DNA of 64,000 bases from Chloroflexota bacterium (GTDB lineage Bacteria; Chloroflexota; Anaerolineae; Anaerolineales; Villigracilaceae): the NCBI GenBank assembly GCA_016234485.1, contig JACRBL010000052.1:1-64000 (forward strand), given 5' to 3'. The translations under genes were made by a program, and so were the position numbers. How positions within the stretch are numbered: the first letter of the stretch is position 1; each line of letters begins with the position of its first letter. Below are positions 1 through 64,000 of this stretch, one piece after another. The notes beneath the pieces were generated by a model. That model was not told the DNA's origin. It saw nothing but the letters and a program-made list of their open reading frames with translations, and did not search any database.

Positions 1-140
1 TAGGGTTTCCCTTGCCACATTGTCGAGGGAGCTTCAGAAACGATTCTGCTTCGGGTCATCGCCCCTGTCCCTCTAGCCACTCTGCACACTCCGTGCAGGG
101 TTCCGCTTGGAACTTTCTACCTACATGCTTCTTGGCGCAC
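1..140 (-). mobile_element. 5' end of a group II intron inserted in radC (runs off window)
   Basis: On the minus strand the radC reading frame is lost immediately after the codons for HNHPS plus one base. The sequence then begins GTGCGCC, which fits the conserved GUGYG 5' end of group II introns. Downstream lie short paired segments (GCAC..GTGC-type hairpins around 85-105) and a GTAGGTAGAAAGTTCC stretch that resembles domain I of bacterial group II introns. No reverse transcriptase is visible because the element leaves the window. Seen: the abrupt frame loss and the GTGCG start. Inferred: the intron identity. An unrelated insertion is the alternative. Confidence 0.7.
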
Positions 141-699
141 CGCTGGGATGGTTGTGGACGACGATCAGCGCCGAGGCATTCTTGCGGATAGCCTCCTTGA
201 AGATCTCGCCCACGCGCACCTGCGACGAATTGACCGAGCCCTTGTAAATCTCCACCGTCTCGAGGACGCGATTCCTTCGATCGAGCAGGATGACGCGCAG
301 ATGCTCCTGCTCCAACGCGGACATCTCGTACGTCACCAGCGCGGCCGCGTCCGCGGGACTGTTGACGGTCGGCCGTTCTTCGGGCGATTCCAACGTGAGG
401 CGGCGTCCCAGCTCGATGGCGGCCTTGATCTGCGCGGCCTTCGCCTCGCCAAGTCCGTGCTGTTTCTTCAACTCCGACAACGGAGCGCGGTGCAGTCCCA
501 ACAAGCCGCCAAATGTCTTCAGCAGGCGTTGACCCATCGCGACCGCGTTCTCACCCTTCACGCCCACGCGCAGGAGGATGGCGATCAACTCAGCGTTGGT
601 CAATGCCTGCGGCCCCAATGCGGACAGCCTCTCGCGCGGGCGGTCTGATTCGTGCAAGTCCATAATGCGGTAGATGGGTTGGGGGTTGGTTTCGGTCAT
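141..699 (-). CDS. radC: DNA repair protein RadC homologue, 5' exon only
   Basis: JAB/MPN+ family protein (UPF0758), often linked to DNA repair, though its true role is unsettled. The N-terminal part has a helix-hairpin-helix-like segment (about residues 40-95). The MPN domain follows and ends in VVHNHPSG, the first half of the metal-binding HxH...D motif. The intact family is about 225 residues; only about 186 are encoded before the break. The catalytic aspartate and the last helices are therefore missing from the contiguous frame. If the putative intron splices, the exon junction would fall in the glycine codon of HNHPSG. Start ATG at 699 gives the family-typical N-terminus. Confidence 0.9.
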
Positions 700-851
700 C
701 GCTGAGTCTCCTCCGTGGGCGGGATGCGTCTATTTTACAGCCAAACCACAGCGCCGAAGTCCGCCGCGCCAAACGTTTCGGGAGGAATATTTTGGCGTGT
801 TTATCAGCCATTCCAAAACTCGCAAAAATTTCCTGTTGTCCCAAACCCTGC

Positions 852-880
852 TTGACAAGCCTCCATCGCACGGTTAGACT
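852..880 (+). promoter_or_regulatory. Sigma70-type promoter for the riboswitch-ATPase transcript
   Basis: TTGACA at 852-857 and TAGACT at 875-880 are separated by exactly 17 bases. The predicted start near 887 lies just before the riboswitch core. Confidence 0.8.
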
Positions 881-885
881 ATGGG

Positions 886-1029
886 CGTGTTCGGGGAGTA
901 GCCACCTGCCCCCGCAGGATGGATTGTCGTCACCCCATTGGCCCGCTTCGCGAGCCATCGGCAATCCAGGCGCTCGGTATACAAGAGCGATTGGCGAGAC
1001 CATCACGGATGTATCGTGATGGTCTTTTT
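886..1029 (+). promoter_or_regulatory. yybP-ykoY (manganese) riboswitch with terminator
   Basis: The two signature elements of the yybP-ykoY aptamer are present: GGGGAGTAGC at 893-902 and GCGAGACC at 994-1001, with stem-loop sequence between them. The GACC of the second element is also the base of an intrinsic terminator: GACCATCACG (998-1007) pairs with CGTGATGGTC (1015-1024), followed by TTTTT. Ligand-bound P1 should therefore exclude the terminator, giving a Mn2+-activated switch as known for this class. The ATPase gene starts 32 bases after the T-run. The 700-851 stretch upstream holds no recognisable gene. Confidence 0.88.
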
Positions 1030-1060
1030 GTTTGCACAAATCCCTATTTAGGAGAGTTGC

Positions 1061-3769
1061 ATGACTTCTGAAATTAAAATCAAAATGGAAAGCCCGCAGG
1101 AAAACGCCTGGCACGCGCTGGACACGGCCGACGTATTCAAACAACTTAACGCCCAAGATCACGGATTGCTCCAAAAGGAGGCCGAACGCAGGCTCGCAGA
1201 ATATGGCCCCAATGAATTACAGGCCGCGAAGCGCATCTCGCCCTGGGAATTGTTGTTCGAGCAGTTCAAGAATGTGCTTATCATCATCCTGCTGGTCGCG
1301 GCGGTATTTTCCGCTTTTGTGGGCGAAGGCCTGGATGCCATTGTCATCGGCATTATCGTGCTGTTCGCCGTCGGATTGGGGTTTGTGCAGGAGTATCGCG
1401 CCGAGCGCGCCATCGAAGCCTTGCGCGAGATGGCCGCGCCCACCGCGGCGGTCATGCGCGATGGCGATGAGGTGGAAGTCCCCGCGCGTGAAGTTGTCCC
1501 TGGCGACGTCATCCTGATTCGCGCGGGAGATAAAATTCCCGCGGATTCCCGTCTCATCGAATCGGTCAACCTGCAAATTGAAGAAGCCGCGCTCACGGGC
1601 GAATCAGTTCCCGTGGAAAAGAAAGTCGCGACCATCGAAAAGGCCGATCTCGCCATTGGCGATCGCAAGAACATGGCCTACGCGGGCACCGCCGCCACCT
1701 ACGGACGCGGACGCGCGCTGGTCACGTCCACAGGCATGAACACGGAATTTGGCAAGATCGCCACACTCCTGCAAACCGTCGAAAGTGGACAAACCCCTTT
1801 ACAAGACAACCTCGATAAAGTTGGAGCGAACCTTGCGCGCGCGGCGTTTGTTATCGTGACGCTCATCGTGGCGATCGGCCTGTTTCGCGGGCAGCCCATC
1901 ATCGAAATGCTGTTGTTTGGCATTGCGCTGGCCGTTGCCGTTGTGCCGGAAGCGTTGCCTGCCGTCGTTACGATTTCGCTTGCCATCGGCGTACAGCGCA
2001 TGGTCAAGCGTCACGCGCTGGTAAGAAAACTCCCCGCCGTGGAAACGCTCGGAAGCACCTCGGTCATCTGCTCCGATAAAACGGGAACGCTCACCAAAGA
2101 TGAAATGACCGCGCGGAAAGTGTATGTCGCGGGCGAAATATTCGACGTCAGCGGCGCGGGATATGAACCTCATGGAAAGTTTTCGCTCGATGGCAAGGAG
2201 ATCGCCCCCTCCGACGCGCTGAAAAAATTGCTGACCGGCGCGACGCTCGCGTCGGACGCGCACATTGTCCAAAACGAAGCGGACAAACGCTGGCACGTCA
2301 AAGGCGACCCGACCGAAGGCGCGTTGGTGGTTGCGGCGGCGAAGGCGGGCTTGAAGAAAAACGATCTCGACGAAGAGTTCCCGCGCGTCGAAGAAATCCC
2401 CTTCACGTCTGAAACCAAGCGCATGACCACGCTCCACCGCGCGAACGATCAACGTGTGGCGTATTCCAAAGGCGCGCCTGAAATCATCATTGATTCGTGC
2501 GCCAGGCTACTCACCGCAAACGGAGAAATCCCGTTTGACGCCGAGGCGAAGAAAAGGGTTCTCGACGCGGCGCAAAGCATGGCAGGCGAGGCGTTGCGCG
2601 TGCTGGCAATCGCCACGAAAACCAACACGGGCATCGAAACCGCCGAACATGATATGACCTTCCTCGGCTTGCTCGGCATGATTGACCCGCCGCGCCCCGA
2701 AGCGAAGGACGCCATCAAGACCTGCGAAGACGCGGGAATCAAAGTGGTGATGATCACAGGCGATCACCCCGTTACCGCGCAGGCCGTCGCCCGCGAATTG
2801 GGATTGCTGAAGAATGGGCGCGTCATCACCGGCGCGGAGTTGGACGCCATCAGCGACGAAGACTTTGTGCGTGAAGTGGAAAAGATCGAAGTGTACGCGC
2901 GCGTTTCGCCCGCCCATAAACTGCGTGTGGTTTCCGCGTTGCAGGCGAATCAGCACATCGTTGCCATGACAGGCGACGGCGTGAACGACGCGCCCGCGCT
3001 CAAGAAAGCCGACATCGGCATTGCGATGGGCATCACAGGCACGGACGTCACCAAAGAAGCCTCCGCCATGACGCTCACCGACGACAACTTCGCGTCCATC
3101 GTCGCCGCCGTGGAAGAAGGCCGCGGCATCTTTGGCAACATCAAAAAGTATTTGATGTATTTGCTTTCCTCCAACATCGGCGAAATTCTGCTGATGGCCG
3201 TCTCCTCGTTATTTGGAATGCCGCTTCCGTTGGAAACTGTGCAGATCCTCTACATTAACCTCGCCACCGACGGCCTGCCAGCGCTGGCTCTTTCCGTGGA
3301 TCCCGCCGAAAAAGACCTGATGAAACGCAAGCCGCGCAATCCTCGCACGGGAATCTTTACCCGCCCCGTTACTATTCTCATGGTCATCGGCGGCGTCTGG
3401 TTGGCGGCCATTAACCTCGGCTTGTTTGCATGGGCGCTCAATAGCGGGCGCAGCACAGAAGAGGCGCGCACGATGACGTTCGTCTCCGTTGTGATATTCG
3501 AGTTCTTCAAGGCGTACAATTTCCGTTCGGACCGCAACTCGGTGTTCCTGAAACCCTTTGCGAACAAATGGCTCAACCTCGCGGTGCTGTGGGAAATGGG
3601 CCTGCTGGCGCTCATCGTGTATCTGCCTTTCATGCACGACGCGTTCAAGACATTCAGCCTGCCGCTTGTTGACCTAGCCATCATTGCCGCGCTTTCATTA
3701 ACGATTGTCCCCGTTTTGGAAACTGCAAAATGGATGGAACGGCGCGGCTGGTTCGGAAGTATGGTTTAA
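1061..3769 (+). CDS. P2-type cation-transporting ATPase (probable Mn2+/Ca2+ exporter)
   Basis: A 902-residue P-type ATPase of the SERCA/PMR1-like branch, full length for the family. The N-terminal cation_ATPase_N domain is followed by the actuator TGES (179-182), M4 PEALP (E297), the phosphorylation motif DKTGTLT (D339) and the hinge TGDGVND (about 637). M5 SSNIGE (N705, E708) and M6 NLATDG (N733, T736, D737) follow. These M4/M5/M6 residues match those forming both calcium sites in SERCA, so Ca2+ transport is possible. The Mn2+-type riboswitch directly upstream argues that manganese detoxification is the physiological job, as for riboswitch-controlled P-type ATPases in other bacteria. About ten membrane segments. 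Confidence 0.93.
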   Translation: MTSEIKIKMESPQENAWHALDTADVFKQLNAQDHGLLQKEAERRLAEYGPNELQAAKRISPWELLFEQFKNVLIIILLVAAVFSAFVGEGLDAIVIGIIVLFAVGLGFVQEYRAERAIEALREMAAPTAAVMRDGDEVEVPAREVVPGDVILIRAGDKIPADSRLIESVNLQIEEAALTGESVPVEKKVATIEKADLAIGDRKNMAYAGTAATYGRGRALVTSTGMNTEFGKIATLLQTVESGQTPLQDNLDKVGANLARAAFVIVTLIVAIGLFRGQPIIEMLLFGIALAVAVVPEALPAVVTISLAIGVQRMVKRHALVRKLPAVETLGSTSVICSDKTGTLTKDEMTARKVYVAGEIFDVSGAGYEPHGKFSLDGKEIAPSDALKKLLTGATLASDAHIVQNEADKRWHVKGDPTEGALVVAAAKAGLKKNDLDEEFPRVEEIPFTSETKRMTTLHRANDQRVAYSKGAPEIIIDSCARLLTANGEIPFDAEAKKRVLDAAQSMAGEALRVLAIATKTNTGIETAEHDMTFLGLLGMIDPPRPEAKDAIKTCEDAGIKVVMITGDHPVTAQAVARELGLLKNGRVITGAELDAISDEDFVREVEKIEVYARVSPAHKLRVVSALQANQHIVAMTGDGVNDAPALKKADIGIAMGITGTDVTKEASAMTLTDDNFASIVAAVEEGRGIFGNIKKYLMYLLSSNIGEILLMAVSSLFGMPLPLETVQILYINLATDGLPALALSVDPAEKDLMKRKPRNPRTGIFTRPVTILMVIGGVWLAAINLGLFAWALNSGRSTEEARTMTFVSVVIFEFFKAYNFRSDRNSVFLKPFANKWLNLAVLWEMGLLALIVYLPFMHDAFKTFSLPLVDLAIIAALSLTIVPVLETAKWMERRGWFGSMV

Positions 3770-3807
3770 CTCATCTTACAAACCCATGAAGTTCGCGAAG
3801 GTATGGC

Positions 3808-4092
3808 ATGACTGAAAATCCCCTGTCTGACCGATTGGACCAGTTGATGAGCCGCGTCAAAGACGGCTACCTCACGCTGGAAGGCGTATTCCCCGATAAG
3901 CGCTCCTACAAATCGCTGGCGGTTTTCAGCGACGACAATGGGACGATGTTCATGCTGATCGGCGAACATAACGGCGGCTATGCCATCTTCGAGGCCAGCA
4001 AGTACGACGAATGGAGTTTTCACAGCGGCCACTCCTCGCTGGAGGGCGCGCTGAACGAGATACGCGATTTTCGGTTGAAACGGATTTCGTGA
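3808..4092 (+). CDS. Hypothetical small protein (94 aa)
   Basis: Short soluble protein downstream of the ATPase, with no signal peptide or membrane segment. I do not recognise a family. It has a predicted beta-rich middle (SLAVFSDDNGTMFMLIGEHN) and a terminal helix. Codon use resembles neighbouring genes and an intrinsic terminator follows directly, which supports a real gene. The 38-base gap to the ATPase makes cotranscription likely. Function unknown. Confidence 0.7.
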   Translation: MTENPLSDRLDQLMSRVKDGYLTLEGVFPDKRSYKSLAVFSDDNGTMFMLIGEHNGGYAIFEASKYDEWSFHSGHSSLEGALNEIRDFRLKRIS

Positions 4093-4100
4093 ATCAAAAA

Positions 4101-4136
4101 GCCCCTAAAGGTTTTAGAAACCTTTAGGGGCTTTTT
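4101..4136. terminator. Bidirectional intrinsic terminator
   Basis: GCCCCTAAAGGTTT (4101-4114) pairs with AAACCTTTAGGGGC (4118-4131), flanked by A-run and T-run. It serves both the convergent small gene and the SPFH gene. Confidence 0.92.
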
Positions 4137-4145
4137 TGTTGTAAC

Positions 4146-6137
4146 TTACTTCTTCTTCGCCTCAGGTTTCGGCGCTTCGGTTGCGGTTGGCTTGCTCATG
4201 CTCTCGCGGATCTGCTGTCGCAGGGCATCTGCTTCGGGCGAGCGTGTCGCGGCGGCTTGTTCGGCCACATCCACGCCCAACTTCTCGGAGAGCAGCATCG
4301 CCATCAAACCTTCGATGACGCTACCCGTGCTGGAGTCGCCATCGGCGCCGCCCTTGATGAGCACGCGCGGCACGATGTCCACGCCCGATTGCTGGATGGC
4401 GTCCGCGAAGCGCTGCATCACCTGTTGCGTCACCTGGAACTGCGGTCCGCCGTAGGCCCGAACCTGTTCCTCTGTGGCGAGGGCCTGCGCGATACCGATG
4501 CGGGCGATCTTTTCGGATTCCGCTTCGGCCAGCGCGCGGATCTGCGCGGCCTGCTGGATGGAGCGCTGGTACTCGGCCTTACCCTGGTCGCTCTGGATGT
4601 TAATATTCAACTCGGCTTCCGTCATCTTGGTCTGCATCTGTGCGCGCGACTGGGCCTCACGCAACTCGCGTTCCTTGACGGCGGCCTTCTCCTGGCGGTC
4701 GTACGTCTCGATCTGTTCTGCCGCGATCTGGCGCGACCGCAACTGGGTCAGGATGGTTTCGATCTGCGTGTCGCCCGCCGGGGAGGAGGGTGTGCCGATC
4801 AGCACCTCTTCCAACTCGAGGTTGTAGTGGGCGAACTTCTCCTTCATCTCCACGCTGGCCTGTTGCTGAATGGCGGAGCGATCCTGAAGTAACTGGATCA
4901 ACGTGCGGGTCTGGCCGATGTTTTTGAAGTACGCCGACACCATCGGGTCGAGCGTCTGCTCGACGAGTTTCTTGATGTCGCCGAAGCGCTGAATGACCAG
5001 CGGGGCTTTCTTGTAATCAATGTGAACCACCACCGAAAGCGGCAGAGACGGTTCGAATGCGTCCTTGGTGATGAGCGAGACCTCGGTCAGGTTTTCATCG
5101 AACTTGTGCGCGCCGATCTCGTTGCGGATCCACTTCAAAATGAAGTTCGTCGTCGGGACGGCGGCCACTTTACCGGCGTACGTGTTGAACGCATATTTAC
5201 CGGGCAGGAGCGGTTCGCTCCACACGCCGCGCTGGCCGGTGGTGACCAATTCGCCGTGTCGATATTCCATGCCAGAGAGGTCGGCGCCGGTCTCGCCAGT
5301 GTACGAGACCACCACGCCCACGTTACCGACCTCGATGATCGTCTTCTGAATCATCTCCACCGTGGCGAACAGGCGGTTGACATAGTACGTGCCTTCCACC
5401 AGCACCTGCAACTGACGTCCACGGAAGCCGCCAGCCGCCAGGAAGCGATCGGGGTCCTGGAATTTGTTGTGATACGTCGCCACATCGGCAGCGTTATCGC
5501 CAACGGGCGGGGCGATGATCTCGCCCTGGCGCAGCGACGGCCCATCATGCACAGTCACGATGCCCACCAGGTCGTCCGTGTCCTTGATGACGACGGGCGT
5601 GAAGCCCTTGCGCTCGCCAATGAATGTCGCCATATTCTGGATGACCGCCACCTCTTCACGGTTGAGCGGCATCGAGTAGACGCGTCCCTCGGTGATGACG
5701 ATGAACTGCATCAGGTTGATGGCATACGTACCTTCGCGCAAGATCAAGCGTTGCGGGCCGCGCTGGCCGCCCTCCTTGATGAAGGCATCCACGTCCTGAA
5801 AATCGCGCGCCGTCACGTTCGAAGCCAGCACCTGCGTCGGGTCGAGCGGTTTACCGTCGCGGGCAAAGATGTAACCGATCTTGCCCTGCGTGATCGTCAC
5901 CAGCGGCATCTGGTGAACCACATACTGGATCGGCATCCGCCAATGCAAACCACCACGCAACACCTTCGGCTGATAACCCGCTTCGCCGTTCAAAGCGATG
6001 AGCCCCGATTTCACGGAACCGCGTGCGAAACGCTTCTCGATCAAACCAATGCGGTTGTTCGGAATGAATCGAACGCCAGCCAGAAAGAACAAAACCACCA
6101 CCCCCACAACAATCCACACGATCGGAATACCAAACAT
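4146..6137 (-). CDS. SPFH/band-7 domain membrane protein
   Basis: A 663-residue protein. It has one N-terminal membrane anchor (about 5-22, VWIVVGVVVLFFLAGV), then a long region with beta-rich repeats related to SPFH/prohibitin homology. A second SPFH-like segment spans about 270-480 and a strongly charged, Gln/Glu/Ala-rich coiled coil spans about 480-600, as in flotillins. The C-terminus is Pro/Lys-rich. Family members organise membrane microdomains and form large oligomeric cages. It is about 1.5 to 2 times the length of ordinary bacterial flotillins because of the extra N-terminal half. It is transcribed alone, with RBS GGAG just before ATG 6137. Confidence 0.85.
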   Translation of the reverse strand: MFGIPIVWIVVGVVVLFFLAGVRFIPNNRIGLIEKRFARGSVKSGLIALNGEAGYQPKVLRGGLHWRMPIQYVVHQMPLVTITQGKIGYIFARDGKPLDPTQVLASNVTARDFQDVDAFIKEGGQRGPQRLILREGTYAINLMQFIVITEGRVYSMPLNREEVAVIQNMATFIGERKGFTPVVIKDTDDLVGIVTVHDGPSLRQGEIIAPPVGDNAADVATYHNKFQDPDRFLAAGGFRGRQLQVLVEGTYYVNRLFATVEMIQKTIIEVGNVGVVVSYTGETGADLSGMEYRHGELVTTGQRGVWSEPLLPGKYAFNTYAGKVAAVPTTNFILKWIRNEIGAHKFDENLTEVSLITKDAFEPSLPLSVVVHIDYKKAPLVIQRFGDIKKLVEQTLDPMVSAYFKNIGQTRTLIQLLQDRSAIQQQASVEMKEKFAHYNLELEEVLIGTPSSPAGDTQIETILTQLRSRQIAAEQIETYDRQEKAAVKERELREAQSRAQMQTKMTEAELNINIQSDQGKAEYQRSIQQAAQIRALAEAESEKIARIGIAQALATEEQVRAYGGPQFQVTQQVMQRFADAIQQSGVDIVPRVLIKGGADGDSSTGSVIEGLMAMLLSEKLGVDVAEQAAATRSPEADALRQQIRESMSKPTATEAPKPEAKKK

Positions 6138-6314
6138 ATCTGTCTCCTTTTATGCCACAAGGTATTCATCGCCCGCAATCACAAGGAACCGCTTTCTGCC
6201 CTCGCGAATGCTTTTAGGCGCTTTTGAATGGCGGTCAGTATAATGTCCCTCCATTTTGACAGGAGCGACCCGACGGGCCATTAATATGCCGTTCTTACAA
6301 TCTTAACTATGGAC

Positions 6315-6353
6315 AAAAAACGCGTCCCGCCTGACCTTTGGTCGGACGCGGCA
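6315..6353 (-). terminator. Intrinsic terminator after the HD-domain gene
   Basis: On the minus strand CGCGTCC...GGGACGCG encloses a GACC-AAA-GGTC inner helix and is followed by TTTTTTG. The rest of 6138-6314 shows no gene. Confidence 0.75.
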
Positions 6354-6394
6354 AGCCCTGGGCTTGATCGGCCCTTTCAGCGTTTCCCTGCCAC

Positions 6395-6967
6395 CTATGG
6401 CTGAGGGATGTTGCCCACCAACCCCAACTCAGGCGCGATCTTTCGCATGGCGGTAATCACGTTGGCGGTATGCTCCCACATATCCATGCCAAACTCTTTG
6501 GCGGCATGTTCCATTTCCTCGCGGTTTGTCCCCGCCGCAAAGGCCTTGTCCTTCCACTTCTTTTTGACGGAGGACGCTTCCAAATCATACAGCGAGCGGG
6601 ACGGACGCACCAACGCCACCGCCGTCACCAATCCCGTGATCTCGTCGCAGGCATAAAGCGCCTTCCGTCGGAGCGTATCGCGCGGGATGTTGAGATGGTC
6701 GCCGTGACTCAAAATATCCTGCACGTATTCCTCCTCCAATCCGCGTTCGCGCAAAATCGGCGCGCCATCCTGCGGATGCCCCTCCAGCGACGGGTGAATC
6801 TCCCAATCGAAATCGTGGAGCAGGCCGAGCAGACCCCAGGTCTCCACGTCTTCGCCAAACTTCTCGGCGTAAAAACGCATCACAGCCTCCACGCACAACA
6901 TGTGGCGCACGAGACCTTCATTCTTCACAAACTCACGGACAATGGACAGGGCTTCTTCGCGGGTCAT
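6395..6967 (-). CDS. HD-domain metal-dependent phosphohydrolase
   Basis: A 190-residue HD superfamily protein. Metal-ligand candidates are H22, the H51-D52 pair in LLHDFDWE, H88/H91 in SHGDH and a later Asp in ACDEITG (about 108), which is the usual H...HD...H...H...D spacing of single-domain HD hydrolases. Relatives are annotated as HDIG-domain proteins and act on nucleotides or phosphate esters; the substrate here is unknown. Its ATG overlaps the stop of the upstream SanA/YdcF-like gene by four bases, so the two are translationally coupled. Confidence 0.82.
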   Translation of the reverse strand: MTREEALSIVREFVKNEGLVRHMLCVEAVMRFYAEKFGEDVETWGLLGLLHDFDWEIHPSLEGHPQDGAPILRERGLEEEYVQDILSHGDHLNIPRDTLRRKALYACDEITGLVTAVALVRPSRSLYDLEASSVKKKWKDKAFAAGTNREEMEHAAKEFGMDMWEHTANVITAMRKIAPELGLVGNIPQP

Positions 6968-7620
6968 GGTTCCTCTACAAAAATCGGCTCAGGATTTCCC
7001 AGTACGGGGACAGGCTTCTTATACATGATGTCGTTGATCGCGTCGAGTGTCGCGAGCGTCTCACGGAAGTTCCAGATGGCGCGCGAGATTTTGCGGTAGT
7101 ACTGAATATCGGCTGGCGCTCCCACCCCGTCCACGCCGAGCATGTTGCAGAGATAGATGGCGCGCGGCAGGTGGAAGGCCTGCGTCACCAGGATGACCGA
7201 ATCCAGCCCGAAGATATCGCGAGCGCGGTAGCAGGTGTCGTAAGTGCGACGTCCCGCGAAATCGAGGACGATGTCCGCGTCTGGTACGCCGAGCGTGAGG
7301 GCATATTGACGCATGGCTTCGGGTTCGTTGTAATCTACAAAACGATTGTCGCCGCTCATCAATATTTTTTCCACCTTGCCGCTGAAATACAGATTCGCGG
7401 CGGTCTGCACGCGGTCGCGCAGCACGGGAGTCGGTTCGCCGTTCTTGATCCCCGCGCCAAAGACGATCGCCACGCGCCGCGCGGGCGCGTCCGCCGCGGA
7501 AAACGTGCGGGGCTTGGCGTAGATCAGAAAAATGAAACGGGGAAGCAAAAGCCCAAAGAGGCCGAGCGCGCCCAAAGTCAACGCGAGGCGCAGGAAGAAC
7601 TTCCACAACTTTTTTAACAT
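6964..7620 (-). CDS. SanA/YdcF-like DUF218 membrane protein
   Basis: ElyC/SanA/YdcF family protein of about 218 residues, starting at MLKKLWK (ATG 7620). An ATG at 7656 is possible but adds an uncharged stretch with no gain. One N-terminal membrane segment (about 8-30) leads to a DUF218 domain, with GAG at the first strand, SGDN, a Glu-Ala helix, RRTYDTCYRA and an HLPRA motif. Homologues in enterobacteria affect envelope permeability and peptidoglycan precursor recycling. It overlaps the HD hydrolase gene by ATGA. Confidence 0.85.
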   Translation of the reverse strand: MLKKLWKFFLRLALTLGALGLFGLLLPRFIFLIYAKPRTFSAADAPARRVAIVFGAGIKNGEPTPVLRDRVQTAANLYFSGKVEKILMSGDNRFVDYNEPEAMRQYALTLGVPDADIVLDFAGRRTYDTCYRARDIFGLDSVILVTQAFHLPRAIYLCNMLGVDGVGAPADIQYYRKISRAIWNFRETLATLDAINDIMYKKPVPVLGNPEPIFVEEP

Positions 7621-7690
7621 GTCCGAAATTCTACCGTAAAAAAAGAGCCAGTTCATCTGGTCTTCATTTTTTTTACTGTCGCCTCTTGTT

Positions 7691-7730
7691 TCGTCAGCAG
7701 TTCGATTTGCTTGGCAAATCGTGCTGACGA
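7691..7730. repeat. Palindromic hairpin of the TCGTCAGCA family
   Basis: TCGTCAGCA (7691-7699) pairs with TGCTGACGA (7722-7730), and an inner GATTTGC/GCAAATC stem lies between them. The outer arms are shared with the hairpin at 29417-29439. There is no T-run, so it is more likely a repeat than a terminator. Confidence 0.75.
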
Positions 7731-7747
7731 ACTTTGAAAACAGGAGA

Positions 7748-8446
7748 TTAATTTTCCGCAGATACTTTATCTTTGGCCTCGCGTCTTGATTTCAGCCACC
7801 CATGCAAACTGAGACGCACCACGCGTTCATTCCCCTCGATCAAACTTTTGATGTTCGGGCGCAGCGCCCACATCAAAATGATCTCGGCCAGCACGCCGTA
7901 CAACACGTCCACCCACGGAAAGCCGTTGATGGCGCGCACCGCAAAGACGATGATCGCAAACAGCGCCACGCTCATGGTGGTGACAGACGCGTAACCCAGT
8001 GTAAAAAATACCAACACGCCCAGCGGCAAAATGATCGCCAGCGACCACGGCCACAAACCGAACGCGCCGCCCACCGAAGGCGCGCCGCCTGCGCCGCCGC
8101 GCAAACCCTTAAAGCGTTTGTTCTCGTCGAACTCGGGCAGGAAGATGGAATAGTTATGGCCGAGGATCGCGAAGATCGGCGCGAAGACGTGAAGCCAGTC
8201 ATTGGCGGGAGCCACCGCCTGCGCCAGCCAGACCGAGCCAGCGCCTTTCAAAATGTCGAACAGCGCGGTAAAGATGCCCGCCCAAAAACCCGCCGCGCGC
8301 ATGGCGTTCGTGCCGCCCGTGCGCCCGCTGGCAATGGTGCGGATGTCCTGGCCCGTGCGGATCTTCACGATCAACAATCCGAACGGCACAGAGCCGAGAA
8401 TATAAGAAGCAAGCAATACGCCAAGTACGGTGAGCGTTTGAATCAC
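7748..8446 (-). CDS. plsY: PlsY-like glycerol-3-phosphate acyltransferase (variant motif)
   Basis: A 232-residue integral membrane protein with the PlsY layout: GSVPFGLLI in TM1, motif 1 SGRTGGTNAMR, then GHNYSIFL. PlsY acylates glycerol-3-phosphate with acyl-phosphate in phospholipid synthesis. Motif 2 departs from the canonical GGKGVAT: here it reads RGGAGGAPSVGG, so the lysine is replaced. This is either a diverged clade or an altered activity. Five to six membrane segments and a basic C-terminal tail (SRREAKDK). Start ATG 8446 is preceded by GAGAGAAAC. Confidence 0.78.
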   Translation of the reverse strand: MIQTLTVLGVLLASYILGSVPFGLLIVKIRTGQDIRTIASGRTGGTNAMRAAGFWAGIFTALFDILKGAGSVWLAQAVAPANDWLHVFAPIFAILGHNYSIFLPEFDENKRFKGLRGGAGGAPSVGGAFGLWPWSLAIILPLGVLVFFTLGYASVTTMSVALFAIIVFAVRAINGFPWVDVLYGVLAEIILMWALRPNIKSLIEGNERVVRLSLHGWLKSRREAKDKVSAEN

Positions 8447-8563
8447 AGTTTCTCTCCTTGTTGGGATGAAAACATTAACACGCTTTTCCCCGACTGGTTT
8501 CTCTGATGGACTGCTTCGCCTCGCGCGACCTTTGGGCGGGCCGCGGCTTGCGGACGCGTTTCC

Positions 8564-9382
8564 TCAGCCCAAAAACACCGCTGCGCCCCAGGTCAGCGCC
8601 AAAGCGACGATCGGCTCCACACTCGCGCGTCGAAGCGGCGTGGATTCGCCCAAACTGCCGGCCAGCGCCGTCAACGCATAGAGCGGCCCGACCAGCGCCA
8701 ATCCAAACTGAAGCGGGGAAAGCGGCCAGTAATGCAGGGCCGACGCGAGTTGCGCGGAGATAACGGCAATGCCCAGCGCCCAGAAAAATTCCCAGCGTTG
8801 CAGGCGAAGATGAAGCGCCCGCAAAGACACCAACCCGCTGGCGAGGAAAATCGCGGGAACAGACAAAACCAGGCGCGGGCTGGACGCGCGCAAAGTGGTG
8901 AGCAAAATTAGGGAAACGGCAAACGAAAGCGCGATGAGCAGACCCATCGCGGCGGAGTAGGAAGGCGCGAGCGGATTCACCGCCACGTACTCGGCGATGA
9001 ACACCATCACCAGCGCCGCGCCCGCCACCGCGAACGCGATCCACCACGAGGAGCCATCGGGCAAAAGCGAGAGCGGCGCGCCGACTACAAAGGTCGTCAA
9101 CGTGGGCAGGAGCCAGTGTTCCACCGTCCGACGCGAGGCCAGCGCGGGGTGGCCGCGCAGCAACCAGTCCATGCCTGTGGCGGCCAATCCCGCGGCGATG
9201 ACCGTTATGGCAGTCGCCAGGCTGACAGGATAAGTCAAAAAGAATTCGCCAATGGCAAGCCGCAAGAGCGCTTCGTCGGCGGGCAAAACGCGCGTGAGCG
9301 CGAAGGCCAGCAAAACGGCGGCTGTCAAAATGCCGATGCGGTTGGCGTCGGGCAGGGAGGAGCGGGATTGCATGGCTCGCAT
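8564..9382 (-). CDS. Hypothetical multi-pass membrane protein (DUF5656-like)
   Basis: A 272-residue hydrophobic protein with about eight predicted membrane helices and no catalytic motif that I can see. A start at ATG 9373 (MQSRSS) is equally plausible. It resembles uncharacterised Chloroflexota membrane proteins, possibly DUF5656, but I cannot confirm this. It is divergent from the next gene, so 9383-9434 must hold both start regions. Confidence 0.65.
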   Translation of the reverse strand: MRAMQSRSSLPDANRIGILTAAVLLAFALTRVLPADEALLRLAIGEFFLTYPVSLATAITVIAAGLAATGMDWLLRGHPALASRRTVEHWLLPTLTTFVVGAPLSLLPDGSSWWIAFAVAGAALVMVFIAEYVAVNPLAPSYSAAMGLLIALSFAVSLILLTTLRASSPRLVLSVPAIFLASGLVSLRALHLRLQRWEFFWALGIAVISAQLASALHYWPLSPLQFGLALVGPLYALTALAGSLGESTPLRRASVEPIVALALTWGAAVFLG

Positions 9383-9434
9383 TGTACCTCAGAGCCAGCG
9401 GCGGGCGGAATCGCTATGGTAAAATTAATCGGTT

Positions 9435-12418
<2,984 letters not shown>

Positions 12419-12432
12419 TTTGTTTGAAATGA

Positions 12433-12470
12433 GACCCGCCCCGAAAGAGTGCTTTCGGGGCGGGGTCGTT
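12433..12470 (+). terminator. Intrinsic terminator after gyrB
   Basis: GACCCGCCCCGAAAG (12433-12447) pairs with CTTTCGGGGCGGGGTC (12452-12467), followed by GTTT. Confidence 0.8.
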
Positions 12471-12533
12471 TAATGGAGTATTTGGATTCAGGTTGCAGAT
12501 TTTCAGCCCGCCTGGAGTTTATCGGCCGAATTT

Positions 12534-12932
12534 TTAGCGCGTCCATCCGCCAGGCAGGCGCATCACGCCCACGTAGACCATCGCCAGCGCGCCGAGGATG
12601 GCGATGACGGAATACAGAAAGCGCTGTTTATCGCCCAGGGACTTCAACCGCGACGGGACGTGTCCCAATGCGGCCGCGACCAGCATGATGACCATGTGTT
12701 CCCAGCGAAAGCCAGGAAAACCAGACTTGCTGAAACCATCCCAGAGGAAGAAGATTAATCCAAGTAACACCTGCGCGTCGAGCAGGCCGCTGAACCCCGC
12801 CGCGAGACCGCGATCCATGCCTTTGAAGGAACTGTTCATTGCCCAACCCAGCGCGAATTTGATAACTGCCAAAAAGGCCACGACGATAATGATCCAGCGC
12901 AGTGTGGAATGGATGGTGAGAAGGAATACCAT
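12534..12932 (-). CDS. Hypothetical four-TM membrane protein
   Basis: A 132-residue integral membrane protein with four hydrophobic helices and conserved-looking His residues (H9 near TM1; H in RWEHMVIM and LGHVPSR). The topology and His placement resemble small b-type cytochrome or CopD-like proteins, but that is only a resemblance. RBS GGAGACAAATC precedes ATG 12932. Standalone gene, function unknown. Confidence 0.7.
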   Translation of the reverse strand: MVFLLTIHSTLRWIIIVVAFLAVIKFALGWAMNSSFKGMDRGLAAGFSGLLDAQVLLGLIFFLWDGFSKSGFPGFRWEHMVIMLVAAALGHVPSRLKSLGDKQRFLYSVIAILGALAMVYVGVMRLPGGWTR

Positions 12933-13034
12933 GATTTGTCTCCTGTGAAATTCGGACTCCGACGACTCCCGTCGTCGGCAAAGTCGGAGACTTTGGACTC
13001 CGACCTTCCAGTCAATGTTAGCATATAATACCTA

Positions 13035-13084
13035 CGGTCACAAATTGCGCTTTCAGCCTTCTAAAAAAGCGCAATTTGTGACCG
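13035..13084. repeat. Perfect 19-bp inverted repeat upstream of enoyl-CoA hydratase gene
   Basis: CGGTCACAAATTGCGCTTT (13035-13053) is perfectly complementary to the arm at 13066-13084, with a 12-base spacer. There is no terminal T-run. It sits between divergent genes beside AT-rich GCATATAATA (13021-13030), so it could be an operator or a small mobile palindrome. A second palindrome, GCCGCAGT/ACTGCGGC, lies at 13161-13179. Confidence 0.8.
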
Positions 13085-13226
13085 AGTGCGGTATAAAACC
13101 ATTTCTCGTGTAGAATCGCACTGCACATCGTTCATCGGCAGTTACACTGCCAGTTGCCGTGCCGCAGTACAACTGCGGCGAAACGAAGGGCAAAACGAAC
13201 GAAGGGCAAAACACAGGAGACTCCTC

Positions 13227-14003
13227 ATGACACCTTACGCCACCATCCTCACCGAAACGCGCGGACGGGTTGGACTCGTCACGCTCAACCGCCCCGAGGC
13301 GATGAACGCTCTCAACAACACGCTGATGCGCGAACTGATGGACGCGCTCGAAGCCTTCGACAACGATGATAACGTCGGCGCGATGGTCGTCACGGGGAAT
13401 CAGAAAGCCTTCGCGGCGGGCGCGGACATTAAAGAGATGGCCGACAAGACCGTGCAGGAAATGTATGACCGCGACCCGATCGCACATTTTGGACGGATTC
13501 GCACCATCCGCAAGCCCGTCATCGCGGCGGTGTCGGGATGGGCGCTGGGCGGCGGATGCGAGATCGCGCTCTCGTGCGACATGGTCATCGCCTCGGAGAC
13601 GGCCAAGTTCGGCCAGCCTGAAATCACCATCGGAGTCATCCCTGGCGCGGGCGGGACTCAGCGGTTGCCGCGCGCGGTGGGCAAGGCCATTGCGATGGAG
13701 ATGGTTCTCAACAATCGGACTCTGTCGGCGCAGGAAGCGCTCGGGTTCGGCCTCGTCAATCGCGTGGTCGGGGTGGATGCGTATTTGGATGAAGCTCTGA
13801 AACTGGCTGGGGAGATCGCGTCCCGCGCGCCCGTCGCGATCCGATCCGCAAAGAAAGTCATCAACGCGGCGTATGAACGGTTCCTGGGCGAGTCGCTCGA
13901 GGAAGAGAAAAAAGAGTTCTACAATCTGTTTGCCACCGAAGACCAAAAAGAGGGGATGCGCGCCTTCGCGGAAAAACGTAAACCAAACTGGACAGGGAAA
14001 TAA
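13227..14003 (+). CDS. Enoyl-CoA hydratase (crotonase family)
   Basis: A 258-residue crotonase starting at ATG 13227 after GGAGACTCCTC. It has the oxyanion-hole region AFAAGADIKEM, catalytic Glu in GGGCEIAL (equivalent to rat E144) and second catalytic Glu in GQPEITIGVIPGAGGTQR (equivalent to E164). Both glutamates of a true hydratase are present, so 2-enoyl-CoA hydration in beta-oxidation is likely. The C-terminus (YNLFATEDQKEGMRAF) matches mitochondrial-type ECH closely. The AAC(3)-fold gene begins six bases downstream, so the two are probably cotranscribed. Confidence 0.93.
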   Translation: MTPYATILTETRGRVGLVTLNRPEAMNALNNTLMRELMDALEAFDNDDNVGAMVVTGNQKAFAAGADIKEMADKTVQEMYDRDPIAHFGRIRTIRKPVIAAVSGWALGGGCEIALSCDMVIASETAKFGQPEITIGVIPGAGGTQRLPRAVGKAIAMEMVLNNRTLSAQEALGFGLVNRVVGVDAYLDEALKLAGEIASRAPVAIRSAKKVINAAYERFLGESLEEEKKEFYNLFATEDQKEGMRAFAEKRKPNWTGK

Positions 14004-14009
14004 TTTTTC

Positions 14010-14861
14010 ATGATCGGGATTCGTGAAGCGCTGGCGGGGTTCGAGTCGTTGCCGATTCGCGGGCAGGCCGTGATCGCGCATGGGTCGTTCAAGTCGTTGG
14101 GACGCGTGCAGGGCGGGCCGCGCGTCGTGGTGGACGCGTTGGCGCGTTCGTGCGATGCGCTCATCATGCCGACATTCACCTACGATACTATGGTGACGCC
14201 TCTCGTCGGTCCGCCCAACAACGCGCTGGACTACGCCGCCGAGGAGCATACGCGTCAACGACAGGACGGGGTGAGCGCGCTCGACGCGATCCCGTTCAAG
14301 CGCGCCATGCCCGCCGACGTGGAGATGGGCGTTTTGCCCGAAACCCTGCGCCGCCGCCCCGACGCGACGCGCAGCCTGCATCCCATTTTGTCTTTTGCGG
14401 GAGTCAACGCCGAGTTCGCCTTGCAACGCCAGACCATGTACGATCCGCTGGCGCCGATCGGCGCGCTGGCCGCGAAGAATGGCTGGATTGTGTTGATCGG
14501 CGTGGATCACACCGTGAACACCAGTATCCACTACGCCGAAAAATTGGCGGGACGCAAACAGTTCACGCGCTGGGCGCGGCTCCGCAAACGGATCGTGGAA
14601 TGTCCCAACTTCCCTGGCGATTCTTCGGGATTTAACGAGATCGCTTCGTATCTCGACAATGACGTGGTGACGGTCACGATTGGCGAGGCGCGCGTGCAGG
14701 CGCTTCCGCTCAACAGCCTGATTGACCGCGTGAAGATTCTATTAAGAACAAATCCACTGGCGTTGCTTTGCCAGCGGAATGAATGTATGCGATGCAATGA
14801 GGTAAGGAAGGCGGTTCGCGCTCTCCCTCATCCCGACCTTCTCCCGAAGGGAGAAGGCTAG
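14010..14861 (+). CDS. AAC(3)/YokD-fold acetyltransferase-like protein
   Basis: A 283-residue member of the aminoglycoside N3-acetyltransferase superfamily: AHGSFKSLG near the start (usual HSSLKSLG), PTFTYD, and TRSLHPILSFAG containing the conserved R-S-x-H-P motif. The fold uses acetyl-CoA or related donors. Genomic homologues often have roles other than antibiotic resistance, and nothing here points to resistance. The last residues (LPHPDLLPKGEG) are encoded by a dispersed palindromic repeat, so the natural C-terminus has probably been altered. Confidence 0.85.
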   Translation: MIGIREALAGFESLPIRGQAVIAHGSFKSLGRVQGGPRVVVDALARSCDALIMPTFTYDTMVTPLVGPPNNALDYAAEEHTRQRQDGVSALDAIPFKRAMPADVEMGVLPETLRRRPDATRSLHPILSFAGVNAEFALQRQTMYDPLAPIGALAAKNGWIVLIGVDHTVNTSIHYAEKLAGRKQFTRWARLRKRIVECPNFPGDSSGFNEIASYLDNDVVTVTIGEARVQALPLNSLIDRVKILLRTNPLALLCQRNECMRCNEVRKAVRALPHPDLLPKGEG

Positions 14862-14906
14862 AGAGTTCCCTCTCCCTTTGGGAGAGGGTTAGGGTGAGGG
14901 GAATTT
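14825..14906. repeat. Dispersed palindromic repeat (CTCTCCC..GGGAGAG type)
   Basis: Nested inverted repeats: CCTTCTCCC/GGGAGAAGG (about 14838-14860), then CCCTCTCCC/GGGAGAGGG (about 14868-14888), bounded by CCCTCATCCC and GGGTGAGGGG. This is a repeat type common in many bacterial genomes. It overlaps the 3' end of the AAC(3)-like gene. Confidence 0.85.
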
Positions 14907-15398
14907 CTACTCCGCCGGGGGAGTGACTTCCATCAGCGTTTCCCACGAAAGGCCGTGGCCTGCCAGCACAAGCAGACACATCAAAAAGGCTTCCACTTGA
15001 ATCGGCGTGACGCCTGTGAAGGCCAGCGCCCGGTCGGCTCCCAATGAACCGAGGGCGATCAACGCGTAGAGGACGATCATCACCCAGCGATGGCGGCGGA
15101 AGAAGCCCTGCGTCTCGTTGGGCTTGTCGGCGCCGCGCACGATCCGCACCCAGACGATGATACCGATCGCCGCGCCCGCCACGAAGACCACGCGCCAGAA
15201 GGCATTTTCCGCGCCCGCCACCTGCGCGCCGAGTCCCATCATGCCGGGGATGAGGAAGGAAAAATACACACCAGTGGCATTCTGTTTCATGCGCGGTTCT
15301 TTAAAGGCTTTGATGCGCGCCGAGACGGCGTTCCACCACAGGCCGACGAGCGCGAAACAGGTCGTGCTGAACAGGGCATAAAATGCGTTGGGTTCCAT
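14907..15398 (-). CDS. Hypothetical membrane protein (163 aa)
   Basis: Starts at ATG 15398 behind GGAGGCGCA; the longer frame upstream lacks an RBS. Five hydrophobic segments are spaced across the protein, and the charged loops include an Arg-rich RGADKPNETQGFFRRHRW. No enzymatic motif. A family of unknown function, probably in the cytoplasmic membrane. Confidence 0.72.
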   Translation of the reverse strand: MEPNAFYALFSTTCFALVGLWWNAVSARIKAFKEPRMKQNATGVYFSFLIPGMMGLGAQVAGAENAFWRVVFVAGAAIGIIVWVRIVRGADKPNETQGFFRRHRWVMIVLYALIALGSLGADRALAFTGVTPIQVEAFLMCLLVLAGHGLSWETLMEVTPPAE

Positions 15399-15447
15399 TG
15401 CGCCTCCGATAATTAGACTGGGATTGTCTGTATTATAAGCAAAGGTG

Positions 15448-15468
15448 GGTCGGAATGCCATTCCGACC
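15448..15468. repeat. GGTCGGAAT palindrome
   Basis: GGTCGGAAT (15448-15456) pairs with ATTCCGACC (15460-15468). The same arms recur at 63361-63380, upstream of infB. The stop codon of the adjacent hydrolase gene lies at its edge. Confidence 0.7.
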
Positions 15469-17426
15469 TACTCCGACAAATCCACATCAACCCCGTTGTA
15501 CGTTCCCGTGACGGAAATGTTGCCGTCCGCGTTGCGCTGGTAGTTTAGCGCGCCATTGGCGAGGCCGCGGATGGAGAGGTGCAGGGTGAGGGACTCGTCA
15601 TCGTAACTGTAGAGGCCGTCGCCTGTCAGCGCGAAGCCATCCAAAAAGGCGCATTGAAAGAAGGAAAATTTTTCGCCCTCGTCGGTCATCACGAAGGAGA
15701 AGGTCCCGCCGAAGGGACAGCCGATGGCCGTGGGCGTTTCGTAATCCCAGTAATAATATTCGGGTAGATAATAAATTTCATCGTCCAGCGCGGCCAGCGC
15801 GTGGAGCGGATTTTCGAAATCAGCCGCGTTCACGGGCAGGAGCGGGACATATTCGCTGACCACCACGCCATCGCACGTGACCTCGTGCGCGGGGAGCAAA
15901 TCCGCCACGAGGAAGGCGGTGACGAGATCGTCCACGCAGGAGTTACCCCAGCCAAAGATGACGTGCGGCCCGCCCGTCTCGCCGACGAAGTAGCCGTCCT
16001 CCAGACGTGAGTGGACAGCGCGCGCGCCTTCATAGGGGGTGGCGGGGTCGGCGGTTCCATTCAGGACGATGGTGGGGATTCCCGTTGCGACGAGGGGCGC
16101 GGGGCGTTCGGTGTTTTCGGTGGCGTTCGGCCAGAAGGCGCAGGGCAGGTCGCCGTAGAAAATGGACGAGAAACGCGGCAGGCTGTCATCATAGGCGTCG
16201 CCCGCGCGCAGGTAAATTTCGGCGCGCTGTTCGGGCGTTGCGCCAGGGTAGCCGTAGTCCTGACATTCCACCGCGTAGTAGATCGCGTCCGAGAAGGATG
16301 GGTCGGGGATGGCCGCCAGCGTTTCGGGGTCGAGGCCGAGCGCGTCGTAGAGGATGCGCGCCATCGGGATGAGGTCGCCCGTCCGCGCGTAGGAGGCGAG
16401 CGCGCGTAAAAAGATCATGCGCGCCGTTTCGGAATACATGTACGCGCTGGCGGTAGTTTCAAGATCGGAGAAGGTGAAGCCGCGCGTCTCTTTTTCGCCC
16501 GTGGGAAGCGGGAACTCGAACGGCAGTGGCGATATTTTCAAGCGGGCCGCGAGGGCGTCGTACGCGGCGATAGCGTCGCCGTTCATGTCGGCGGAGCAGA
16601 GATCGTCTTCGTTGCAGGCCGCGAGGGTGACGGCCAGTGAATCGTTGAAGGCTTGCGCCTGGCTGACGTAGAAGTCGAAGCCGGAACGCGTAAGGTCCAC
16701 TGTCCCGTCGAGGAGCAACCCGGCCAAACGGTCGGGATGGGAAGCGGCGTAGGTCTGCGCGTATTGAGTCCCATAACTTTCGCCATAGAGCCAGAATTTG
16801 TCCACGCCGAGGGCGTCGAGAAAGTCATCGAGGTCTTCCACGGCTTGCGCGGTGCCGAGGTAGGGCAGGGATTCGGGCGCGCCCATTTCGGCGACGCAAT
16901 CTTCAGCGAAGGTCTTGGCTGATTGGGTCAGAGCCGCCTCCCCGTCGGGGGTGGACGCGTCCCAGTTGGCGCGGTAGAAGGCCGCGGCTGCGTTGGCGCA
17001 TTGCAGTCCGCCGGAGAGTCCCACGCCACGCTGGTCGAAGAAAACGATGTCGAAATTTTCGGGGATGGAAGGGTCGAAGGCCGCGGCGTAATCGTCGGCG
17101 CTGAGCAGACCCGATGTGCCAGGCCCGCCGGTGGCGTTGACAAACACGCCCTTGCGCTGGCCCGTGGCCGGCAGGACGCCGAAGACCACTTTGATTGTGC
17201 GGCCATCGGGATGGAAATGATCGAGCGGAACTTCGAGCGTGACGCAGGTGAAGTCGCTATCGGGACAGGGTTCGCCGCCAAGTTTTTTCAGGAGGGTAGA
17301 CGTCTCGCTCGCGGCGGACGCGTTGCCGGCGGTTGCGCCCGTTTCGTCGGTGAGTGTGGGAAGCCCGCCCGCGCAGGCTTGCGTGAGCGCGGCCAGCAGG
17401 AGCAGAAGGGCGCAAAATTTTTTCAT
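15468..17426 (-). CDS. Secreted alpha/beta hydrolase, tripeptidyl aminopeptidase-like lipoprotein
   Basis: A 652-residue lipoprotein with a lipobox ending at C18 (LTQAC). The alpha/beta hydrolase fold has NATGGPGTSG (oxyanion hole, about 98-106), FFDQRGVG and nucleophile elbow GESYGT with S217. The TAP-like C-terminal domain carries LNGTADPATP and GGPHVIFG (catalytic Asp and His). An extra C-terminal domain of about 130 residues (from about 520) is rich in Tyr and Asp and resembles a small beta-sandwich. Probable role: extracytoplasmic peptide hydrolysis, releasing N-terminal residues. It ends one base from the start of the second hydrolase gene's stop codon, in the same orientation. Confidence 0.86.
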   Translation of the reverse strand: MKKFCALLLLLAALTQACAGGLPTLTDETGATAGNASAASETSTLLKKLGGEPCPDSDFTCVTLEVPLDHFHPDGRTIKVVFGVLPATGQRKGVFVNATGGPGTSGLLSADDYAAAFDPSIPENFDIVFFDQRGVGLSGGLQCANAAAAFYRANWDASTPDGEAALTQSAKTFAEDCVAEMGAPESLPYLGTAQAVEDLDDFLDALGVDKFWLYGESYGTQYAQTYAASHPDRLAGLLLDGTVDLTRSGFDFYVSQAQAFNDSLAVTLAACNEDDLCSADMNGDAIAAYDALAARLKISPLPFEFPLPTGEKETRGFTFSDLETTASAYMYSETARMIFLRALASYARTGDLIPMARILYDALGLDPETLAAIPDPSFSDAIYYAVECQDYGYPGATPEQRAEIYLRAGDAYDDSLPRFSSIFYGDLPCAFWPNATENTERPAPLVATGIPTIVLNGTADPATPYEGARAVHSRLEDGYFVGETGGPHVIFGWGNSCVDDLVTAFLVADLLPAHEVTCDGVVVSEYVPLLPVNAADFENPLHALAALDDEIYYLPEYYYWDYETPTAIGCPFGGTFSFVMTDEGEKFSFFQCAFLDGFALTGDGLYSYDDESLTLHLSIRGLANGALNYQRNADGNISVTGTYNGVDVDLSE

Positions 17427-18209
17427 TCAGTTTCCTTTTTCCTGCAACCAATTTAAGATGCGCTCTGCCACCGATTTCCAGCCCGCTTCGAGCATCATGT
17501 CGTGCGCCATGTTCGGGAATATTTCGGCTTTGACGCCATAGCCCCGTGCCGTATCGTGGACGTCGCGCGGCGCGATGACGGTGTCTTTTTCCGCGCCGAG
17601 GATCAGCATCGGCGCTTTCACTTTTTTCGGATGCGCGAGATTCAACCCAAGCAGGTCGAGGAACATGCGGAAGGATTCGTCATTCATCTTCGCGTGATAT
17701 TTCAACAAGTCGGCTTCGGGGAAATTTTCGGAGAAGAATGCCCAGCGGGCGCGTGCGGGAGTCGCGACCACGGGGCGCAGGTTCCAAGTGAGAAAGGCTT
17801 TGAGAACAATGCGCGGGTCGCGGCGCAGGACGCGTCCGAAGCCGCGCCAGAGTCCGAAGTGCGGGTTGGAAGCCAGAATTGCCGCGGCGGGGGCGTTGTG
17901 CGTTTCGAGATATTTCTGCGTGATGAAGCCGCCCATTGAGTGGCCGATGAGGACAGGATGCGTTTCGAAAGCGCCCGCCACCTGCTCCACGTCCGCGACA
18001 TAATCGGCGATGGTACTGCCGCGGATTTTGCCATCGCTCCCCGCGTGGCCGCGCAGGCTGAGGGCGGACGCGCGATACCCATGCTCTGCGAAAAACGGGA
18101 GGAAGAACTCGTCCCAGCACCAGGCTCCATGCCACATGCCGTGGATGAAGAGCAGGGGAGTCGCGTGGGTTTGGGTTTGGGGGAGGCGGGTGATGGTTTC
18201 GAGGCGCAT
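17427..18209 (-). CDS. Alpha/beta hydrolase, cytoplasmic
   Basis: A 260-residue hydrolase starting at MRLETITR (ATG 18209). HGMWHGAWCW supplies the oxyanion HG motif, GHSMGG the nucleophile serine, GAEKDTVIAP the acid and NMAHDMMLE the histidine, so the triad is complete. No signal peptide. Substrate unknown; relatives include esterases and lactone hydrolases. Its stop abuts the ATG of the secreted hydrolase, so the two form one unit. Confidence 0.87.
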   Translation of the reverse strand: MRLETITRLPQTQTHATPLLFIHGMWHGAWCWDEFFLPFFAEHGYRASALSLRGHAGSDGKIRGSTIADYVADVEQVAGAFETHPVLIGHSMGGFITQKYLETHNAPAAAILASNPHFGLWRGFGRVLRRDPRIVLKAFLTWNLRPVVATPARARWAFFSENFPEADLLKYHAKMNDESFRMFLDLLGLNLAHPKKVKAPMLILGAEKDTVIAPRDVHDTARGYGVKAEIFPNMAHDMMLEAGWKSVAERILNWLQEKGN

Positions 18210-18249
18210 GGGGTTTACCAATCTGGGCGATTCACACTGCCCTGGCGGG

Positions 18250-18383
18250 CTGTGCCAGGGAATCGCCACAACATTTGCAAAGCCGACCTTCGTCGGCTAA
18301 TGCACTTAAGTCAGCAACGCTTGCACCGTACTGTGTTCCATGCAGTGCAGGTAAGGCTGACTTTACAAGCGTTGGTGCGACTT
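18250..18383. repeat. Nested inverted repeats between hydrolase and Nudix genes
   Basis: AAGCCGACCTTCGTCGGCT forms a short hairpin (about 18281-18299). Further on, CAACGCTTG pairs with CAAGCGTTG (about 18316 and 18366), and AGTCAGC pairs with GCTGACT. No gene is seen in the gap. Confidence 0.55.
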
Positions 18384-18806
18384 CTAGTCGCCCGGAACTT
18401 TCTTCAACCACTCTTCAATGGAGCGGCGCGTGTACGTGTCCACTTCCATCGTCAGCGCCTGGCGCGGTTCCATCCAGAGGAAACTCTCGGCTTCGTCATT
18501 GAGAACCACGTCCACGCTGTCGGTCTTGCAGGCGAAATCGAAAAAGATGAAATGACGTTTTTTCCAAAAGGCGGGATCGTGGATGAATTGCTGGAAGTTG
18601 ATAAATTCCACCGAGTGGACGTCCAGCCCCGTCTCCTCTTTGGCCTCGCGGACGACGGCCTCCTCCAGCCGCTCGCCCAACTCCACATGGCCGCCGGGGA
18701 CAACGTAGCGTCCCGGCCATTTGTGGCTTTGCAGGAGCAGAATCTCACCCTGGCGGTTGAAGATGAACGCGCCCACGGTTGGTTCGGGGAAAATTTGATC
18801 GGGCAT
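18384..18806 (-). CDS. Nudix hydrolase
   Basis: A 140-residue Nudix protein. The Nudix box GGHVELGERLEEAVVREA continues into KEETGL, fitting GX5EX7REUXEEXGU with all metal-binding glutamates. It follows the methyltransferase gene by nine bases and is probably cotranscribed. It hydrolyses a nucleoside diphosphate linked to an unknown moiety; the specificity cannot be read from sequence. Confidence 0.92.
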   Translation of the reverse strand: MPDQIFPEPTVGAFIFNRQGEILLLQSHKWPGRYVVPGGHVELGERLEEAVVREAKEETGLDVHSVEFINFQQFIHDPAFWKKRHFIFFDFACKTDSVDVVLNDEAESFLWMEPRQALTMEVDTYTRRSIEEWLKKVPGD

Positions 18807-18815
18807 GGAAGGCCT

Positions 18816-19688
18816 CTAGCGCGCTTGGATTCGTTTCAGCGCCAACTCGCGATATTCCTCGTTGACTTCATACCCCACAAAATGACGTCCCGCTTTGAGC
18901 GCGGCGAGGGCGGTTTGTCCGCTTCCCATGAACGGGTCGAGGATCACTTCGTCGCTGAAGGTGTAGAGTTGGATCAGGCGATACGGCAACTCGGCGGGAT
19001 ACGGCGCCGGGTGGCCGATCTTCTTGGCGGATTCCGCGCCGAAGTTCCACACCGATTTGGTGAATTCCAAAAATTCCTCTTTTGAGATTTGGCTCTCGCG
19101 CCCATCCACTTTTTCGCGGCGGAAACTTCCTTTGGAAAAAACGAGAATATATTCGTGCGTGTCGCGCAAGGTGGGGTTGGTGGCTGATTGCCACGATCCC
19201 CAGGCCGTGGAACTGCTGGCCGAGGCGCCCTTGTCCCAAATAATTTCACCGCGCATGAGAAAGCCCAGCTCGTGCATGTCCGCGATCAACATGGCGTGGA
19301 GGGGGATGTAAGGCTTACGTCCGAGATTGGCGACGTTAATGCAGGCGCGTCCGCCCGGGACGAGTACGCGGTGCGTCTCGGCCCAGACGCGTTGGAGGAA
19401 GGCGCGGAACTCGTCTATGGAGAGGTCTTCATCGTAGTCCTTGCCCACGTTATAAGGCGGCGACGTGACCATCAGATGCACGCTCGCGTCGGGCAATTCC
19501 CTCATCGCTTCAGATGAACCGTGGATGATGGAATCCAACCGCTCCGCCGGGACGGGATTCTCCACATACGCTTCTTCTTGACCTTTGGGCTGGTCCGCGT
19601 ATAACCGCGCGGAGTAAAACGCCGACGCGTCATGTCCGGCGCGGCCAGGCGATCCAAAGGATGAGGTGCGGGTGGGTTTGCGAGGCAT
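18816..19688 (-). CDS. DNA N-methyltransferase, beta class (orphan)
   Basis: A 290-residue amino-methyltransferase (N4-cytosine/N6-adenine). Motif IV TSPPY (75-79) comes before motif I DPFMGSGQT (about 250), the beta-class circular order. The AdoMet-binding GYEVNEEY (motif II) follows. No restriction endonuclease gene is adjacent, so it is probably a solitary regulatory or protective methyltransferase. The N-terminal 45 residues are polar and low in complexity. ATG 19688 lies next to a heptamer array that fills the gap to the following gene. Confidence 0.92.
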   Translation of the reverse strand: MPRKPTRTSSFGSPGRAGHDASAFYSARLYADQPKGQEEAYVENPVPAERLDSIIHGSSEAMRELPDASVHLMVTSPPYNVGKDYDEDLSIDEFRAFLQRVWAETHRVLVPGGRACINVANLGRKPYIPLHAMLIADMHELGFLMRGEIIWDKGASASSSTAWGSWQSATNPTLRDTHEYILVFSKGSFRREKVDGRESQISKEEFLEFTKSVWNFGAESAKKIGHPAPYPAELPYRLIQLYTFSDEVILDPFMGSGQTALAALKAGRHFVGYEVNEEYRELALKRIQAR

Positions 19689-19690
19689 TT

Positions 19691-19725
19691 TAGCGGTTGG
19701 CGATTGGCAATTAGCGATTAGCAGT
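19691..19725. repeat. Heptamer tandem array (unit TAGCGAT)
   Basis: Five consecutive 7-mers: TAGCGGT, TGGCGAT, TGGCAAT, TAGCGAT, TAGCAGT. The first ends three bases before the methyltransferase ATG. The last units lie in the zinc-phospholipase-like gene, whose TAA stop is read from the array. Confidence 0.85.
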
Positions 19726-20344
19726 CAGTAAAGAGAGTAAGGTGACTGGGTGAGAGCGGAGCCATGGTTAGATCGAACTCAATCCTCGTCCGCTTGAGCG
19801 CGGCATGGAAGACGTAATCGAAATGCTGGCTGGTGGCGTGGCTGTCGTGGCTCATGTGGGCGTGCGAGTCTTTGGGGAGCAGGGGCAGGATGTGTTTTCG
19901 CAGGGGCGGGATGAAAACGAGCGCTTCGAGAGGATAGTAGAGTTTACCAGAGCGCAGGTCGGGGTGGTGGAGAATCTCGGAAGAAACCGGGTCCACTTCT
20001 TCGGGCGCGGGAGTCGTCCCGTTGTGGAAATGGGAAAGCCAGCGCGGGATGTAGTCGGTGTGGGCGTAGAAATCCTGCGCGGGGTGGAGCATCTGCCCGA
20101 AGGCCTGCCATGCGGATTCGCGCGCTCCGCGCGTCAAATGCGCGTGGACGAGGGCGCGTTGCTCTTCGATGTACGCGTAGGATTTTTCGAATTGGTTGTT
20201 GTCGAAATGAAAGTGATCGTGAAAAAGTTGATAGCGCAAACCATCCTGCGCGATGTTGGCGCGGACGATTGTATCGAGCGCGCGCGAGCTCACGTCCGCG
20301 GCGAGGGCCTGGCGGGTGATTTCGATATGATGGGGAATCAGCAT
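19718..20344 (-). CDS. Zinc-dependent phospholipase C-like protein
   Basis: A 208-residue soluble protein rich in ordered histidines: HHIEIT at the start, FHDHFHFDN, MLHPAQDFYAHTDY and a His-rich tail. The H-x3-D/H-x2-W-like arrangement fits the zinc-dependent PLC/S1-P1 nuclease/HET-C superfamily. No signal peptide, so the substrate is probably intracellular. It starts two bases after the stop of the cyclase gene. The last codons (FTDC) and the stop are supplied by the neighbouring heptamer array. Confidence 0.72.
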   Translation of the reverse strand: MLIPHHIEITRQALAADVSSRALDTIVRANIAQDGLRYQLFHDHFHFDNNQFEKSYAYIEEQRALVHAHLTRGARESAWQAFGQMLHPAQDFYAHTDYIPRWLSHFHNGTTPAPEEVDPVSSEILHHPDLRSGKLYYPLEALVFIPPLRKHILPLLPKDSHAHMSHDSHATSQHFDYVFHAALKRTRIEFDLTMAPLSPSHLTLFTDC

Positions 20345-20346
20345 CG

Positions 20347-23112
20347 CTACGACAACCCCATGAAGCGATAGACTTCCACCTGTTGTTCGCGTCCGCGCAC
20401 GCTGATGGGTTCGAGCGGCTCGGCTTTGATTTTGTCCGCGACGATTTCGTACGTGGATTTTTGCATCAAAATTTCGCCCGGCTCGGCTGTCACCTGCAAG
20501 CGCTGGGCGATGTTGACCGTGTCGCCGATGGCGGTGTAGTTAAAGAGGTCGCTGGTGCCCACGTTGCCGATGATGGCCGAACCGGTGGCAACGCCGATGC
20601 GAAAACTGAGGCGGTGTTCTGTCTCGTTGAAACTGCGGTGCAGTTCCGCCGAACGGAGCAAAATATCGTGGGCGGCGCGCACGGCGCGCAGGGCGTGATC
20701 TCCCTGCAAGTCGGGGCTGTTCCAAATGGCGAGGACGGCGTCGCCCATGAATTTATCGAGCGTACCTTCCTCTTTTAGCACGGCGTCCGCCGCGAGGGAG
20801 AGATAAGCGTTAAGAACTTTGAAGACAGTTTCCGGTTCTTGCTTTTCGCTGTAGGACGTGAAGCCGCTCAGGTCGGCGAAAAGGATGCTGACGGTTTCCT
20901 TGCTTCCGTCGAGGCGCAGGTTGCGCGGGTCGGCCAGCAGGCGGTCGCGAACGCGCGGGGCCACCACGCGGCCGAACGTCTGGCGGATGCGCTCTTGTTC
21001 GGCTTCGAGTTTGCGGCGCTCGGTCAAGTCTTCAAAGAAAATGGTCGCGCCCTTGGCGGAACGATAGGCGTCGAGCAGGGGCGCGCAAGAGACGCGCAGG
21101 GCCAGCTCGCCGCGCGCGGGGATGATGCGGGTGATCTCAGAGATGAAGACGGGCGCGCCTTGCATGGCGGCGGTTTCGGTGAGATAGAGAAAGTCGGAAT
21201 AGAGGCTGGGGAAGGCCTGTTCCATCGAACGGCCAATGACCTGATCCATGGGGATGCCGAGGATCTCTTCGGCGGCGTGATTGAAGAGCGTGATCTCGTG
21301 CGCCAGGTCGGTGGTGATGACGCCCGTGGCGATGGACGAGAAGATGTCGTCCATCAGGCTTTTCATTTCGAGGGTCTGATCCAGGGTGCGGCGCAGGTTG
21401 GCGAAGAGACGCGCGTTCTCAAGCGCCAGCGTGGACTGGGCCGCCACCGCCGCGAGGAAGTCGAGGTCGTCGCTGTTATAGAGTTCGCCCGAGCGGCGTG
21501 GGCCGAGAGCGAAGAATCCGATCAGGCGGCCTTCATAGAGAAGTGGGACGAAGGTAAAACCGAGCAACCGATCGTAGCCGCGCAGATCTTCGGGCAGGGG
21601 CATACCAGGGGAAAGCCAGAAGGGCGCGTGCGCTTTTTGAATGTGACGCACGAGCGGTTCGTCGGCGGGGTAGGCGGGGGCGCTGTCTTCGCGCGTGGCG
21701 TGGGGGAAATATTGCCCGTACTCGTCGTTGTAGAGGTAGATCACAAAGCGTTCAGGCGAGAGGGCCTGGTGCAGTTGCTCTTCGAGCAGGCGTAGAATAT
21801 GCGTCAGGTCGGGGGTGACGACGAGACTGCGTGACAGGCTTGTGAGAGCGCGGCGGTAATCGGCGGGGGCGCGGTAGAAGAGGCGGTCTATGGCGCGCTG
21901 GATCAGGTCGCGGACGGGGATGAGCCCCACCGCAAGGATGACGAGAAAGAGTCCAATCACCAGTGGGTTGTCGGCGCCGATACTCTCTTCGATTAGGTAG
22001 GATATGAGGGCGATGAGACCGTAAAAGGTCCCGAGCGCGATGCCCATGGTCAGCAGGTAGGCGAGTGCGCGGCTAAAGATGCGGTCTACGTCCAGCAGGC
22101 GATAGCGCACGATGGCGTACGTCACCGAGAGCGGGAGGAAGACCAGCATGGGGAAGAAAAATCCGCCCTGAAACTCGGGGATGGATGAACTAAAGACGAT
22201 CGGGATGAGGTAGAGAGTGAAAACGGGGATGAAAGCGATGGTGCTTCCGAAAATGATCACGCGGCTTTGCTGGCGCACAATAGCCGACTGGCTACGGACA
22301 ATGCGTACGAAGAGCGTACCTCCAAAAAGGAGCATGGAAAAGAGAATGAAGGCGTACCCCGTGATCCATAATTGCACGTAGCCCAGCGGCTCTTTTGGAG
22401 AAATAAGTTCAAGCGCGGTTGCGGCGCTGAGCGCCAGCACGAACAGCCAGGGGATGTAGCGCAGGTAGGGGCGGCGATCTACGAAGGGCATTTGCTGGGG
22501 GAAGACCAGCGCCAAATGCGCCAACGCGCCCGCACCCACCGAGATGCTCAACGCCCACAGGATCACGGCGTGGTGCGTTGTGTTCATGTCGAGGAAGGTG
22601 GTGGTGAGGACCGAGACAGCGGCGGTAAAGGTCACGAAAGCGCGGCTCGCCCGCAGGTCCGAGCGGATGCGATAGGCCCACAGGCCGGTCAGCAGGAAGA
22701 CCAGTCCTGTCAGATATGGAATGATGAATGTTGTGAGCAGACTGCCGAATGGAAAACGGATCGGCGTGATCGTTAGGATGTAGGCTCCCCCTGTTGGTTT
22801 TACAAATTCGGCTTGCACAGGCGCGAAACCGTTGGCCTTAAGGAAGGCGCTCACCTCGTCTGCATTGCCCACCAATTTACCATTTAACTTTACCAGCTGG
22901 TCTGACCAGTTCGCGCCCATGTTCCGCGCCGGCCAGCCGGCCTCGTCTATTTGCGAAACGATGTTGTTCGGTTCGAGCAAAACGCCCAGAAAGGGTTGAC
23001 GCACCCACTCCAGCGCCCAAAATGGCGTGAGCGCCAGCATCGCGAGCGCGATGACGATCGCGGCCAGCGGCACGGCATGTTCGAACCATGAAGCGCGCGT
23101 CCCAGGTTGCAT
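20347..23112 (-). CDS. Membrane receptor adenylate/guanylate cyclase with GAF and PAS domains
   Basis: A protein of 921 residues if started at MQPGTRASW. TM1 is near 15-40, followed by a PDZ-like periplasmic segment (about 45-110) and then seven to eight membrane helices (about 120-400). A GAF domain (about 430-590), a PAS domain (about 605-715) and a class III cyclase domain (about 740-921) complete it. The cyclase has both metal aspartates (FADLSGFT and GDAVLAIWN) and a GVATGSAIIGNVG segment. It probably senses envelope signals and makes cAMP or cGMP; the nucleotide cannot be decided here. Confidence 0.88.
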   Translation of the reverse strand: MQPGTRASWFEHAVPLAAIVIALAMLALTPFWALEWVRQPFLGVLLEPNNIVSQIDEAGWPARNMGANWSDQLVKLNGKLVGNADEVSAFLKANGFAPVQAEFVKPTGGAYILTITPIRFPFGSLLTTFIIPYLTGLVFLLTGLWAYRIRSDLRASRAFVTFTAAVSVLTTTFLDMNTTHHAVILWALSISVGAGALAHLALVFPQQMPFVDRRPYLRYIPWLFVLALSAATALELISPKEPLGYVQLWITGYAFILFSMLLFGGTLFVRIVRSQSAIVRQQSRVIIFGSTIAFIPVFTLYLIPIVFSSSIPEFQGGFFFPMLVFLPLSVTYAIVRYRLLDVDRIFSRALAYLLTMGIALGTFYGLIALISYLIEESIGADNPLVIGLFLVILAVGLIPVRDLIQRAIDRLFYRAPADYRRALTSLSRSLVVTPDLTHILRLLEEQLHQALSPERFVIYLYNDEYGQYFPHATREDSAPAYPADEPLVRHIQKAHAPFWLSPGMPLPEDLRGYDRLLGFTFVPLLYEGRLIGFFALGPRRSGELYNSDDLDFLAAVAAQSTLALENARLFANLRRTLDQTLEMKSLMDDIFSSIATGVITTDLAHEITLFNHAAEEILGIPMDQVIGRSMEQAFPSLYSDFLYLTETAAMQGAPVFISEITRIIPARGELALRVSCAPLLDAYRSAKGATIFFEDLTERRKLEAEQERIRQTFGRVVAPRVRDRLLADPRNLRLDGSKETVSILFADLSGFTSYSEKQEPETVFKVLNAYLSLAADAVLKEEGTLDKFMGDAVLAIWNSPDLQGDHALRAVRAAHDILLRSAELHRSFNETEHRLSFRIGVATGSAIIGNVGTSDLFNYTAIGDTVNIAQRLQVTAEPGEILMQKSTYEIVADKIKAEPLEPISVRGREQQVEVYRFMGLS

Positions 23113-23141
23113 GCGGCGATTATACGACACACTTGCGTTGT

Positions 23142-23197
23142 CCCGCAGTTCAACTGCGGGAGAAATCGCGCGTTGTTCCGCAGTTCAACTGCGGAAC
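23142..23197. repeat. Two tandem GCAGTTcAACTGC palindromes
   Basis: CCCGCAGTTCAACTGCGGG (23142-23160) and GTTCCGCAGTTCAACTGCGGAAC-type (23175-23197) share the core CCGCAGTTCAACTGCGG. They occupy the divergent promoter region between the cyclase and cobalamin adenosyltransferase genes. Confidence 0.85.
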
Positions 23198-23222
23198 GAA
23201 CCCGCCAGAGTATAATGCCCGC

Positions 23223-23765
23223 ATGGAATTTTACTCACGCACAGGCGATGACGGGACGACGGGACTGCTGGGCGAGGGACGCGTGGCGAAGACGCATCCG
23301 CGCATCGAGGCCCTGGGCGCGCTGGACGAATCCACCGCGACCTTGGGGCTGGCGCGCGCGCAGGCGCGTGATCCACACTGCGAGCGCATCCTGCTCGAAA
23401 CGCAACGCGACCTCTACAAGTTAATGGCCGAAGTGGCCGCCACGCCCGAAAACGCCGACAAATTTCACTTCATTGATTCTGCGCGCGTGGATTGGATCGA
23501 AGCGCAGATCGAGGCGCTCTCTGCCACCGTGACGATGCCGCGCGAATTTATCCTCCCCGGCGACAGTTTCGCGGGCGCGGCGCTTTCGATGGCGCGCGCC
23601 GTTATCCGTCGCGCCGAACGCCGCGTGGTGGAATTGGCCGAGGCGAATCTCCTCACGAATCCCGACCTGGGTCCCTATTTGAATCGCCTGTCTTCCTTAT
23701 GTTTTGTGATGGAACTGGTGGAGAACCAGGCCGCGGGTCACAAGACCACGCTGGCGAAAGAATAG
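23223..23765 (+). CDS. Corrinoid adenosyltransferase, PduO type
   Basis: A 180-residue ATP:cob(I)alamin adenosyltransferase starting at ATG 23223. It has the ATP-binding N-terminus YSRTGDDGTTGL, an RIEALGALDES helix, and RRAERRVVEL near the trimer active site followed by YLNRLSSLCFVMEL. It makes adenosylcobalamin from cobalamin, consistent with a cobalamin-using cell (MetH in the same window). Palindromes immediately upstream may influence its expression. Confidence 0.93.
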   Translation: MEFYSRTGDDGTTGLLGEGRVAKTHPRIEALGALDESTATLGLARAQARDPHCERILLETQRDLYKLMAEVAATPENADKFHFIDSARVDWIEAQIEALSATVTMPREFILPGDSFAGAALSMARAVIRRAERRVVELAEANLLTNPDLGPYLNRLSSLCFVMELVENQAAGHKTTLAKE

Positions 23766-23854
23766 CCCTGTCCTTCGACTACGACGCCGACAATCACGGC
23801 GTCTCCGCTCAGGACGACGAATCCTAAATGTGACCAGTAACTGCGAGACTATAT

Positions 23855-24562
23855 ATGACAGGGACTCTCCTCAACATTGCCACCGTCATCGTGGGCGGGC
23901 TGATCGGACTGCTGTTCGGCGCGCGCATTCCCGAACGATTCAAATCCACCGTCATCGCGGGTATGGGATTGTTCACCTTCGCGATGGGCTCCCAAATGTT
24001 CCTCAAGACCGAAAATCCGCTCATCGTGCTGGGGGCCTTGCTGATCGGCGCTCTGCTCGGCGAATGGACGCGCATCGAAGACGGGCTCCACAATCTGGGC
24101 GCCATCCTCGAAAAACGCTTCGCCCGCGACGACTCGGCGGAGGGCTCGGCCAAATTCATTCGCGGCTTCCTGACGGCCTCCCTGCTCTTCTGCGTCGGCC
24201 CGATGACCATCCTCGGCTCGTTGCAAGACGGCTTGACCGGCGATTACGAATTGCTAGCGGTGAAATCCGTGCTGGACGGATTCGCCGCGATGGCCTTCGC
24301 ATCCACGCTGGGGATGGGCGTCCTGTTTTCGAGCGTTATCATCCTCGTCTACCAGGGCGGACTCAGCCTGCTGGCGGGAAGTCTCAGCCCGATCATCAAC
24401 GATGCCATGATGGCCGAAATGACCGCCACGGGCGGCGTCCTGTTGATGGGGCTGGCGGTCAGTAGTCTGTTGGAAATCAAAAAGATACGCGTGGGGAATT
24501 TTCTGCCCGCCCTGTTGCTGGCTCCGATGATTGTTTGGCTGGTTGAGGCGTTATCCCGATAG
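23855..24562 (+). CDS. DUF554 family membrane protein
   Basis: A 235-residue YqgA/YdfK-like protein of seven hydrophobic segments: GTLLNIATVIVGGLIGLL at the start, a GLFTFAMGSQM helix, GALLIGALLGEW and FCVGPMTILGSLQDGL. A family of unknown function, possibly transporters. It starts 90 bases after the adenosyltransferase gene in the same direction. Confidence 0.88.
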   Translation: MTGTLLNIATVIVGGLIGLLFGARIPERFKSTVIAGMGLFTFAMGSQMFLKTENPLIVLGALLIGALLGEWTRIEDGLHNLGAILEKRFARDDSAEGSAKFIRGFLTASLLFCVGPMTILGSLQDGLTGDYELLAVKSVLDGFAAMAFASTLGMGVLFSSVIILVYQGGLSLLAGSLSPIINDAMMAEMTATGGVLLMGLAVSSLLEIKKIRVGNFLPALLLAPMIVWLVEALSR

Positions 24563-24592
24563 TAGTTAAAAAGAAGTGACGCGGCATTCCTC

Positions 24593-25468
24593 ATGCAACT
24601 CAAATCTCTCATCCGCTCGGCTCTCTACCAAACCGAAAAACTCACCCAACGCGCCCGCTTTGCATCCACTCGCGCGCCCGAGTGTGGCTGGCCGATTCTG
24701 CTTGGCATCTCCTTTCCCAAAAGCGGCACGCACCTGCTCGACCAGATTTTGCTGGGCTTTTCAAAGGTCGCGCCGTTCGCAAAACGCGTCCACTCGTTTT
24801 ATGCGGAATACGAAGGCGAGACGGGACGCAAGCGCGCTCCCGAACAGGCTCTCACCTGGCTCGACTCCCTCCGCCCGCTGGACGTGGCCTCGGCGCATCT
24901 CTTCGCCCGACCTGAGGCCGCGTCGCGCGTGATATCATCCCCGAAGGGGACCTCGGGCGGATTCGTCCCCTTCTTCATTTTCCGCGACCCGCGCGACGTG
25001 GTCGTCTCGCATGTCTTCTATGTGACCGAGATGGAAGCGCGGCACGTCCACCACGATTACTACGCGTCCCTGCCCGATTTCGACGCGCGACTTAAAGTCA
25101 GTATTTTGGGCAGGCCTGATACGAATATCGAATTTCCGAATATCGCAGACCGCTTCGCTCCGTATCTTGGCTGGCTGGATCATCCCGAAGTGTTGACCAT
25201 TCACTTTGAAGACCTCGTCCATGCCCGCGCGGAAACGCTGTCCCGAATGGTGAGGCATCTCGAAGCGCGCGCCCCGCTCAACGTCACGCGCGAGCGAACG
25301 ATCGAAGCGCTGGAGGCGTCCATCAATCCGTCCAAGTCTCCCACCTTCCGTTCGGGAAAAACGGGCGAATGGAAAAAATATTTCACCGAGGAACACAGGA
25401 AAATTTTCAAAGACGTGGCGGGCGACTTGCTGGTGAAATTGGGTTATGAAAAAAACGATGAGTGGTAA
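24593..25468 (+). CDS. Sulfotransferase family protein
   Basis: A 291-residue PAPS-dependent sulfotransferase. SFPKSGTHLLDQI (40-52) is the 5'-phosphosulfate loop and FRDPRDVVVSHVFY the 3'-phosphate-binding motif. The C-terminal RSGKTGEWKKYF plus LGYE matches the family end. Cytosolic-type layout with no signal. Its TAA overlaps the ATG of the next membrane gene (TAATG), and a GT2 gene follows, suggesting that the three act on a sulfated or glycosylated surface molecule. Confidence 0.9.
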   Translation: MQLKSLIRSALYQTEKLTQRARFASTRAPECGWPILLGISFPKSGTHLLDQILLGFSKVAPFAKRVHSFYAEYEGETGRKRAPEQALTWLDSLRPLDVASAHLFARPEAASRVISSPKGTSGGFVPFFIFRDPRDVVVSHVFYVTEMEARHVHHDYYASLPDFDARLKVSILGRPDTNIEFPNIADRFAPYLGWLDHPEVLTIHFEDLVHARAETLSRMVRHLEARAPLNVTRERTIEALEASINPSKSPTFRSGKTGEWKKYFTEEHRKIFKDVAGDLLVKLGYEKNDEW

Positions 25469-26925
25469 TGGAACAGAAATTGGCATCTCTTAGCAAATGG
25501 ATACGCGTCGGCGCGGGCGTGGGCGTCGTCGGGTTCATCGTCGGCGATACCATCTGGCGGCGCTTCTCCGATCCGCGCGCCCTGGCGCAGTTATCGCGAT
25601 TCTTCGCAAAAATGAATTTCCGCGCCGATGGAATTATGCTTGCCGCGGCTCTGGCGCTGATCGCATTTTTATCCTGGCGCGCCAGGCAATTTCCCGTGCA
25701 TCACGAGCGGATGCAAACGTACACTCGCGCTTTGTGGATATTTCTTTGCGTCTGGGCGCTATATCTGTTTTCTGCATACCTCATGGCCTTGCGTTGGGAT
25801 ACGCCGCGCAACAAGGCCTACTTCCCCGATCTGGCCGCGGCCTTTCTGCAAGGTAAGGCATATATCGAACCCACGGGATCGGCCAGCGACCTTACGTTTT
25901 ATGACGGGCATTGGTACGTGGCCTTTCCTCCGCTGGCGTCGCTATTGATGCTTCCGCAGGTGGCGCTGGGCGGCCCCGAGGCGGTGAACTCGGTGCGCTT
26001 CTCTGTCGCATACGGCGCGCTGAACGTGGCGCTCGTGTATTTGCTGGCGGAGGGATTACGCAGGCGCGGGTTGATTTCCCTTTCGCCTTCGGGCAGTTTG
26101 TGGATTTCAGCGCTCTTCGGTTTTGGAACGGTTCACTGGTACATGGCTCTTTCTGGTCACGTGTGGTTTGTCAGCCAGATCGTGACCGTCACATTCTCCC
26201 TGCTTTCGGCGGTCATTCTGCTCGAGAGCGGCTCGCTGACTCTTGCATCCATTGCGCTTGGCGTTGGCATGTTGGCGCGCCCCAATGTGGTTTTTCTCTG
26301 GCCGTTTCTAATGGGGTTGTACGCAGGCATCAAAGATATCGGATGGATTAATCTCCTGTGCGCTTCGTGGCGAACTGCCCTCGCATCGATGATTCCGCTC
26401 GGCGCGGCCGCGCTGGCTTTGTTGGCCTACAATTACGTCCGCTTCGACAACCCTCTCGAATTTGGCTACCGCGCGATGAACGTCGGCGCTTACTTGAAAG
26501 CCGATCTGGATGCGTACGGACAATTCAACCTGCATTTCCTGCCGCGCAACCTCCAGACGATGTTCCTGGCTCTGCCACACTGGAACGCCGCCTGCGGATT
26601 CTTCGTCCCCAGCCCGATGGGGATGAGCATCCTCCTGACCACCCCGGCCTTGCTCTTGCTGACGCAAGCGCGTCCCACCTCGACGTGGAGCGGGCTCGCG
26701 TGGACCTCGGCGCTTCTGCTCCTCGCGCCGCTCATGCTGTACTTCAACACGGGTAGCGCCCAGTTTGGCTATCGTTTCCTCATGGACTTGATCGTGCCGC
26801 TTCTGGCTTTGCTTGCTCTTGCCATGAAGGAGCGAGTCACAACGCCCGTGCAACTCCTCATCTGGCTGGGCATTTTGGTCAACTACCTTGGGGTGTTGTG
26901 GTTCCATGCTGGCGTCTGCCAATGA
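25468..26925 (+). CDS. Polytopic membrane protein, glycosyltransferase-like
   Basis: About 485 residues with roughly ten to twelve membrane helices. I chose ATG 25468 because it overlaps the sulfotransferase stop (TAATG). An extracytoplasmic loop near 130-155 has FYDGHWYVAFPPLASLL, resembling the first loop of GT-C/dolichyl-phosphate-mannose mannosyltransferases, but the acidic catalytic pair is not obvious. It is followed by an ATGA overlap with a GT2 gene, so it is likely a partner in surface glycan assembly. Exact reaction unknown. Confidence 0.72.
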   Translation: MEQKLASLSKWIRVGAGVGVVGFIVGDTIWRRFSDPRALAQLSRFFAKMNFRADGIMLAAALALIAFLSWRARQFPVHHERMQTYTRALWIFLCVWALYLFSAYLMALRWDTPRNKAYFPDLAAAFLQGKAYIEPTGSASDLTFYDGHWYVAFPPLASLLMLPQVALGGPEAVNSVRFSVAYGALNVALVYLLAEGLRRRGLISLSPSGSLWISALFGFGTVHWYMALSGHVWFVSQIVTVTFSLLSAVILLESGSLTLASIALGVGMLARPNVVFLWPFLMGLYAGIKDIGWINLLCASWRTALASMIPLGAAALALLAYNYVRFDNPLEFGYRAMNVGAYLKADLDAYGQFNLHFLPRNLQTMFLALPHWNAACGFFVPSPMGMSILLTTPALLLLTQARPTSTWSGLAWTSALLLLAPLMLYFNTGSAQFGYRFLMDLIVPLLALLALAMKERVTTPVQLLIWLGILVNYLGVLWFHAGVCQ

Positions 26926-27854
26926 CATCCTGTTCTCTCGTCATCCGCGCCTACAACGAAGCCCAGCATCTGCCGCGCCTGCTGGAGGGACTCGCGCATC
27001 AGACCGTGAAGGATGTGGAAATCATCCTCGTGGACTCGGGCTCCACCGATGCGACCGTCTCCATCGCCGAGTCGTTTGGCGCGCGGGTGGTGAGAATCCG
27101 TCCCGAAGAATTCACCTTCGGACGGTCGCTCAACTTCGGGGTCCGCGCCGCGACGCGGGAGTTGGTCGTCATCGCCAGCGCGCATGTCTATCCCGTCTAT
27201 CCCGATTGGCTGGAGGCGCTTCTGCGTCCGTTCGATGACGAAAAGGTGGCGCTCACGTACGGAAAACAGCGCGGGCCAGAGACGGCCAAATTTTCCGAAC
27301 AGCAAATTTATCACCAGTGGTATCCCGACCACAGTCTGCCGCGCCAGCCGACCGCGTTTTGCAACAACGCCAACGCCGCCATCCGAAAAAGTTTGTGGGA
27401 GAAGAATCCCTACGACGAAACGCTGACGGGACTCGAAGACCTGGCCTGGGCAAAATGGGCGAAGGAGCAGGGACACGAGATTGCCTACGCCGCCGAAGCC
27501 GAAATTGTCCACGTCCACAACGAGACGCCGCGCGGCGTCTTCAATCGCTATCGCCGCGAAGCGATGGCCTTCAAGCGCATCCATCCCGAGTCACATTTCA
27601 GCCTGTACGATTTTATTCGCCTGACTTCGATGAACATCCTAAGCGATATTTATCATGCGGCGCGCGAGCGCGTGTTGACGAAGAATCTTGCTTCGATCTT
27701 CTGGTTCCGCTTCATGCAATTCCACGGGACGCGCATGGGCTACCGCGAGTCGGGTCTGGTCACGCCACAGTTGCGCGAGACATTTTATTACGCGAGGGAG
27801 AGGAAGAAGAATGATGGGAAGAAGAGGGATGTGGAGCCGATTCGGTACAAATGA
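26922..27854 (+). CDS. Glycosyltransferase family 2
   Basis: A 310-residue GT-A enzyme. Start ATG 26922 overlaps the upstream stop (ATGA) and gives the standard N-terminus SLVIRAYNEAQHLPRLL. It has VDSGSTDAT, the nucleotide-sugar binding ASAHVYPVYPDWLE region (DxD replaced by AHV-type), NNANAAIRK, and TGLEDLAWAKW carrying the ED catalytic motif. The long C-terminal extension is basic. Soluble or peripheral; the sugar donor cannot be predicted. Confidence 0.9.
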   Translation: MTSCSLVIRAYNEAQHLPRLLEGLAHQTVKDVEIILVDSGSTDATVSIAESFGARVVRIRPEEFTFGRSLNFGVRAATRELVVIASAHVYPVYPDWLEALLRPFDDEKVALTYGKQRGPETAKFSEQQIYHQWYPDHSLPRQPTAFCNNANAAIRKSLWEKNPYDETLTGLEDLAWAKWAKEQGHEIAYAAEAEIVHVHNETPRGVFNRYRREAMAFKRIHPESHFSLYDFIRLTSMNILSDIYHAARERVLTKNLASIFWFRFMQFHGTRMGYRESGLVTPQLRETFYYARERKKNDGKKRDVEPIRYK

Positions 27855-27885
27855 AAACGTCCGCCCTCGCGAGCGGACGTTTTTG
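27855..27885. terminator. Bidirectional intrinsic terminator
   Basis: AACGTCCGC (27856-27864) pairs with GCGGACGTT (27873-27881), with A-run before and T-run after. It lies between convergent genes. Confidence 0.9.
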
Positions 27886-27887
27886 AT

Positions 27888-29339
27888 TCAATCGGCGTTA
27901 CTTTCCGCCATCTCCCGATCCTTCCTCTTCCCCAGCAACTTCCGTATCCGCGCATGGCGTTCACGCGTCAGCGGGTAGAACCAGGCCATGGCAACGGCTG
28001 AGAATAACAGGATCGCGCCAAAGGGTCCGATTAAGATGCGGATCGCTGTCAGCGCAGAGGCGGGTTGCATGAATTGAGTCGCGCCTTCGGGGGGAGTCTG
28101 GTAGCCGAACCAGCCGAGAGTCTGCAAGCCGATGAAGATCGCCAGCGCGCCTGTCAATTTGCGGATGAAATTTTTCACGCCGTAATAAATGCCCTCCGAG
28201 CGGCGGCGCGTTTTCAGTTCGTCCCATTCGATCACGTCGGGGAAGAGCGAGTCGGGCAGCAGGTGAGCGGATGAAACGCTGATGCCCGCGAGAACGCTCA
28301 TGGCGAGCACCAGAGTCACTTGTCCAGGCTGGATCGAGAAGATGACGAGTTGGACGACCGCCCAGAAGATCATCCCGATCATGTAGGCGACCTGTTTGCT
28401 GAATCGGTAGGAAATGAAAATCCAGAAGGGCAGGACGATCACGGACGTGATGAGCAACAGCGCAAACACCGCCGACTCGATGGGCAGGCTGATGCCGAAG
28501 ACGTTTGCCTGCGCGAGCAGATTGCCGCTGGAAATCCAATATAGTAAATAAAACGGCAGGACGAGCGCCACGAGATCGAAGGTGATCCAATTCAGCATGT
28601 AGACGGCGGTGGCGAATCGGAACGGGATGTTTGCCCACGCGGTGCGGACGGTTTCGATGAACGAGACTTGGTTTTCCTGTTCGGGCGTCAGGTTGTGTTC
28701 GCGCACCACGAAGAAGATCAGCAGGAACGGAGCCGCCGCCATGCCGCCGAAGATGCCTGCGGTGACGAGGTAGCCCTGTTGTTGCGTGCCGCCGCCTGCG
28801 ATCACTGCGTCCACGATCATCGGTGCGGCCACCGCGGTGACGAGCGAAATCGCGAGGTTGAAGAACATGCGGAAGCCCGTCAGCGAGGTGCGCTCGTCGT
28901 AGTCGGGGGTTAGTTCGGGGGTCAACGCGGAGAACGGGACGGCCACCAACGTTTCGAGCGTGTCGGCGATCATGAACGCGATGGTGATGAAGACCGCCTT
29001 GGCGATCTGTCCCTCGAACGGAGGCGCGTACCACAGAAGCAGAAAACTCGCGCCGTAGGGAATCGCGAACCACAAAAGGAACGGACGCCTCCGCCCCCAG
29101 CGCGTGCGCACGCGGTCGCTCAACATGCCCACCAGCGGATCGTTGATCGCGTCCCACACAATGCCCACCAGCGCGGCCACCGATGCGAGGCGCGGGTCGA
29201 GTCCCACCACGTCCGTCAAAAAGATGGCGTAGAAAATCTGGCGCAGGGTTCCGTATCCCGCCGTGCCCCAGTCGCCCGTGCCGTAGACGAGTTTCGTCCA
29301 AAACGAAAGATATTTTTTCGGCTGTGCGGTGTCGGTCAT
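27888..29339 (-). CDS. GPH-family sugar:cation symporter (MFS)
   Basis: A 483-residue, twelve-helix transporter of the glycoside-pentoside-hexuronide family (melibiose/xyloside permeases). The N-terminus has KLVYGTGDWGTAGYGTLRQI. The family-typical VGIVWDAINDPLVGMLSDR then carries the conserved Asp cluster, followed by RTRWGRRRPFLLW. A long C-terminal helix ends in basic residues. Probable sugar uptake with H+ or Na+; no sugar operon is adjacent. Confidence 0.92.
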   Translation of the reverse strand: MTDTAQPKKYLSFWTKLVYGTGDWGTAGYGTLRQIFYAIFLTDVVGLDPRLASVAALVGIVWDAINDPLVGMLSDRVRTRWGRRRPFLLWFAIPYGASFLLLWYAPPFEGQIAKAVFITIAFMIADTLETLVAVPFSALTPELTPDYDERTSLTGFRMFFNLAISLVTAVAAPMIVDAVIAGGGTQQQGYLVTAGIFGGMAAAPFLLIFFVVREHNLTPEQENQVSFIETVRTAWANIPFRFATAVYMLNWITFDLVALVLPFYLLYWISSGNLLAQANVFGISLPIESAVFALLLITSVIVLPFWIFISYRFSKQVAYMIGMIFWAVVQLVIFSIQPGQVTLVLAMSVLAGISVSSAHLLPDSLFPDVIEWDELKTRRRSEGIYYGVKNFIRKLTGALAIFIGLQTLGWFGYQTPPEGATQFMQPASALTAIRILIGPFGAILLFSAVAMAWFYPLTRERHARIRKLLGKRKDREMAESNAD

Positions 29340-29350
29340 TTAAACCTCGG

Positions 29351-29439
29351 TTTCAAGTTTCACATTCCAGGTTTTGCGTGAACTGCTCGAAGTTCGCGAG
29401 CAGTTGGACTGCGAGCCGTCAGCAGTCCAACTGCTGACG
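29351..29439. repeat. Overlapping hairpins and weak 7-bp repeats
   Basis: TTTCAAG-TTTCACA-TTCCAGG-TTTTGCG (29351-29378) is a weak heptamer run. AACTGCTCG/CGAGCAGTT (29381-29389 and 29397-29405) and CGTCAGCAGT/ACTGCTGACG (29417-29426 and 29430-29439) are hairpins. GTTGGACT and AGTCCAAC also pair across the last two, giving alternative folds. Confidence 0.7.
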
Positions 29440-29452
29440 AAACACGGAGTTT

Positions 29453-29483
29453 CAGTGTACTGATAACTGATCACTGATCACTG
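29453..29483. repeat. Heptamer tandem array (unit TGATCAC)
   Basis: Runs TGATAAC, TGATCAC, TGATCAC, TGG after CAGTGTAC. It is the same unit family as the arrays at 40386-40420 and 50350-50381. The lyase gene ends in it: its last codons read ACC AGT GAT CAG TGA. Confidence 0.88.
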
Positions 29484-30922
29484 GTTTTCGTCATCGAGTC
29501 TAAAAGGTCTAACACCAATTCCTTCAAATCCCCTCGATTTGGGAGCGAGCCAATTAATCCATACATCGGCGCCATGCGACTTGGGAGTCCGCCTCCTCCG
29601 CCCAACAATGCAGACGCTTTTGACATCAGGCGACTCATCCATTCCTCGGGCAGGACGCGCGTCAACACGTTCGCCGCGCGGACGATGAGGCGGGTCGCGG
29701 TTTTCTGAATCGTCGGCCTGCGGACGGTGTCCGCGCACGCGGCGAGGTTGCGCAGAAATTCGTCAGCCACCTCGTTGTGGACGAAGTTGACGGTCATGTG
29801 CAAACAGGCGGGGAATTGTTGCCGATCGAGATGCCAGCCGCGCAGGGAGAGTTCGTCCGCGAGCTGATACACGTCCATCGAATCGGACGCGAGCGCGAAG
29901 ACGCTCATTTCGGGGTCGCTGAGAATTTTCAAGCCAGGGATGGCGCGGATTCCCGCTTGCAGGTATTGCACCGTTTCCATCACCTGCTGGTTGATCTCCA
30001 GATATCCCTCCTCGCCAAGATAACGCAAGATCGCCCACGCGGCCGCGATCGGTCCCGCGGGACGCGTGCCTGCCATCGTCGGCGAGGGATAGATTCCGCC
30101 AGGCCAGTCCGTGCTGACGAACATCTGGTGGCGGCGCAGAGCCGAATCTTTGTAGAGGATGACCGACGCGCCTTTGGCGGCGTATCCGTATTTGTGCAGG
30201 TCGGCGGAGATGGACGTGACGCCTGGGACGGAGAAATCGAAGTCGGGGACGGCGTAGCCGAGTTTCTTCAAGAACGGCAGGACGAAGCCGCCCACGCACG
30301 CGTCGGTGTGGAAGAGCAGGCCGCGTTCCTGCGCGAGCGCGGCGAGTTCGCGGATCGGATCCACCACGCCATGCGGGTAGGACGGCGCCGAGCCGACCAT
30401 CAGGATCGTGTTCGGCGTGATGGCCGCGCGCATCGCGTTCCCGTCCGCGCGGAAGTCGGCGCGGACGGGCGTCTTCACCACGCGCAGGCCAAAATATTCG
30501 GCGGCCTTTTCGAGCGCGGGGTGCGCGGTGACGGGCATCAGGATTTCTGGCGCGCTCACGTCGGGACGGTTCTTCCGCGCCCAATCGCGCGCTGTCTTGG
30601 CCGCGCACAGCAGGCTCTCGGTGCCGCCCGAGGTCACATTGCCCGCGGTCTTTTCATCCCCGCCGAGCAGGGAGGCGGTCATCGCCACGATCTCGGTCTC
30701 GAATTTTCGCAGGCTGGGAAAGGCGGTGGGATTGAGACCGTTTTCGGAGAAAAACAGGTTCGACGCCTCTTTGAGCAGTTCATCTATCTCATCGTTGATG
30801 TGATAGACCAACCCAAAGACGCGGCCGTGATGCCATTCAACATCATGGTCGCGCGCGGCGCGCATGGACGAGAGGACATCCTCCCTCGGTGATCCTTGTT
30901 TGGGAAATGGCAAGATAGACAC
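29471..30922 (-). CDS. Sphingosine-1-phosphate lyase-like PLP enzyme
   Basis: A 483-residue group II PLP-dependent decarboxylase-family protein. The start is GTG 30922, 8-9 bases after AAGGAGG; the in-frame ATG further up lacks an RBS. It has GNVTSGGTESLL (phosphate cup), HTDAC with D207, SISADLHKYG with PLP-binding K244, and a YAAKG loop, as in sphingosine-1-phosphate lyases. Bacterial homologues exist in organisms with or without sphingolipids, so the real substrate may be another phosphoethanolamine-like or amino acid compound. The last four residues (TSDQ) come from a heptamer array. Confidence 0.87.
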   Translation of the reverse strand: MSILPFPKQGSPREDVLSSMRAARDHDVEWHHGRVFGLVYHINDEIDELLKEASNLFFSENGLNPTAFPSLRKFETEIVAMTASLLGGDEKTAGNVTSGGTESLLCAAKTARDWARKNRPDVSAPEILMPVTAHPALEKAAEYFGLRVVKTPVRADFRADGNAMRAAITPNTILMVGSAPSYPHGVVDPIRELAALAQERGLLFHTDACVGGFVLPFLKKLGYAVPDFDFSVPGVTSISADLHKYGYAAKGASVILYKDSALRRHQMFVSTDWPGGIYPSPTMAGTRPAGPIAAAWAILRYLGEEGYLEINQQVMETVQYLQAGIRAIPGLKILSDPEMSVFALASDSMDVYQLADELSLRGWHLDRQQFPACLHMTVNFVHNEVADEFLRNLAACADTVRRPTIQKTATRLIVRAANVLTRVLPEEWMSRLMSKASALLGGGGGLPSRMAPMYGLIGSLPNRGDLKELVLDLLDSMTKTSDQ

Positions 30923-31025
30923 AGACGTGACCTCCTTCGGCGGGGCAAGTGTAGCATGGAATTTTATTTGAACGTGAAAATTCCCTGATTGTGGGGACGG
31001 TTGTATAATCCACGCGGAGGAAAAT

Positions 31026-32090
31026 ATGGACAGAAACAAAGTTCGCGCGATTTTCATTTTGGGAATTCTGATTTCCATCCTTGTTGCTTGTGGGGGAGAG
31101 CCTACACCTGATTTTATTCAGCCGTTATCAACTCCAACCACTCTTGTTCATCCATCTGTCAGCCCTACTAAAACGCCTACAAGATATATTGCAACGGTGA
31201 CGTCAAAACCAGATGTCGCTACTCGGCAAGCGTGGCGGTCAACGGCGATTGCTATTGCGACTACAGAAAGAAAGTCATATCAACGAACTCGGACTGCCAA
31301 GGAGACGCAGATAGCCCAATTTTCGGTTGATTGTGACAGATTGAATATTTATTCAACTCAAATTTCTCCAGACGGGAATTGGGTTGCTGTGAGTTGTGAG
31401 TACAAGAGGGATCAAACTCTAATCGTTAAGAATAGGTGGGGAGTAACATGGGTGGTGGAATTTAAAAATTTTTTTGCCGCTAAACATCCTGGGTCATTAT
31501 TTCCTGTATTTTGGAGTCCTGATGGAGGCTACCTTTATTTTTCTGGAAGTATAGGTTATTCAGGCGGTGGGAATCAATGCTTTTCGCAACACAGAGGGAA
31601 ATATGGACTGTTTCAATTAAATCTTAATGATGGTTTATGGACAATTCTTATTCCACCAACGGAGTCGTTTCCTGGTTACGAAATTGAATTTTCGCCAACG
31701 GGGCGCAGATATGCTGCCAGTGATGAGGGTATAACAATAGCAGATGTTAAAACAGGCAATATTGTTCACCTCAATGTGTCTGGACTTATGAAGTTTAGCT
31801 GGTCGCCTGATGGTCGCTACCTTTCTTATTCTTTGGCGGATTGCAGTCAAGCGGACTCGGCACAATCGGCATCAGTGTATGTTTGGGATTCAAAGTCAAA
31901 TCGGGTTCAGTTGCTTTTTACGTTTGCCACTGAAGGGCTGCTTTTATATCCTGAATCTTGGGCAGGAAATTCAACACTTCGAGTCTTGGCAGAGAAATGG
32001 GTGGGACTCGATACGATCTATGAAGTTTTTGTGTATGATATTGCAAGAGGAGATATCATTTTCTCAGGAACAGCCACTCCTTCCCCATAA
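31026..32090 (+). CDS. Lipoprotein with TolB/WD40-like beta-propeller
   Basis: A 354-residue lipoprotein. The signal peptide ends in ILVACG (lipobox, C near 22), followed by a Thr/Pro-rich linker. The rest carries propeller-type blades: ISPDGNWVAVSC, WSPDGGYLYFSG, FSPTGRRYAAS and SWSPDGRYLSYS. RBS GGAGGAAAAT precedes ATG 31026. Markedly AT-richer than neighbouring genes, so possibly acquired. Likely a surface-exposed scaffold; no enzyme motif. Confidence 0.85.
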   Translation: MDRNKVRAIFILGILISILVACGGEPTPDFIQPLSTPTTLVHPSVSPTKTPTRYIATVTSKPDVATRQAWRSTAIAIATTERKSYQRTRTAKETQIAQFSVDCDRLNIYSTQISPDGNWVAVSCEYKRDQTLIVKNRWGVTWVVEFKNFFAAKHPGSLFPVFWSPDGGYLYFSGSIGYSGGGNQCFSQHRGKYGLFQLNLNDGLWTILIPPTESFPGYEIEFSPTGRRYAASDEGITIADVKTGNIVHLNVSGLMKFSWSPDGRYLSYSLADCSQADSAQSASVYVWDSKSNRVQLLFTFATEGLLLYPESWAGNSTLRVLAEKWVGLDTIYEVFVYDIARGDIIFSGTATPSP

Positions 32091-32101
32091 CTTTCCAGAA
32101 A

Positions 32102-32133
32102 CAATTGCCCTGTGGACTCACCCAAATCCCTAG
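32102..32133. repeat. Left copy of ~32-bp direct repeat flanking the DUF4143 cassette
   Basis: ACAATTGCCCTGTGGACTCA followed by CCCAAATCCCT matches the right copy at 33405-33436 with two differences. The right copy is the native promoter and first codons of the RNase H-like gene. Beyond it, GCGCCAAAGCGGGGTCC resembles a further shortened stretch of that gene's codons. Confidence 0.85.
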
Positions 32134-32155
32134 CGCCAAAGCGGGGTCCGTAAAT

Positions 32156-32206
32156 TCCTTACAAATTGTCAATCTGATTGACAATTTGTAAGGAATGGCC
32201 TATACT
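32156..32206 (+). promoter_or_regulatory. Palindrome with embedded promoter, leaderless start
   Basis: TTCCTTACAAATTGTCAATC (from 32156) is palindromic with the arm ending at 32195. TTGACA at 32178-32183 and TATACT at 32201-32206 are 17 bases apart. The right half of the palindrome contains the -35 box, so a dimeric protein bound there would block transcription. ATG 32213 is seven bases after the -10 box, which predicts a leaderless mRNA. Confidence 0.82.
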
Positions 32207-32212
32207 CTCGAC

Positions 32213-33376
32213 ATGATCAACCGCGCCATTACCCCTCAAATTCTTTCTGCGGCTAAAACCTATCCCTTTGTCGGGCTGGTAGGTCCGCGCCAATCGGGGA
32301 AAACCACGCTGGCGAAGGCTCTCTTTCCTGATTACACCTACATCTCCCTCGAAAACCTCGACCAGCGAACCTACGCCCAGCAAGACCCGCGCGGCTTTTT
32401 GGCGGCTTACCCAAACCACTGCATCTTTGATGAAATTCAAAAAGTCCCTGAACTATTTTCCTACCTCCAGGAGATCGGCGATCAAAAAGGGATGGGACGT
32501 TATATCCTGACAGGCTCGCAAAACTTTTTGCTCCATAAGCACATCTCGCAATCCCTCTCGGGACGGATCGCCCTGCTGTCCATTTATCCCTTCTCGATGG
32601 GTGAATTGTCCAGCGCTTCGTTGGGATTTGACCAACCCGAAGATTACATGTTCACAGGCATGTATCCGCCCATTTACGACCGTTCTGTCGCGCCGACAAA
32701 TTGGTATCCCAATTACATTCAAACCTACATCGAGCGCGACATCCGCGACCTGACGCAGATAACCCAACTTTCCACGTTTCAAATTTTCCTCAAATTATGC
32801 GCGGGACGTATCGGGCAGATTCTGAACCTCTCCTCGCTGGCGCGCGATTGCGGCATCACCCACAACACTGCCCGCGCCTGGCTCTCGCTTCTCGAAACGG
32901 GATACATCGTCCATCTTCTGCGCCCCTATTATCGAAACTTCAACAAGCGTCTCGTCAAAATGCCGAAGTTATATTTTTACGATACGGGTCTGGCCGCCTC
33001 GCTTTTGGGTATACAATCCGCGGAGCAACTCCATTCACACTACTTGCGCGGGGAGCTCTTCGAAAACTTCGCGCTCACAGAATACTTGAAACACAAAGCA
33101 AACACGCAATCGAATGCGGAATATTTCTTTTGGCGCGACCAGGCGGGGCGCGAGGTTGACCTTCTCGTGGAAACAGGTTCCTCCCTTTCAGCCATTGAGA
33201 TCAAATCGGGAAAAACCATTTCCGATGACTATATAAAAAATCTCGTCTACCTGCAATCCCTTTTTGTAGACGCGCAAACCGAACTGAAACCGCTGGTTGT
33301 CTACGCGGGGGATTTTGCGCAAACTCGTTCTAACATCCCTGTCCGAAGTTGGAAAGACCTGCCGTTATTTGCGTAG
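32213..33376 (+). CDS. AAA+ ATPase with DUF4143 domain
   Basis: A 387-residue protein from ATG 32213 (MINRAITP). Its N-terminal AAA+ domain has Walker A GPRQSGKTTLAK (about 24-35), Walker B CIFDEIQKVPEL and sensor-like ILTGSQNFLL. The C-terminal DUF4143 domain has a wHTH-like region, a YFYDTGLAASLLG motif and a nuclease-like tail FFWRDQAGREVDLLVE...IEIKSGK, a PD-(D/E)XK-like arrangement. Such proteins are scattered, often laterally moved genes of unknown function. Direct repeats flank it. Confidence 0.88.
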   Translation: MINRAITPQILSAAKTYPFVGLVGPRQSGKTTLAKALFPDYTYISLENLDQRTYAQQDPRGFLAAYPNHCIFDEIQKVPELFSYLQEIGDQKGMGRYILTGSQNFLLHKHISQSLSGRIALLSIYPFSMGELSSASLGFDQPEDYMFTGMYPPIYDRSVAPTNWYPNYIQTYIERDIRDLTQITQLSTFQIFLKLCAGRIGQILNLSSLARDCGITHNTARAWLSLLETGYIVHLLRPYYRNFNKRLVKMPKLYFYDTGLAASLLGIQSAEQLHSHYLRGELFENFALTEYLKHKANTQSNAEYFFWRDQAGREVDLLVETGSSLSAIEIKSGKTISDDYIKNLVYLQSLFVDAQTELKPLVVYAGDFAQTRSNIPVRSWKDLPLFA

Positions 33377-33402
33377 AACAAGTCTATAGACCTGTTCTAC
33401 GC
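33375..33402. repeat. Palindrome after the DUF4143 gene
   Basis: GTAGAACAAGTC and GACCTGTTCTAC arms flank TATA. The stop codon of the ATPase lies in the left arm, and the downstream promoter region (GATACAAT) follows directly. Confidence 0.75.
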
Positions 33403-33404
33403 GA

Positions 33405-33436
33405 TACAATTACCCCGTGGACTCACCCAAATCCCT
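33405..33436. repeat. Right copy of the ~32-bp direct repeat
   Basis: ACAATTACCCCGTGGACTCA plus CCCAAATCCCT. It contains the GTG start (33417) of the RNase H-like gene. Compare 32102-32133. Confidence 0.85.
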
Positions 33437-34658
33437 CGCAGATAAACTCAAAGCCCTCGGCGTCAAAGTGGGGACGGCGGACCTCTTCCCCCCCAACAGG
33501 GGGGACCGAGGAGGTTTCCCGATTCATACCATCGTCCCCGGCGGATACCGCCAAACCGCGCGCGGCGAGGCCTTCGTCTCCGAGCAGACCTTCGGCGCGG
33601 ACTATCGTCACGGCGTGCAACCATTAACCATCCTCCATCCTCTCGAAACCATCGCGACTTGGGCGCGTGATCCGCAAATCTCCCTCTTCCCTCTTTCCTC
33701 CTTCGCCTTCCTCGATACCGAAACCAGCGGTATGGCTGGCGGCACAGGGACATACGCCTTCATGGTCGGCGTGGGACGCTTCGAGGGCGATGATTTCCGC
33801 CTGGCGCAATTCTTCCTGCGCGACCCGTCCGAAGAGCCAGCCATGCTCGAAGCGCTGATCGAGTTCCTCGCGCCCTGCAAAGCGCTGGTGACGTTCAATG
33901 GCAAGGCCTTTGACGCGCCATTGCTTTCCACGCGTTACAAGTTGCATGAAATTCCCAGTCCGATCAAGGAATTTTCGCATCTCGACCTGCTTCCTCTCGC
34001 GCGGCGTCTTTGGCGCGACAGACTTCCCTCGCGGGCGCTGAAATATCTCGAAGAGAATATCCTCGGCCTGCCGCGAAGCGCCGAGGAGGTGCCTGGCTAC
34101 GAAATCCCCTGGCTGTATTTTGACTATCTCCGTACAGGCGACGCGACCCCGCTCAAAGGCGTCTTCTACCATAACGCCATGGACGTGGTCGCGATGGCCG
34201 CGTTGCTCAGTCACATGGCGGCCATGCTCCACGATCCGTTCAACGGCAATGTCCAACATGGGCTCGACTTCATCGCGCTCGGCAAACTCTTTGAAGACAT
34301 GCGTCAATGGGACTTGGCCGCGCGCCTCTTTGAGCATGGACTGGCACACGAGTTGAGCGAAGCCGATTTCGGCGCCGCGGTGGAGCGACTCTCGCATCTG
34401 CAAAAACGCCGCGGAGACATAAACGAAGCCGTCCGCTTGTGGGAGCAGGCCGCCGCGCAGGGGCACATTTACGCGCACGTCGAGTTGGCGAAACACTTCG
34501 AGCACCGCGTCCGTGATTTGGACGATGCGCTAAGGTGGACAAAGTCCGCGCTGGAGTTGGCGAAGGAATCCGAACTGCCTGCCTATGTCAAAAAGCATTG
34601 GAAGCAGGAATTGGATCATCGCCTCGCGCGGCTGAAAACAAAAAATAAATCGCGGTAA
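33417..34658 (+). CDS. RNase H-fold exonuclease (YprB-like) with TPR-like C-terminus
   Basis: A 413-residue protein of the RNase_H_2 (DEDD exonuclease-like) family. The first motif is AFLDTETSGMAGGTGTYAF, then FNGKAFDAPLL, DLLPLARRLW, and YHNAMDVVAMAALL with the last Asp; this is the DEDD set. The C-terminal 130 residues form helical pairs like TPR repeats. GTG 33417 lies about seven bases after a TACAAT -10, so it is probably leaderless. Two short heptamer runs lie in frame ahead of the catalytic motif. Confidence 0.87.
   Translation: MDSPKSLADKLKALGVKVGTADLFPPNRGDRGGFPIHTIVPGGYRQTARGEAFVSEQTFGADYRHGVQPLTILHPLETIATWARDPQISLFPLSSFAFLDTETSGMAGGTGTYAFMVGVGRFEGDDFRLAQFFLRDPSEEPAMLEALIEFLAPCKALVTFNGKAFDAPLLSTRYKLHEIPSPIKEFSHLDLLPLARRLWRDRLPSRALKYLEENILGLPRSAEEVPGYEIPWLYFDYLRTGDATPLKGVFYHNAMDVVAMAALLSHMAAMLHDPFNGNVQHGLDFIALGKLFEDMRQWDLAARLFEHGLAHELSEADFGAAVERLSHLQKRRGDINEAVRLWEQAAAQGHIYAHVELAKHFEHRVRDLDDALRWTKSALELAKESELPAYVKKHWKQELDHRLARLKTKNKSR
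33619..33702. repeat. Two short in-frame 7-bp runs inside the RNase H-like gene
   Basis: AACCATT-AACCATC-CTCCATC at 33619-33639 and CCCTCTT-CCCTCTT-TCCTCCT at 33682-33702. They encode a hydrophobic linker just before the FLDTETSG motif. Weaker than the other arrays, so coincidence is possible. Confidence 0.5.
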
Positions 34659-34715
34659 CACGAGATACTACCTCGTGCTACTGAGGGGTGGAATTTCCCC
34701 GTTATAATCCCTGCC

Positions 34716-36806
34716 ATGTCATCGAACAAAAATTCACTGCCTCGCCTGCTGGTCATCCTCTTTTCCGCCGCGCTCCTCACCCAGGCCTGCCTCGAACTCA
34801 ACCGCGTCGCCTGGGGGACGGGCATCTGGCTGGGCGAATATTCTCCCAAATGGGCGCTCGGATTTTTCGGCTTCGTCCTCGTTTGTGTCGCGTTGCTCGC
34901 GCTCGTCCGCACGCAGATCTGGTCGCCGCGTCAACTCGACCCAGCGCAGGCCGCGCTGATCCGCCTGCGGGCGCGGCTTGGATTCGTTCGCTGGGGATTC
35001 GTCATCGTCTTCGCGTTCGCGCCTGTGTTGTTATTTCAATACACATCGTGGGGTGTGGTCTTCACGGGCTTCGGGATTCGCCTGCTCGTTTGGATCCTAT
35101 CCACGCTCGGGCTGGCGATCATGCTCGGTCGCGGCGACGCACTCCTCTTCTGGCGCGACGCGTTGGTCGCGGCCCTCGTCAGCGGCGCGGTCGTGGGCGC
35201 GTCCATCCCATTGGCGGGCGTCACCAGTTATCCATTTTCGCTGGGCTGGTCGGAGGGCAATCGCCTGTGGGATTACTCCATTCTCTTCGGCCGCGAGCGT
35301 TACGTCTTCCCCGCCGATTCGCAACTCACGCCCTTCCTCGACGTGGGCCGTCAACTCATCGGCGGGCTTCCATTTTTATATCCTGGCCTGACAATTTTTC
35401 AAGAGCGCCTCTGGCTCGGCCTGATGGGCATCGTGCCATATGTTCTCGTTGGCTTGTGTGTCTTCTATCCGTGGGGCGGGATGGCATCTCGCCAAACATC
35501 CTGGATGCTCGCGGCCCTCTGGGGTTTCCTCTTTCTCCGACAAGGCCCCATCCACACGCCTCTCCTCTTTAGCGCGGCGGTCGTCGCGCTCGCCTGGCGG
35601 CGTCCCCTCTGGCTCTCGCTGCCTCTCCTCGCCGCGGCGGGATACTTCGCCTCGGTCAGTCGCTTCACCTGGGCGTTCGCGCCCGCCATGTGGGCGGGGA
35701 TGCTCTGGCTCGCCAGCGCAGGACTCGACAACGGACGCCTCGCCGCGCGTGACTGGGGCCGCGCCATCGCCCTCGGTCTCGCGGGACTTTTTGGCGGACT
35801 CATCCTCCCGCAACTGACCGGCCTGCTGGCAGGGACGGGCAACGTCTCCGTGACGCAGGTCGCCGCGTCGGTGGGACGGCAGCCTCTACTCTGGTATCGC
35901 CTGCTCCCAAACAGCACGTACAACCTCGGCATCATCGTCAACCTGATCATCGCTATCACGCCGCTCGTCATCGTTTTGCTCTTCGCAGTGCGGCAAAAAC
36001 TTTGGACGCTGAACCTGTGGCAACGTCTTGCCATTCTTGGCGTGTTGGCCGCGCTCCTCGTCGTTGGGTTGATCGCGTCTACCAAAATCGGCGGCGGTGG
36101 CGACCTCCACAACATGGACATGTTCCTGATCGGCCTGTTGTTCTGCGCGGGGATGGTCTGGGAAAAATCGGGGCGCGTCTGGCTCACGGACGAAGCCTCG
36201 CTCTCGGTTTGGATGCGCATCGCGCTCATCGCGCTCATCGCGCTTCCCGCCTACGGCACATTGTTGCGCCTGCGTCCCCTCCTCTACGCCGACGATTTCA
36301 CCCGCCTCAAAGTCCTCGCCGACGTGGACGATCCCTACGCCGACCCGCGTATCCTCGGCCTCCTGCCCCCTCGCACTGACGTGGACGACACGCTCGACCT
36401 CGTCCGCGAATACGTGACCAACGCGCAATCCCAAGGCGACGTCCTTTTCATGGATCAGCGCCAACTGCTCGCGTTTCGCTTCGTCGTGGATGTCCCTCTG
36501 GTGGCCGAGTACGAGAAAAAATATTTAATGGATCAGGCCATGGGCGAGACCGCCGCGTCCACCTTCCCCGCCTTCTACCGCGATCTGGCGAATCATCGTT
36601 TCTCGCTCATCATCAGCGACCCGCTCCGCCTGCCGATCAAAGACAGCGACTACAGTTTTGGCGAGGAGAACAACGCCTGGGTCAAATGGGTGGCCGCGCC
36701 CATCCTTTGCTATTACGAGCCAGCCGTCACGTTAGAGGAATTTAGACTCCAGCTCCTCGTCCCGCTCGAAACCATCTCGCCCGATTGTGTGATGCCGTTG
36801 CCGTAA
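34716..36806 (+). CDS. Large polytopic membrane protein (unknown)
   Basis: A 696-residue protein with roughly 12-14 hydrophobic helices in the first 520 residues and a soluble C-terminal part of about 170. An extracytoplasmic FSLGWSEGNRLWDYS segment (about 170-185) resembles GT-C first-loop contexts, but no catalytic Asp/Glu motif is certain. The C-terminal part contains DVLFMDQRQLLAFRF. Likely an envelope glycan enzyme or transporter. ATG 34716 agrees with the expected signal-anchor N-terminus. Confidence 0.7.
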   Translation: MSSNKNSLPRLLVILFSAALLTQACLELNRVAWGTGIWLGEYSPKWALGFFGFVLVCVALLALVRTQIWSPRQLDPAQAALIRLRARLGFVRWGFVIVFAFAPVLLFQYTSWGVVFTGFGIRLLVWILSTLGLAIMLGRGDALLFWRDALVAALVSGAVVGASIPLAGVTSYPFSLGWSEGNRLWDYSILFGRERYVFPADSQLTPFLDVGRQLIGGLPFLYPGLTIFQERLWLGLMGIVPYVLVGLCVFYPWGGMASRQTSWMLAALWGFLFLRQGPIHTPLLFSAAVVALAWRRPLWLSLPLLAAAGYFASVSRFTWAFAPAMWAGMLWLASAGLDNGRLAARDWGRAIALGLAGLFGGLILPQLTGLLAGTGNVSVTQVAASVGRQPLLWYRLLPNSTYNLGIIVNLIIAITPLVIVLLFAVRQKLWTLNLWQRLAILGVLAALLVVGLIASTKIGGGGDLHNMDMFLIGLLFCAGMVWEKSGRVWLTDEASLSVWMRIALIALIALPAYGTLLRLRPLLYADDFTRLKVLADVDDPYADPRILGLLPPRTDVDDTLDLVREYVTNAQSQGDVLFMDQRQLLAFRFVVDVPLVAEYEKKYLMDQAMGETAASTFPAFYRDLANHRFSLIISDPLRLPIKDSDYSFGEENNAWVKWVAAPILCYYEPAVTLEEFRLQLLVPLETISPDCVMPLP

Positions 36807-36810
36807 AATA

Positions 36811-36900
36811 AATCCCGAAGGGATGACATGGTTCGGTGGAAAAATATCATCCCTTCGGGGTTATGAAAAAAACGTCTCGATCTTTCCACCCCTTCGGGGG
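36811..36900. repeat. CCCGAAGGGATGA dispersed palindromic repeat
   Basis: AATCCCGAAGGGATGA (about 36811) is complementary to TCATCCCTTCGGGGTT (about 36849-36864). A second CCCCTTCGGGGG hairpin lies at about 36889-36900. It sits just before the truncated methyltransferase. Confidence 0.8.
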
Positions 36901-36924
36901 TTTTATCTTGTTGTTTATATTATT

Positions 36925-37406
36925 TCAGCCTGCGCGGCGACCAGATCGTGACCAACGAATCTCTGATCACCTTGATCCACGATGGCGTGAAGAATGTCCG
37001 CGCCGAAAAATTCGACCTCGTGTTGAGCTCCTCCGTCTACGAGCATCTCGATGACGTGGACGGTTTAACCAAAGCTCTGGCCGCGTTGACCGCGCCGAGC
37101 GGCATCCACATCCATTACGTGGACTTGCGCGACCACTATTTCAAACTGCCTTTTGAGATGTTGAAATTTTCAGAGCAGGCGTGGAAGAACTGGTTGAATC
37201 CCACCAGCAACTTGAATCGTTTCCGTTTGCGCGATTATCAGCGCGTGTTTGAAACCTATTTTTCCAAAGCGGAGATTAACGTATTGGAGCGCGAACCTGA
37301 TGCGTTTGCGAGCGCCCGAAGCCAAATCTGCCCCGAGTTTTTGACGGGGGATGAAACGCACGATACAGTCACCCTGATCGAAGTCATTGCATCGCAACCG
37401 AAGTGA
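36925..37406 (+). pseudogene. 5'-truncated SAM-dependent methyltransferase remnant
   Basis: The frame reads from ...SLRGDQIVTNES through FDLVLSSSVYEHL (a class I methyltransferase motif II/III region) to the C-terminus. The glycine-rich AdoMet-binding motif I and everything upstream are missing. The frame merges into non-matching sequence near the palindromic repeat at 36811-36900. GTG 36948 could initiate a 152-residue product, which would lack cofactor binding. Best read as a decayed gene cut by the repeat. Confidence 0.75.
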
Positions 37407-37407
37407 A

Positions 37408-37444
37408 CAAAAAACCAAGCTTCTCGAAGGAGCCTGGTTTTTTG
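37408..37444. terminator. Intrinsic terminator shared by convergent transcripts
   Basis: ACCAAGCTT pairs imperfectly with AGGAGCCTGGT, flanked by A6 and T6. It would end both the methyltransferase remnant and the minus-strand small RNA candidate at 37503. Confidence 0.75.
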
Positions 37445-37503
37445 TTGATTCTGTCACGTTAAATGGCAAACGCCTGGGTGAGGGGGGCACCCAAGCGCTT
37501 GCC
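37445..37503 (-). ncRNA. Candidate small RNA, copy 1 (hairpin with own promoter)
   Basis: On the minus strand the predicted start (~37503) coincides with the first G of a 39-nt hairpin at 37465-37503: GGCAAGCGCTTGGGTG pairs with CACCCAGGCGTTTGCC through 16 base pairs. Promoter: TTGCAA (37534-37539), 17-base spacer, TAATAT (37511-37516). The terminator at 37408-37444 would give an RNA of roughly 90 nt. No reading frame. The same promoter-hairpin unit repeats at 37639-37713. Confidence 0.7.
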
Positions 37504-37510
37504 GCTTCAA

Positions 37511-37539
37511 ATATTATCATGCCTCTATTTTTTTTGCAA
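37511..37539 (-). promoter_or_regulatory. Promoter of small RNA copy 1
   Basis: Minus strand TTGCAA-17-TATAAT-like TAATAT. Upstream AAAACCCTTGC is conserved with copy 2. Confidence 0.78.
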
Positions 37540-37599
37540 GGGTTTTAATCGGCCAATTTCTAATTTGGATGAACAGAAACAAAAAAGGTCTGCTAGGAG

Positions 37600-37677
37600 T
37601 ATCCGTCAAAAGATTTCGCTTGTAAGGCCGTATTAAATGGCAAACGCCTGGGTGAGGGGGGCACCCAAGCGCTTGCC
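37600..37677 (-). ncRNA. Candidate small RNA, copy 2
   Basis: The identical 39-nt hairpin lies at 37639-37677, again starting at the predicted transcription start of its own promoter (TTGCAC 37708-37713, 17-base spacer, TAATAT 37685-37690). Downstream sequence diverges from copy 1. A T-run without an obvious stem lies near 37584 on the minus strand, so the 3' end is uncertain and the boundary given is approximate. Confidence 0.65.
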
Positions 37678-37684
37678 GTTGCAA

Positions 37685-37713
37685 ATATTATCACGGCGTT
37701 TTTTTTTGTGCAA
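37685..37713 (-). promoter_or_regulatory. Promoter of small RNA copy 2
   Basis: TTGCAC-17-TAATAT. The spacer length is identical to copy 1 although the spacer sequence differs. Confidence 0.75.
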
Positions 37714-37748
37714 GGGTTTTAAGCGACCAATTTCCGATGAGTTTTCTG

Positions 37749-37820
37749 TGCCCTGGGCGGGAATCGAACCCACATCTAAGCCTTAGGAGTGCCTTGTTCT
37801 GTCCATTGAACTACCGGGGC
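37749..37820 (-). tRNA. tRNA-Arg (anticodon CCU)
   Basis: On the minus strand a full cloverleaf can be drawn: acceptor GCCCCGG/CCAGGGC with one C-A mismatch, D-arm GTTC-AATGGACA-GAAC, anticodon loop CTCCTAA (anticodon CCU), and T-arm GTGGG-TTCGATT-CCCGC. The anticodon stem AGGCA/GGCTT has an A-G mismatch at its last pair and one G-U. The 3' CCA is not encoded. Decodes AGG. Confidence 0.88.
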
Positions 37821-37888
37821 GTAAAATTATTGTAACGCAATTTGCCAATTTCAGTAAATCACGATTTTACAAACCCCCAACTGGCAAC

Positions 37889-38043
37889 CGTCATTGCGAG
37901 CGTTCGTTGCGACACTTGCCCCACCTGCACTGCACCAAACGCAGTGCGGTGCAAGTGTGGCGGGCAGCGCCAGGGAGCAATCCCCTCCCTTGGTGCGGAG
38001 ATTGCTTCGTCGGGAAAAGCGCCCTCCTCGCATTGACGATGAA
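37889..38043. repeat. CGTCATTGCGAG dispersed repeat with internal palindrome
   Basis: The left end CCGTCATTGCGAGCGTTCG and right end CTCGCATTGACG are near-inverse, with an internal GGAGATTGCTTCG. A nested palindrome GACACTTGCCCCACC..GGTGCAAGTGTGGC interrupts the left half. Same family as 53002-53084. The remainder of 37821-38065 has no gene. Confidence 0.82.
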
Positions 38044-38065
38044 TCTGTGGTTTACCGAATTTGCG

Positions 38066-40381
38066 TCACTTCGTTTCCTTCTTTGTTTCGGATTTTTGCG
38101 CCTGCAATTCCTTGGTCTCTTCGGGGTCGAACACGCGGCGCACCTGCGAAACGCCGTCGGGCGGCGCGACGATGTCCTTCTCTTCGAGCGTGTCCATCAG
38201 GCGCGAGGCGCGCGTGTAGCCGATGCGTAATTTGCGTTGCAACATCGAGACGGAGGCCTTGCCCTCCTTGCGGACGATATCAATCGAATCTTTCAGCAGG
38301 GGATCATCCTCCGACGCGGGCGACATATCCTCGAACATGGGGACTTGCTTGAGCGGGACGCCGTTGATCGAAGGCGCGTCCACCGCGGGACCTCCGCCGG
38401 GCGCGGCATAGGGACTCGCTCCCACCTGCGCGCGCCAAAATTCCACCAACCCCTGAATCTCGTTATCCGACACGAACACGCCCTGCAAGCGCGCGGGCGC
38501 GGGAGAGTCGGGGGCCTGGAAGAGCATGTCGCCGCGGCCGAGGAGACGTTCCGCGCCGGGCTGGTCGAGGATGACGCGGCTGTCGGTGTTGGAGGACACG
38601 GCGAAGGCAATGCGCGCGGGGAAGTTGGCTTTGATGAGGCCCGTCACCACGTCCACGGAGGGGCGCTGCGTGGCGAGGATGAGATGGATGCCCGTGGCGC
38701 GCGCCAGTTGCGCGAGACGCGTGATGGTGCGCTCGGTCTCGTCGGGGGCGATCATCATCAGGTCGGCCAACTCGTCAATGACCACCACGAGGAAGGGCAG
38801 TTTTTTCTGGCCCTGCGCGATGGCGCGGGCGTTGAAGTCGGCGATGTTGCGCGCGCCGACGCGGGCAAACTCGTGATAACGCTTGTCCATCTCGCGGGTC
38901 ATCCATTGCAGCGCGCCGATCACGCGCTCCATTTCCACGACGACGGGCGCGAGCAGATGCGGCACGCCGTTGTAGCCCGTCAGTTCCACGCGCTTGGGGT
39001 CAACCAAAATCAGGCGCAGATCGTCGGGCGTGTTGTGGATGAGGAAACTCGTCAGGATGGAGTTGACGCAGACCGATTTACCCGAGCCTGTCGTGCCTGC
39101 GATGAGCAAGTGTGGCATGGTGTTCAGGTCGGCGGTGATGGGATGCCCGGCCACGTCGCGGCCGAGGGCAAAGCGCAGGGGCGGGCGGTTGCGTTGGAAG
39201 ACTTCGCTTTCGAGAATGTCGCGCAAGGCCACCATCGCCATTTCTTCGTTGGGGACTTCGATGCCGACGTAACTGTGACCCGGCACAGGCGCCTGGATGC
39301 GGATGCGCGGCGCGGCCAGCGCGAGGGCGAGATCATCGGCGAGCGAGGCGATCTTGCTGACGCGCACGCGCGTGCGTCCGTTGCGCGATTCGACGAAGAG
39401 CGGCTCCACGCCGAACTGGGTGATGGTGGGGCCGCGGCTGATCTCCACCACCTGAGCGGGCGCGCCGAAGGAGGCGAGCGTCTCTTCGATGAGGCGGGCG
39501 CGCTTTTGGATGAAGTCATCGTTGATGGAGGGCGCCGCGCCCTCGTCGAGGATGTCTTTGACGGCGGGGAGTTGCCAGTGAATGACCGACTCGCCGGGGC
39601 GCGAGGTCGTCACTTTGGGCGAGGTTGCGGTCGCGGCGGCTTGGGCGGGAGGAGACGCGGGGGGCGGGGTGAAAGGGGTGAATTCGGCTGGGGAGGCCGC
39701 GCCCGGCTCGAGGTCCGCGCGACGCGTGATTTTCGTCCGCATGAAGGCGATGACAGGCGCGAAGAATTTGACGAGGTCTTGCACGGAGAGGTCGAACGTC
39801 ATGGTGATGGCGATGACCAGCCAGGCCAGCAGGGCGACGATGCCGCCGCCCGCGCCGAGGAGTTTCCACAATGTGAGGTAGAAGAAACTACCGATGCGTC
39901 CGCCGCCGTAGCCGACGTCTGCCGCGGCTTTGGAGTCTTCGATGAGATAGAAGGAATGGACGAATGTGAGCAGGAAGAGGAAGAGCAGGAGACTGCCGAC
40001 GGCGCGTTCGATGTTGAGGGGCGGGAGTTTTTCGATGCGTCGGAAGACGAGCCACAGGCCGAAGACGAGCAAGGCGATGGGAAGCAGGTAGAGACCCCAG
40101 CCGAAGATTTGGCTGAGGATGTGGATAAAGCCGCCGATGATGGGACTGCGGTTGACGGTGAAGAGGCTGAGGAGGATGAGGGCGCCGACGAGGGCGAGGA
40201 CGACGCCCAGCACGTCGAGTTTGCGTTCGGGGGAGAGGCTTTCCCACCAGGAGGGGCCTGCGTAGCGGATGGGTTCGGGTTCGGGCTGGCGCGATTTGCG
40301 CGCGCTGGCCTTGCCCTTGCCTTTGGCCGGCAGGACCGTTTTGGGTTTGGATTTGGCGGGGGAGCCTTTGAGGAGGGGCAT
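38066..40381 (-). CDS. ftsK: DNA translocase FtsK/SpoIIIE
   Basis: A 771-residue translocase. The N-terminus is basic and Pro-rich, followed by four membrane helices (about 60-205) and a short linker (about 210-265). The motor domain has Walker A GTTGSGKS (about 430) and Walker B VVIDELADLMM. The C-terminal winged-helix gamma domain (about 690-750, ASVSMLQRKLRIGYTRA) recognises oriented polar sequences. It pumps chromosome ends through the division septum. ATG 40381 is five bases from a heptamer array, which lies upstream. Confidence 0.95.
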   Translation of the reverse strand: MPLLKGSPAKSKPKTVLPAKGKGKASARKSRQPEPEPIRYAGPSWWESLSPERKLDVLGVVLALVGALILLSLFTVNRSPIIGGFIHILSQIFGWGLYLLPIALLVFGLWLVFRRIEKLPPLNIERAVGSLLLFLFLLTFVHSFYLIEDSKAAADVGYGGGRIGSFFYLTLWKLLGAGGGIVALLAWLVIAITMTFDLSVQDLVKFFAPVIAFMRTKITRRADLEPGAASPAEFTPFTPPPASPPAQAAATATSPKVTTSRPGESVIHWQLPAVKDILDEGAAPSINDDFIQKRARLIEETLASFGAPAQVVEISRGPTITQFGVEPLFVESRNGRTRVRVSKIASLADDLALALAAPRIRIQAPVPGHSYVGIEVPNEEMAMVALRDILESEVFQRNRPPLRFALGRDVAGHPITADLNTMPHLLIAGTTGSGKSVCVNSILTSFLIHNTPDDLRLILVDPKRVELTGYNGVPHLLAPVVVEMERVIGALQWMTREMDKRYHEFARVGARNIADFNARAIAQGQKKLPFLVVVIDELADLMMIAPDETERTITRLAQLARATGIHLILATQRPSVDVVTGLIKANFPARIAFAVSSNTDSRVILDQPGAERLLGRGDMLFQAPDSPAPARLQGVFVSDNEIQGLVEFWRAQVGASPYAAPGGGPAVDAPSINGVPLKQVPMFEDMSPASEDDPLLKDSIDIVRKEGKASVSMLQRKLRIGYTRASRLMDTLEEKDIVAPPDGVSQVRRVFDPEETKELQAQKSETKKETK

Positions 40382-40385
40382 GGGG

Positions 40386-40447
40386 GATCAGTTATTAGTG
40401 AGCAGTTTTCAGTGATCAGTGAGGATACGAGTTACAAGTTACGACTT
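40386..40447. repeat. Two adjacent heptamer arrays (GATCAGT, then ACGAGTT)
   Basis: GATCAGT, TATTAGT, GAGCAGT, TTTCAGT, GATCAGT (40386-40420), a 6-base joint, then ACGAGTT, ACAAGTT, ACGACTT (40427-40447). This is the 5' region of ftsK. Confidence 0.88.
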
Positions 40448-40562
40448 GTGGGAATTGGTTCCCATGTGTACTTGTCTACGCTCTTCTTTCGACGCAAAAA
40501 ATTATAGCACAAATGGTCGGTTTTTCTTAAGGTACAATTGGCGCGCATTCGAAAACCATCGC

Positions 40563-40620
40563 CACAGATTACACAGATTGGCACAGATTTATCCAATCTG
40601 TGTAATCTGTGAAAATCTGT
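40563..40620. repeat. CACAGATTA palindromic array
   Basis: CACAGATTA-CACAGATTGG-CACAGATTT on one side and AATCTGTGT-AATCTGTGA-AAATCTGTGG on the other form an inverted repeat of 9-10-mers, upstream of the RNase Z gene. A repeat type seen in many environmental genomes. Confidence 0.85.
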
Positions 40621-40647
40621 GGCAACATTTCATCAAGGATTTTTTCA

Positions 40648-41562
40648 TTGTTCGAAATTCTTTTCCTCGGCACTTCCGCTTCGGCCCCTTCTGCCAAGCG
40701 CGGGCTTTCGGCGCAGATTGTCAGCCACAATGAGTATCGCTTTCTCGTGGACTGCGGCGAGGGGACTCAGCGCCAGATCCTGCAATCGGGCATCGGATTC
40801 AAACGCCTGACGCGCATCCTGCTGACGCACGGACATCTCGATCACATTCTCGGGTTGGGCGGGTTGCTGTCCACGTTTCTGCGCTGGGAAGCGATCGAAG
40901 AATTGGAAATTTACGGTGGACGCCAGACTCTCGACCGCGTCCACGATCTGCTTTACGGGGTGGTCTTGCGCGGCAATCAACCGCCCATGCCGTTGCGACT
41001 TACCGAGATCAAGCCAGGTAAATTTTTCGAGACGGAGGATTTTTCCGTCACCGCCTTCCCTGTGACGCATCGCGGGCCAGACTGTCTCGGCTACGCGTTC
41101 GAGGGCAAGGCGCGCCGTCCGTTCCTCTCCGAAAAAGCGGACGCGCTGGGCGTGCCGTTCGGCCCCGAACGAAGCAAGTTGGTGGCAGGCGAGGCGATCA
41201 CGCTGGCGGACGGGAAACGCGTCTCACCGGACGATGTGCTGGGGCCGTTCGAGCGCGGCGCGAAACTGGTGGTGGTGGGCGACGCGGGCCGCACGGACGA
41301 TATCCTCGAAACCTGCCGCGGCGCCGACGCGCTGGTGATCGAGTCCACGTATCTGGATGAAGAAGCGGACATGGCGAAGCAGTTCTCGCATCTGACGGCG
41401 CGCATGGGCGCGGAGTTGGCGATCAAGGCGGGCGTGAAGAAGTTGATCCTGACACATCTCTCGCGGCGCTACCGCGAAAAAGACGTGCTGGCGCAGGCGC
41501 AGGCGATTTTCCCCAATGTGTCGGTGGCGCGGGATTTTGATGTGTTTCAGGTGAAGAGGTAG
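40648..41562 (+). CDS. rnz: Ribonuclease Z (tRNA 3' endonuclease)
   Basis: A 304-residue metallo-beta-lactamase-fold RNase Z. I take TTG 40648 as start because the family N-terminus (FEILFLGTSASAP) begins there and AAGGA lies about 10 bases upstream; ATG 40609 lies in the repeat region and adds foreign residues. Zn ligands: THGHLDH (H61, H63, D65, H66), FPVTHRG, VVGDAGRT and LTHLSRRY. Processes tRNA 3' trailers, which matters here since the tRNA-Arg gene lacks an encoded CCA. Confidence 0.9.
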   Translation: MFEILFLGTSASAPSAKRGLSAQIVSHNEYRFLVDCGEGTQRQILQSGIGFKRLTRILLTHGHLDHILGLGGLLSTFLRWEAIEELEIYGGRQTLDRVHDLLYGVVLRGNQPPMPLRLTEIKPGKFFETEDFSVTAFPVTHRGPDCLGYAFEGKARRPFLSEKADALGVPFGPERSKLVAGEAITLADGKRVSPDDVLGPFERGAKLVVVGDAGRTDDILETCRGADALVIESTYLDEEADMAKQFSHLTARMGAELAIKAGVKKLILTHLSRRYREKDVLAQAQAIFPNVSVARDFDVFQVKR

Positions 41563-41570
41563 GAGGACGT

Positions 41571-41594
41571 GTACACAGGTACACACGTACACAG
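41571..41594. repeat. Octamer array (GTACACAG)
   Basis: GTACACAG, GTACACAC, GTACACAG, immediately after the RNase Z stop. Related to the octamers at 43193-43216 and 47461-47497 (complement CTGTGTAC). Confidence 0.88.
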
Positions 41595-41687
41595 GTTTTC
41601 TCCCCAACCACAGCCCTCCGAAGCCGCGCGGGAAAGGTAAACAGGTGGATATCCAGAGGCAAGGTCGCGGGTGCGCGCAAATGATGA

Positions 41688-41815
41688 CCAGCGGATTGCT
41701 TCGCGAAGCGGATAAGCGGATAACGCGCTCCGAATCCGCTTATCCGCTTCCTATCCGCTGGTCACTCCTCCCCAATCACAGACCTCCGAAGCCGCGCAAG
41801 CTTCGGAGGTCTTGT
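41688..41815. repeat. Large inverted repeat with AGCGGATA octamers, plus hairpin
   Basis: ACCAGCGGAT (about 41688) is complementary to ATCCGCTGGT (about 41753-41762). Inside are AGCGGATA repeats (41707-41722) and their complements TATCCGCT. GACCTCCGAAG/CTTCGGAGGTC (about 41784-41814) forms a separate hairpin. The whole 41563-41884 gap contains repeats and no gene. Confidence 0.75.
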
Positions 41816-41884
41816 AGTTGGTCAGGTTGGTGTTGCCGAGGTCAATGGCGAGGGGCATGGGGTTTCGCACAGGTAGCACGGGAT

Positions 41885-43021
41885 TCATATATTTATTAAT
41901 CTTGTAATCAGATCAATACCTATTGAAGTGACACTTGGAATGATAGGTCCAGTTACGAGACTAATAAACTTCCTTAGATTATTTTTGTTAAAAGGCCATA
42001 CAGGAAATTGACTTACGATTTTATGTTCTTCCTCTAACAAACGCAATTTCTTTATTAAGGACTCTAAAACTTCAGTATCCAACGAATCGGATTTCTGTAA
42101 ATTTTTCAATAGCACGTTAATCATTGTGGAAATATTTTTTAGCAAAGAGTCTCTATATTTAATCATTGCGCGACGTGCGCTATTTATTGTTAAATAAAAC
42201 AATGTTGGAGCAAAAATTATATATAGAATGAGCCCCAATAATTTTTGAAAATAAACCAATCCCAAAGTAGTTACCCCATTGGGCGCATTAGTGCTGAGCA
42301 AACTTGCGGAAACTTCTACTCCTAAAGCCCCAATTAATATGCCAAGACTAGCGATGAAGCGACCAATGATACCCAATCCTCCAGCATTATCCGGGTGAAA
42401 CGGTTCTACGCGAATTCCCAATCTACCAAATACTTCATTAACCATTTTAATTATTATTGCTAAGTCAAACGAAAACATTAATAATACATATAACGTTATG
42501 AAAGCCGGAATAGCGCGAGCCCAAGGTAATATTGGAGAAACAGATATCCATCCTGTATAAGTGGGATCGGACGGACCAGGAGTAGCCCATGCAAAAAAAA
42601 CAGCACATAGAAAACTTATTGTTGTAACAATTCGGGACAACCAACGGTTACGAAGCCAAGATTGGTACTTTATTGTTATTTCGTTTAACACGCTATTTCT
42701 TTCAATTATTCCTTCTGAAATCAGTGTTGTTAATAAATTATTCCCGACGGTTTGAATCCAGCAAAAGTAACCAACCAAAAAGGGTTGTGCTAAAAAATCA
42801 GACGCCCATACTATAGGTTCCCTGGATAATCCATGAGTTTTTGCGCCAGGGTAAAACGCACCAAAGCCAAATGCTAAAGATAGATCCAAGGCTAAATTAA
42901 AAAAAAGCATTAGTATGCCCGCTGTCCAAGGTTTTAAATTAAACCTTCGCATGGTATTTGAGAGCCAATCATTATTATTCAAGCCAACTTGGGGCAGTTT
43001 TAATTTTTTGGTTTCGCTCAT
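41885..43021 (-). CDS. AT-rich hypothetical membrane protein
   Basis: A 378-residue protein with about seven membrane helices. A striking EPFHPDNAGGLGIIGRF segment sits near residue 210, followed by a coiled-coil-like stretch (about 300-345). The HPDNAGGLG motif occurs in an uncharacterised membrane family. Base composition is much lower in GC than the flanks, and codons favour A/T, so recent acquisition is likely. Flanked by octamer arrays on both sides. Function unknown. Confidence 0.72.
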   Translation of the reverse strand: MSETKKLKLPQVGLNNNDWLSNTMRRFNLKPWTAGILMLFFNLALDLSLAFGFGAFYPGAKTHGLSREPIVWASDFLAQPFLVGYFCWIQTVGNNLLTTLISEGIIERNSVLNEITIKYQSWLRNRWLSRIVTTISFLCAVFFAWATPGPSDPTYTGWISVSPILPWARAIPAFITLYVLLMFSFDLAIIIKMVNEVFGRLGIRVEPFHPDNAGGLGIIGRFIASLGILIGALGVEVSASLLSTNAPNGVTTLGLVYFQKLLGLILYIIFAPTLFYLTINSARRAMIKYRDSLLKNISTMINVLLKNLQKSDSLDTEVLESLIKKLRLLEEEHKIVSQFPVWPFNKNNLRKFISLVTGPIIPSVTSIGIDLITRLINI

Positions 43022-43192
43022 TTTTCTTATTGGTGTTGTGCTTACATAATTAAAGGCAATTTGGGTGTTCTGAACATATGATTAGTCGGTATTTCCATCT
43101 GTTTGTATTATTATACCCTCTCCTCATAGATTTCCTTTAGCCTCGTCTAGTTGCGGAAAGCACAGGGATAAGCCCAAACCCACACGTAACCC

Positions 43193-43216
43193 CTGTCTAC
43201 CTGTGTACCTGTCTAC
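43193..43216. repeat. Octamer array (CTGTGTAC)
   Basis: CTGTCTAC, CTGTGTAC, CTGTCTAC. The TAG stop of the BHMT/MTHFR gene (minus strand, 43213-43215) is read from the last unit. Confidence 0.88.
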
Positions 43217-45054
43217 GCTTTTACGCGTTCCACAATCTCCGCCACCAAATCATACCGATGAAACTGCGGCATGATATACACCCCCTGCGCCCACGGCTTG
43301 ACCTTCTGGATCAACTCCACCGCCAACTCCACGCCCACCTTTGCGGCGTCCTCGCCCGCGGCTTCCATGCGTCGAATCGACTCCTCGGGGATCGAAATCC
43401 CAGGCACCTCGTGATTCAAAAAGTTGGCGTGCTTGGCGCTCACCAGCGGCAGGATTCCCACCAGCACAGGACGGTTCAACGCGCCGTGCTGTAACTCGTA
43501 CTTCGCCAAAAATCCCTCGCCGTCCTCCGCGCGGTAAATCGGTTGCGTCAGGAAATAATCCGCGCCCGCCTTCACCTTGCGCGTCAAATTCTTGAACTCG
43601 GTCGCCATGTCCGACGGAACCAAATTCAACGCCGCGCCCACGAAGAAATTCGTTGGCTGTCCAATGGACGTGCCAGAATGATCCACGCCCACGTTGAATC
43701 CCTGCTTGATCAACTTGATCAAACCCGACGGCACCAAATCATAATTGTCCATCGCTTCGGGGTAATCGCCAATCGAAGTCGGGTCGCCCATCACCACAAA
43801 CACATTTCTGATTCCCAACGCGTGCGCGGCCAGCAGGTCACCCTGCACGCGCAACAGGTTTCGTCCGCGCGTCGGAAAATGCAAAGTCGTTTCGACTCCC
43901 TGCCTCTGCACCACGTCGCACACCGCCCACGCCGACATCCGCATGCGCGCCATCGGGCTATCGGCCACGTTGATAACGTCCGCGCCCGCGTCATGCAACA
44001 GCGACGCGCCCGCCAGCAGTTTGTGAGTCGACAGTCCGCGCGGCGGATCCATTTCGATGGAGATGACGAATTTCCCCGCCGCGAGTTTTTGCGCCAATTC
44101 TGACGGAGGCAACGCGCCCTCCATCGCTTCCTCCTCGACGGGGAGCGGGGCCACCGTCAACGGAGCGGGCGCGCCCGCCGACGCCAACGCGCGCCGCATG
44201 GACGCGATGTGCGCGGGCGTCGTCCCACAGCACCCACCGACCACGTTCGCTCCCGCCTCGCGGAACGACAACGCATACTCGCCAAAATATTCCTCGTCCG
44301 CGGGATACATGATTCGCCCGCCGACCTGCTCAGGCCACCCCGCGTTCGGCTTCACCCAGAAGTGTTTATTAGGCGCGGCGGACTTCATCGCCTTCAAAAT
44401 CCGCAACAACTGTGCGGGACCTCCCGAACAGTTGACGCCGATCACGTCCGCGCCTGCCTCGGCCAACGTCCGCGCGACTTTGGCGGGATCGTCGCCGAGA
44501 ATCGTTCTGTCATCGCGCGTAAACGTCACCGACGCGACGACGGGCAACGTGCAAGTTTCCCGCGCGGCTTTGATCGCTTCCTTGATTTCGTAGAGGTCGC
44601 TCATGGTCTCGATCACGATCAAATCCGCGCCCGCGTCAGCCAGCGCGGAAATCTGCTCGGCGAACGCGGCCCGCGCGAGGTCAGGTTGGACGCGTCCGTA
44701 CGGGGCGATGCGCACCCCGAGAGGTCCGATATCGCCCGCCACCAGCACATCCTTAAACGAAGCGGACACCGCGCGCTTGGCGAGTTCCACGCCCGCGCGG
44801 TTGATTTCTGTGAGGCTTTTTTCCAATCCGTGCTTTTCCAACTTGAAGCGATTGGCGCTGAACGTGTTGGTGATAACGAGTTGCGCGCCCGCTTCAATAT
44901 ATTCGCGGTGAATATCCGCGACGGAGGCGGGGTTGGTGAGATTGAGCTCGTCGAAGCACTTGTCAAAGCCAATGCCGCGTCCGTGCAACATCGTTCCCAT
45001 CGCCCCGTCCGCGAGGATGGTTTGGGAGGAGAGTAGTTCTAAGAATTTATTCAT
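43213..45054 (-). CDS. Bifunctional homocysteine S-methyltransferase / 5,10-methylenetetrahydrofolate reductase
   Basis: A 613-residue fusion like B. subtilis YitJ, starting at ATG 45054 after GAGGTAACC. The homocysteine methyltransferase domain (about 1-290) has zinc ligands in GVNCSGG and GGCCGTTP. The MTHFR domain (about 320-613) begins ISIEMDPPRG and has NVADSP, MGDPTSIGDYP and FFVGAALN flavin/folate contacts. It can feed methyl-THF to MetH or methylate homocysteine directly. Last gene of the methionine unit controlled by the SAM-I riboswitch; the intervening gaps are short. Confidence 0.93.
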   Translation of the reverse strand: MNKFLELLSSQTILADGAMGTMLHGRGIGFDKCFDELNLTNPASVADIHREYIEAGAQLVITNTFSANRFKLEKHGLEKSLTEINRAGVELAKRAVSASFKDVLVAGDIGPLGVRIAPYGRVQPDLARAAFAEQISALADAGADLIVIETMSDLYEIKEAIKAARETCTLPVVASVTFTRDDRTILGDDPAKVARTLAEAGADVIGVNCSGGPAQLLRILKAMKSAAPNKHFWVKPNAGWPEQVGGRIMYPADEEYFGEYALSFREAGANVVGGCCGTTPAHIASMRRALASAGAPAPLTVAPLPVEEEAMEGALPPSELAQKLAAGKFVISIEMDPPRGLSTHKLLAGASLLHDAGADVINVADSPMARMRMSAWAVCDVVQRQGVETTLHFPTRGRNLLRVQGDLLAAHALGIRNVFVVMGDPTSIGDYPEAMDNYDLVPSGLIKLIKQGFNVGVDHSGTSIGQPTNFFVGAALNLVPSDMATEFKNLTRKVKAGADYFLTQPIYRAEDGEGFLAKYELQHGALNRPVLVGILPLVSAKHANFLNHEVPGISIPEESIRRMEAAGEDAAKVGVELAVELIQKVKPWAQGVYIMPQFHRYDLVAEIVERVKA

Positions 45055-45071
45055 GGTTACCTCGTTTACAA

Positions 45072-45914
45072 CTAACCTGCAAAAAATTTCATCCCCACCA
45101 CAATCCACAACCCAATCACCGCGGCGATCGTCTCAGGGACGGACGCGACGATCGCGAGCAAGACGCCCACCCAGGAATGGAGCAACACGTAGGGCGAGAG
45201 ACACGGCGAGGCGGCCATGGCGTATTCGATCTTCTGTTTGCGGATCGACGCCACGAACAGCGCCAACCCCACAGGGATGGACATCGGCCACAGGCTGGCG
45301 TTCCACCAATAGTCCGCGGTGCGACTCGAGCCGAGCGGCCATAAACCGTAGATCGCGAACGAAAGCGCCAGCACAATGGTGAACGGCGCGAACGTGACGA
45401 CGACCTGTTTCCATCCACCCTGGCGCCAGGCCTGGATCAACCAGAACGGCGCGACCGCGATTCCCATTTGCGGTTTGACAGAGATGAAGAACAGGCCAAA
45501 CTGCGGCGGAAGCACAAAGCCGAGCGCAGCGAGCCAATCGAGGTTGCCGTTCAGGAGCACGTGCATCACGGGCGGCGAGATGAGCAGGAAGATGGTGGCG
45601 ATGGGTTTGGCTCCAAGTTTGTGCGCGACATACGCGTAGGAGGCGAGTCCGCACAGGATGAGCATGACGCGCCCGACCGCTTCGGGGAGCAGCGCGAGCG
45701 GGATCAGCGGAAGCAGTCCCCACGGCGCGTGAATCATCCACGGATTGTCGAATGGGTCGCGGCCCGCCAGAAGGTCGAGCGTGGCGGGGCGGAAGGCGGT
45801 CGTCCAATCGATCGCGGGGGGCAGGTACGGCGCGGCGATGAAGCTGATCGTCAGCGCCGCGGCCAGGACGATCAGCGCACGCAGAAACACTTTGGAGTCA
45901 AAGTTGATTTTCAT
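45072..45914 (-). CDS. Hypothetical membrane protein (GT87/DUF2029-like)
   Basis: A 280-residue protein with about eight hydrophobic helices. An early extracytoplasmic LAGRDPFDNPWMI segment resembles the GT87/DUF2029 mannosyltransferase context but is shorter than that family's usual ~400 residues. Its start overlaps the metH stop (ATGA), and the BHMT/MTHFR gene starts 17 bases after it. A membrane protein wedged inside a methionine operon is unexpected; it may be a passenger. Confidence 0.7.
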   Translation of the reverse strand: MKINFDSKVFLRALIVLAAALTISFIAAPYLPPAIDWTTAFRPATLDLLAGRDPFDNPWMIHAPWGLLPLIPLALLPEAVGRVMLILCGLASYAYVAHKLGAKPIATIFLLISPPVMHVLLNGNLDWLAALGFVLPPQFGLFFISVKPQMGIAVAPFWLIQAWRQGGWKQVVVTFAPFTIVLALSFAIYGLWPLGSSRTADYWWNASLWPMSIPVGLALFVASIRKQKIEYAMAASPCLSPYVLLHSWVGVLLAIVASVPETIAAVIGLWIVVGMKFFAG

Positions 45915-48900
45915 TTCATCAATTGATCGATACGCGAATCGCCGACATTGTAATACGTCGCATCCTTGTGATGGACGATGATGGCAGCGGTGGATTGTTC
46001 GGGGATGAGTTGATAGGCGGCGCTGAGGATCATGCTGAGTTCTTTTTCGACGGGTAACAGATCGAAGACTTTGCGGTGGTCTTCCAACTCAGGGATGGCG
46101 GGATAGCCCCATGAGTAGCGTTTGCCCTGCTCTTCGGTCAGACCCAACTCGCGGCGGATGTGGCCATGGACATATTCCGCGGTCGCTTCGGCGGTTTGGA
46201 CGGCGAGGCCGTGCATGAAGTAACTTTCGGTGTAATCGCCCTTCGCGTGCAGGCGGTCAATGCGCTCGGTGGCTTCGCGTCCGACCGTCACGACCTGGAA
46301 GGCGACCACGTCCAGTTTGCCAGAATCAACGGGCGCGAAGTAGTCGGCGAGGCAGAGATGGTCGTCGAAGGTTTGGCGGGGGAAGTGGAAGCGGGTTACA
46401 GGTTGCAGGTTAGAAGGTTGAAAGTTGTCTGGCGAATAAACGATCAAATCATTGCCATCAGCTTGGCAGGGGAAATAGCCGTAGACGGCTTGGGGTCTGA
46501 GCCACGTTTCGCGATCGCGCAGGGCTTCGCGTTTCATTTTGTCGAGGCGGGCGTCGAACTCGGCTTTGAGTTTTGTCCACTCTTTGCCGTGGGTGTTCTT
46601 GGCTCCCCATGAGAGACGGTACAACTCGTTGATGCTGAGGTGCTTGAAGACCATCTCCAGCGGCATGTCTTTGACGACGCGGATGCCCCATTTGGTGGGA
46701 GGCGCGACGGGCGCGGGGACGATGCTTGAACGTTTAACGTTTAACGTTGAACGTTCAACGTTTTGGGTGGCGCGACCCACTTCCATGTCGGCTTCGCGGC
46801 GGAGTTTTGCGAGGAGGTCGGGTTTGCGCTGTGGGTCAATCAGCTTGTCCATCGTCTCGAGGCCTTCGAAGGCGTCCTTGCAATAGAAGACGCCAGGCTC
46901 GTGGGCGGATCCATCTTCGGTGAAGAGGATGCGGCGACCGAAGCGACGGTTGATGGCCGCGCCGCCGATGAGCACGGGGATCTGGTGTCCGCGGCGATGC
47001 AATTCGTTGACGATGAGCGGCATTTGCTTGGAGGTGCTGACCAGCAGGGCGGAAAGTCCGATGGCGGTGGCGTTGACTTCGACCGCTTTGGTGATGATCG
47101 TCTCGGCGGGGACTTGCTTGCCGAGGTCAATGACGGTGTAGCCGTTGTTGGCGAGAATCGTCTTGACCAGATTCTTGCCGATGTCATGCACGTCGCCGTA
47201 AACGGTGGCAATGACGACCGTGCCTTTGGTCACGCCTTCGACTTTTTCAAGATAATTCTCGAGGTGAGAGACGGTCTTCTTCATTACTTCGGCGGATTGA
47301 AGCACGAAGGGCAGGATGAGTTCGCCCGCGCCGAATTTGTCGCCGACTTCTTTCATGGCGGGGAGGAGGACGGTGTTGAGGGTGTGGACGGCGCGCTCAT
47401 GCGTGTTAGGAGTTAGGGGATAGGAGATAGGAGACGAGTCACGTGTTGCGAGTTCCGTGTCTACTTGTGTACCTGTGTACGTGTCTACTTGTCTACCGAT
47501 GATCTCATCAATATCCGCCTCAACGCCATCCTTCTTGCGGTGGACGATCTTCCAGTGCAAACGTTGTTCGGGGGTCATGCCCTCGGTTGGATCAGCGAGA
47601 GTGGATTCGGTGGAAGGCGCGACATTTTCAAAGTGTTCGATGTAACGCTGAAGCGCGTCCTTGCGACGATTGAAGAGCAGGTCTTCGCAGAGTTCTTTTT
47701 CTTCGGCAGGGATGTCGGCATACGCGGTGATATGAGCAGGATTCACGATTGCCATGTCCAGACCTGCCTGAACGCAGTGGTAAAGCATCACCGAGTTCAA
47801 AGGCGGACGGGCTTGCGGCGCAAATCCAAATGACAAGTTGCTCACGCCGAGCGAGGTCAACACGCCAGGCAATTCCTGTTTGATGAGGCGGATGCCTTCG
47901 ATGGTTTCAATCGCGGAGTTGGCAAATTCTTCGTCGCCCGTCGCGAGGGTGAACGTCAGCGTGTCGAAGACCAACGCGTCGGGACGAAGTCCGTGGTCGT
48001 TGACGGCGATGTCGTAGATTCGTTTGGCGACTTCGAGTTTTGTCTCGCGGGTCTTGGCCATGCCGTTCTCGTCAATGGTCAGCACGATGACTGCGGCGTT
48101 GTGAGTCTTGGCGAGGGCGAAAATCTTATCCGCTTTGGCGCGGCCTGCTTCGAGATGCGTGGAGTTGATGAGACAGCGGCCAGGCGCGGTTTGGAGGGCG
48201 ACTTCTAGCACATCGAGTTCGGTGGTATCTATCACGAGCGGGACGTCCACGCCCATCTCAAGTTTCTTGACGACCTTGCGCATGAGTTCCACTTCGTCGG
48301 GGCGTTCGGTGACCGCGCAGGAAATGTCGAGAGCGTGCGCGCCATACTCAACCTGTTCACGCGCGATCTCCAAAATGGAGTCGTAATCTTCCTCGAGCAG
48401 GAGACGTTTGAACTTGCGCGAACCCTGGGCGTTGCAACGTTCGCCGAGCAAGGTGGGGGGAGGATCCTGTCGCATGGCGATCGCTGACATGGCGGAGGCA
48501 AGCATGGGTGTCGCGGAGTGCGGAGGGCGTATTGCGTATTGCGTATTGCGTAATTTGTTTACGAGGAGGCGGAGGTGGTCGGGAGTTGTGCCACAACATC
48601 CGCCCACAACGGCAACATTATATTTTGTCACGAATTCGAACATGTCGTTGGCGAAGGGTTCGGGTTCGAGGGGGTAAACAGCTTGACCATCCACGTTGAG
48701 CGGCAGGCCCGCGTTGGGGATGCACGAAACGGGGAGCGTGGAATTTTCGCCGAGGATGCGGATGGGCTCGCGCATGTGCTCGGGTCCCGTGGAGCAGTTG
48801 AGGCCGATGACGTCGATGCCCATGCCTTCGAGGATGGCGAGCGAGGCGTTGATGTCGGTGCCGAGCAACATGCGACCTGTCGTGTCGAGCGTGACCTGAG

Positions 48901-49552
48901 CCTGGATCGGCAACCAGACTTGAGTCTCGTCCATGGCTTTGTGACAGCCGACGATGGCGGCTTTGACTTCGAGGATGTCCTGCGATGTTTCGATGAGGAG
49001 CAAGTCCACGCCGCCGCGGATGAGGCCGACGGCTTGCTCGCGGAAGACGTCAACCAATTCATCGAAGGTTACATTCGATAATTCGGGATCATTCGTTGAC
49101 GGCAATTTTCCTGAGGGGCCGATCGAGCCAGCGACGAAACGGGGGTGCGGGAGGCGGGAATCGATATTCGATATTCGAGATTCGGTAGTCGAGGTTCGAG
49201 TATCAAGTATCGAATATTCGTCAGCCAAGCGACGCGCCAATCTCGCCGCCGTCTCGTTGATCTCCAGTACGCGATCTTGCAGGCCGTATTCCGCCATCGT
49301 GATTCGATTCGAGCGGAAGGTGTCGGTCTCCAGCACGTCCACGCCGACTTCGAGGAAGGAGCGATGGACTTTTTCCACGGCTTCGGGATACGAGATGACG
49401 AGGTAGTCGTTACATCCGTTGTATTGCTCGCCGCCGAAATGCTCGGCGGTGAGGTTTTGCAGTTGCAGGCTCGTTCCCATCGCGCCGTCGAAGACGAGGA
49501 CTTTCTTTTCGAGGGCGTCGAGGTAACGGCGGTTGGTGTAGGTTCTATTCAT
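45911..49552 (-). CDS. metH: Cobalamin-dependent methionine synthase MetH (with repeat-encoded inserts)
   Basis: A 1213-residue, four-module MetH. The homocysteine domain (about 1-345) has zinc ligands GLNCSTGP and GGCCGTTP. The folate domain (about 360-650) has GERCNAQGSRKFK. The cap plus B12 domain (about 700-905) has DVHDIG, whose His ligates cobalt. The activation domain (about 955-1213) has the family signature RYSWGYPAIPELEDH. Methylates homocysteine with methyl-THF. It is longer in linkers than usual because five heptamer arrays are translated in frame (49161, 48527, 47405, 46729 and 46394). RBS GGAG precedes ATG 49552. Confidence 0.97.
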   Translation of the reverse strand: MNRTYTNRRYLDALEKKVLVFDGAMGTSLQLQNLTAEHFGGEQYNGCNDYLVISYPEAVEKVHRSFLEVGVDVLETDTFRSNRITMAEYGLQDRVLEINETAARLARRLADEYSILDTRTSTTESRISNIDSRLPHPRFVAGSIGPSGKLPSTNDPELSNVTFDELVDVFREQAVGLIRGGVDLLLIETSQDILEVKAAIVGCHKAMDETQVWLPIQAQVTLDTTGRMLLGTDINASLAILEGMGIDVIGLNCSTGPEHMREPIRILGENSTLPVSCIPNAGLPLNVDGQAVYPLEPEPFANDMFEFVTKYNVAVVGGCCGTTPDHLRLLVNKLRNTQYAIRPPHSATPMLASAMSAIAMRQDPPPTLLGERCNAQGSRKFKRLLLEEDYDSILEIAREQVEYGAHALDISCAVTERPDEVELMRKVVKKLEMGVDVPLVIDTTELDVLEVALQTAPGRCLINSTHLEAGRAKADKIFALAKTHNAAVIVLTIDENGMAKTRETKLEVAKRIYDIAVNDHGLRPDALVFDTLTFTLATGDEEFANSAIETIEGIRLIKQELPGVLTSLGVSNLSFGFAPQARPPLNSVMLYHCVQAGLDMAIVNPAHITAYADIPAEEKELCEDLLFNRRKDALQRYIEHFENVAPSTESTLADPTEGMTPEQRLHWKIVHRKKDGVEADIDEIIGRQVDTYTGTQVDTELATRDSSPISYPLTPNTHERAVHTLNTVLLPAMKEVGDKFGAGELILPFVLQSAEVMKKTVSHLENYLEKVEGVTKGTVVIATVYGDVHDIGKNLVKTILANNGYTVIDLGKQVPAETIITKAVEVNATAIGLSALLVSTSKQMPLIVNELHRRGHQIPVLIGGAAINRRFGRRILFTEDGSAHEPGVFYCKDAFEGLETMDKLIDPQRKPDLLAKLRREADMEVGRATQNVERSTLNVKRSSIVPAPVAPPTKWGIRVVKDMPLEMVFKHLSINELYRLSWGAKNTHGKEWTKLKAEFDARLDKMKREALRDRETWLRPQAVYGYFPCQADGNDLIVYSPDNFQPSNLQPVTRFHFPRQTFDDHLCLADYFAPVDSGKLDVVAFQVVTVGREATERIDRLHAKGDYTESYFMHGLAVQTAEATAEYVHGHIRRELGLTEEQGKRYSWGYPAIPELEDHRKVFDLLPVEKELSMILSAAYQLIPEQSTAAIIVHHKDATYYNVGDSRIDQLMK
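46394..46428. repeat. Heptamer array in metH activation domain (GGTTACA)
   Basis: GGTTACA, GGTTGCA, GGTTAGA, AGGTTGA, AAGTTGT on the plus strand. On the minus strand it encodes the insert NFQPSNLQPVT, in a loop between the DLIVYSPD and RFHFPRQ segments. Confidence 0.85.
46729..46763. repeat. Heptamer array in metH B12/activation linker (AACGTTT)
   Basis: AACGTTT, AACGTTT, AACGTTG, AACGTTC, AACGTTT: five perfect-period units. They encode the QNVERSTLNVKRS linker between the B12 and activation domains. Confidence 0.9.
47405..47497. repeat. Compound heptamer then octamer array in metH folate/cap linker
   Basis: Eight heptamers (GTTAGGA, GTTAGGG, GATAGGA, GATAGGA, GACGAGT, CACGTGT, TGCGAGT, TCCGTGT) run into octamers (CTACTTGT, GTACCTGT, GTACGTGT, CTACTTGT, CTACC). 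All are translated, giving RQVDTYTGTQVDTELATRDS and onward, in the linker before the B12 cap. Confidence 0.88.
48527..48554. repeat. Heptamer array in metH between homocysteine and folate domains (GCGTATT)
   Basis: GCGTATT three times, then GCGTAAT. Encodes RNTQYAIRPPHS-like linker residues. Confidence 0.88.
49161..49216. repeat. Heptamer array in metH homocysteine domain loop (TCGATAT)
   Basis: Eight units: TCGATAT, TCGATAT, TCGAGAT, TCGGTAG, TCGAGGT, TCGAGTA, TCAAGTA, TCGAATA. Encodes SILDTRTSTTESRISNIDS, in a surface loop before RFVAGSIGP. Confidence 0.9.
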
Positions 49553-49600
49553 AAATCTCCTAAATTTTTAGCCGCGAATTTCACGAAGTAACACGAATTT

Positions 49601-50089
49601 TTATTCTTCAAAAAGATGCGGCGCGTGTTGTTTGATTTGTTGGCCGAGGTCAGAATCGCGCCAGTTATTCGAAAATTTTGACAACGGAATAAAAACTTCT
49701 TTAAACATATTGGGCGACCAAATTTTCTTTGTTACAGAATATTCAGACGCAAAGACGCCCGTGCTTCGGTAGTTGTCATCCCAGCGGAAGCCAAGCCGTT
49801 TCATGGATTCCCATTTGACACCAACGACGTACCCAAATGAGTTGTATTCGATCCCTTTCTCAGAAAGGATAATACTCTCACGATAACCACGATAAAAACA
49901 GCGAAATACCCAATACAAGCTGATCAAAAAGAATAGAGGAGATGTAATTCGATAAGAAGAGTCAAGAGCATTTGAAAACCAACTCACGAAAGTGGCGTAC
50001 CCAGAAAACACAGAAAAAGCCAAGAAGAAAATTCCCCAAAGTGTGTAAAGTAATTTTTGTGTGGTTGCCGCAAAGTATTGTTTTTTCAT
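49601..50089 (-). CDS. Hypothetical two-TM protein with PH-like domain
   Basis: A 162-residue protein from ATG 50089 (MKKQYFAAT). Two hydrophobic helices (about 14-35 and 48-65) are followed by a charged beta-rich region (ESIILSEKGIEYNS...VKWESMKRLGF) reminiscent of bacterial PH (YcxB/DUF304-like) domains. It is AT-richer than the neighbours. It lies between the SAM-I riboswitch and metH, so it should share SAM control, yet nothing in it suggests a methionine role. The gap 49553-49600 carries a CCGCGAATTTCACGAA-type repeat. Confidence 0.7.
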   Translation of the reverse strand: MKKQYFAATTQKLLYTLWGIFFLAFSVFSGYATFVSWFSNALDSSYRITSPLFFLISLYWVFRCFYRGYRESIILSEKGIEYNSFGYVVGVKWESMKRLGFRWDDNYRSTGVFASEYSVTKKIWSPNMFKEVFIPLSKFSNNWRDSDLGQQIKQHAPHLFEE

Positions 50090-50252
50090 GGTTCTTCCTT
50101 TCGTAGCGATGGCTTGCGTCATAATTCTATGGTTTGGATATCTTCCAGCGCTGACCTCGCCCCGGGTTGACCTCGGCGCGAATTAGCGCGGAGCGCTTCG
50201 TATGTCAGCACGGGTGATTTTATCCCCGTGCGGCCTTCGGGCTAATGCCTGT

Positions 50253-50285
50253 AACAAAATCGCCTCTCGATGATGAGAGGCGACA
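50253..50285 (-). terminator. Terminator of the SAM-I riboswitch
   Basis: Minus strand CGCCTCTC...GAGAGGCG then ATTTTGTT. Its 5' arm (CTCTCATC) is complementary to the 3' strand of aptamer helix P1 (GATGAGAG), giving the mutually exclusive antiterminator. Confidence 0.9.
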
Positions 50286-50303
50286 TGAAAACACAGAGGT
50301 CAT

Positions 50304-50434
50304 CTCTCATCTCCCAGACACATAGTCTGCCGAAATTGGCACCGTCTTCACTGATCACTGATAACTGAACACTGATCACTGCTTGGTTGCCGAGGCGTCA
50401 AAGGGTCGGTCCCTCAGCCTCTCTGGATGAGTCT
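50304..50434 (-). promoter_or_regulatory. SAM-I (S-box) riboswitch with an array in P3
   Basis: Minus-strand landmarks: P1 GACTCATC/GATGAGAG, AGAGGCTGAGGGACCGACCC, TTTGACGCCTCGGCAACC, GGTGCCAATTTC, then GGCAGA and GGGAGATGAG. These are the invariant SAM-I core. Between GGCAACC and GGTGCC the P3 loop is filled by the ACTGATC heptamer array. Binding SAM should release the terminator at 50253 and shut off the metH unit. The 50152-50252 leader stretch holds GCACGGG/CCCGTGC-type hairpins of unknown role. Confidence 0.93.
50350..50381. repeat. Heptamer array inside the SAM-I aptamer (ACTGATC)
   Basis: ACTGATC, ACTGATA, ACTGAAC, ACTGATC, ACTG. It occupies the P3 loop only and leaves all SAM-contacting positions intact. 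Confidence 0.9.
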
Positions 50435-50452
50435 TCCGTAAATTGTTGCGGG

Positions 50453-50481
50453 GTTATATCACAGCGATGGGGGCGTGTCAA
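50453..50481 (-). promoter_or_regulatory. Promoter of the SAM-I/metH unit
   Basis: Minus strand TTGACA (50476-50481), 17-base spacer, TATAAC (50453-50458). The start near 50446 lies just before P1. A TTGTTTCATCA palindrome (50494-50528) sits upstream. Confidence 0.85.
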
Positions 50482-50493
50482 ACAAAAATCTCA

Positions 50494-50528
50494 TTGTTTC
50501 ATCAATAGTTCAACTGCTGATGAAACAA
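50494..50528. repeat. TTGTTTCATCA..AACTGCTGATGAAACAA palindrome
   Basis: 17-base arms with two G-U-type differences around a 1-base centre. It carries the AACTGC core also found at 23142, 23175 and 29417. Confidence 0.82.
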
Positions 50529-50540
50529 ATCGGCGGGAGA

Positions 50541-51512
50541 CTACCAGTTTCGCTTCTTCTCGCGGCCTGCCAGGAAGAGATACGAATAAAGCAGAATGCC
50601 CGAACCGATGCCCACGGCCCATTTCACCGGCGGCGGAATCGTCTCCGACGGGGAGATGAAGCCCTCGATGGCGCCCGCGATCACCAGCATGGGGACCGCT
50701 CCGAGCAGGAGTCGGACCGAGGTTCGCGCGGCCCGCGCGAGCGAGTCACGGCGGCGCATCAGCCCGGGGCGGAGGATCGCCCAGCCGAGCATGAGTCCCG
50801 ATCCGCCCGCCATGAAGATCACACTCAGTTCGATCACGCCGTGGCCGATCACAAAATTCGCCAGTTCCCAGCCGATGCCGTAATATCCCGTCAACCCGAG
50901 CAGGCCGCCGAGGATGAGTCCGTTCATCACCAGCACCCAGAGCGTGAGCAGGCCCGCGGTAAGTCCGCTCGCGAAGGCAAGGAAGGAGACGCGGATGTTA
51001 TTCGTCATAATGAAGGCCGAGATGTACGGACGCTCGTTGATCGGCATGTCAATCCAAAGTTCGCGGTCTTCCACGATGGGGATCAGGTCGTGGACGTCGG
51101 CGGGCAAAAGCCACTGGGCCGAGGCGGGGTCGCGTCCCACGCTGACGCCCGCCGCGATGGCAGGAATGAGGAACATCAGAAAGGCCGCGAAGGTGAAGAC
51201 GAAGGTCTCGCGAAAGAGACGCGGAAAGCCGCGCGCCGCAAAATCCCACAGACGGCGCAAGGCCAGCGGCTCGCCCTGATATAAAATGGCGTGTGTGCGC
51301 GCCACCAACTGGTTGAGATATTGCGTGATCTGGTGACGCGGAAAATCGCGCTTCGCCAGCGCCAGATCCGAACTGGCGGCGCGATACAGGCTGGCTAGTT
51401 CGCCCACTTCACGCGGCGAAAGCCCCGACACGTTCTTTTGGGCGCGTTCCACAAGAGTACTTAAAGATGCCCATTCTTTTTTGCGAGACTGGTAAAATTC
51501 ATCAGCGTTCAT
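50541..51512 (-). CDS. SpoIIM/DUF95 family membrane protein
   Basis: 323 residues from ATG 51512 (MNADEFYQSRKKEW); the in-frame extension upstream has no RBS. A cytoplasmic helical N-terminus (1-105) is followed by five to six membrane segments with the DUF95/SpoIIM features NNIRVSFLAFASG, NGLILG and GHGVIELSVIFMAGGSGLMLG. In sporeformers SpoIIM is part of the engulfment machine; in non-sporeformers the family sits beside RDD proteins, as here, and its role is open. Confidence 0.9.
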   Translation of the reverse strand: MNADEFYQSRKKEWASLSTLVERAQKNVSGLSPREVGELASLYRAASSDLALAKRDFPRHQITQYLNQLVARTHAILYQGEPLALRRLWDFAARGFPRLFRETFVFTFAAFLMFLIPAIAAGVSVGRDPASAQWLLPADVHDLIPIVEDRELWIDMPINERPYISAFIMTNNIRVSFLAFASGLTAGLLTLWVLVMNGLILGGLLGLTGYYGIGWELANFVIGHGVIELSVIFMAGGSGLMLGWAILRPGLMRRRDSLARAARTSVRLLLGAVPMLVIAGAIEGFISPSETIPPPVKWAVGIGSGILLYSYLFLAGREKKRNW

Positions 51513-51554
51513 GGTTCTCTCTTCACGGGGTCGGCGCTCAGGTTCCCCGACGAA

Positions 51555-52364
51555 ATGGAAATCAAACCCAATTATATGACACAATCCTACGACACCCTGC
51601 AAATTGACACGCCCGAAAACGTCTCGTTTGGCTACGACGTGGCGGGCATCGGCTCGCGTTTCCTGGCCGCGCTGGTGGATACCATCCTGATGCTTCTTTT
51701 GCAAGTCATCATTTTTGGCACGATCTTTTTGGTGATCGGCGGCAGCGACATCCTCTCCTCCTCCGCGCCCGCGTGGGTGATCGGCGCGCTCAGTTTCATC
51801 GCCTTTGTTTTTTTCTGGGGATATTACATCTTCTTTGAAATCCTCTGGAACGGGCAATCGCCCGGCAAACGCATGGTCGGCCTGCGCGTCATTCGCGTCG
51901 ACGGGACGCCGGTCACCGCGGCCGAGGTCGTCATCCGCAACCTCGTCCGCCTGATAGACTTCCTGCCCTCGGCCTATGGCGTGGGCGTGATCGCCATGTT
52001 CGTCAACGACAAATCACGGCGACTGGGCGACCTCGCGGCCGGCACCGTCGTCGTCCACGACCGCTCGGTTCAAAGCCTCGACGAGTTGGCGGCCGCGCGT
52101 CCTCTGGCCCCCTCCACGCTGACAGCCACCGTCCCCGTCCCCACCGGCTTTCCGCTCGAACGGATGAAGGGACGCGAGGTCGAGATTCTCGAAGAATACA
52201 TGAGTCGCCGCGCCCGCCTCTCGAACCGCGACGCGCTCGCCAGCCAGATTCTCCACTCGCTCGCCACCCGCCTCGGCCTGACTGAATCGCCCATCCACAC
52301 CGGCTCCGCAGACGATGCGTTGATCGCCATCTACGCGGCGGTGAAAAATAACAAATCGGAATAA
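51555..52364 (+). CDS. RDD family membrane protein
   Basis: A 269-residue protein; ATG 51555 or 51576. The RDD domain (about 25-170) has RFLAALVDTILM with the Arg and Asp-type signature, FFWGYYIFFEILWNGQSPGKRMVGLRV and RLGDLAAGTVVV. The soluble C-terminal 90 residues are charged. Divergent from the SpoIIM-like gene, a conserved pairing in several phyla. Function unproven; some RDD proteins act as Na+/H+ antiporters. Confidence 0.9.
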   Translation: MEIKPNYMTQSYDTLQIDTPENVSFGYDVAGIGSRFLAALVDTILMLLLQVIIFGTIFLVIGGSDILSSSAPAWVIGALSFIAFVFFWGYYIFFEILWNGQSPGKRMVGLRVIRVDGTPVTAAEVVIRNLVRLIDFLPSAYGVGVIAMFVNDKSRRLGDLAAGTVVVHDRSVQSLDELAAARPLAPSTLTATVPVPTGFPLERMKGREVEILEEYMSRRARLSNRDALASQILHSLATRLGLTESPIHTGSADDALIAIYAAVKNNKSE

Positions 52365-52386
52365 CCAACTTTTTTCGGAGGAAACC

Positions 52387-52971
52387 ATGGAAACACCCAA
52401 GCCAGCTAACAAAAACCGCACCATCTGGATCATCGTCGGCGTCGCGGCCGTTCTCTGCATTATTGCCTGCGCGGTGACGTTTCTTGTCGTCGGCAAGATG
52501 GGATCAGACATGTTCAACATGAATCCCGAAGACGTGCAAGCCGTGAGCGACACCATCGCCCAATATGACATGCCGCCCGGCTATAAGCCTGTCATGTCCA
52601 TGTCTCTGCCGTCCATGTACGATATCGTGGCTCTGTCCGGCGATAACAGTTCGATGATGATCATGCTCATGCAGTTCACCGGCAACTTGGGCATGACCGA
52701 AGAACAAATGCAGGAACAAGTACGCCAATCGTTTGAACAGCAAAGCGGACAGGGCGGCGCGCAAATGCAGGTAGTGGAAACGCGCGAAGATACCATCCGC
52801 GGCCAGAAGGTGACCATCACCGTCAGCGAAGGGACAGGCGAAGGCGTCACCCTCCGCCAGTGGATGACGGTCTTCGCCGGCAACGGCGGCCCCACCGTCT
52901 TGATGATCCAGGGCTCCACCAGCGATTGGGATGAGACGCTCATCACGAATTTCATCCATTCGATTCGGTAG
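52387..52971 (+). CDS. Hypothetical membrane-anchored protein
   Basis: A 194-residue protein with one N-terminal membrane helix (about 13-35, IWIIVGVAAVLCIIACAVTF) and a Met-rich extracytoplasmic part (MSMSLPSMYDIV, SSMMIMLMQF), then a beta-rich end. RBS GGAGGAAACC. It follows the RDD gene by 22 bases, so it is probably cotranscribed. No known family. Confidence 0.72.
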   Translation: METPKPANKNRTIWIIVGVAAVLCIIACAVTFLVVGKMGSDMFNMNPEDVQAVSDTIAQYDMPPGYKPVMSMSLPSMYDIVALSGDNSSMMIMLMQFTGNLGMTEEQMQEQVRQSFEQQSGQGGAQMQVVETREDTIRGQKVTITVSEGTGEGVTLRQWMTVFAGNGGPTVLMIQGSTSDWDETLITNFIHSIR

Positions 52972-53001
52972 GGATTGTAAGTAAACAACCTCCCGTACAT
53001 C

Positions 53002-53084
53002 CGTCATTGCGAGCGCTCGTTGCGAAGCAATCTCCTCCGGTTGACTGTGAGATTGCTTCGGGAAGATCACCCTCGCAATGACGG
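53002..53084. repeat. CGTCATTGCGAGCG dispersed palindromic repeat (intact copy)
   Basis: CCGTCATTGCGAGCGCTCG and TTGCGAAGCAATCTCC are mirrored by GAGATTGCTTCGGGAAGA and CCCTCGCAATGACGGG. The 37889-38043 copy carries an inserted palindrome. Confidence 0.88.
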
Positions 53085-53146
53085 GTAGGCGAGTAGCGAG
53101 GGAGAAACCAACTGGGGATGAACGGGGGAACGATCAGCAAAACAAA

Positions 53147-53179
53147 AAGACGGCGCATCTGCGAAAGATGCGCCGTCTT
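53147..53179. terminator. Intrinsic terminator for the TPR gene
   Basis: AAGACGGCGCATCT (53147-53160) pairs with AGATGCGCCGTCTT (53166-53179). The T-run is on the minus strand. Confidence 0.9.
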
Positions 53180-53180
53180 G

Positions 53181-54995
53181 CTATTCAGGCGTTGGGGAGG
53201 GAGATGGCGAGGGTGGCGGCGTACGCGTGGGAGTGGGTGTGCGCGAGGGCGTGGGAGTCCGCGTGATGGTTGGCGTGGGCGAGGGGGTGGTGAGCGCGAT
53301 CACATGTTCGCGCGCTTCCGTCCGCCACGCGGCAGGGACGGCCTGCGCGGGCAGCGCCAGCAGGGCCTCCCAATCGCGCTTGGCTTGGGGGAGTTGTCCC
53401 ATTTTCTCGAGCGAGATGGCGCGCCAGTAATAAACCTGGGCGCGCTGTTCGTCGGTCTCGGCGAGTGCGAAGGCTTTCGCGGCCTGGTTGAAGCCATTGC
53501 CGTATTCTTCGTAGACGATGTAAGCATGCGCCAGCGCGATCTGCACGTCGAACGATTCGGGGAAGGATTGATCCGCCACCCGCAATTCGTAGACAGCCTC
53601 GGCAAAGCGTTCCATTTCAATGTAGATGAGTCCGCGATAGTAACGCGCTTCGGGATTGTTCTCTAACTCGATCGATGCGTCCAGTTTTTCGAGGGCGGTC
53701 TCGTAATCGCCATCGTCGAAACTAAATTTCCCTTGCAAGAAGAGCGTGGTCACATTTTCCTCGGCGTAGAGGACGTATGTCCGCAGGGCCGCCCTGGCTT
53801 CGTCGGTCATGCCGAGCGCGTCGTAGGCCCGGCCGAGGAGCAGGTAATCTTCCACGAGGGTGATGTCCAACTCGTTGGCGCGTTGGGCCGAGGCCAGCGC
53901 GTCTTCGTATTCGCCCAAGGCGAGGTAGGCGCGCGCTTTTTCATAATGCACAAGCGGCGAGCCTGGGTTAACTTCTTCAGCGGTTTCGAGGGTTTCGAGC
54001 GCGTCCTCGGGCTTGTCGCGGTCGGTCAAATACGCGGCGCGGAAGAGATAGGCTTCCAAAAAGTCGGGGGCAAATTCGATGGCCGCGTCGAGGTCGTCAA
54101 TGACGATGGTGTTGGGGTTGAGCGCCAGGTTGACGCGCGCCCGTCCCAAATAGGCGGGGCCGAATTTTGGATTCAGTTCGAGCGCCTTCTCGTAGGCTTC
54201 CAACGCTTCTTTGTATTCTTCCTTAAAGCGATGCGCCTCGCCGATGAAGTACAACGGGTCGGCGGAGGTTGGCTCGGCGGTGGCGATCTGCTCCATGAAG
54301 AGGATCACCTCGTCCCAGTTGCCTTCCTCGTAGGCGTCGTTCGCGGCGCGGACGATGTCCTTCGATTGCGGCTCGCGCGGCGTCAAGTTGTAGAGAGGCG
54401 TGGGGGTGTAGGTGGCGGTGAGAAGCGCCCAAAGCGGAGTCGGCCCGATGAAGGTCGGAGAGGCGCGAGGCGTGAAGTTGAGCGGCGTGGGCGTCAGCGT
54501 GAAAGTCGGCGATGGTCCGAATGTAAATGTGGGGATGGCGCTCGTCTGCGGGATGCGCGGCTGGATGAACATGAAGAAGATCACGCCGCAGAGGACCAGA
54601 CCCAGCGCCCCCATGCCCGCGAGGCGCACGCCCGGACGCGAGAGCAGGGGTGGCCGTTCTTCGGCGCGCTCGAAGGTCAGGATGAGTTGCTCCTCCCAGG
54701 CGCGCGGATGGTTGAGCGGGAAGGGCTGGGCGCTTTCATCGGGAGGCAAGGCTCCCAACAACACCAGGCCGCGTTTGGCTGTTTTGTTTTCGGGGTCGAG
54801 ACGAAGGGCGGTTTGCAGACAGTAGACGCGCTCCTTGGCGGTTTCCACCGCGGCGCTCATCCAGACCCAGTAATTGACGTTGTTCTGGTCGGTCTTGAGC
54901 AGGCGGGTGAGAATCTCTTTGGCGCGCGGACGCTCTTCCTTACGAATTGCTTCCACCGCTTCTTGAAAGAGAGTGTCTATTCCTGTGTCGGTCAT
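53181..54995 (-). CDS. TPR-repeat membrane protein
   Basis: A 604-residue protein. The cytoplasmic N-terminus has one TPR-like pair (about 1-75) and a membrane helix near 130-150 (LGLVLCGVIFFMFI). A Thr/Pro-rich linker of SPTFTLTPTP type (about 155-200) follows, then about ten TPR units (about 205-570). It ends in a TPTPTRTPPPSPS tail. Typical Chloroflexota surface-linked scaffold. No catalytic motif. Confidence 0.87.
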   Translation of the reverse strand: MTDTGIDTLFQEAVEAIRKEERPRAKEILTRLLKTDQNNVNYWVWMSAAVETAKERVYCLQTALRLDPENKTAKRGLVLLGALPPDESAQPFPLNHPRAWEEQLILTFERAEERPPLLSRPGVRLAGMGALGLVLCGVIFFMFIQPRIPQTSAIPTFTFGPSPTFTLTPTPLNFTPRASPTFIGPTPLWALLTATYTPTPLYNLTPREPQSKDIVRAANDAYEEGNWDEVILFMEQIATAEPTSADPLYFIGEAHRFKEEYKEALEAYEKALELNPKFGPAYLGRARVNLALNPNTIVIDDLDAAIEFAPDFLEAYLFRAAYLTDRDKPEDALETLETAEEVNPGSPLVHYEKARAYLALGEYEDALASAQRANELDITLVEDYLLLGRAYDALGMTDEARAALRTYVLYAEENVTTLFLQGKFSFDDGDYETALEKLDASIELENNPEARYYRGLIYIEMERFAEAVYELRVADQSFPESFDVQIALAHAYIVYEEYGNGFNQAAKAFALAETDEQRAQVYYWRAISLEKMGQLPQAKRDWEALLALPAQAVPAAWRTEAREHVIALTTPSPTPTITRTPTPSRTPTPTRTPPPSPSPSPTPE

Positions 54996-55059
54996 GGTTG
55001 CATTTTATCAGATAATAATCCGCTCGGTTTGGCGCTGGTCTTGGGTTGAAAATTGCCTA

Positions 55060-55088
55060 TTGAATGCGCGGATTATCTGACATATACT
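55060..55088 (+). promoter_or_regulatory. Promoter within inverted repeat
   Basis: TTGAAT (55060-55065), 17-base spacer, TATACT (55083-55088). CAGATAATAATCCGC (about 55010) and GCGGATTATCTG (about 55068) are near-inverse arms, one of which covers the spacer, so repressor control is possible. Confidence 0.65.
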
Positions 55089-55120
55089 TGATTCATATCC
55101 TTCGCAAGGGAGCGTGCACA

Positions 55121-55543
55121 ATGGCATCAAAACGCAAACCATCAGGCAAAAAAGCGGGGAGAGATATTGTTGAGATCAATGTGACGGGAAACAACAACGC
55201 GGTGGCCGCGAGCGGCGGACGCGCGACCGTTTCAATTGGCGCGGCCGCCCAGGAGGAATGGAAATCCTGGCGCGAGAAGATGGAGAGCGAAATCAAGGCT
55301 CTCAAGGAATTGTCCGCTGAAGACCAATCCATGCTGGCACAGAATGTGGAACAGGTGGTGAAGGAGGCCGAGAAAGGCGAGGAGGCAGATCCCAGCCGCA
55401 TTGAACGCCTGCTCAACGCCATCTCTGCCATGGCGCCAGATATTCTGGATGTGATCGTTACCACCATTGGGAATCCGCTGGCGGGAATTAGGCTGGTCAT
55501 CAAAAAAATTGGGGAAAAAGCAAAAGTGACCAGGATGGCATAG
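55121..55543 (+). CDS. Hypothetical protein with NNNAV-type N-terminal motif
   Basis: 140 residues from ATG 55121. The N-terminus has IVEINVTGNNNAVAASGGRA, a short Gly/Asn repeat-like strand motif shared with the next gene (VDLKGSDNAVAVGPRSFA). A charged helical middle (about 45-95) and a hydrophobic end (about 100-130) follow. Such D/N-N-x-AV motifs precede effector or signalling domains in other bacteria, but no function can be claimed. Three bases separate it from the next gene. Confidence 0.7.
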   Translation: MASKRKPSGKKAGRDIVEINVTGNNNAVAASGGRATVSIGAAAQEEWKSWREKMESEIKALKELSAEDQSMLAQNVEQVVKEAEKGEEADPSRIERLLNAISAMAPDILDVIVTTIGNPLAGIRLVIKKIGEKAKVTRMA

Positions 55544-55546
55544 TCT

Positions 55547-57043
55547 ATGACCATCAAGCCCAGAGGTCCGGGGCGAGGCGGCGCGTCCAGGCTAAAGCCA
55601 AAATCTGAGCCGCCGCCTGATGTAAATGTTGATTTAAAAGGGTCAGATAATGCCGTGGCGGTGGGGCCGCGGAGTTTCGCGGCCAGCGTCAAGGTTATTT
55701 TTCAAGGGAATTGGAAACCATTTGCCGTGGTGTTGGGGGGCGTGTTGGCGACGTTGTTTGTCATCCTTTACTTCGTCATCCCAAAACAGACTTGCGCGTT
55801 CAGCGAACAATTCACAGTGGCGGTGGCCGAATTTGCCGTGAAGGATGATGCGGGGAAAACAATAAGAAGCGAGGATGGATTGAATCTTGCAGAATCCATT
55901 GCCGGTCAAATCGAAGCGTTTTTCAAAGAAATGCGCCTTGAGATGGACACATCGTATGAAATTTGCGGCCCGAAGCAAATTGGGATGATACAAACCGAGG
56001 ACGAAGCGCGCGAGTTCGCCATCTCAAAAGGCGCGTCCATAATTGTTTATGGTCAGATCGAAAAAGCGAATGGGACCTCCTTTTTCTCGCCGCGTTTTTA
56101 TGTAAATCAGTCCACATTCAAGGATGCAGAGGAGATCACCGGCCAACATGAAATTGGGAAAGATGTGCAAGGAAAATCGGACGTGGACATTATCCTGGCC
56201 GCAAGCCCTGGCGTGCAGGCGCGCGTGGACGGCCTGAGTATGTTGACTGTTGGGCTGGTCTATTATTCGATGGATCAATTTGACAAAGCCCTCGCCTACT
56301 TTCAAAAGGCCGACCATCCTGATTGGGTGGGGAGTGGAAAAGAAACCGTCTACCTTTTGATTGGCAATACCTATATTCGTAGAGCATCCAAGACGAAAGA
56401 TTTTTCCATCCTTTCTGAAGCCGAGCGTTACTATCTTCTGGCAATGGAAGATCCAGATTATGGACGCGCCAAGATTGGCGAGGCGAATGTTCTTTACTTG
56501 CGCGCCTATCTGGAAAATGATTGCGATCCCGCGGGCTTTCAAGATGCGGTTGATTTGCTTGACGAGGCATCTGCCCTGGAAGACCAACCCGCAAGCGCGA
56601 ATATTGAAACCAAAGTCCATTTTTACCGCGGACAGATCGCGCTGATGCGTTTCGATTGTAATTTACCCGGCGAGGATTGGGCGTTCGTCGCTGAGAATGA
56701 GTTTATGTGGGTGGCGGCGCGCTATGAAGCCGACGCCGAGAATGAGGACGCACAAAGCATCCAATCTTTCGCGGCCCATGCCTACGCGCGGTTGAGTTAT
56801 CTTGCCTACTATAAACATAACGATGTGACGTCAGCCATTGCTTTTATCCAAAAGGCGATTCCCATTTCTCCCATGATTTATCAAGCCAATTATCTCTCCC
56901 AGCTTGGCGATATGTATGTCGTCATAGGGGAAAAAGATAAGGCCATCGAGTCCTATCGCCAGGCAATAATCATTGCAAACGATTTTGATGCCCAAAGTGT
57001 GTCGAAGTATCAGAAAAAATTAGATTCAGTTCTGGGGCCGTAA
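55547..57043 (+). CDS. Membrane-anchored TPR protein with CsgG/TolB-N-like domain
   Basis: A 498-residue protein. The N-terminal NAVAVG motif is followed by one membrane helix (about 62-84). An alpha/beta domain (about 88-205) has VAVAEF and SIIVYGQIEK segments typical of CsgG/FlgO/TolB-N-like envelope proteins. TPR-like helical pairs follow to the end (about 220-490). It forms a pair with the preceding small protein and is followed by lipoprotein genes. Function unknown. Confidence 0.75.
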   Translation: MTIKPRGPGRGGASRLKPKSEPPPDVNVDLKGSDNAVAVGPRSFAASVKVIFQGNWKPFAVVLGGVLATLFVILYFVIPKQTCAFSEQFTVAVAEFAVKDDAGKTIRSEDGLNLAESIAGQIEAFFKEMRLEMDTSYEICGPKQIGMIQTEDEAREFAISKGASIIVYGQIEKANGTSFFSPRFYVNQSTFKDAEEITGQHEIGKDVQGKSDVDIILAASPGVQARVDGLSMLTVGLVYYSMDQFDKALAYFQKADHPDWVGSGKETVYLLIGNTYIRRASKTKDFSILSEAERYYLLAMEDPDYGRAKIGEANVLYLRAYLENDCDPAGFQDAVDLLDEASALEDQPASANIETKVHFYRGQIALMRFDCNLPGEDWAFVAENEFMWVAARYEADAENEDAQSIQSFAAHAYARLSYLAYYKHNDVTSAIAFIQKAIPISPMIYQANYLSQLGDMYVVIGEKDKAIESYRQAIIIANDFDAQSVSKYQKKLDSVLGP

Positions 57044-57101
57044 AACGACTCTCTTAGCGGTAGCGCATCAAGTTTGATCTACTCGCCGATAGGAGGCGAA
57101 C

Positions 57102-58121
57102 ATGCTACCTAAAAAAACAGCCAGCATCCTTGCCGTCATTGTGGGTTTCTTTTTGGTTCTATCCTGTGGGGGAGGGGCCGTGACGTCTGAACCAGAAAAC
57201 ATGCCTCCGCTTGAGGTCAAACCTACCAAGCGGCCTCCGACCAGGCCGCCCAAGGCAACCTCCATTCCCCGTCCCACTCATCTTCCCACCGTTACGCAAC
57301 CGCCTCCCGCTCCGGGAAGCATGAACCTCCCGCCTCTTCCCGACTTCGAGGGGAGCGTCGTCACTTCTGGTTTTGGCGGCGGCCCTCTTTGCGACGATTT
57401 CTACCAGGGACCGCCGCATGTACAGGGCGCAGCCAATTCTTTCGTCCCCGCGCGGACGGGGTACTTGTGCTTATACGGATTCGGTTTTGATAATGGATTT
57501 CGCGTCGAACTCACCGCGCCGGATAACAGTATTACCCTCTGGGGAGATTATTACGTTTCCAGCCAGGACTTTGATGTGTACTGGAATAATTGGAATCTCA
57601 GGAACTTCGGCAGTTATGCCAACTGGCTGGGCGGTTCGCCCCCGGATGGGCTTTTTCTAATCGGAGAATCGTACACGCGAATTTTTATCAAAATTCGATG
57701 GCGAGGCGATCTTCCAATTGGAGACTGGCGTTTCCGCGCCGTCGCTGAGAGTGGGTTGGAAGTTGTCAAACATTTTACAGTGGTCGCCCCTTATTATCCT
57801 TCAATCACTGTGGTGGACTCGCGTCAAGATTGGATCATCCCCGCCTATTCCACCTGCCACTTTGCCGACCAGCCACAGGATCTGTTTGCGCTGGCAGAGG
57901 GTTATCCGCCCAACCGCAAGATTTTTCTTTATGTGTATGAGCAGTCTGACGGACTGGTCCTCCAATCCTCCGCACAGACGGATTCGCTCGGCAGTTTTTA
58001 CGTTCCCATCCGCGGCCCATATCGGCAGGATGGTAAGTACTTCCTGATCGCCGTTTCTGAACCGTTAGTCGGCAGGACACTTCCACTTGGAAATATGGTG
58101 GACTGTTTTTACGTGCCGTAG
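57102..58121 (+). CDS. Lipoprotein, first of three tandem paralogues
   Basis: 339 residues. The lipobox ends LVLSCG (C about 24), followed by a Pro-rich linker. A conserved LPPLPDFEGSVV introduces the folded part, which has a Gly-rich GFGGGPLCDD and later YPPNRKIFLYVYEQ. Unlike its two downstream paralogues it lacks the SH3b domain. RBS GGAGGCGAAC precedes ATG 57102. A lineage-specific surface protein with no known function. Confidence 0.78.
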   Translation: MLPKKTASILAVIVGFFLVLSCGGGAVTSEPENMPPLEVKPTKRPPTRPPKATSIPRPTHLPTVTQPPPAPGSMNLPPLPDFEGSVVTSGFGGGPLCDDFYQGPPHVQGAANSFVPARTGYLCLYGFGFDNGFRVELTAPDNSITLWGDYYVSSQDFDVYWNNWNLRNFGSYANWLGGSPPDGLFLIGESYTRIFIKIRWRGDLPIGDWRFRAVAESGLEVVKHFTVVAPYYPSITVVDSRQDWIIPAYSTCHFADQPQDLFALAEGYPPNRKIFLYVYEQSDGLVLQSSAQTDSLGSFYVPIRGPYRQDGKYFLIAVSEPLVGRTLPLGNMVDCFYVP

Positions 58122-58132
58122 GAGAAACCTTG

Positions 58133-59515
58133 ATGAATTCCAAGCGATATCGTGTCCTTGCCTTGGTTTCCATTTTTCTACTTATTTCTGTGCCGTGTTC
58201 TTATCTGCAGGTCCAACTGACCGAGCCGCCTCCTTCCGCGCCTTCTCCATCCGTTCTGCCTATCGAGGCGCAATCCACTTTTACCGATACCGTATCCACG
58301 CCGGCTCTTGAGAAACCTCCTAATCCCATTATGGCGAGCACGGAAACTTTTATCCCGACCAGGACAGTCACGCACACCTTCACTCCAACATTTCTTCCCA
58401 CCTTTACGTTCACTATTACCAATACGTCCCTTCCGCCCCTGCCGGATTTCGATGAACTGGTTACTTTTGGCGGTGGCGGTGGCGGCGGTGAATGCGGAGT
58501 TCCCCCATCTTTGCCGCCTGCTCTCGAGGTGCATCAATACAATAATGTTTTGGTTCTTTGCATGTGGGGTGTAAATTTTGGTTTGCCATTCGAAATTACT
58601 TTCAATGCACCGGATGGGAGGATCGCCGGGCCAATCAAATTATTGGTTGACCAACGAACCGGGAAAGTGAAATGGCAAGGCTATCATCAGGATGATTTCT
58701 TAGCTATTGCGGACTGGGGGAATAACGGCACGTTTGCGGAGGTACAAATTTGGTGGCCAATTGATTATCCAACGGGGCAATGGCAAGCCGTCGCTTACGG
58801 AGAAGGTCTACAGGCAAGCGATTATTTCCAGGTGCAAAAGGAAAGTTCCCATCCATACATCGCGGCGCTTAATCCGCGCCCCTGGAATGATATAACGCCC
58901 GGTATCATTGATCGAGGATTACATATGATTCAACTTAAGGGAAATCGTAAGGTGAATATGCTTGGATTGGGTTATCCTCTCAATTCGATAGTCTATCTCC
59001 TGACATATCGTGGCAATACGCCTTCGTCACAGGACTTTATATTGATTGCCACCCAGGCCGTGCATTCGGACTTCAATGGATCATTTACTGCAGAATTAAT
59101 TGGGGCGTTCGATCCTGGACAATCCTATTTGATCGTTGGAGTTTGTGATCCCAACGCCCACATCGCTGGAGAGAATCATTGGCTAATCCAGAAACATCCA
59201 CATGACTATTTCAAAATTTTATCTGATTCCGCACCTGGCGCATCCTGCCCCGGCGCGCCACCCCAGCGGATGATCGTCAATCAACGCGGCTATGTCTGCA
59301 CCCAAAGCGATAGGATTCGCCTACGCAACGCGCCAGCAAAATCTGCATCCACTATTGTTTACGTCAACACTGGCGTTCAATTCACCGTTGTCGGCGGGCC
59401 TTCCTGCTCTGACGACTGGTCATGGTGGAACGTCCGCCTCGATGACGGGATGACCGGCTGGCTTGCGGAGGGCGGCGACGCGGTGGACCCGTATTTCATT
59501 TGTCCATTGCCTTGA
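58133..59515 (+). CDS. Lipoprotein with C-terminal SH3b domain (second paralogue)
   Basis: 460 residues from ATG 58133 (a TTG one codon upstream is less likely). The signal region ends near ISVPCSY and is followed by a Thr/Pro-rich linker. LPPLPDFDELVTFGGGGGG opens the folded part. The final 90 residues form an SH3b domain: RGYVCTQSDRIRLRNAP...VGGPSCSDDWSWWNVR...GWLAEGG. Probably binds cell wall or other envelope polymer. Confidence 0.82.
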   Translation: MNSKRYRVLALVSIFLLISVPCSYLQVQLTEPPPSAPSPSVLPIEAQSTFTDTVSTPALEKPPNPIMASTETFIPTRTVTHTFTPTFLPTFTFTITNTSLPPLPDFDELVTFGGGGGGGECGVPPSLPPALEVHQYNNVLVLCMWGVNFGLPFEITFNAPDGRIAGPIKLLVDQRTGKVKWQGYHQDDFLAIADWGNNGTFAEVQIWWPIDYPTGQWQAVAYGEGLQASDYFQVQKESSHPYIAALNPRPWNDITPGIIDRGLHMIQLKGNRKVNMLGLGYPLNSIVYLLTYRGNTPSSQDFILIATQAVHSDFNGSFTAELIGAFDPGQSYLIVGVCDPNAHIAGENHWLIQKHPHDYFKILSDSAPGASCPGAPPQRMIVNQRGYVCTQSDRIRLRNAPAKSASTIVYVNTGVQFTVVGGPSCSDDWSWWNVRLDDGMTGWLAEGGDAVDPYFICPLP

Positions 59516-59544
59516 TGATGTCTTGTTAAGTCATGGAGTGTATG

Positions 59545-60933
59545 ATGAACACGAAACCCATCTTGTTCCGCCCAATAACTGTAGGTTTGGTTTTGTTTGT
59601 AGTGTTGGCCTGCACCCTGCCGAGGCCACAGACGGTTGCGCCAACCCAGGTAATCACAACTATTGTGCCGTCAGCATCTGAACAATCTTTTGCGGCATCT
59701 TTTCTTTCCACAACTTTAACCCAAACTTTAACCCCGACCAAAATTTTTACGAAAACGCCGACAAGAACGCCAACAAAGATGCCAACAGGCACATTTACGC
59801 TCACGGCATTGCCTCGTTTGCCAGATTTTCAGGAAGTGATTACATTTGCAGGCGGCGGAGGAGCAGGGCCTTGTTACTTTGAAGGTCGTCCTCCATTTTT
59901 CCTTGATGTGCATACATTAGATAACAGAACTCTGTTCGCTTCTTTTAGGTTAGGGGGAATTGATGTTGCCAAACCATTTCAGCTAATTTTATTTCAGCCT
60001 GACAGCCCCAATGGCGTTTCTTTATCATCGCCCTATTTGTTGGCGGACTTGGCAACACAAGACATTCACGCGGCAGAATATATAAAAAATTATAAATTCG
60101 GGGATTTGTGCGGTTATAGCGATGGAATATTGTCGTGGGATATTAAAGTTTGGTCACCCATTATTCTTTCACCTGGAAAGTGGCGTTTTTCTGTGGAACA
60201 GAAAGAGAGCGCTTTCGGCGTATTTTCATCAGATTTTTGGGTCCAAGAAAATACTGATCCTGAGATTTGCGTGCTTAGTTCAGGTCCAAAAACAGAACTG
60301 GTAGGGCAACTTTCCTCATATCATCCCTATCACTTAGTAATACCAAAAGAAATTGGAAAAGTAGATGTAAACGGAATAAATTTCCCATTAAACGCACCTG
60401 TTTATGTTCTGTTGTTTCAAAAGATAGACGTTTCGGATAAATGGGAATTGTTACAAAAGCATTTGGTGCAAGCTAACCGTGAAGGATCATTTGCAATAGA
60501 ATTTTCCAACCTAATAGATGCAGGTGGTTTTCTAGTTGTTGGCTTGAGCGATCCTAATGCTCCCTTGGAAGAAACAAATGCATCTGGGTACAGAGGTTTT
60601 AATACGTATCTCCCTCATGATTTTTTTGATCTTATTAGCGCAAATCCTATTACCACTAGTTCCTGCCCCGGTGCGCCGCCGCAACGGATGCTCATGAATC
60701 AACGCGGCTATGTCTGCACCCAAAGCGACAGGATCCGCCTGCGCAACGCGCCAGCAAAATCTGCCTCCACTATTGTTTATGTAAATACTGGTGCGCAATT
60801 CACCGTTATCGGCGGCCCCTCCTGTTCCGACAACTGGTCGTGGTGGAACGTCCGTCTCGATGACGGGACGACCGGCTGGCTCGCGGAGGGCGGCGACGCG
60901 GTGGACCCGTATTTCATCTGCCCGGCCCCATGA
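59545..60933 (+). CDS. Lipoprotein with C-terminal SH3b domain (third paralogue)
   Basis: 462 residues from ATG 59545, which is preceded by GGAG at proper spacing; ATG 59533 lies before that RBS. Lipobox VVLAC, Thr/Pro linker, LPRLPDFQEVITFAGGGG and a folded core with little similarity to paralogue 2. It then ends in an SH3b domain almost identical to it. The body is AT-rich while the SH3b part has high GC, so the end was probably copied by gene conversion. Confidence 0.82.
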   Translation: MNTKPILFRPITVGLVLFVVLACTLPRPQTVAPTQVITTIVPSASEQSFAASFLSTTLTQTLTPTKIFTKTPTRTPTKMPTGTFTLTALPRLPDFQEVITFAGGGGAGPCYFEGRPPFFLDVHTLDNRTLFASFRLGGIDVAKPFQLILFQPDSPNGVSLSSPYLLADLATQDIHAAEYIKNYKFGDLCGYSDGILSWDIKVWSPIILSPGKWRFSVEQKESAFGVFSSDFWVQENTDPEICVLSSGPKTELVGQLSSYHPYHLVIPKEIGKVDVNGINFPLNAPVYVLLFQKIDVSDKWELLQKHLVQANREGSFAIEFSNLIDAGGFLVVGLSDPNAPLEETNASGYRGFNTYLPHDFFDLISANPITTSSCPGAPPQRMLMNQRGYVCTQSDRIRLRNAPAKSASTIVYVNTGAQFTVIGGPSCSDNWSWWNVRLDDGTTGWLAEGGDAVDPYFICPAP

Positions 60934-60955
60934 GCGTTTCGGTGAAATTTACTTC

Positions 60956-60984
60956 TTGCATCCCCCGTGCCTCTGTGCTAAAAT
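60956..60984 (+). promoter_or_regulatory. Promoter for nusA-ylxR-infB
   Basis: TTGCAT (60956-60961), 17-base spacer, TAAAAT (60979-60984). The 5' leader of about 90 bases has no recognised element. Confidence 0.65.
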
Positions 60985-61082
60985 CACGGGCGTACGGGAA
61001 ACTCAATATCGAAAGCAACGAGAACTGGGCAACCCCCAGTTTTCTGCTTGTTATAAGACTTATCACGGAGTTAAACGCAAGC

Positions 61083-62960
61083 ATGACAACCGCGTCCAAA
61101 ACGCCCAAGAACGAATTTGCAGTTGCCTTCAACGAGGTGTTGGAGGAAAAGCAACTCCCGAAGGACATCATCCTTTCGGCCATCGAGTCTGCCATGGTTT
61201 CGGCCTATCGGCGGGCTGTCAACGCGTCTGCCGCCCAGCACGTGGAGGCGAAGATTGACCCCGATACGGGCAAAGTGACCGTCTTCGCCGAGAAGGAAGT
61301 GGTGGAAGACATTATGGACGACCGCACCGAGGTGTTGTTGGACGTGGCCCGCAAGGTGAATCCTGAAACGCAATTGGGCGACATGGCGATCGTCGAAACC
61401 ACCCCCGCGGACTTTGGGCGCGTCGCGGCGCAAACCGCGCGCCAGGTCATTCAGCAGAGAATCCGCGAGGCCGAGCGCAGCGCGCAGTTGGAATATTTCC
61501 AGCGCCAGGTGGGCGAGATCGTCAGCGGCGTGGTGCAGGCTTCGCATCCCGTGCAGGGCGTGACCATTGGCCTCGACATGAAGGCCGAGGGCAACATGCC
61601 CAACAACCAGAAGGTGCCGGGCGAACGCTTCAAAGTGCATGATCGCCTGCGCGCCGTGGTACTGGAAGTGAAAGACGGGCCGCGCGGCCCGCAGATCATC
61701 CTCTCGCGCGCGCATCGCAACTTCCTGCGCCGCCTGTTGGAGAACGAAGTTCCCGAAATTTATCATGGCATTGTGGAAATCCGTGCCATCGCCCGCGAGC
61801 CGGGCGCGCGCGCCAAAGTGGCCGTGCTTGCCACCCAACCCGGCGTGGACGCGGTGGGCGCGTGCGTGGGCATCAAGGGCGTCCGCATTCAGGCCATCGT
61901 CAAGGAATTGCACGACGAAAAGATTGACATCATCCAATGGGACACCGATCCCGTGGTTTATATTTCCAAGGCCATCAGCCCGGCGCGCGTCAACGGCGTG
62001 TACCTGACCGAGGGCGCGGAAGGCGCCAAGACCGCCACGGTGGTGGTGGGCGAAGACCAGCTCAGCCTCGCGATTGGCCGCGATGGACAGAACGCCCGCC
62101 TGGCCGCCAAGTTGACCGGCTGGCGCATTGACATCAAATCCCTGCCCGAGGCCGCGTCCGATTCGCTCCAGAAGTTGAAGGGCGATGCCGAGTTGGCCGG
62201 TGTCCTGCCCACCATGGTGGAAATCATCCCCGCCGTTGAAGAGATTTTGCTCAAGAAGGCGGAAAATCGTCCCGTCACGCCCGAGGAGTTCGCGCAACTC
62301 ACGCAGTTCGTGGATCGCGTGGAACGCCGCACCATTCAGATCAAGGAAGACGCCCAGCGCGTGGTGGACGAGAAGAACGCCGTCGCGCTTGCCAACATCC
62401 CCGAGGCCGCCTTTGGCGTGAAACTCGAGGAAGCGGGCATCAAGGAACACGTGTTCAATATCCTGACCGAGGCCGGCTTCGAGACGGTGGGTCAGTTGAT
62501 GCTGGCTCTCCGCACCGACTCGAACAAGGTGTTGGGTCTGCCCGGCGTTGGCCCGAAGGCCATGCAAAACATCGAAGAGGTGTTGGCCGCGCTGAAATTC
62601 CCCGAAGTGGAAAAGCCCGCCGAAGCCGCGGCCCCGCCCGAGGTCCAGGTAGAAGCGGTCGCTGTCCAGCCCGAAGCGGCGGCGGAAGCGGCTCCTGTCG
62701 TGGCGGCGGAAGAAGTCAAGAAAGAAGAAGTGGAAGAACCCGCCATGAAAGACGGCGTCTCGCTCGAGGCGATGTTCTCGTTCAAGCCCGAAACCTTTAC
62801 AGCGCCGGAAAGCACAGAAGAATCCGAGAGCGACGATAAGAAGAAGGGCAAGAAGAAAAAGAAGAAGGGCGTCGAACTTGAATTTGATGAAAACCTGGGC
62901 GAAGTGGTTAGCCGCAAGAAACACAAACGCGGCGATGGCTCAGCCTGGGAAGCAGAATAA
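61083..62960 (+). CDS. nusA: Transcription termination/antitermination factor NusA
   Basis: 625 residues from ATG 61083 ([12 protein letters not shown]); the longer frame would read through the promoter. The N-terminal RNAP-binding domain (1-125) is followed by S1 (about 130-200), KH1/KH2 (about 205-345, [14 protein letters not shown] and [20 protein letters not shown]), and a helix-hairpin-helix near 490-540 ([16 protein letters not shown]). The C-terminus is a long acidic Ala/Glu tail followed by a Lys-rich [10 protein letters not shown] segment. The usual upstream neighbour rimP is absent. Confidence 0.95.
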
Positions 62961-63007
62961 TTTTCCTCGCCCCCTCTCCCATTTCGAGAGGGGCGAGGTC
63001 AAAGGAT

Positions 63008-63319
63008 ATGACAGCAAAACCTGCTAAACGCGTCAAACATATTCCCCAGCGGACTTGCGTGGGATGCCGAACGGCGCTGGCAAAGCGTTCGCTCATCCGC
63101 ATCGTTCGGACGGGCGAGGGCGTGTCGGTGGACCCGGGCGGTAAACTGCCGGGACGGGGGGCCTACCTGCATGACCGCCGCAGTTGCTGGGAGCGCGGCC
63201 TGCGCGGCGCGCTGTCCCACGCGCTGAAAGTGGAATTGACGCCATCGGATCGGGAGCGACTCGAATTGTTTGCAAGCGCGCTTCCCGAAGAATCGTCCAC
63301 GGACGCGACTGCCATGTGA
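63008..63319 (+). CDS. ylxR: YlxR/RnpM family RNA-binding protein
   Basis: A 103-residue DUF448 protein with PQRTCVGCRT, GRGAYLHDRRSCW and basic surface residues, as in YlxR. It lies in its conserved place between nusA and infB. In Firmicutes the homologue (RnpM) modulates RNase P; whether that holds here is unknown. Confidence 0.92.
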   Translation: MTAKPAKRVKHIPQRTCVGCRTALAKRSLIRIVRTGEGVSVDPGGKLPGRGAYLHDRRSCWERGLRGALSHALKVELTPSDRERLELFASALPEESSTDATAM

Positions 63320-63357
63320 TCGGTTAACTTTTCCGTTCAGCGGCATGTCTTCGTGGG

Positions 63358-63413
63358 CGTAGGTCGGAATTTATTCCGACCCGCATGGTCGAAATGAATT
63401 TCGACCTACAGGA
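63358..63413. repeat. GTAGGTCGGAAT palindromes upstream of infB
   Basis: GGTCGGAAT/ATTCCGACC (63362-63381) and GGTCGAAAT/ATTTCGACC (about 63387-63407) are back-to-back hairpins, bounded by GTAGGTC and GACCTAC. The first core recurs at 15448. Confidence 0.78.
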
Positions 63414-63439
63414 ATGATTCCAACGAAGGAGGTGTCCTT

Positions 63440-64000
<561 letters not shown>

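Follow-up and report, generated by a model that had tools for sequence, protein, structure and literature searches.

Short tandem arrays with a 7-bp or 8-bp step are scattered through this Anaerolineales (Chloroflexota) genome, and their units form a recurrent, genome-specific dictionary, each genome having its own favored words. In orthologous protein loops of congeners the 7-bp period is mostly retained, but the word is not. We see about an even chance that the arrays are STRR-type elements, miniature and dispersed, that have been written or copied in, replaced, and then resized by slippage.

Period-7 and period-8 arrays

The period-7 arrays are real. Runs of N were left out of the analysis. 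Within the window, which is the whole 64-kb stretch of DNA, a stricter criterion requiring a lag-run score of 12 or more yields six lag-7 and two lag-8 arrays, against a mean of 0.0 per lag in 10 Markov-3 simulations. A 464-kb sample of the genome contains 33 lag-7 and six lag-8 arrays; one Markov-3 simulation gave none of either. The lag-7 peak is absent from the autocorrelation of the whole window (0.249 at lag 7 versus ~0.29 at multiples of 3) because arrays make up less than 1% of the DNA.

The original prediction listed exact 7-bp arrays at ten loci and 8-bp relatives at three (Table 1). Tandem Repeats Finder (TRF) reports period-7 or period-8 arrays at 12 of these 13 loci, 40427 having no report of its own. 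Only six 7-bp loci pass the stricter score (29453, 46729, 47405, 48527, 49161 and 50350), while those at 19691, 40386, 40427 and 46394 fall below it. The 8-bp relatives at 41571, 43193 and 47461 belong to one family, GTANACAN/TGTNTACN; the first and last pass, and 43193 does not. The prediction that a process acts at many sites was right, and the arrays recur at unlinked loci.

Table 1. Arrays and the metH gene in the 64-kb window.
Feature	Coordinates	Strand	Context	Evidence
7-bp array, TTAGCGA-like	19690..19722	.	Between DNA methylase ORF start (18816-19688, -) and next ORF	TRF score 38; below stricter threshold
7-bp array ACTGATN	29459..29483	+	Overlaps 3' end of PLP-decarboxylase ORF (29471-31078, -)	TRF; stricter score; genome word search; Pfam neighbor
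Degenerate 7-bp array GATCAGT (reverse complement of ACTGATN)	40386..40422	-	Few bases upstream of ftsK (38066-40381, -; Pfam FtsK)	TRF score 39, 66% match; below stricter threshold
ACGAGTT, 2-3 degenerate copies	40427..40449	+	Adjoins 40386 array	Sequence read; alone not significant
8-bp unit TGTNTACN, two copies	40465..40479	+		Sequence read
8-bp array GTACACAN	41571..41596	+	Starts 8 bp past stop of ORF 40609-41562 (+)	TRF; passes stricter score
8-bp array CTGTNTAC	43192..43216	+	3' end of homocysteine methyltransferase/MTHFR ORF (43213-45108, -; Pfam)	TRF; below stricter threshold
metH, B12-dependent methionine synthase, 1213 aa	45911..49552	-	Linkers contain array-encoded segments	Expected Pfam domains
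In-frame array GGTTNNA (coding strand CAACCTT)	46394..46420	-	Fifth metH linker	TRF score 31; species comparison
In-frame array AACGTTN	46729..46763	-	Fourth metH linker (NVERSTLNVKR)	TRF; stricter score; word searches
In-frame array GTTAGGA/GATAGGA	47405..47434	-	Third metH linker	TRF; stricter score; species comparison
In-frame 8-bp array GTANACAN	47458..47497	-	Third metH linker, beside 47405; residues 689-714, predicted pLDDT<50	TRF; stricter score; species comparison
In-frame array TACGCAA (GCGTATT)	48513..48552	-	Second metH linker	Stricter score; species comparison
In-frame array CGAATAT/TCGATAT	49161..49199	-	First metH linker; residues 120-134, predicted pLDDT<50	TRF; stricter score; species comparison
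7-bp array ACTGATN	50348..50381	+	Intergenic	TRF; stricter score; genome word search

Arrays lie inside ORFs in 22 of 42 cases, compared with 83% of random windows, which fits a restriction to tolerated sites; they are found near gene edges and, in frame, in linkers or loops of conserved proteins. An inverted partner within 100 bp accompanies 16 of 86 arrays versus 3-5 in shuffled sets; head-to-head inverted pairs are a minority of arrays.

A genome-specific dictionary of units

Among 36 sampled arrays we counted 22 distinct canonical 7-mer units, and for 23 of the 36 the identical unit is present in a further array, compared with 0-4 of 36 in controls. Many unit types thus coexist in one genome, as originally proposed, but they are not unique to their loci, and the idea of a different unit at each locus gives way to a recurrent dictionary. 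The listed loci themselves fall into groups: besides the three members of the 8-bp family, the arrays at 29459, 50350 and, as reverse complement, 40386 share the single unit ACTGATN, for which the genome has 55 matches and the reversed control none.

Favored words differ sharply between the 41 genomes searched. Three copies of AACGTTN give 56 matches per strand here (the word is palindromic) and 0-4 in 40 relatives; CAATTAC gives 72 in G023 and 11 here; GTANACAN gives 1,068 in G005, 512 in G006 and 41 here. For these three words the reversed controls had no hits, and the counts are matches, several of which may fall in one array. The congener G003 has zero matches for all four words tried, GTANACAN included. 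ACTGATN is present in 92 of 200 genomes, with 0 to >100 matches within single genera. In a tailed-phage genome, arrays occupy intergenic gaps in both orientations, which points to mobility beyond the host and counts in favor of STRR-type elements.

Arrays in conserved proteins

A single gene, metH, contains every array from 46394 through 49161, a point absent from the original prediction. Five of its linkers hold in-frame array sites, and other species have other arrays there; in G023 the word CAATTAC occupies five linkers. The within-species likeness of metH units is 2.30 versus 3.20 permuted, an effect mostly from G023 (3.07 without it; L091, a near-duplicate of L090, was dropped). Since inserts differ among species at the same linkers, it is excluded that the metH arrays are ordinary coding sequence fixed across distant relatives. 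Coding-region arrays also occur in the genes for PriA, MutL, RecJ, arginyl-tRNA synthetase (ArgS) and SelB. Rickettsia palindromic elements likewise are in-frame repeats in conserved proteins, but they share a conserved palindromic sequence, unlike the metH inserts, which differ between species.

We compared 22 orthologous loops in two congeners (paralog L412 dropped). Of six lags compared, lag 7 alone scores best in 19 and ties for best in two, while it is the sole best in 18.6% of 405 control segments; it reaches P<0.05 in 17 of the 22 loops, remaining non-significant in five, versus 7.2% of the same controls. AACGTT was found in only two of these loops. The proposal that the period, not the letters, is conserved therefore holds: at the same loci in relatives, period 7 is mostly kept, but the letters mostly differ. 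Because the same loop mostly keeps its 7-base step with a different word, simple copying slips do not explain the loops. Of 12 AACGTTN loci followed up in relatives, four have orthologs in this genome's own AACGTTN set, some sharing free bases, so part of that set is old rather than a fresh burst.

Selection for binding sites, with a protein reading four to six fixed bases at a 7-bp pitch and purifying selection holding the core while the other base drifts, would account for a fixed core with free positions, for the concentration of variation in few unit columns (3.28 observed versus 4.28 expected in 132 arrays) and for arrays near gene edges; regulatory roles have been proposed for TAACTGA repeats in the available part of PMC4679880. 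We consider it quite improbable, as arrays also sit in the six coding regions named above, the word mostly differs in coding loci compared with congeners, each genome uses many words, and G003 lacks every word tried.

Birth and resizing of arrays

The seventh base of AACGTTN is free and evenly used: 24 arrays contain 23 G, 22 T, 22 C and 21 A (n = 88). Identical neighboring free bases number 9 of 64 (16.0 expected), and distinct letters within arrays total 72 versus 61.6 at random (P=0.0002), or 57 versus 50.2 for perfect cores only (P=0.006). This even and over-diverse seventh base argues against birth by slippage. In ACTGATN arrays neighbors are independent, with identical free bases in 11 of 39 cases (11.8 expected). 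Slippage alone probably does not explain array birth in this genome. By eye, the 24 AACGTTN arrays show no common flank beyond the word. Block copying between them was rejected: the excess of shared free-base triples is weak, 28 of 253 pairs versus 18.5 with uniform letters (P=0.03) and 22.8 with within-locus shuffles (P=0.16). This test covered 23 loci (L376 was omitted and L371 shortened); all 24 entered the letter-diversity test.

Copy number changes mostly by whole units, and slippage acts later. In the close pair G002/G007, array indels measure 7, 16 and 21 bp, and one 5-bp change is not a whole unit; whole-unit differences between close relatives are what slippage is expected to leave. 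Hypermutation was not seen in this one pair (differences at 5 of 374 array sites versus 1,238 of 104,639 elsewhere). No clear case of a filled versus an empty site was found in 106 kb of the pair, nor in the L058/L060 and L029/L030 comparisons. Across all array families in four genomes, adjacent units are more alike than non-adjacent ones (identity 0.53 versus 0.45); neighbors are homogeneous, slippage-like, in G176, in G163 and in 83 viral arrays taken together (ten phage-like records dropped), and the long arrays of G005 contain block duplications. Slippage therefore clearly contributes, and the proposed slippage-driven process survives for later copy-number change, although probably not for birth.

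The corresponding explanation for the arrays as a whole is the LSSR view, in-place polymerase slippage that inherently favors 7-nt steps, the unit being local sequence, a hypothesis already in print (PMC4679880 and PMC4692102, available parts). Besides the whole-unit changes, block duplications and homogeneous arrays, it draws on a slight likeness of units to their own flanks (5.43/7 versus 5.11/7 for control flanks, P=0.005), which fits local seeding. The recurring dictionary, genome-specific words at unlinked loci, a single word at five linkers of one gene, and the over-diverse AACGTTN and independent ACTGATN bases all speak against it, as does the presence of MutS here and in most relatives, and we regard it as unlikely.

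Candidate enzymes

Comparison of ACTGATN counts with DUF559, Y1 transposase, MutS and reverse transcriptase in 41 genomes revealed no responsible enzyme or template. DUF559 nuclease is missing from G018 and G022, two of 23 array-positive genomes, and its copy number does not correlate with ACTGATN (rho 0.23, or 0.10 within the family). Duplicate DUF559 places were dropped. For Y1 transposase (Y1_Tnp) rho is 0.13; REP/RAYT systems pair this enzyme with a palindromic element, unlike the arrays here, where it is uncorrelated and inverted pairs are few. MutS hits occur in 39 of 41 genomes, including this one, and do not track ACTGATN; array-rich G021 has none. Since this genome has MutS, its arrays do not stem from a loss of mismatch repair.

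A dedicated telomerase-like or other templated polymerase could write arrays from short RNA templates, its product entering the chromosome. This would suit a fixed word plus a free base and genome-specific words, and DRT10 shows a bacterial reverse transcriptase writing short tandem repeats from a template (PMC12632851), although in the available part of that report the product is defense cDNA with a 9-nt period in the main example, and chromosomal arrays are not mentioned. Over 41 genomes there is a weak correlation between RVT_1 copy number and ACTGATN (rho 0.38, P=0.015), but it weakens further inside the family (rho 0.30, P=0.15) and is 0.12 for family members outside the genus, and six of 23 array-positive genomes lack an RVT_1 hit. 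The 10 of 20 reverse transcriptases that were classed are mixed (group II-like, UG21, UG19, short unclassified). Among class-specific models, one in G002 scores best with UG17, the DRT10 class (163 bits, against 176 for generic RT), but the two in this genome have their best hits in UG21 and in a group II-like homing-endonuclease model, so neither is DRT10-like. Reverse transcriptase was rejected as driver, and a dedicated polymerase appears highly unlikely.

Proposed mechanism

The preferred explanation is that of STRR-type elements. About 4-6 bases of each unit form a fixed word and one or a few further positions are free, with period 7 or less often 8. New arrays in this genome would be written or copied in, with the free base set at birth, rather than arise from local sequence through slippage, and would replace older ones at the few places tolerating them. 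Such replacement would preserve period and reading frame as the letters change. Slippage and unequal exchange would later resize arrays and may remove homogeneous ones; the putative making and replacing process may be partly untemplated. Counting against this explanation are the search for an enzyme or template, which turned up none, the comparisons that gave no clear filled-versus-empty site, the greater likeness of adjacent units, the homogeneous arrays and block duplications in other genomes, the old AACGTTN loci, the likeness of units to their flanks, and the five orthologous loops where lag 7 is not significant.

We further speculate, as a doubtful but specific proposal, that Anaerolineales possess an undescribed array-writing system whose enzyme would append, at each step, six (or four to seven) templated bases making up a word particular to the species, plus one untemplated base, with period 7 or 8, and would rewrite arrays in the same protein loops and gene gaps when the word changes. 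Its marks would be an even, over-diverse seventh base, genome-wide word change, and loops keeping period and frame but not letters.

Relation to known repeats and significance

Cyanobacterial STRR heptamers resemble these arrays in having period 7, dispersed loci and lengths that vary between relatives. The arrays share with STRR/TAACTGA-type repeats tandem 7-bp units at many dispersed loci and patchy spread among close relatives, but depart from them in the number of unit types per genome, which is small in that class. TAACTGA repeats are described from Beggiatoaceae, Cyanobacteria and Bacteroidetes (MacGregor 2015, PMC4679880), and ACTGATA here is the same heptamer rotated; the originally suggested comparison with STRRs is a fair one. 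In the available part of that paper they form dispersed short arrays, mostly intergenic with some in ORFs, patchy and with no known mechanism, as here; they have one dominant word, with single-base variants rare as arrays, unlike the many words, free seventh base, some inverted pairs and often in-frame position found here, and Chloroflexota do not appear in that part. The GGGNATC repeats of Xanthomonas and Nostoc, G-rich, quadruplex-forming and over-represented in intergenic regions (PMC4692102, available part), also combine period 7, dispersal, variable length, a free position and inverted examples, whereas our words are AT-richer (GC is 0.41 in arrays and 57% in the window). Geobacter metallireducens has four-copy heptanucleotide elements, with one consensus word per class and annotated as putative regulatory in the accessible text (PMC2700814), which makes no comparison between orthologous loops. 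The repeats of Subirana and Messeguer similarly keep length while sequence differs between families and species, but the bacterial units given in the part available are 52 or 20-21 nt, not 7 (PMC8161180). Open-licence literature searches gave no match for Chloroflexi heptanucleotide repeats or tandemly repeated cyanobacterial heptamers, and nothing relevant by title for Chloroflexi short tandem repeats, in-frame heptanucleotide repeats or DUF559 with palindromic elements.

Heptamer arrays have thus been noted already in scattered bacteria without a known mechanism. The genus offers a testable system, one congener lacking the four words tried, others having tens to about a thousand matches, and the loops of conserved genes being spelled with different words per species. 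An even seventh base and a kept period help to tell whether arrays were born by slippage or were written or copied; homogeneous arrays offer no such distinction. Conserved proteins are shown here to absorb repeat DNA in frame.

Detection of Arrays and Their Unit Dictionary

Both Tandem Repeats Finder and lag-run scoring recovered arrays in the window. Six lag-7 and two lag-8 arrays scored at least 12, against a mean of 0.0 over ten Markov-3 simulations. A 464-kb sample of the window genome (4.46 Mb, 94% complete), comprising the window together with 400 kb from contigs C31 and C8 picked without regard to arrays, held 33 arrays at lag 7 and 6 at lag 8, where one Markov-3 simulation had none at either lag; among the remaining lags from 5 to 20, lag 18 gave 8 arrays and all others at most 5. 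The period-7 and 8-bp arrays of the original prediction thus exist, but only six of its ten 7-bp loci and two of its three 8-bp loci reach score 12, and plain autocorrelation of the window has no lag-7 peak. The genome's own 7- and 8-bp arrays have a GC content of 0.41 vs 0.57 in the window.

Each locus had also been thought to carry a different unit. On the contrary, 23 of 36 lag-7 arrays in the sample share their exact canonical unit with at least one other array, compared with 0–4 of 36 for random genomic heptamers and letter-shuffled units. The dictionary is wide, with 22 distinct units among the 36. The pattern ACTGATNACTGATNACTG has 55 matches in the window genome and its reversal none.

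Words were counted over 41 genomes as matches, to which one array may contribute several. AACGTTN, a heptamer with a free seventh base, has 56 matches per strand in the window genome and 0–4 in the rest. CAATTAC has 72 in the related genome G023, 23 in the congener G002 and 11 in the window genome; GTANACAN has 1,068 and 512 in the congeners G005 and G006 and 41 in the window genome; ACTGATN has 139 in G006, 114 in G023, 102 in G005 and 55 in the window genome. ACTGATN is present in 92 of 200 relatives, with counts spanning 0 to more than 100 within single genera, and its reversed control is zero in most, not all, of them. In G148, G026, G040 and G182 this control matches up to 20 times, so a TAGTCAN-type heptamer is another word there. 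The congener G003 (97% complete) has zero matches for ACTGATN, AACGTTN, CAATTAC and GTANACAN, and on these four words is a natural array-poor comparison genome.

Position within Genes and metH

Predicted ORFs contain 22 of 42 arrays in the sample vs 83% of random windows, and 19 of the 20 arrays outside ORFs have an ORF end no more than 50 bp away. Array-bearing genes include PriA (three arrays) and an SbcC/Rad50-like protein. Of 24 AACGTTN loci read in the window genome, 19 have a spanning ORF of at least 150 aa; spanning ORFs at L383, L384 and L387 were judged doubtful. Among ten loci examined, arrays fall between Pfam domains in MutL, phosphomannomutase, 2-oxoacid dehydrogenase acyltransferase and an oxidoreductase, and inside domain boundaries in arginyl-tRNA synthetase, RecJ and SelB.

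The gene metH, encoding B12-dependent methionine synthase, houses five array sites and retains its expected Pfam domains. The 80 named metH relatives retained mostly bear Anaerolineales, Anaerolineae or Chloroflexi titles, and one is titled Herpetosiphon. Across 99 distinct orthologs we found 82 inserts of at least 5 residues, nearly all at few linkers; 19 contain an array of score at least 10, at lag 7 in 15. A whole-gene scan gave 49 arrays of lag 7 or 8, spread over five linkers. A given linker may hold, across species, other heptamers, 8-bp arrays, GC-rich palindromes or even a DUF559 nuclease domain, and in G023 all five contain CAATTAC. In the AlphaFold model (residues 1–760), pLDDT is below 50 at array-encoded 120–134 and 689–714, and also at 373–377, 648–653 and the truncated end; the second linker's array is coil with higher pLDDT. 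Low values at inserts are also expected from the few sequences aligned in these columns.

Period and Letters in Orthologous Loops

Searches in congeners G001 and G002 covered 14 of the 19 ORF-spanned AACGTTN loci; with no ortholog found for L159 and one paralog removed, 13 loci yielded 22 loop segments. Among lags 4, 5, 7, 8, 10 and 11, lag 7 was best alone in 19 loops and tied in 2, and exceeded shuffles at P < 0.05 in 17; in 405 control segments elsewhere in the same loci it was sole best in 18.6% and significant in 7.2%. AACGTT itself occurs in 2 of the 22 loops. That the period rather than the letters is conserved therefore mostly holds between these orthologs, but within a genome the letters recur as its dictionary. 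The arginyl-tRNA synthetase loop has four AACGTT cores in the window genome and an equal-length GGTTACG array in G001. The SelB region is unchanged in net length relative to two orthologs without significant lag-7 signal, so either the array overwrote same-length sequence or a predecessor decayed. Of 12 AACGTTN loci inspected in related genomes, four coincide with same-word loci of the window genome, which speaks against a purely fresh burst; in G006 PriA both shared free bases are identical to those of the window genome.

The congeners G002 and G007 are about 97–99% identical over most of 106 aligned kb. They differ at 5 of 374 bases in array sites and 1,238 of 104,639 elsewhere, excluding a replaced metH tract. 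One array change is a single 7-bp unit; among 8-bp arrays the changes are of 16 bp and 5 bp, and in metH one of 21 bp keeps the frame. One metH linker was entirely replaced and its flanking sequence diverged as well, which looks like recombination.

The Free Seventh Base

At the 24 loci the seventh base of AACGTTN is balanced (G 23, T 22, C 22, A 21), and identical neighbours are few (9/64 vs 16.0 expected). Arrays hold 72 distinct letters vs 61.6 at random (P = 0.0002), or 57 vs 50.2 in perfect cores only (P = 0.006); adding five loci gave 85 vs 73.6 and 68 vs 61.2, respectively. ACTGATN neighbours in the window genome are near expectation (11/39 vs 11.8). Among the matches listed, identity of neighbours is not significantly raised in G160, G172, G047, G075 and G027, is raised in G163 (6/9 vs 2.9) and tends that way in G040; G176 is monomorphic. 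Pooled viral arrays are homogeneous (55/83 vs 28), partly because pooling mixes genomes differing in base, and over all array families in four genomes adjacent units are more alike than non-adjacent ones (0.53 vs 0.45). Homogeneous neighbours in some sets indicate that slippage exists; we do not credit it with producing the arrays in the window genome, where the over-diverse free base may reflect slippage loss of homogeneous arrays.

Inverted Pairs, Palindromic Elements and Phages

Of 86 arrays, 16 have an inverted partner no more than 100 bp away vs 3–5 when shuffled, some of the units being themselves nearly palindromic; GTANACAN arrays form eight head-to-head pairs in 200 kb of G005. DUF559 domains flanked by GC-rich palindromes occur in frame within unrelated host proteins. 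A hairpin of stem score at least 11 lies just upstream at 18 of 29 DUF559 loci vs 5.5% of 200 control upstream regions, and one lies downstream at 10 of 27. The combination looks like a nuclease–palindrome mobile element, with a layout like REP/RAYT.

Features of the window and DUF559 in-frame insertions
Feature	Coordinates or loci	Strand	Description
Inverted 9/10-bp array	40563-40621		CACAGATTN ... AATCTGTGN, between ftsK and the next ORF; could form a hairpin
Inverted 8-bp pair	41706-41749		AAGCGGAT and ATCCGCTT
ORF	41885-43021	-	378 aa, flanked by arrays, no Pfam match; in low-GC patch
Low-GC patch	42001-44000		GC 0.457
metH	45911-49552	-	Methionine synthase
DUF559 in metH	L106, L107, L110/L140, L113/L139		In frame
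DUF559 in PIG-L	L135		In frame
DUF559 in APH-fold phosphotransferase	L137		In frame
DUF559 in UvrA	L145		In frame

Among the viral-contig matches listed for ACTGATN, one tailed-phage genome encoding a tape-measure protein carries arrays (records L259, L325, L275, L261, L308, L279 and L326, overlapping at 100% identity). Array density in this genome reaches 2.7 heptamer arrays per kb. In the intergenic gaps that were read, a spacer rich in TTTGC separates [CAGTNNN]n from a following [ACTGNNN]n, and both orientations occur. Phages could therefore carry arrays between hosts.

Known Relatives and Proposed Mechanism

Heptamers are reported to be over-represented in many bacterial genomes (PMC4692102), heptamer elements are described as both intragenic and intergenic (PMC2700814), and ACTGATA is a rotation of the TAACTGA heptamer (PMC4679880). 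Judged by title or abstract opening, no paper listed in our searches reports orthologous loops with kept period and changed word, or such a case in Chloroflexota. Neither candidate-gene copy numbers over 41 genomes nor reverse transcriptase classes tied a gene to array formation. The arrays are dispersed, tolerated in frame and built from genome-specific words, keep their period despite letter turnover and resize mostly by unit steps. We propose that they are written or copied in, with one step that would be partly untemplated.
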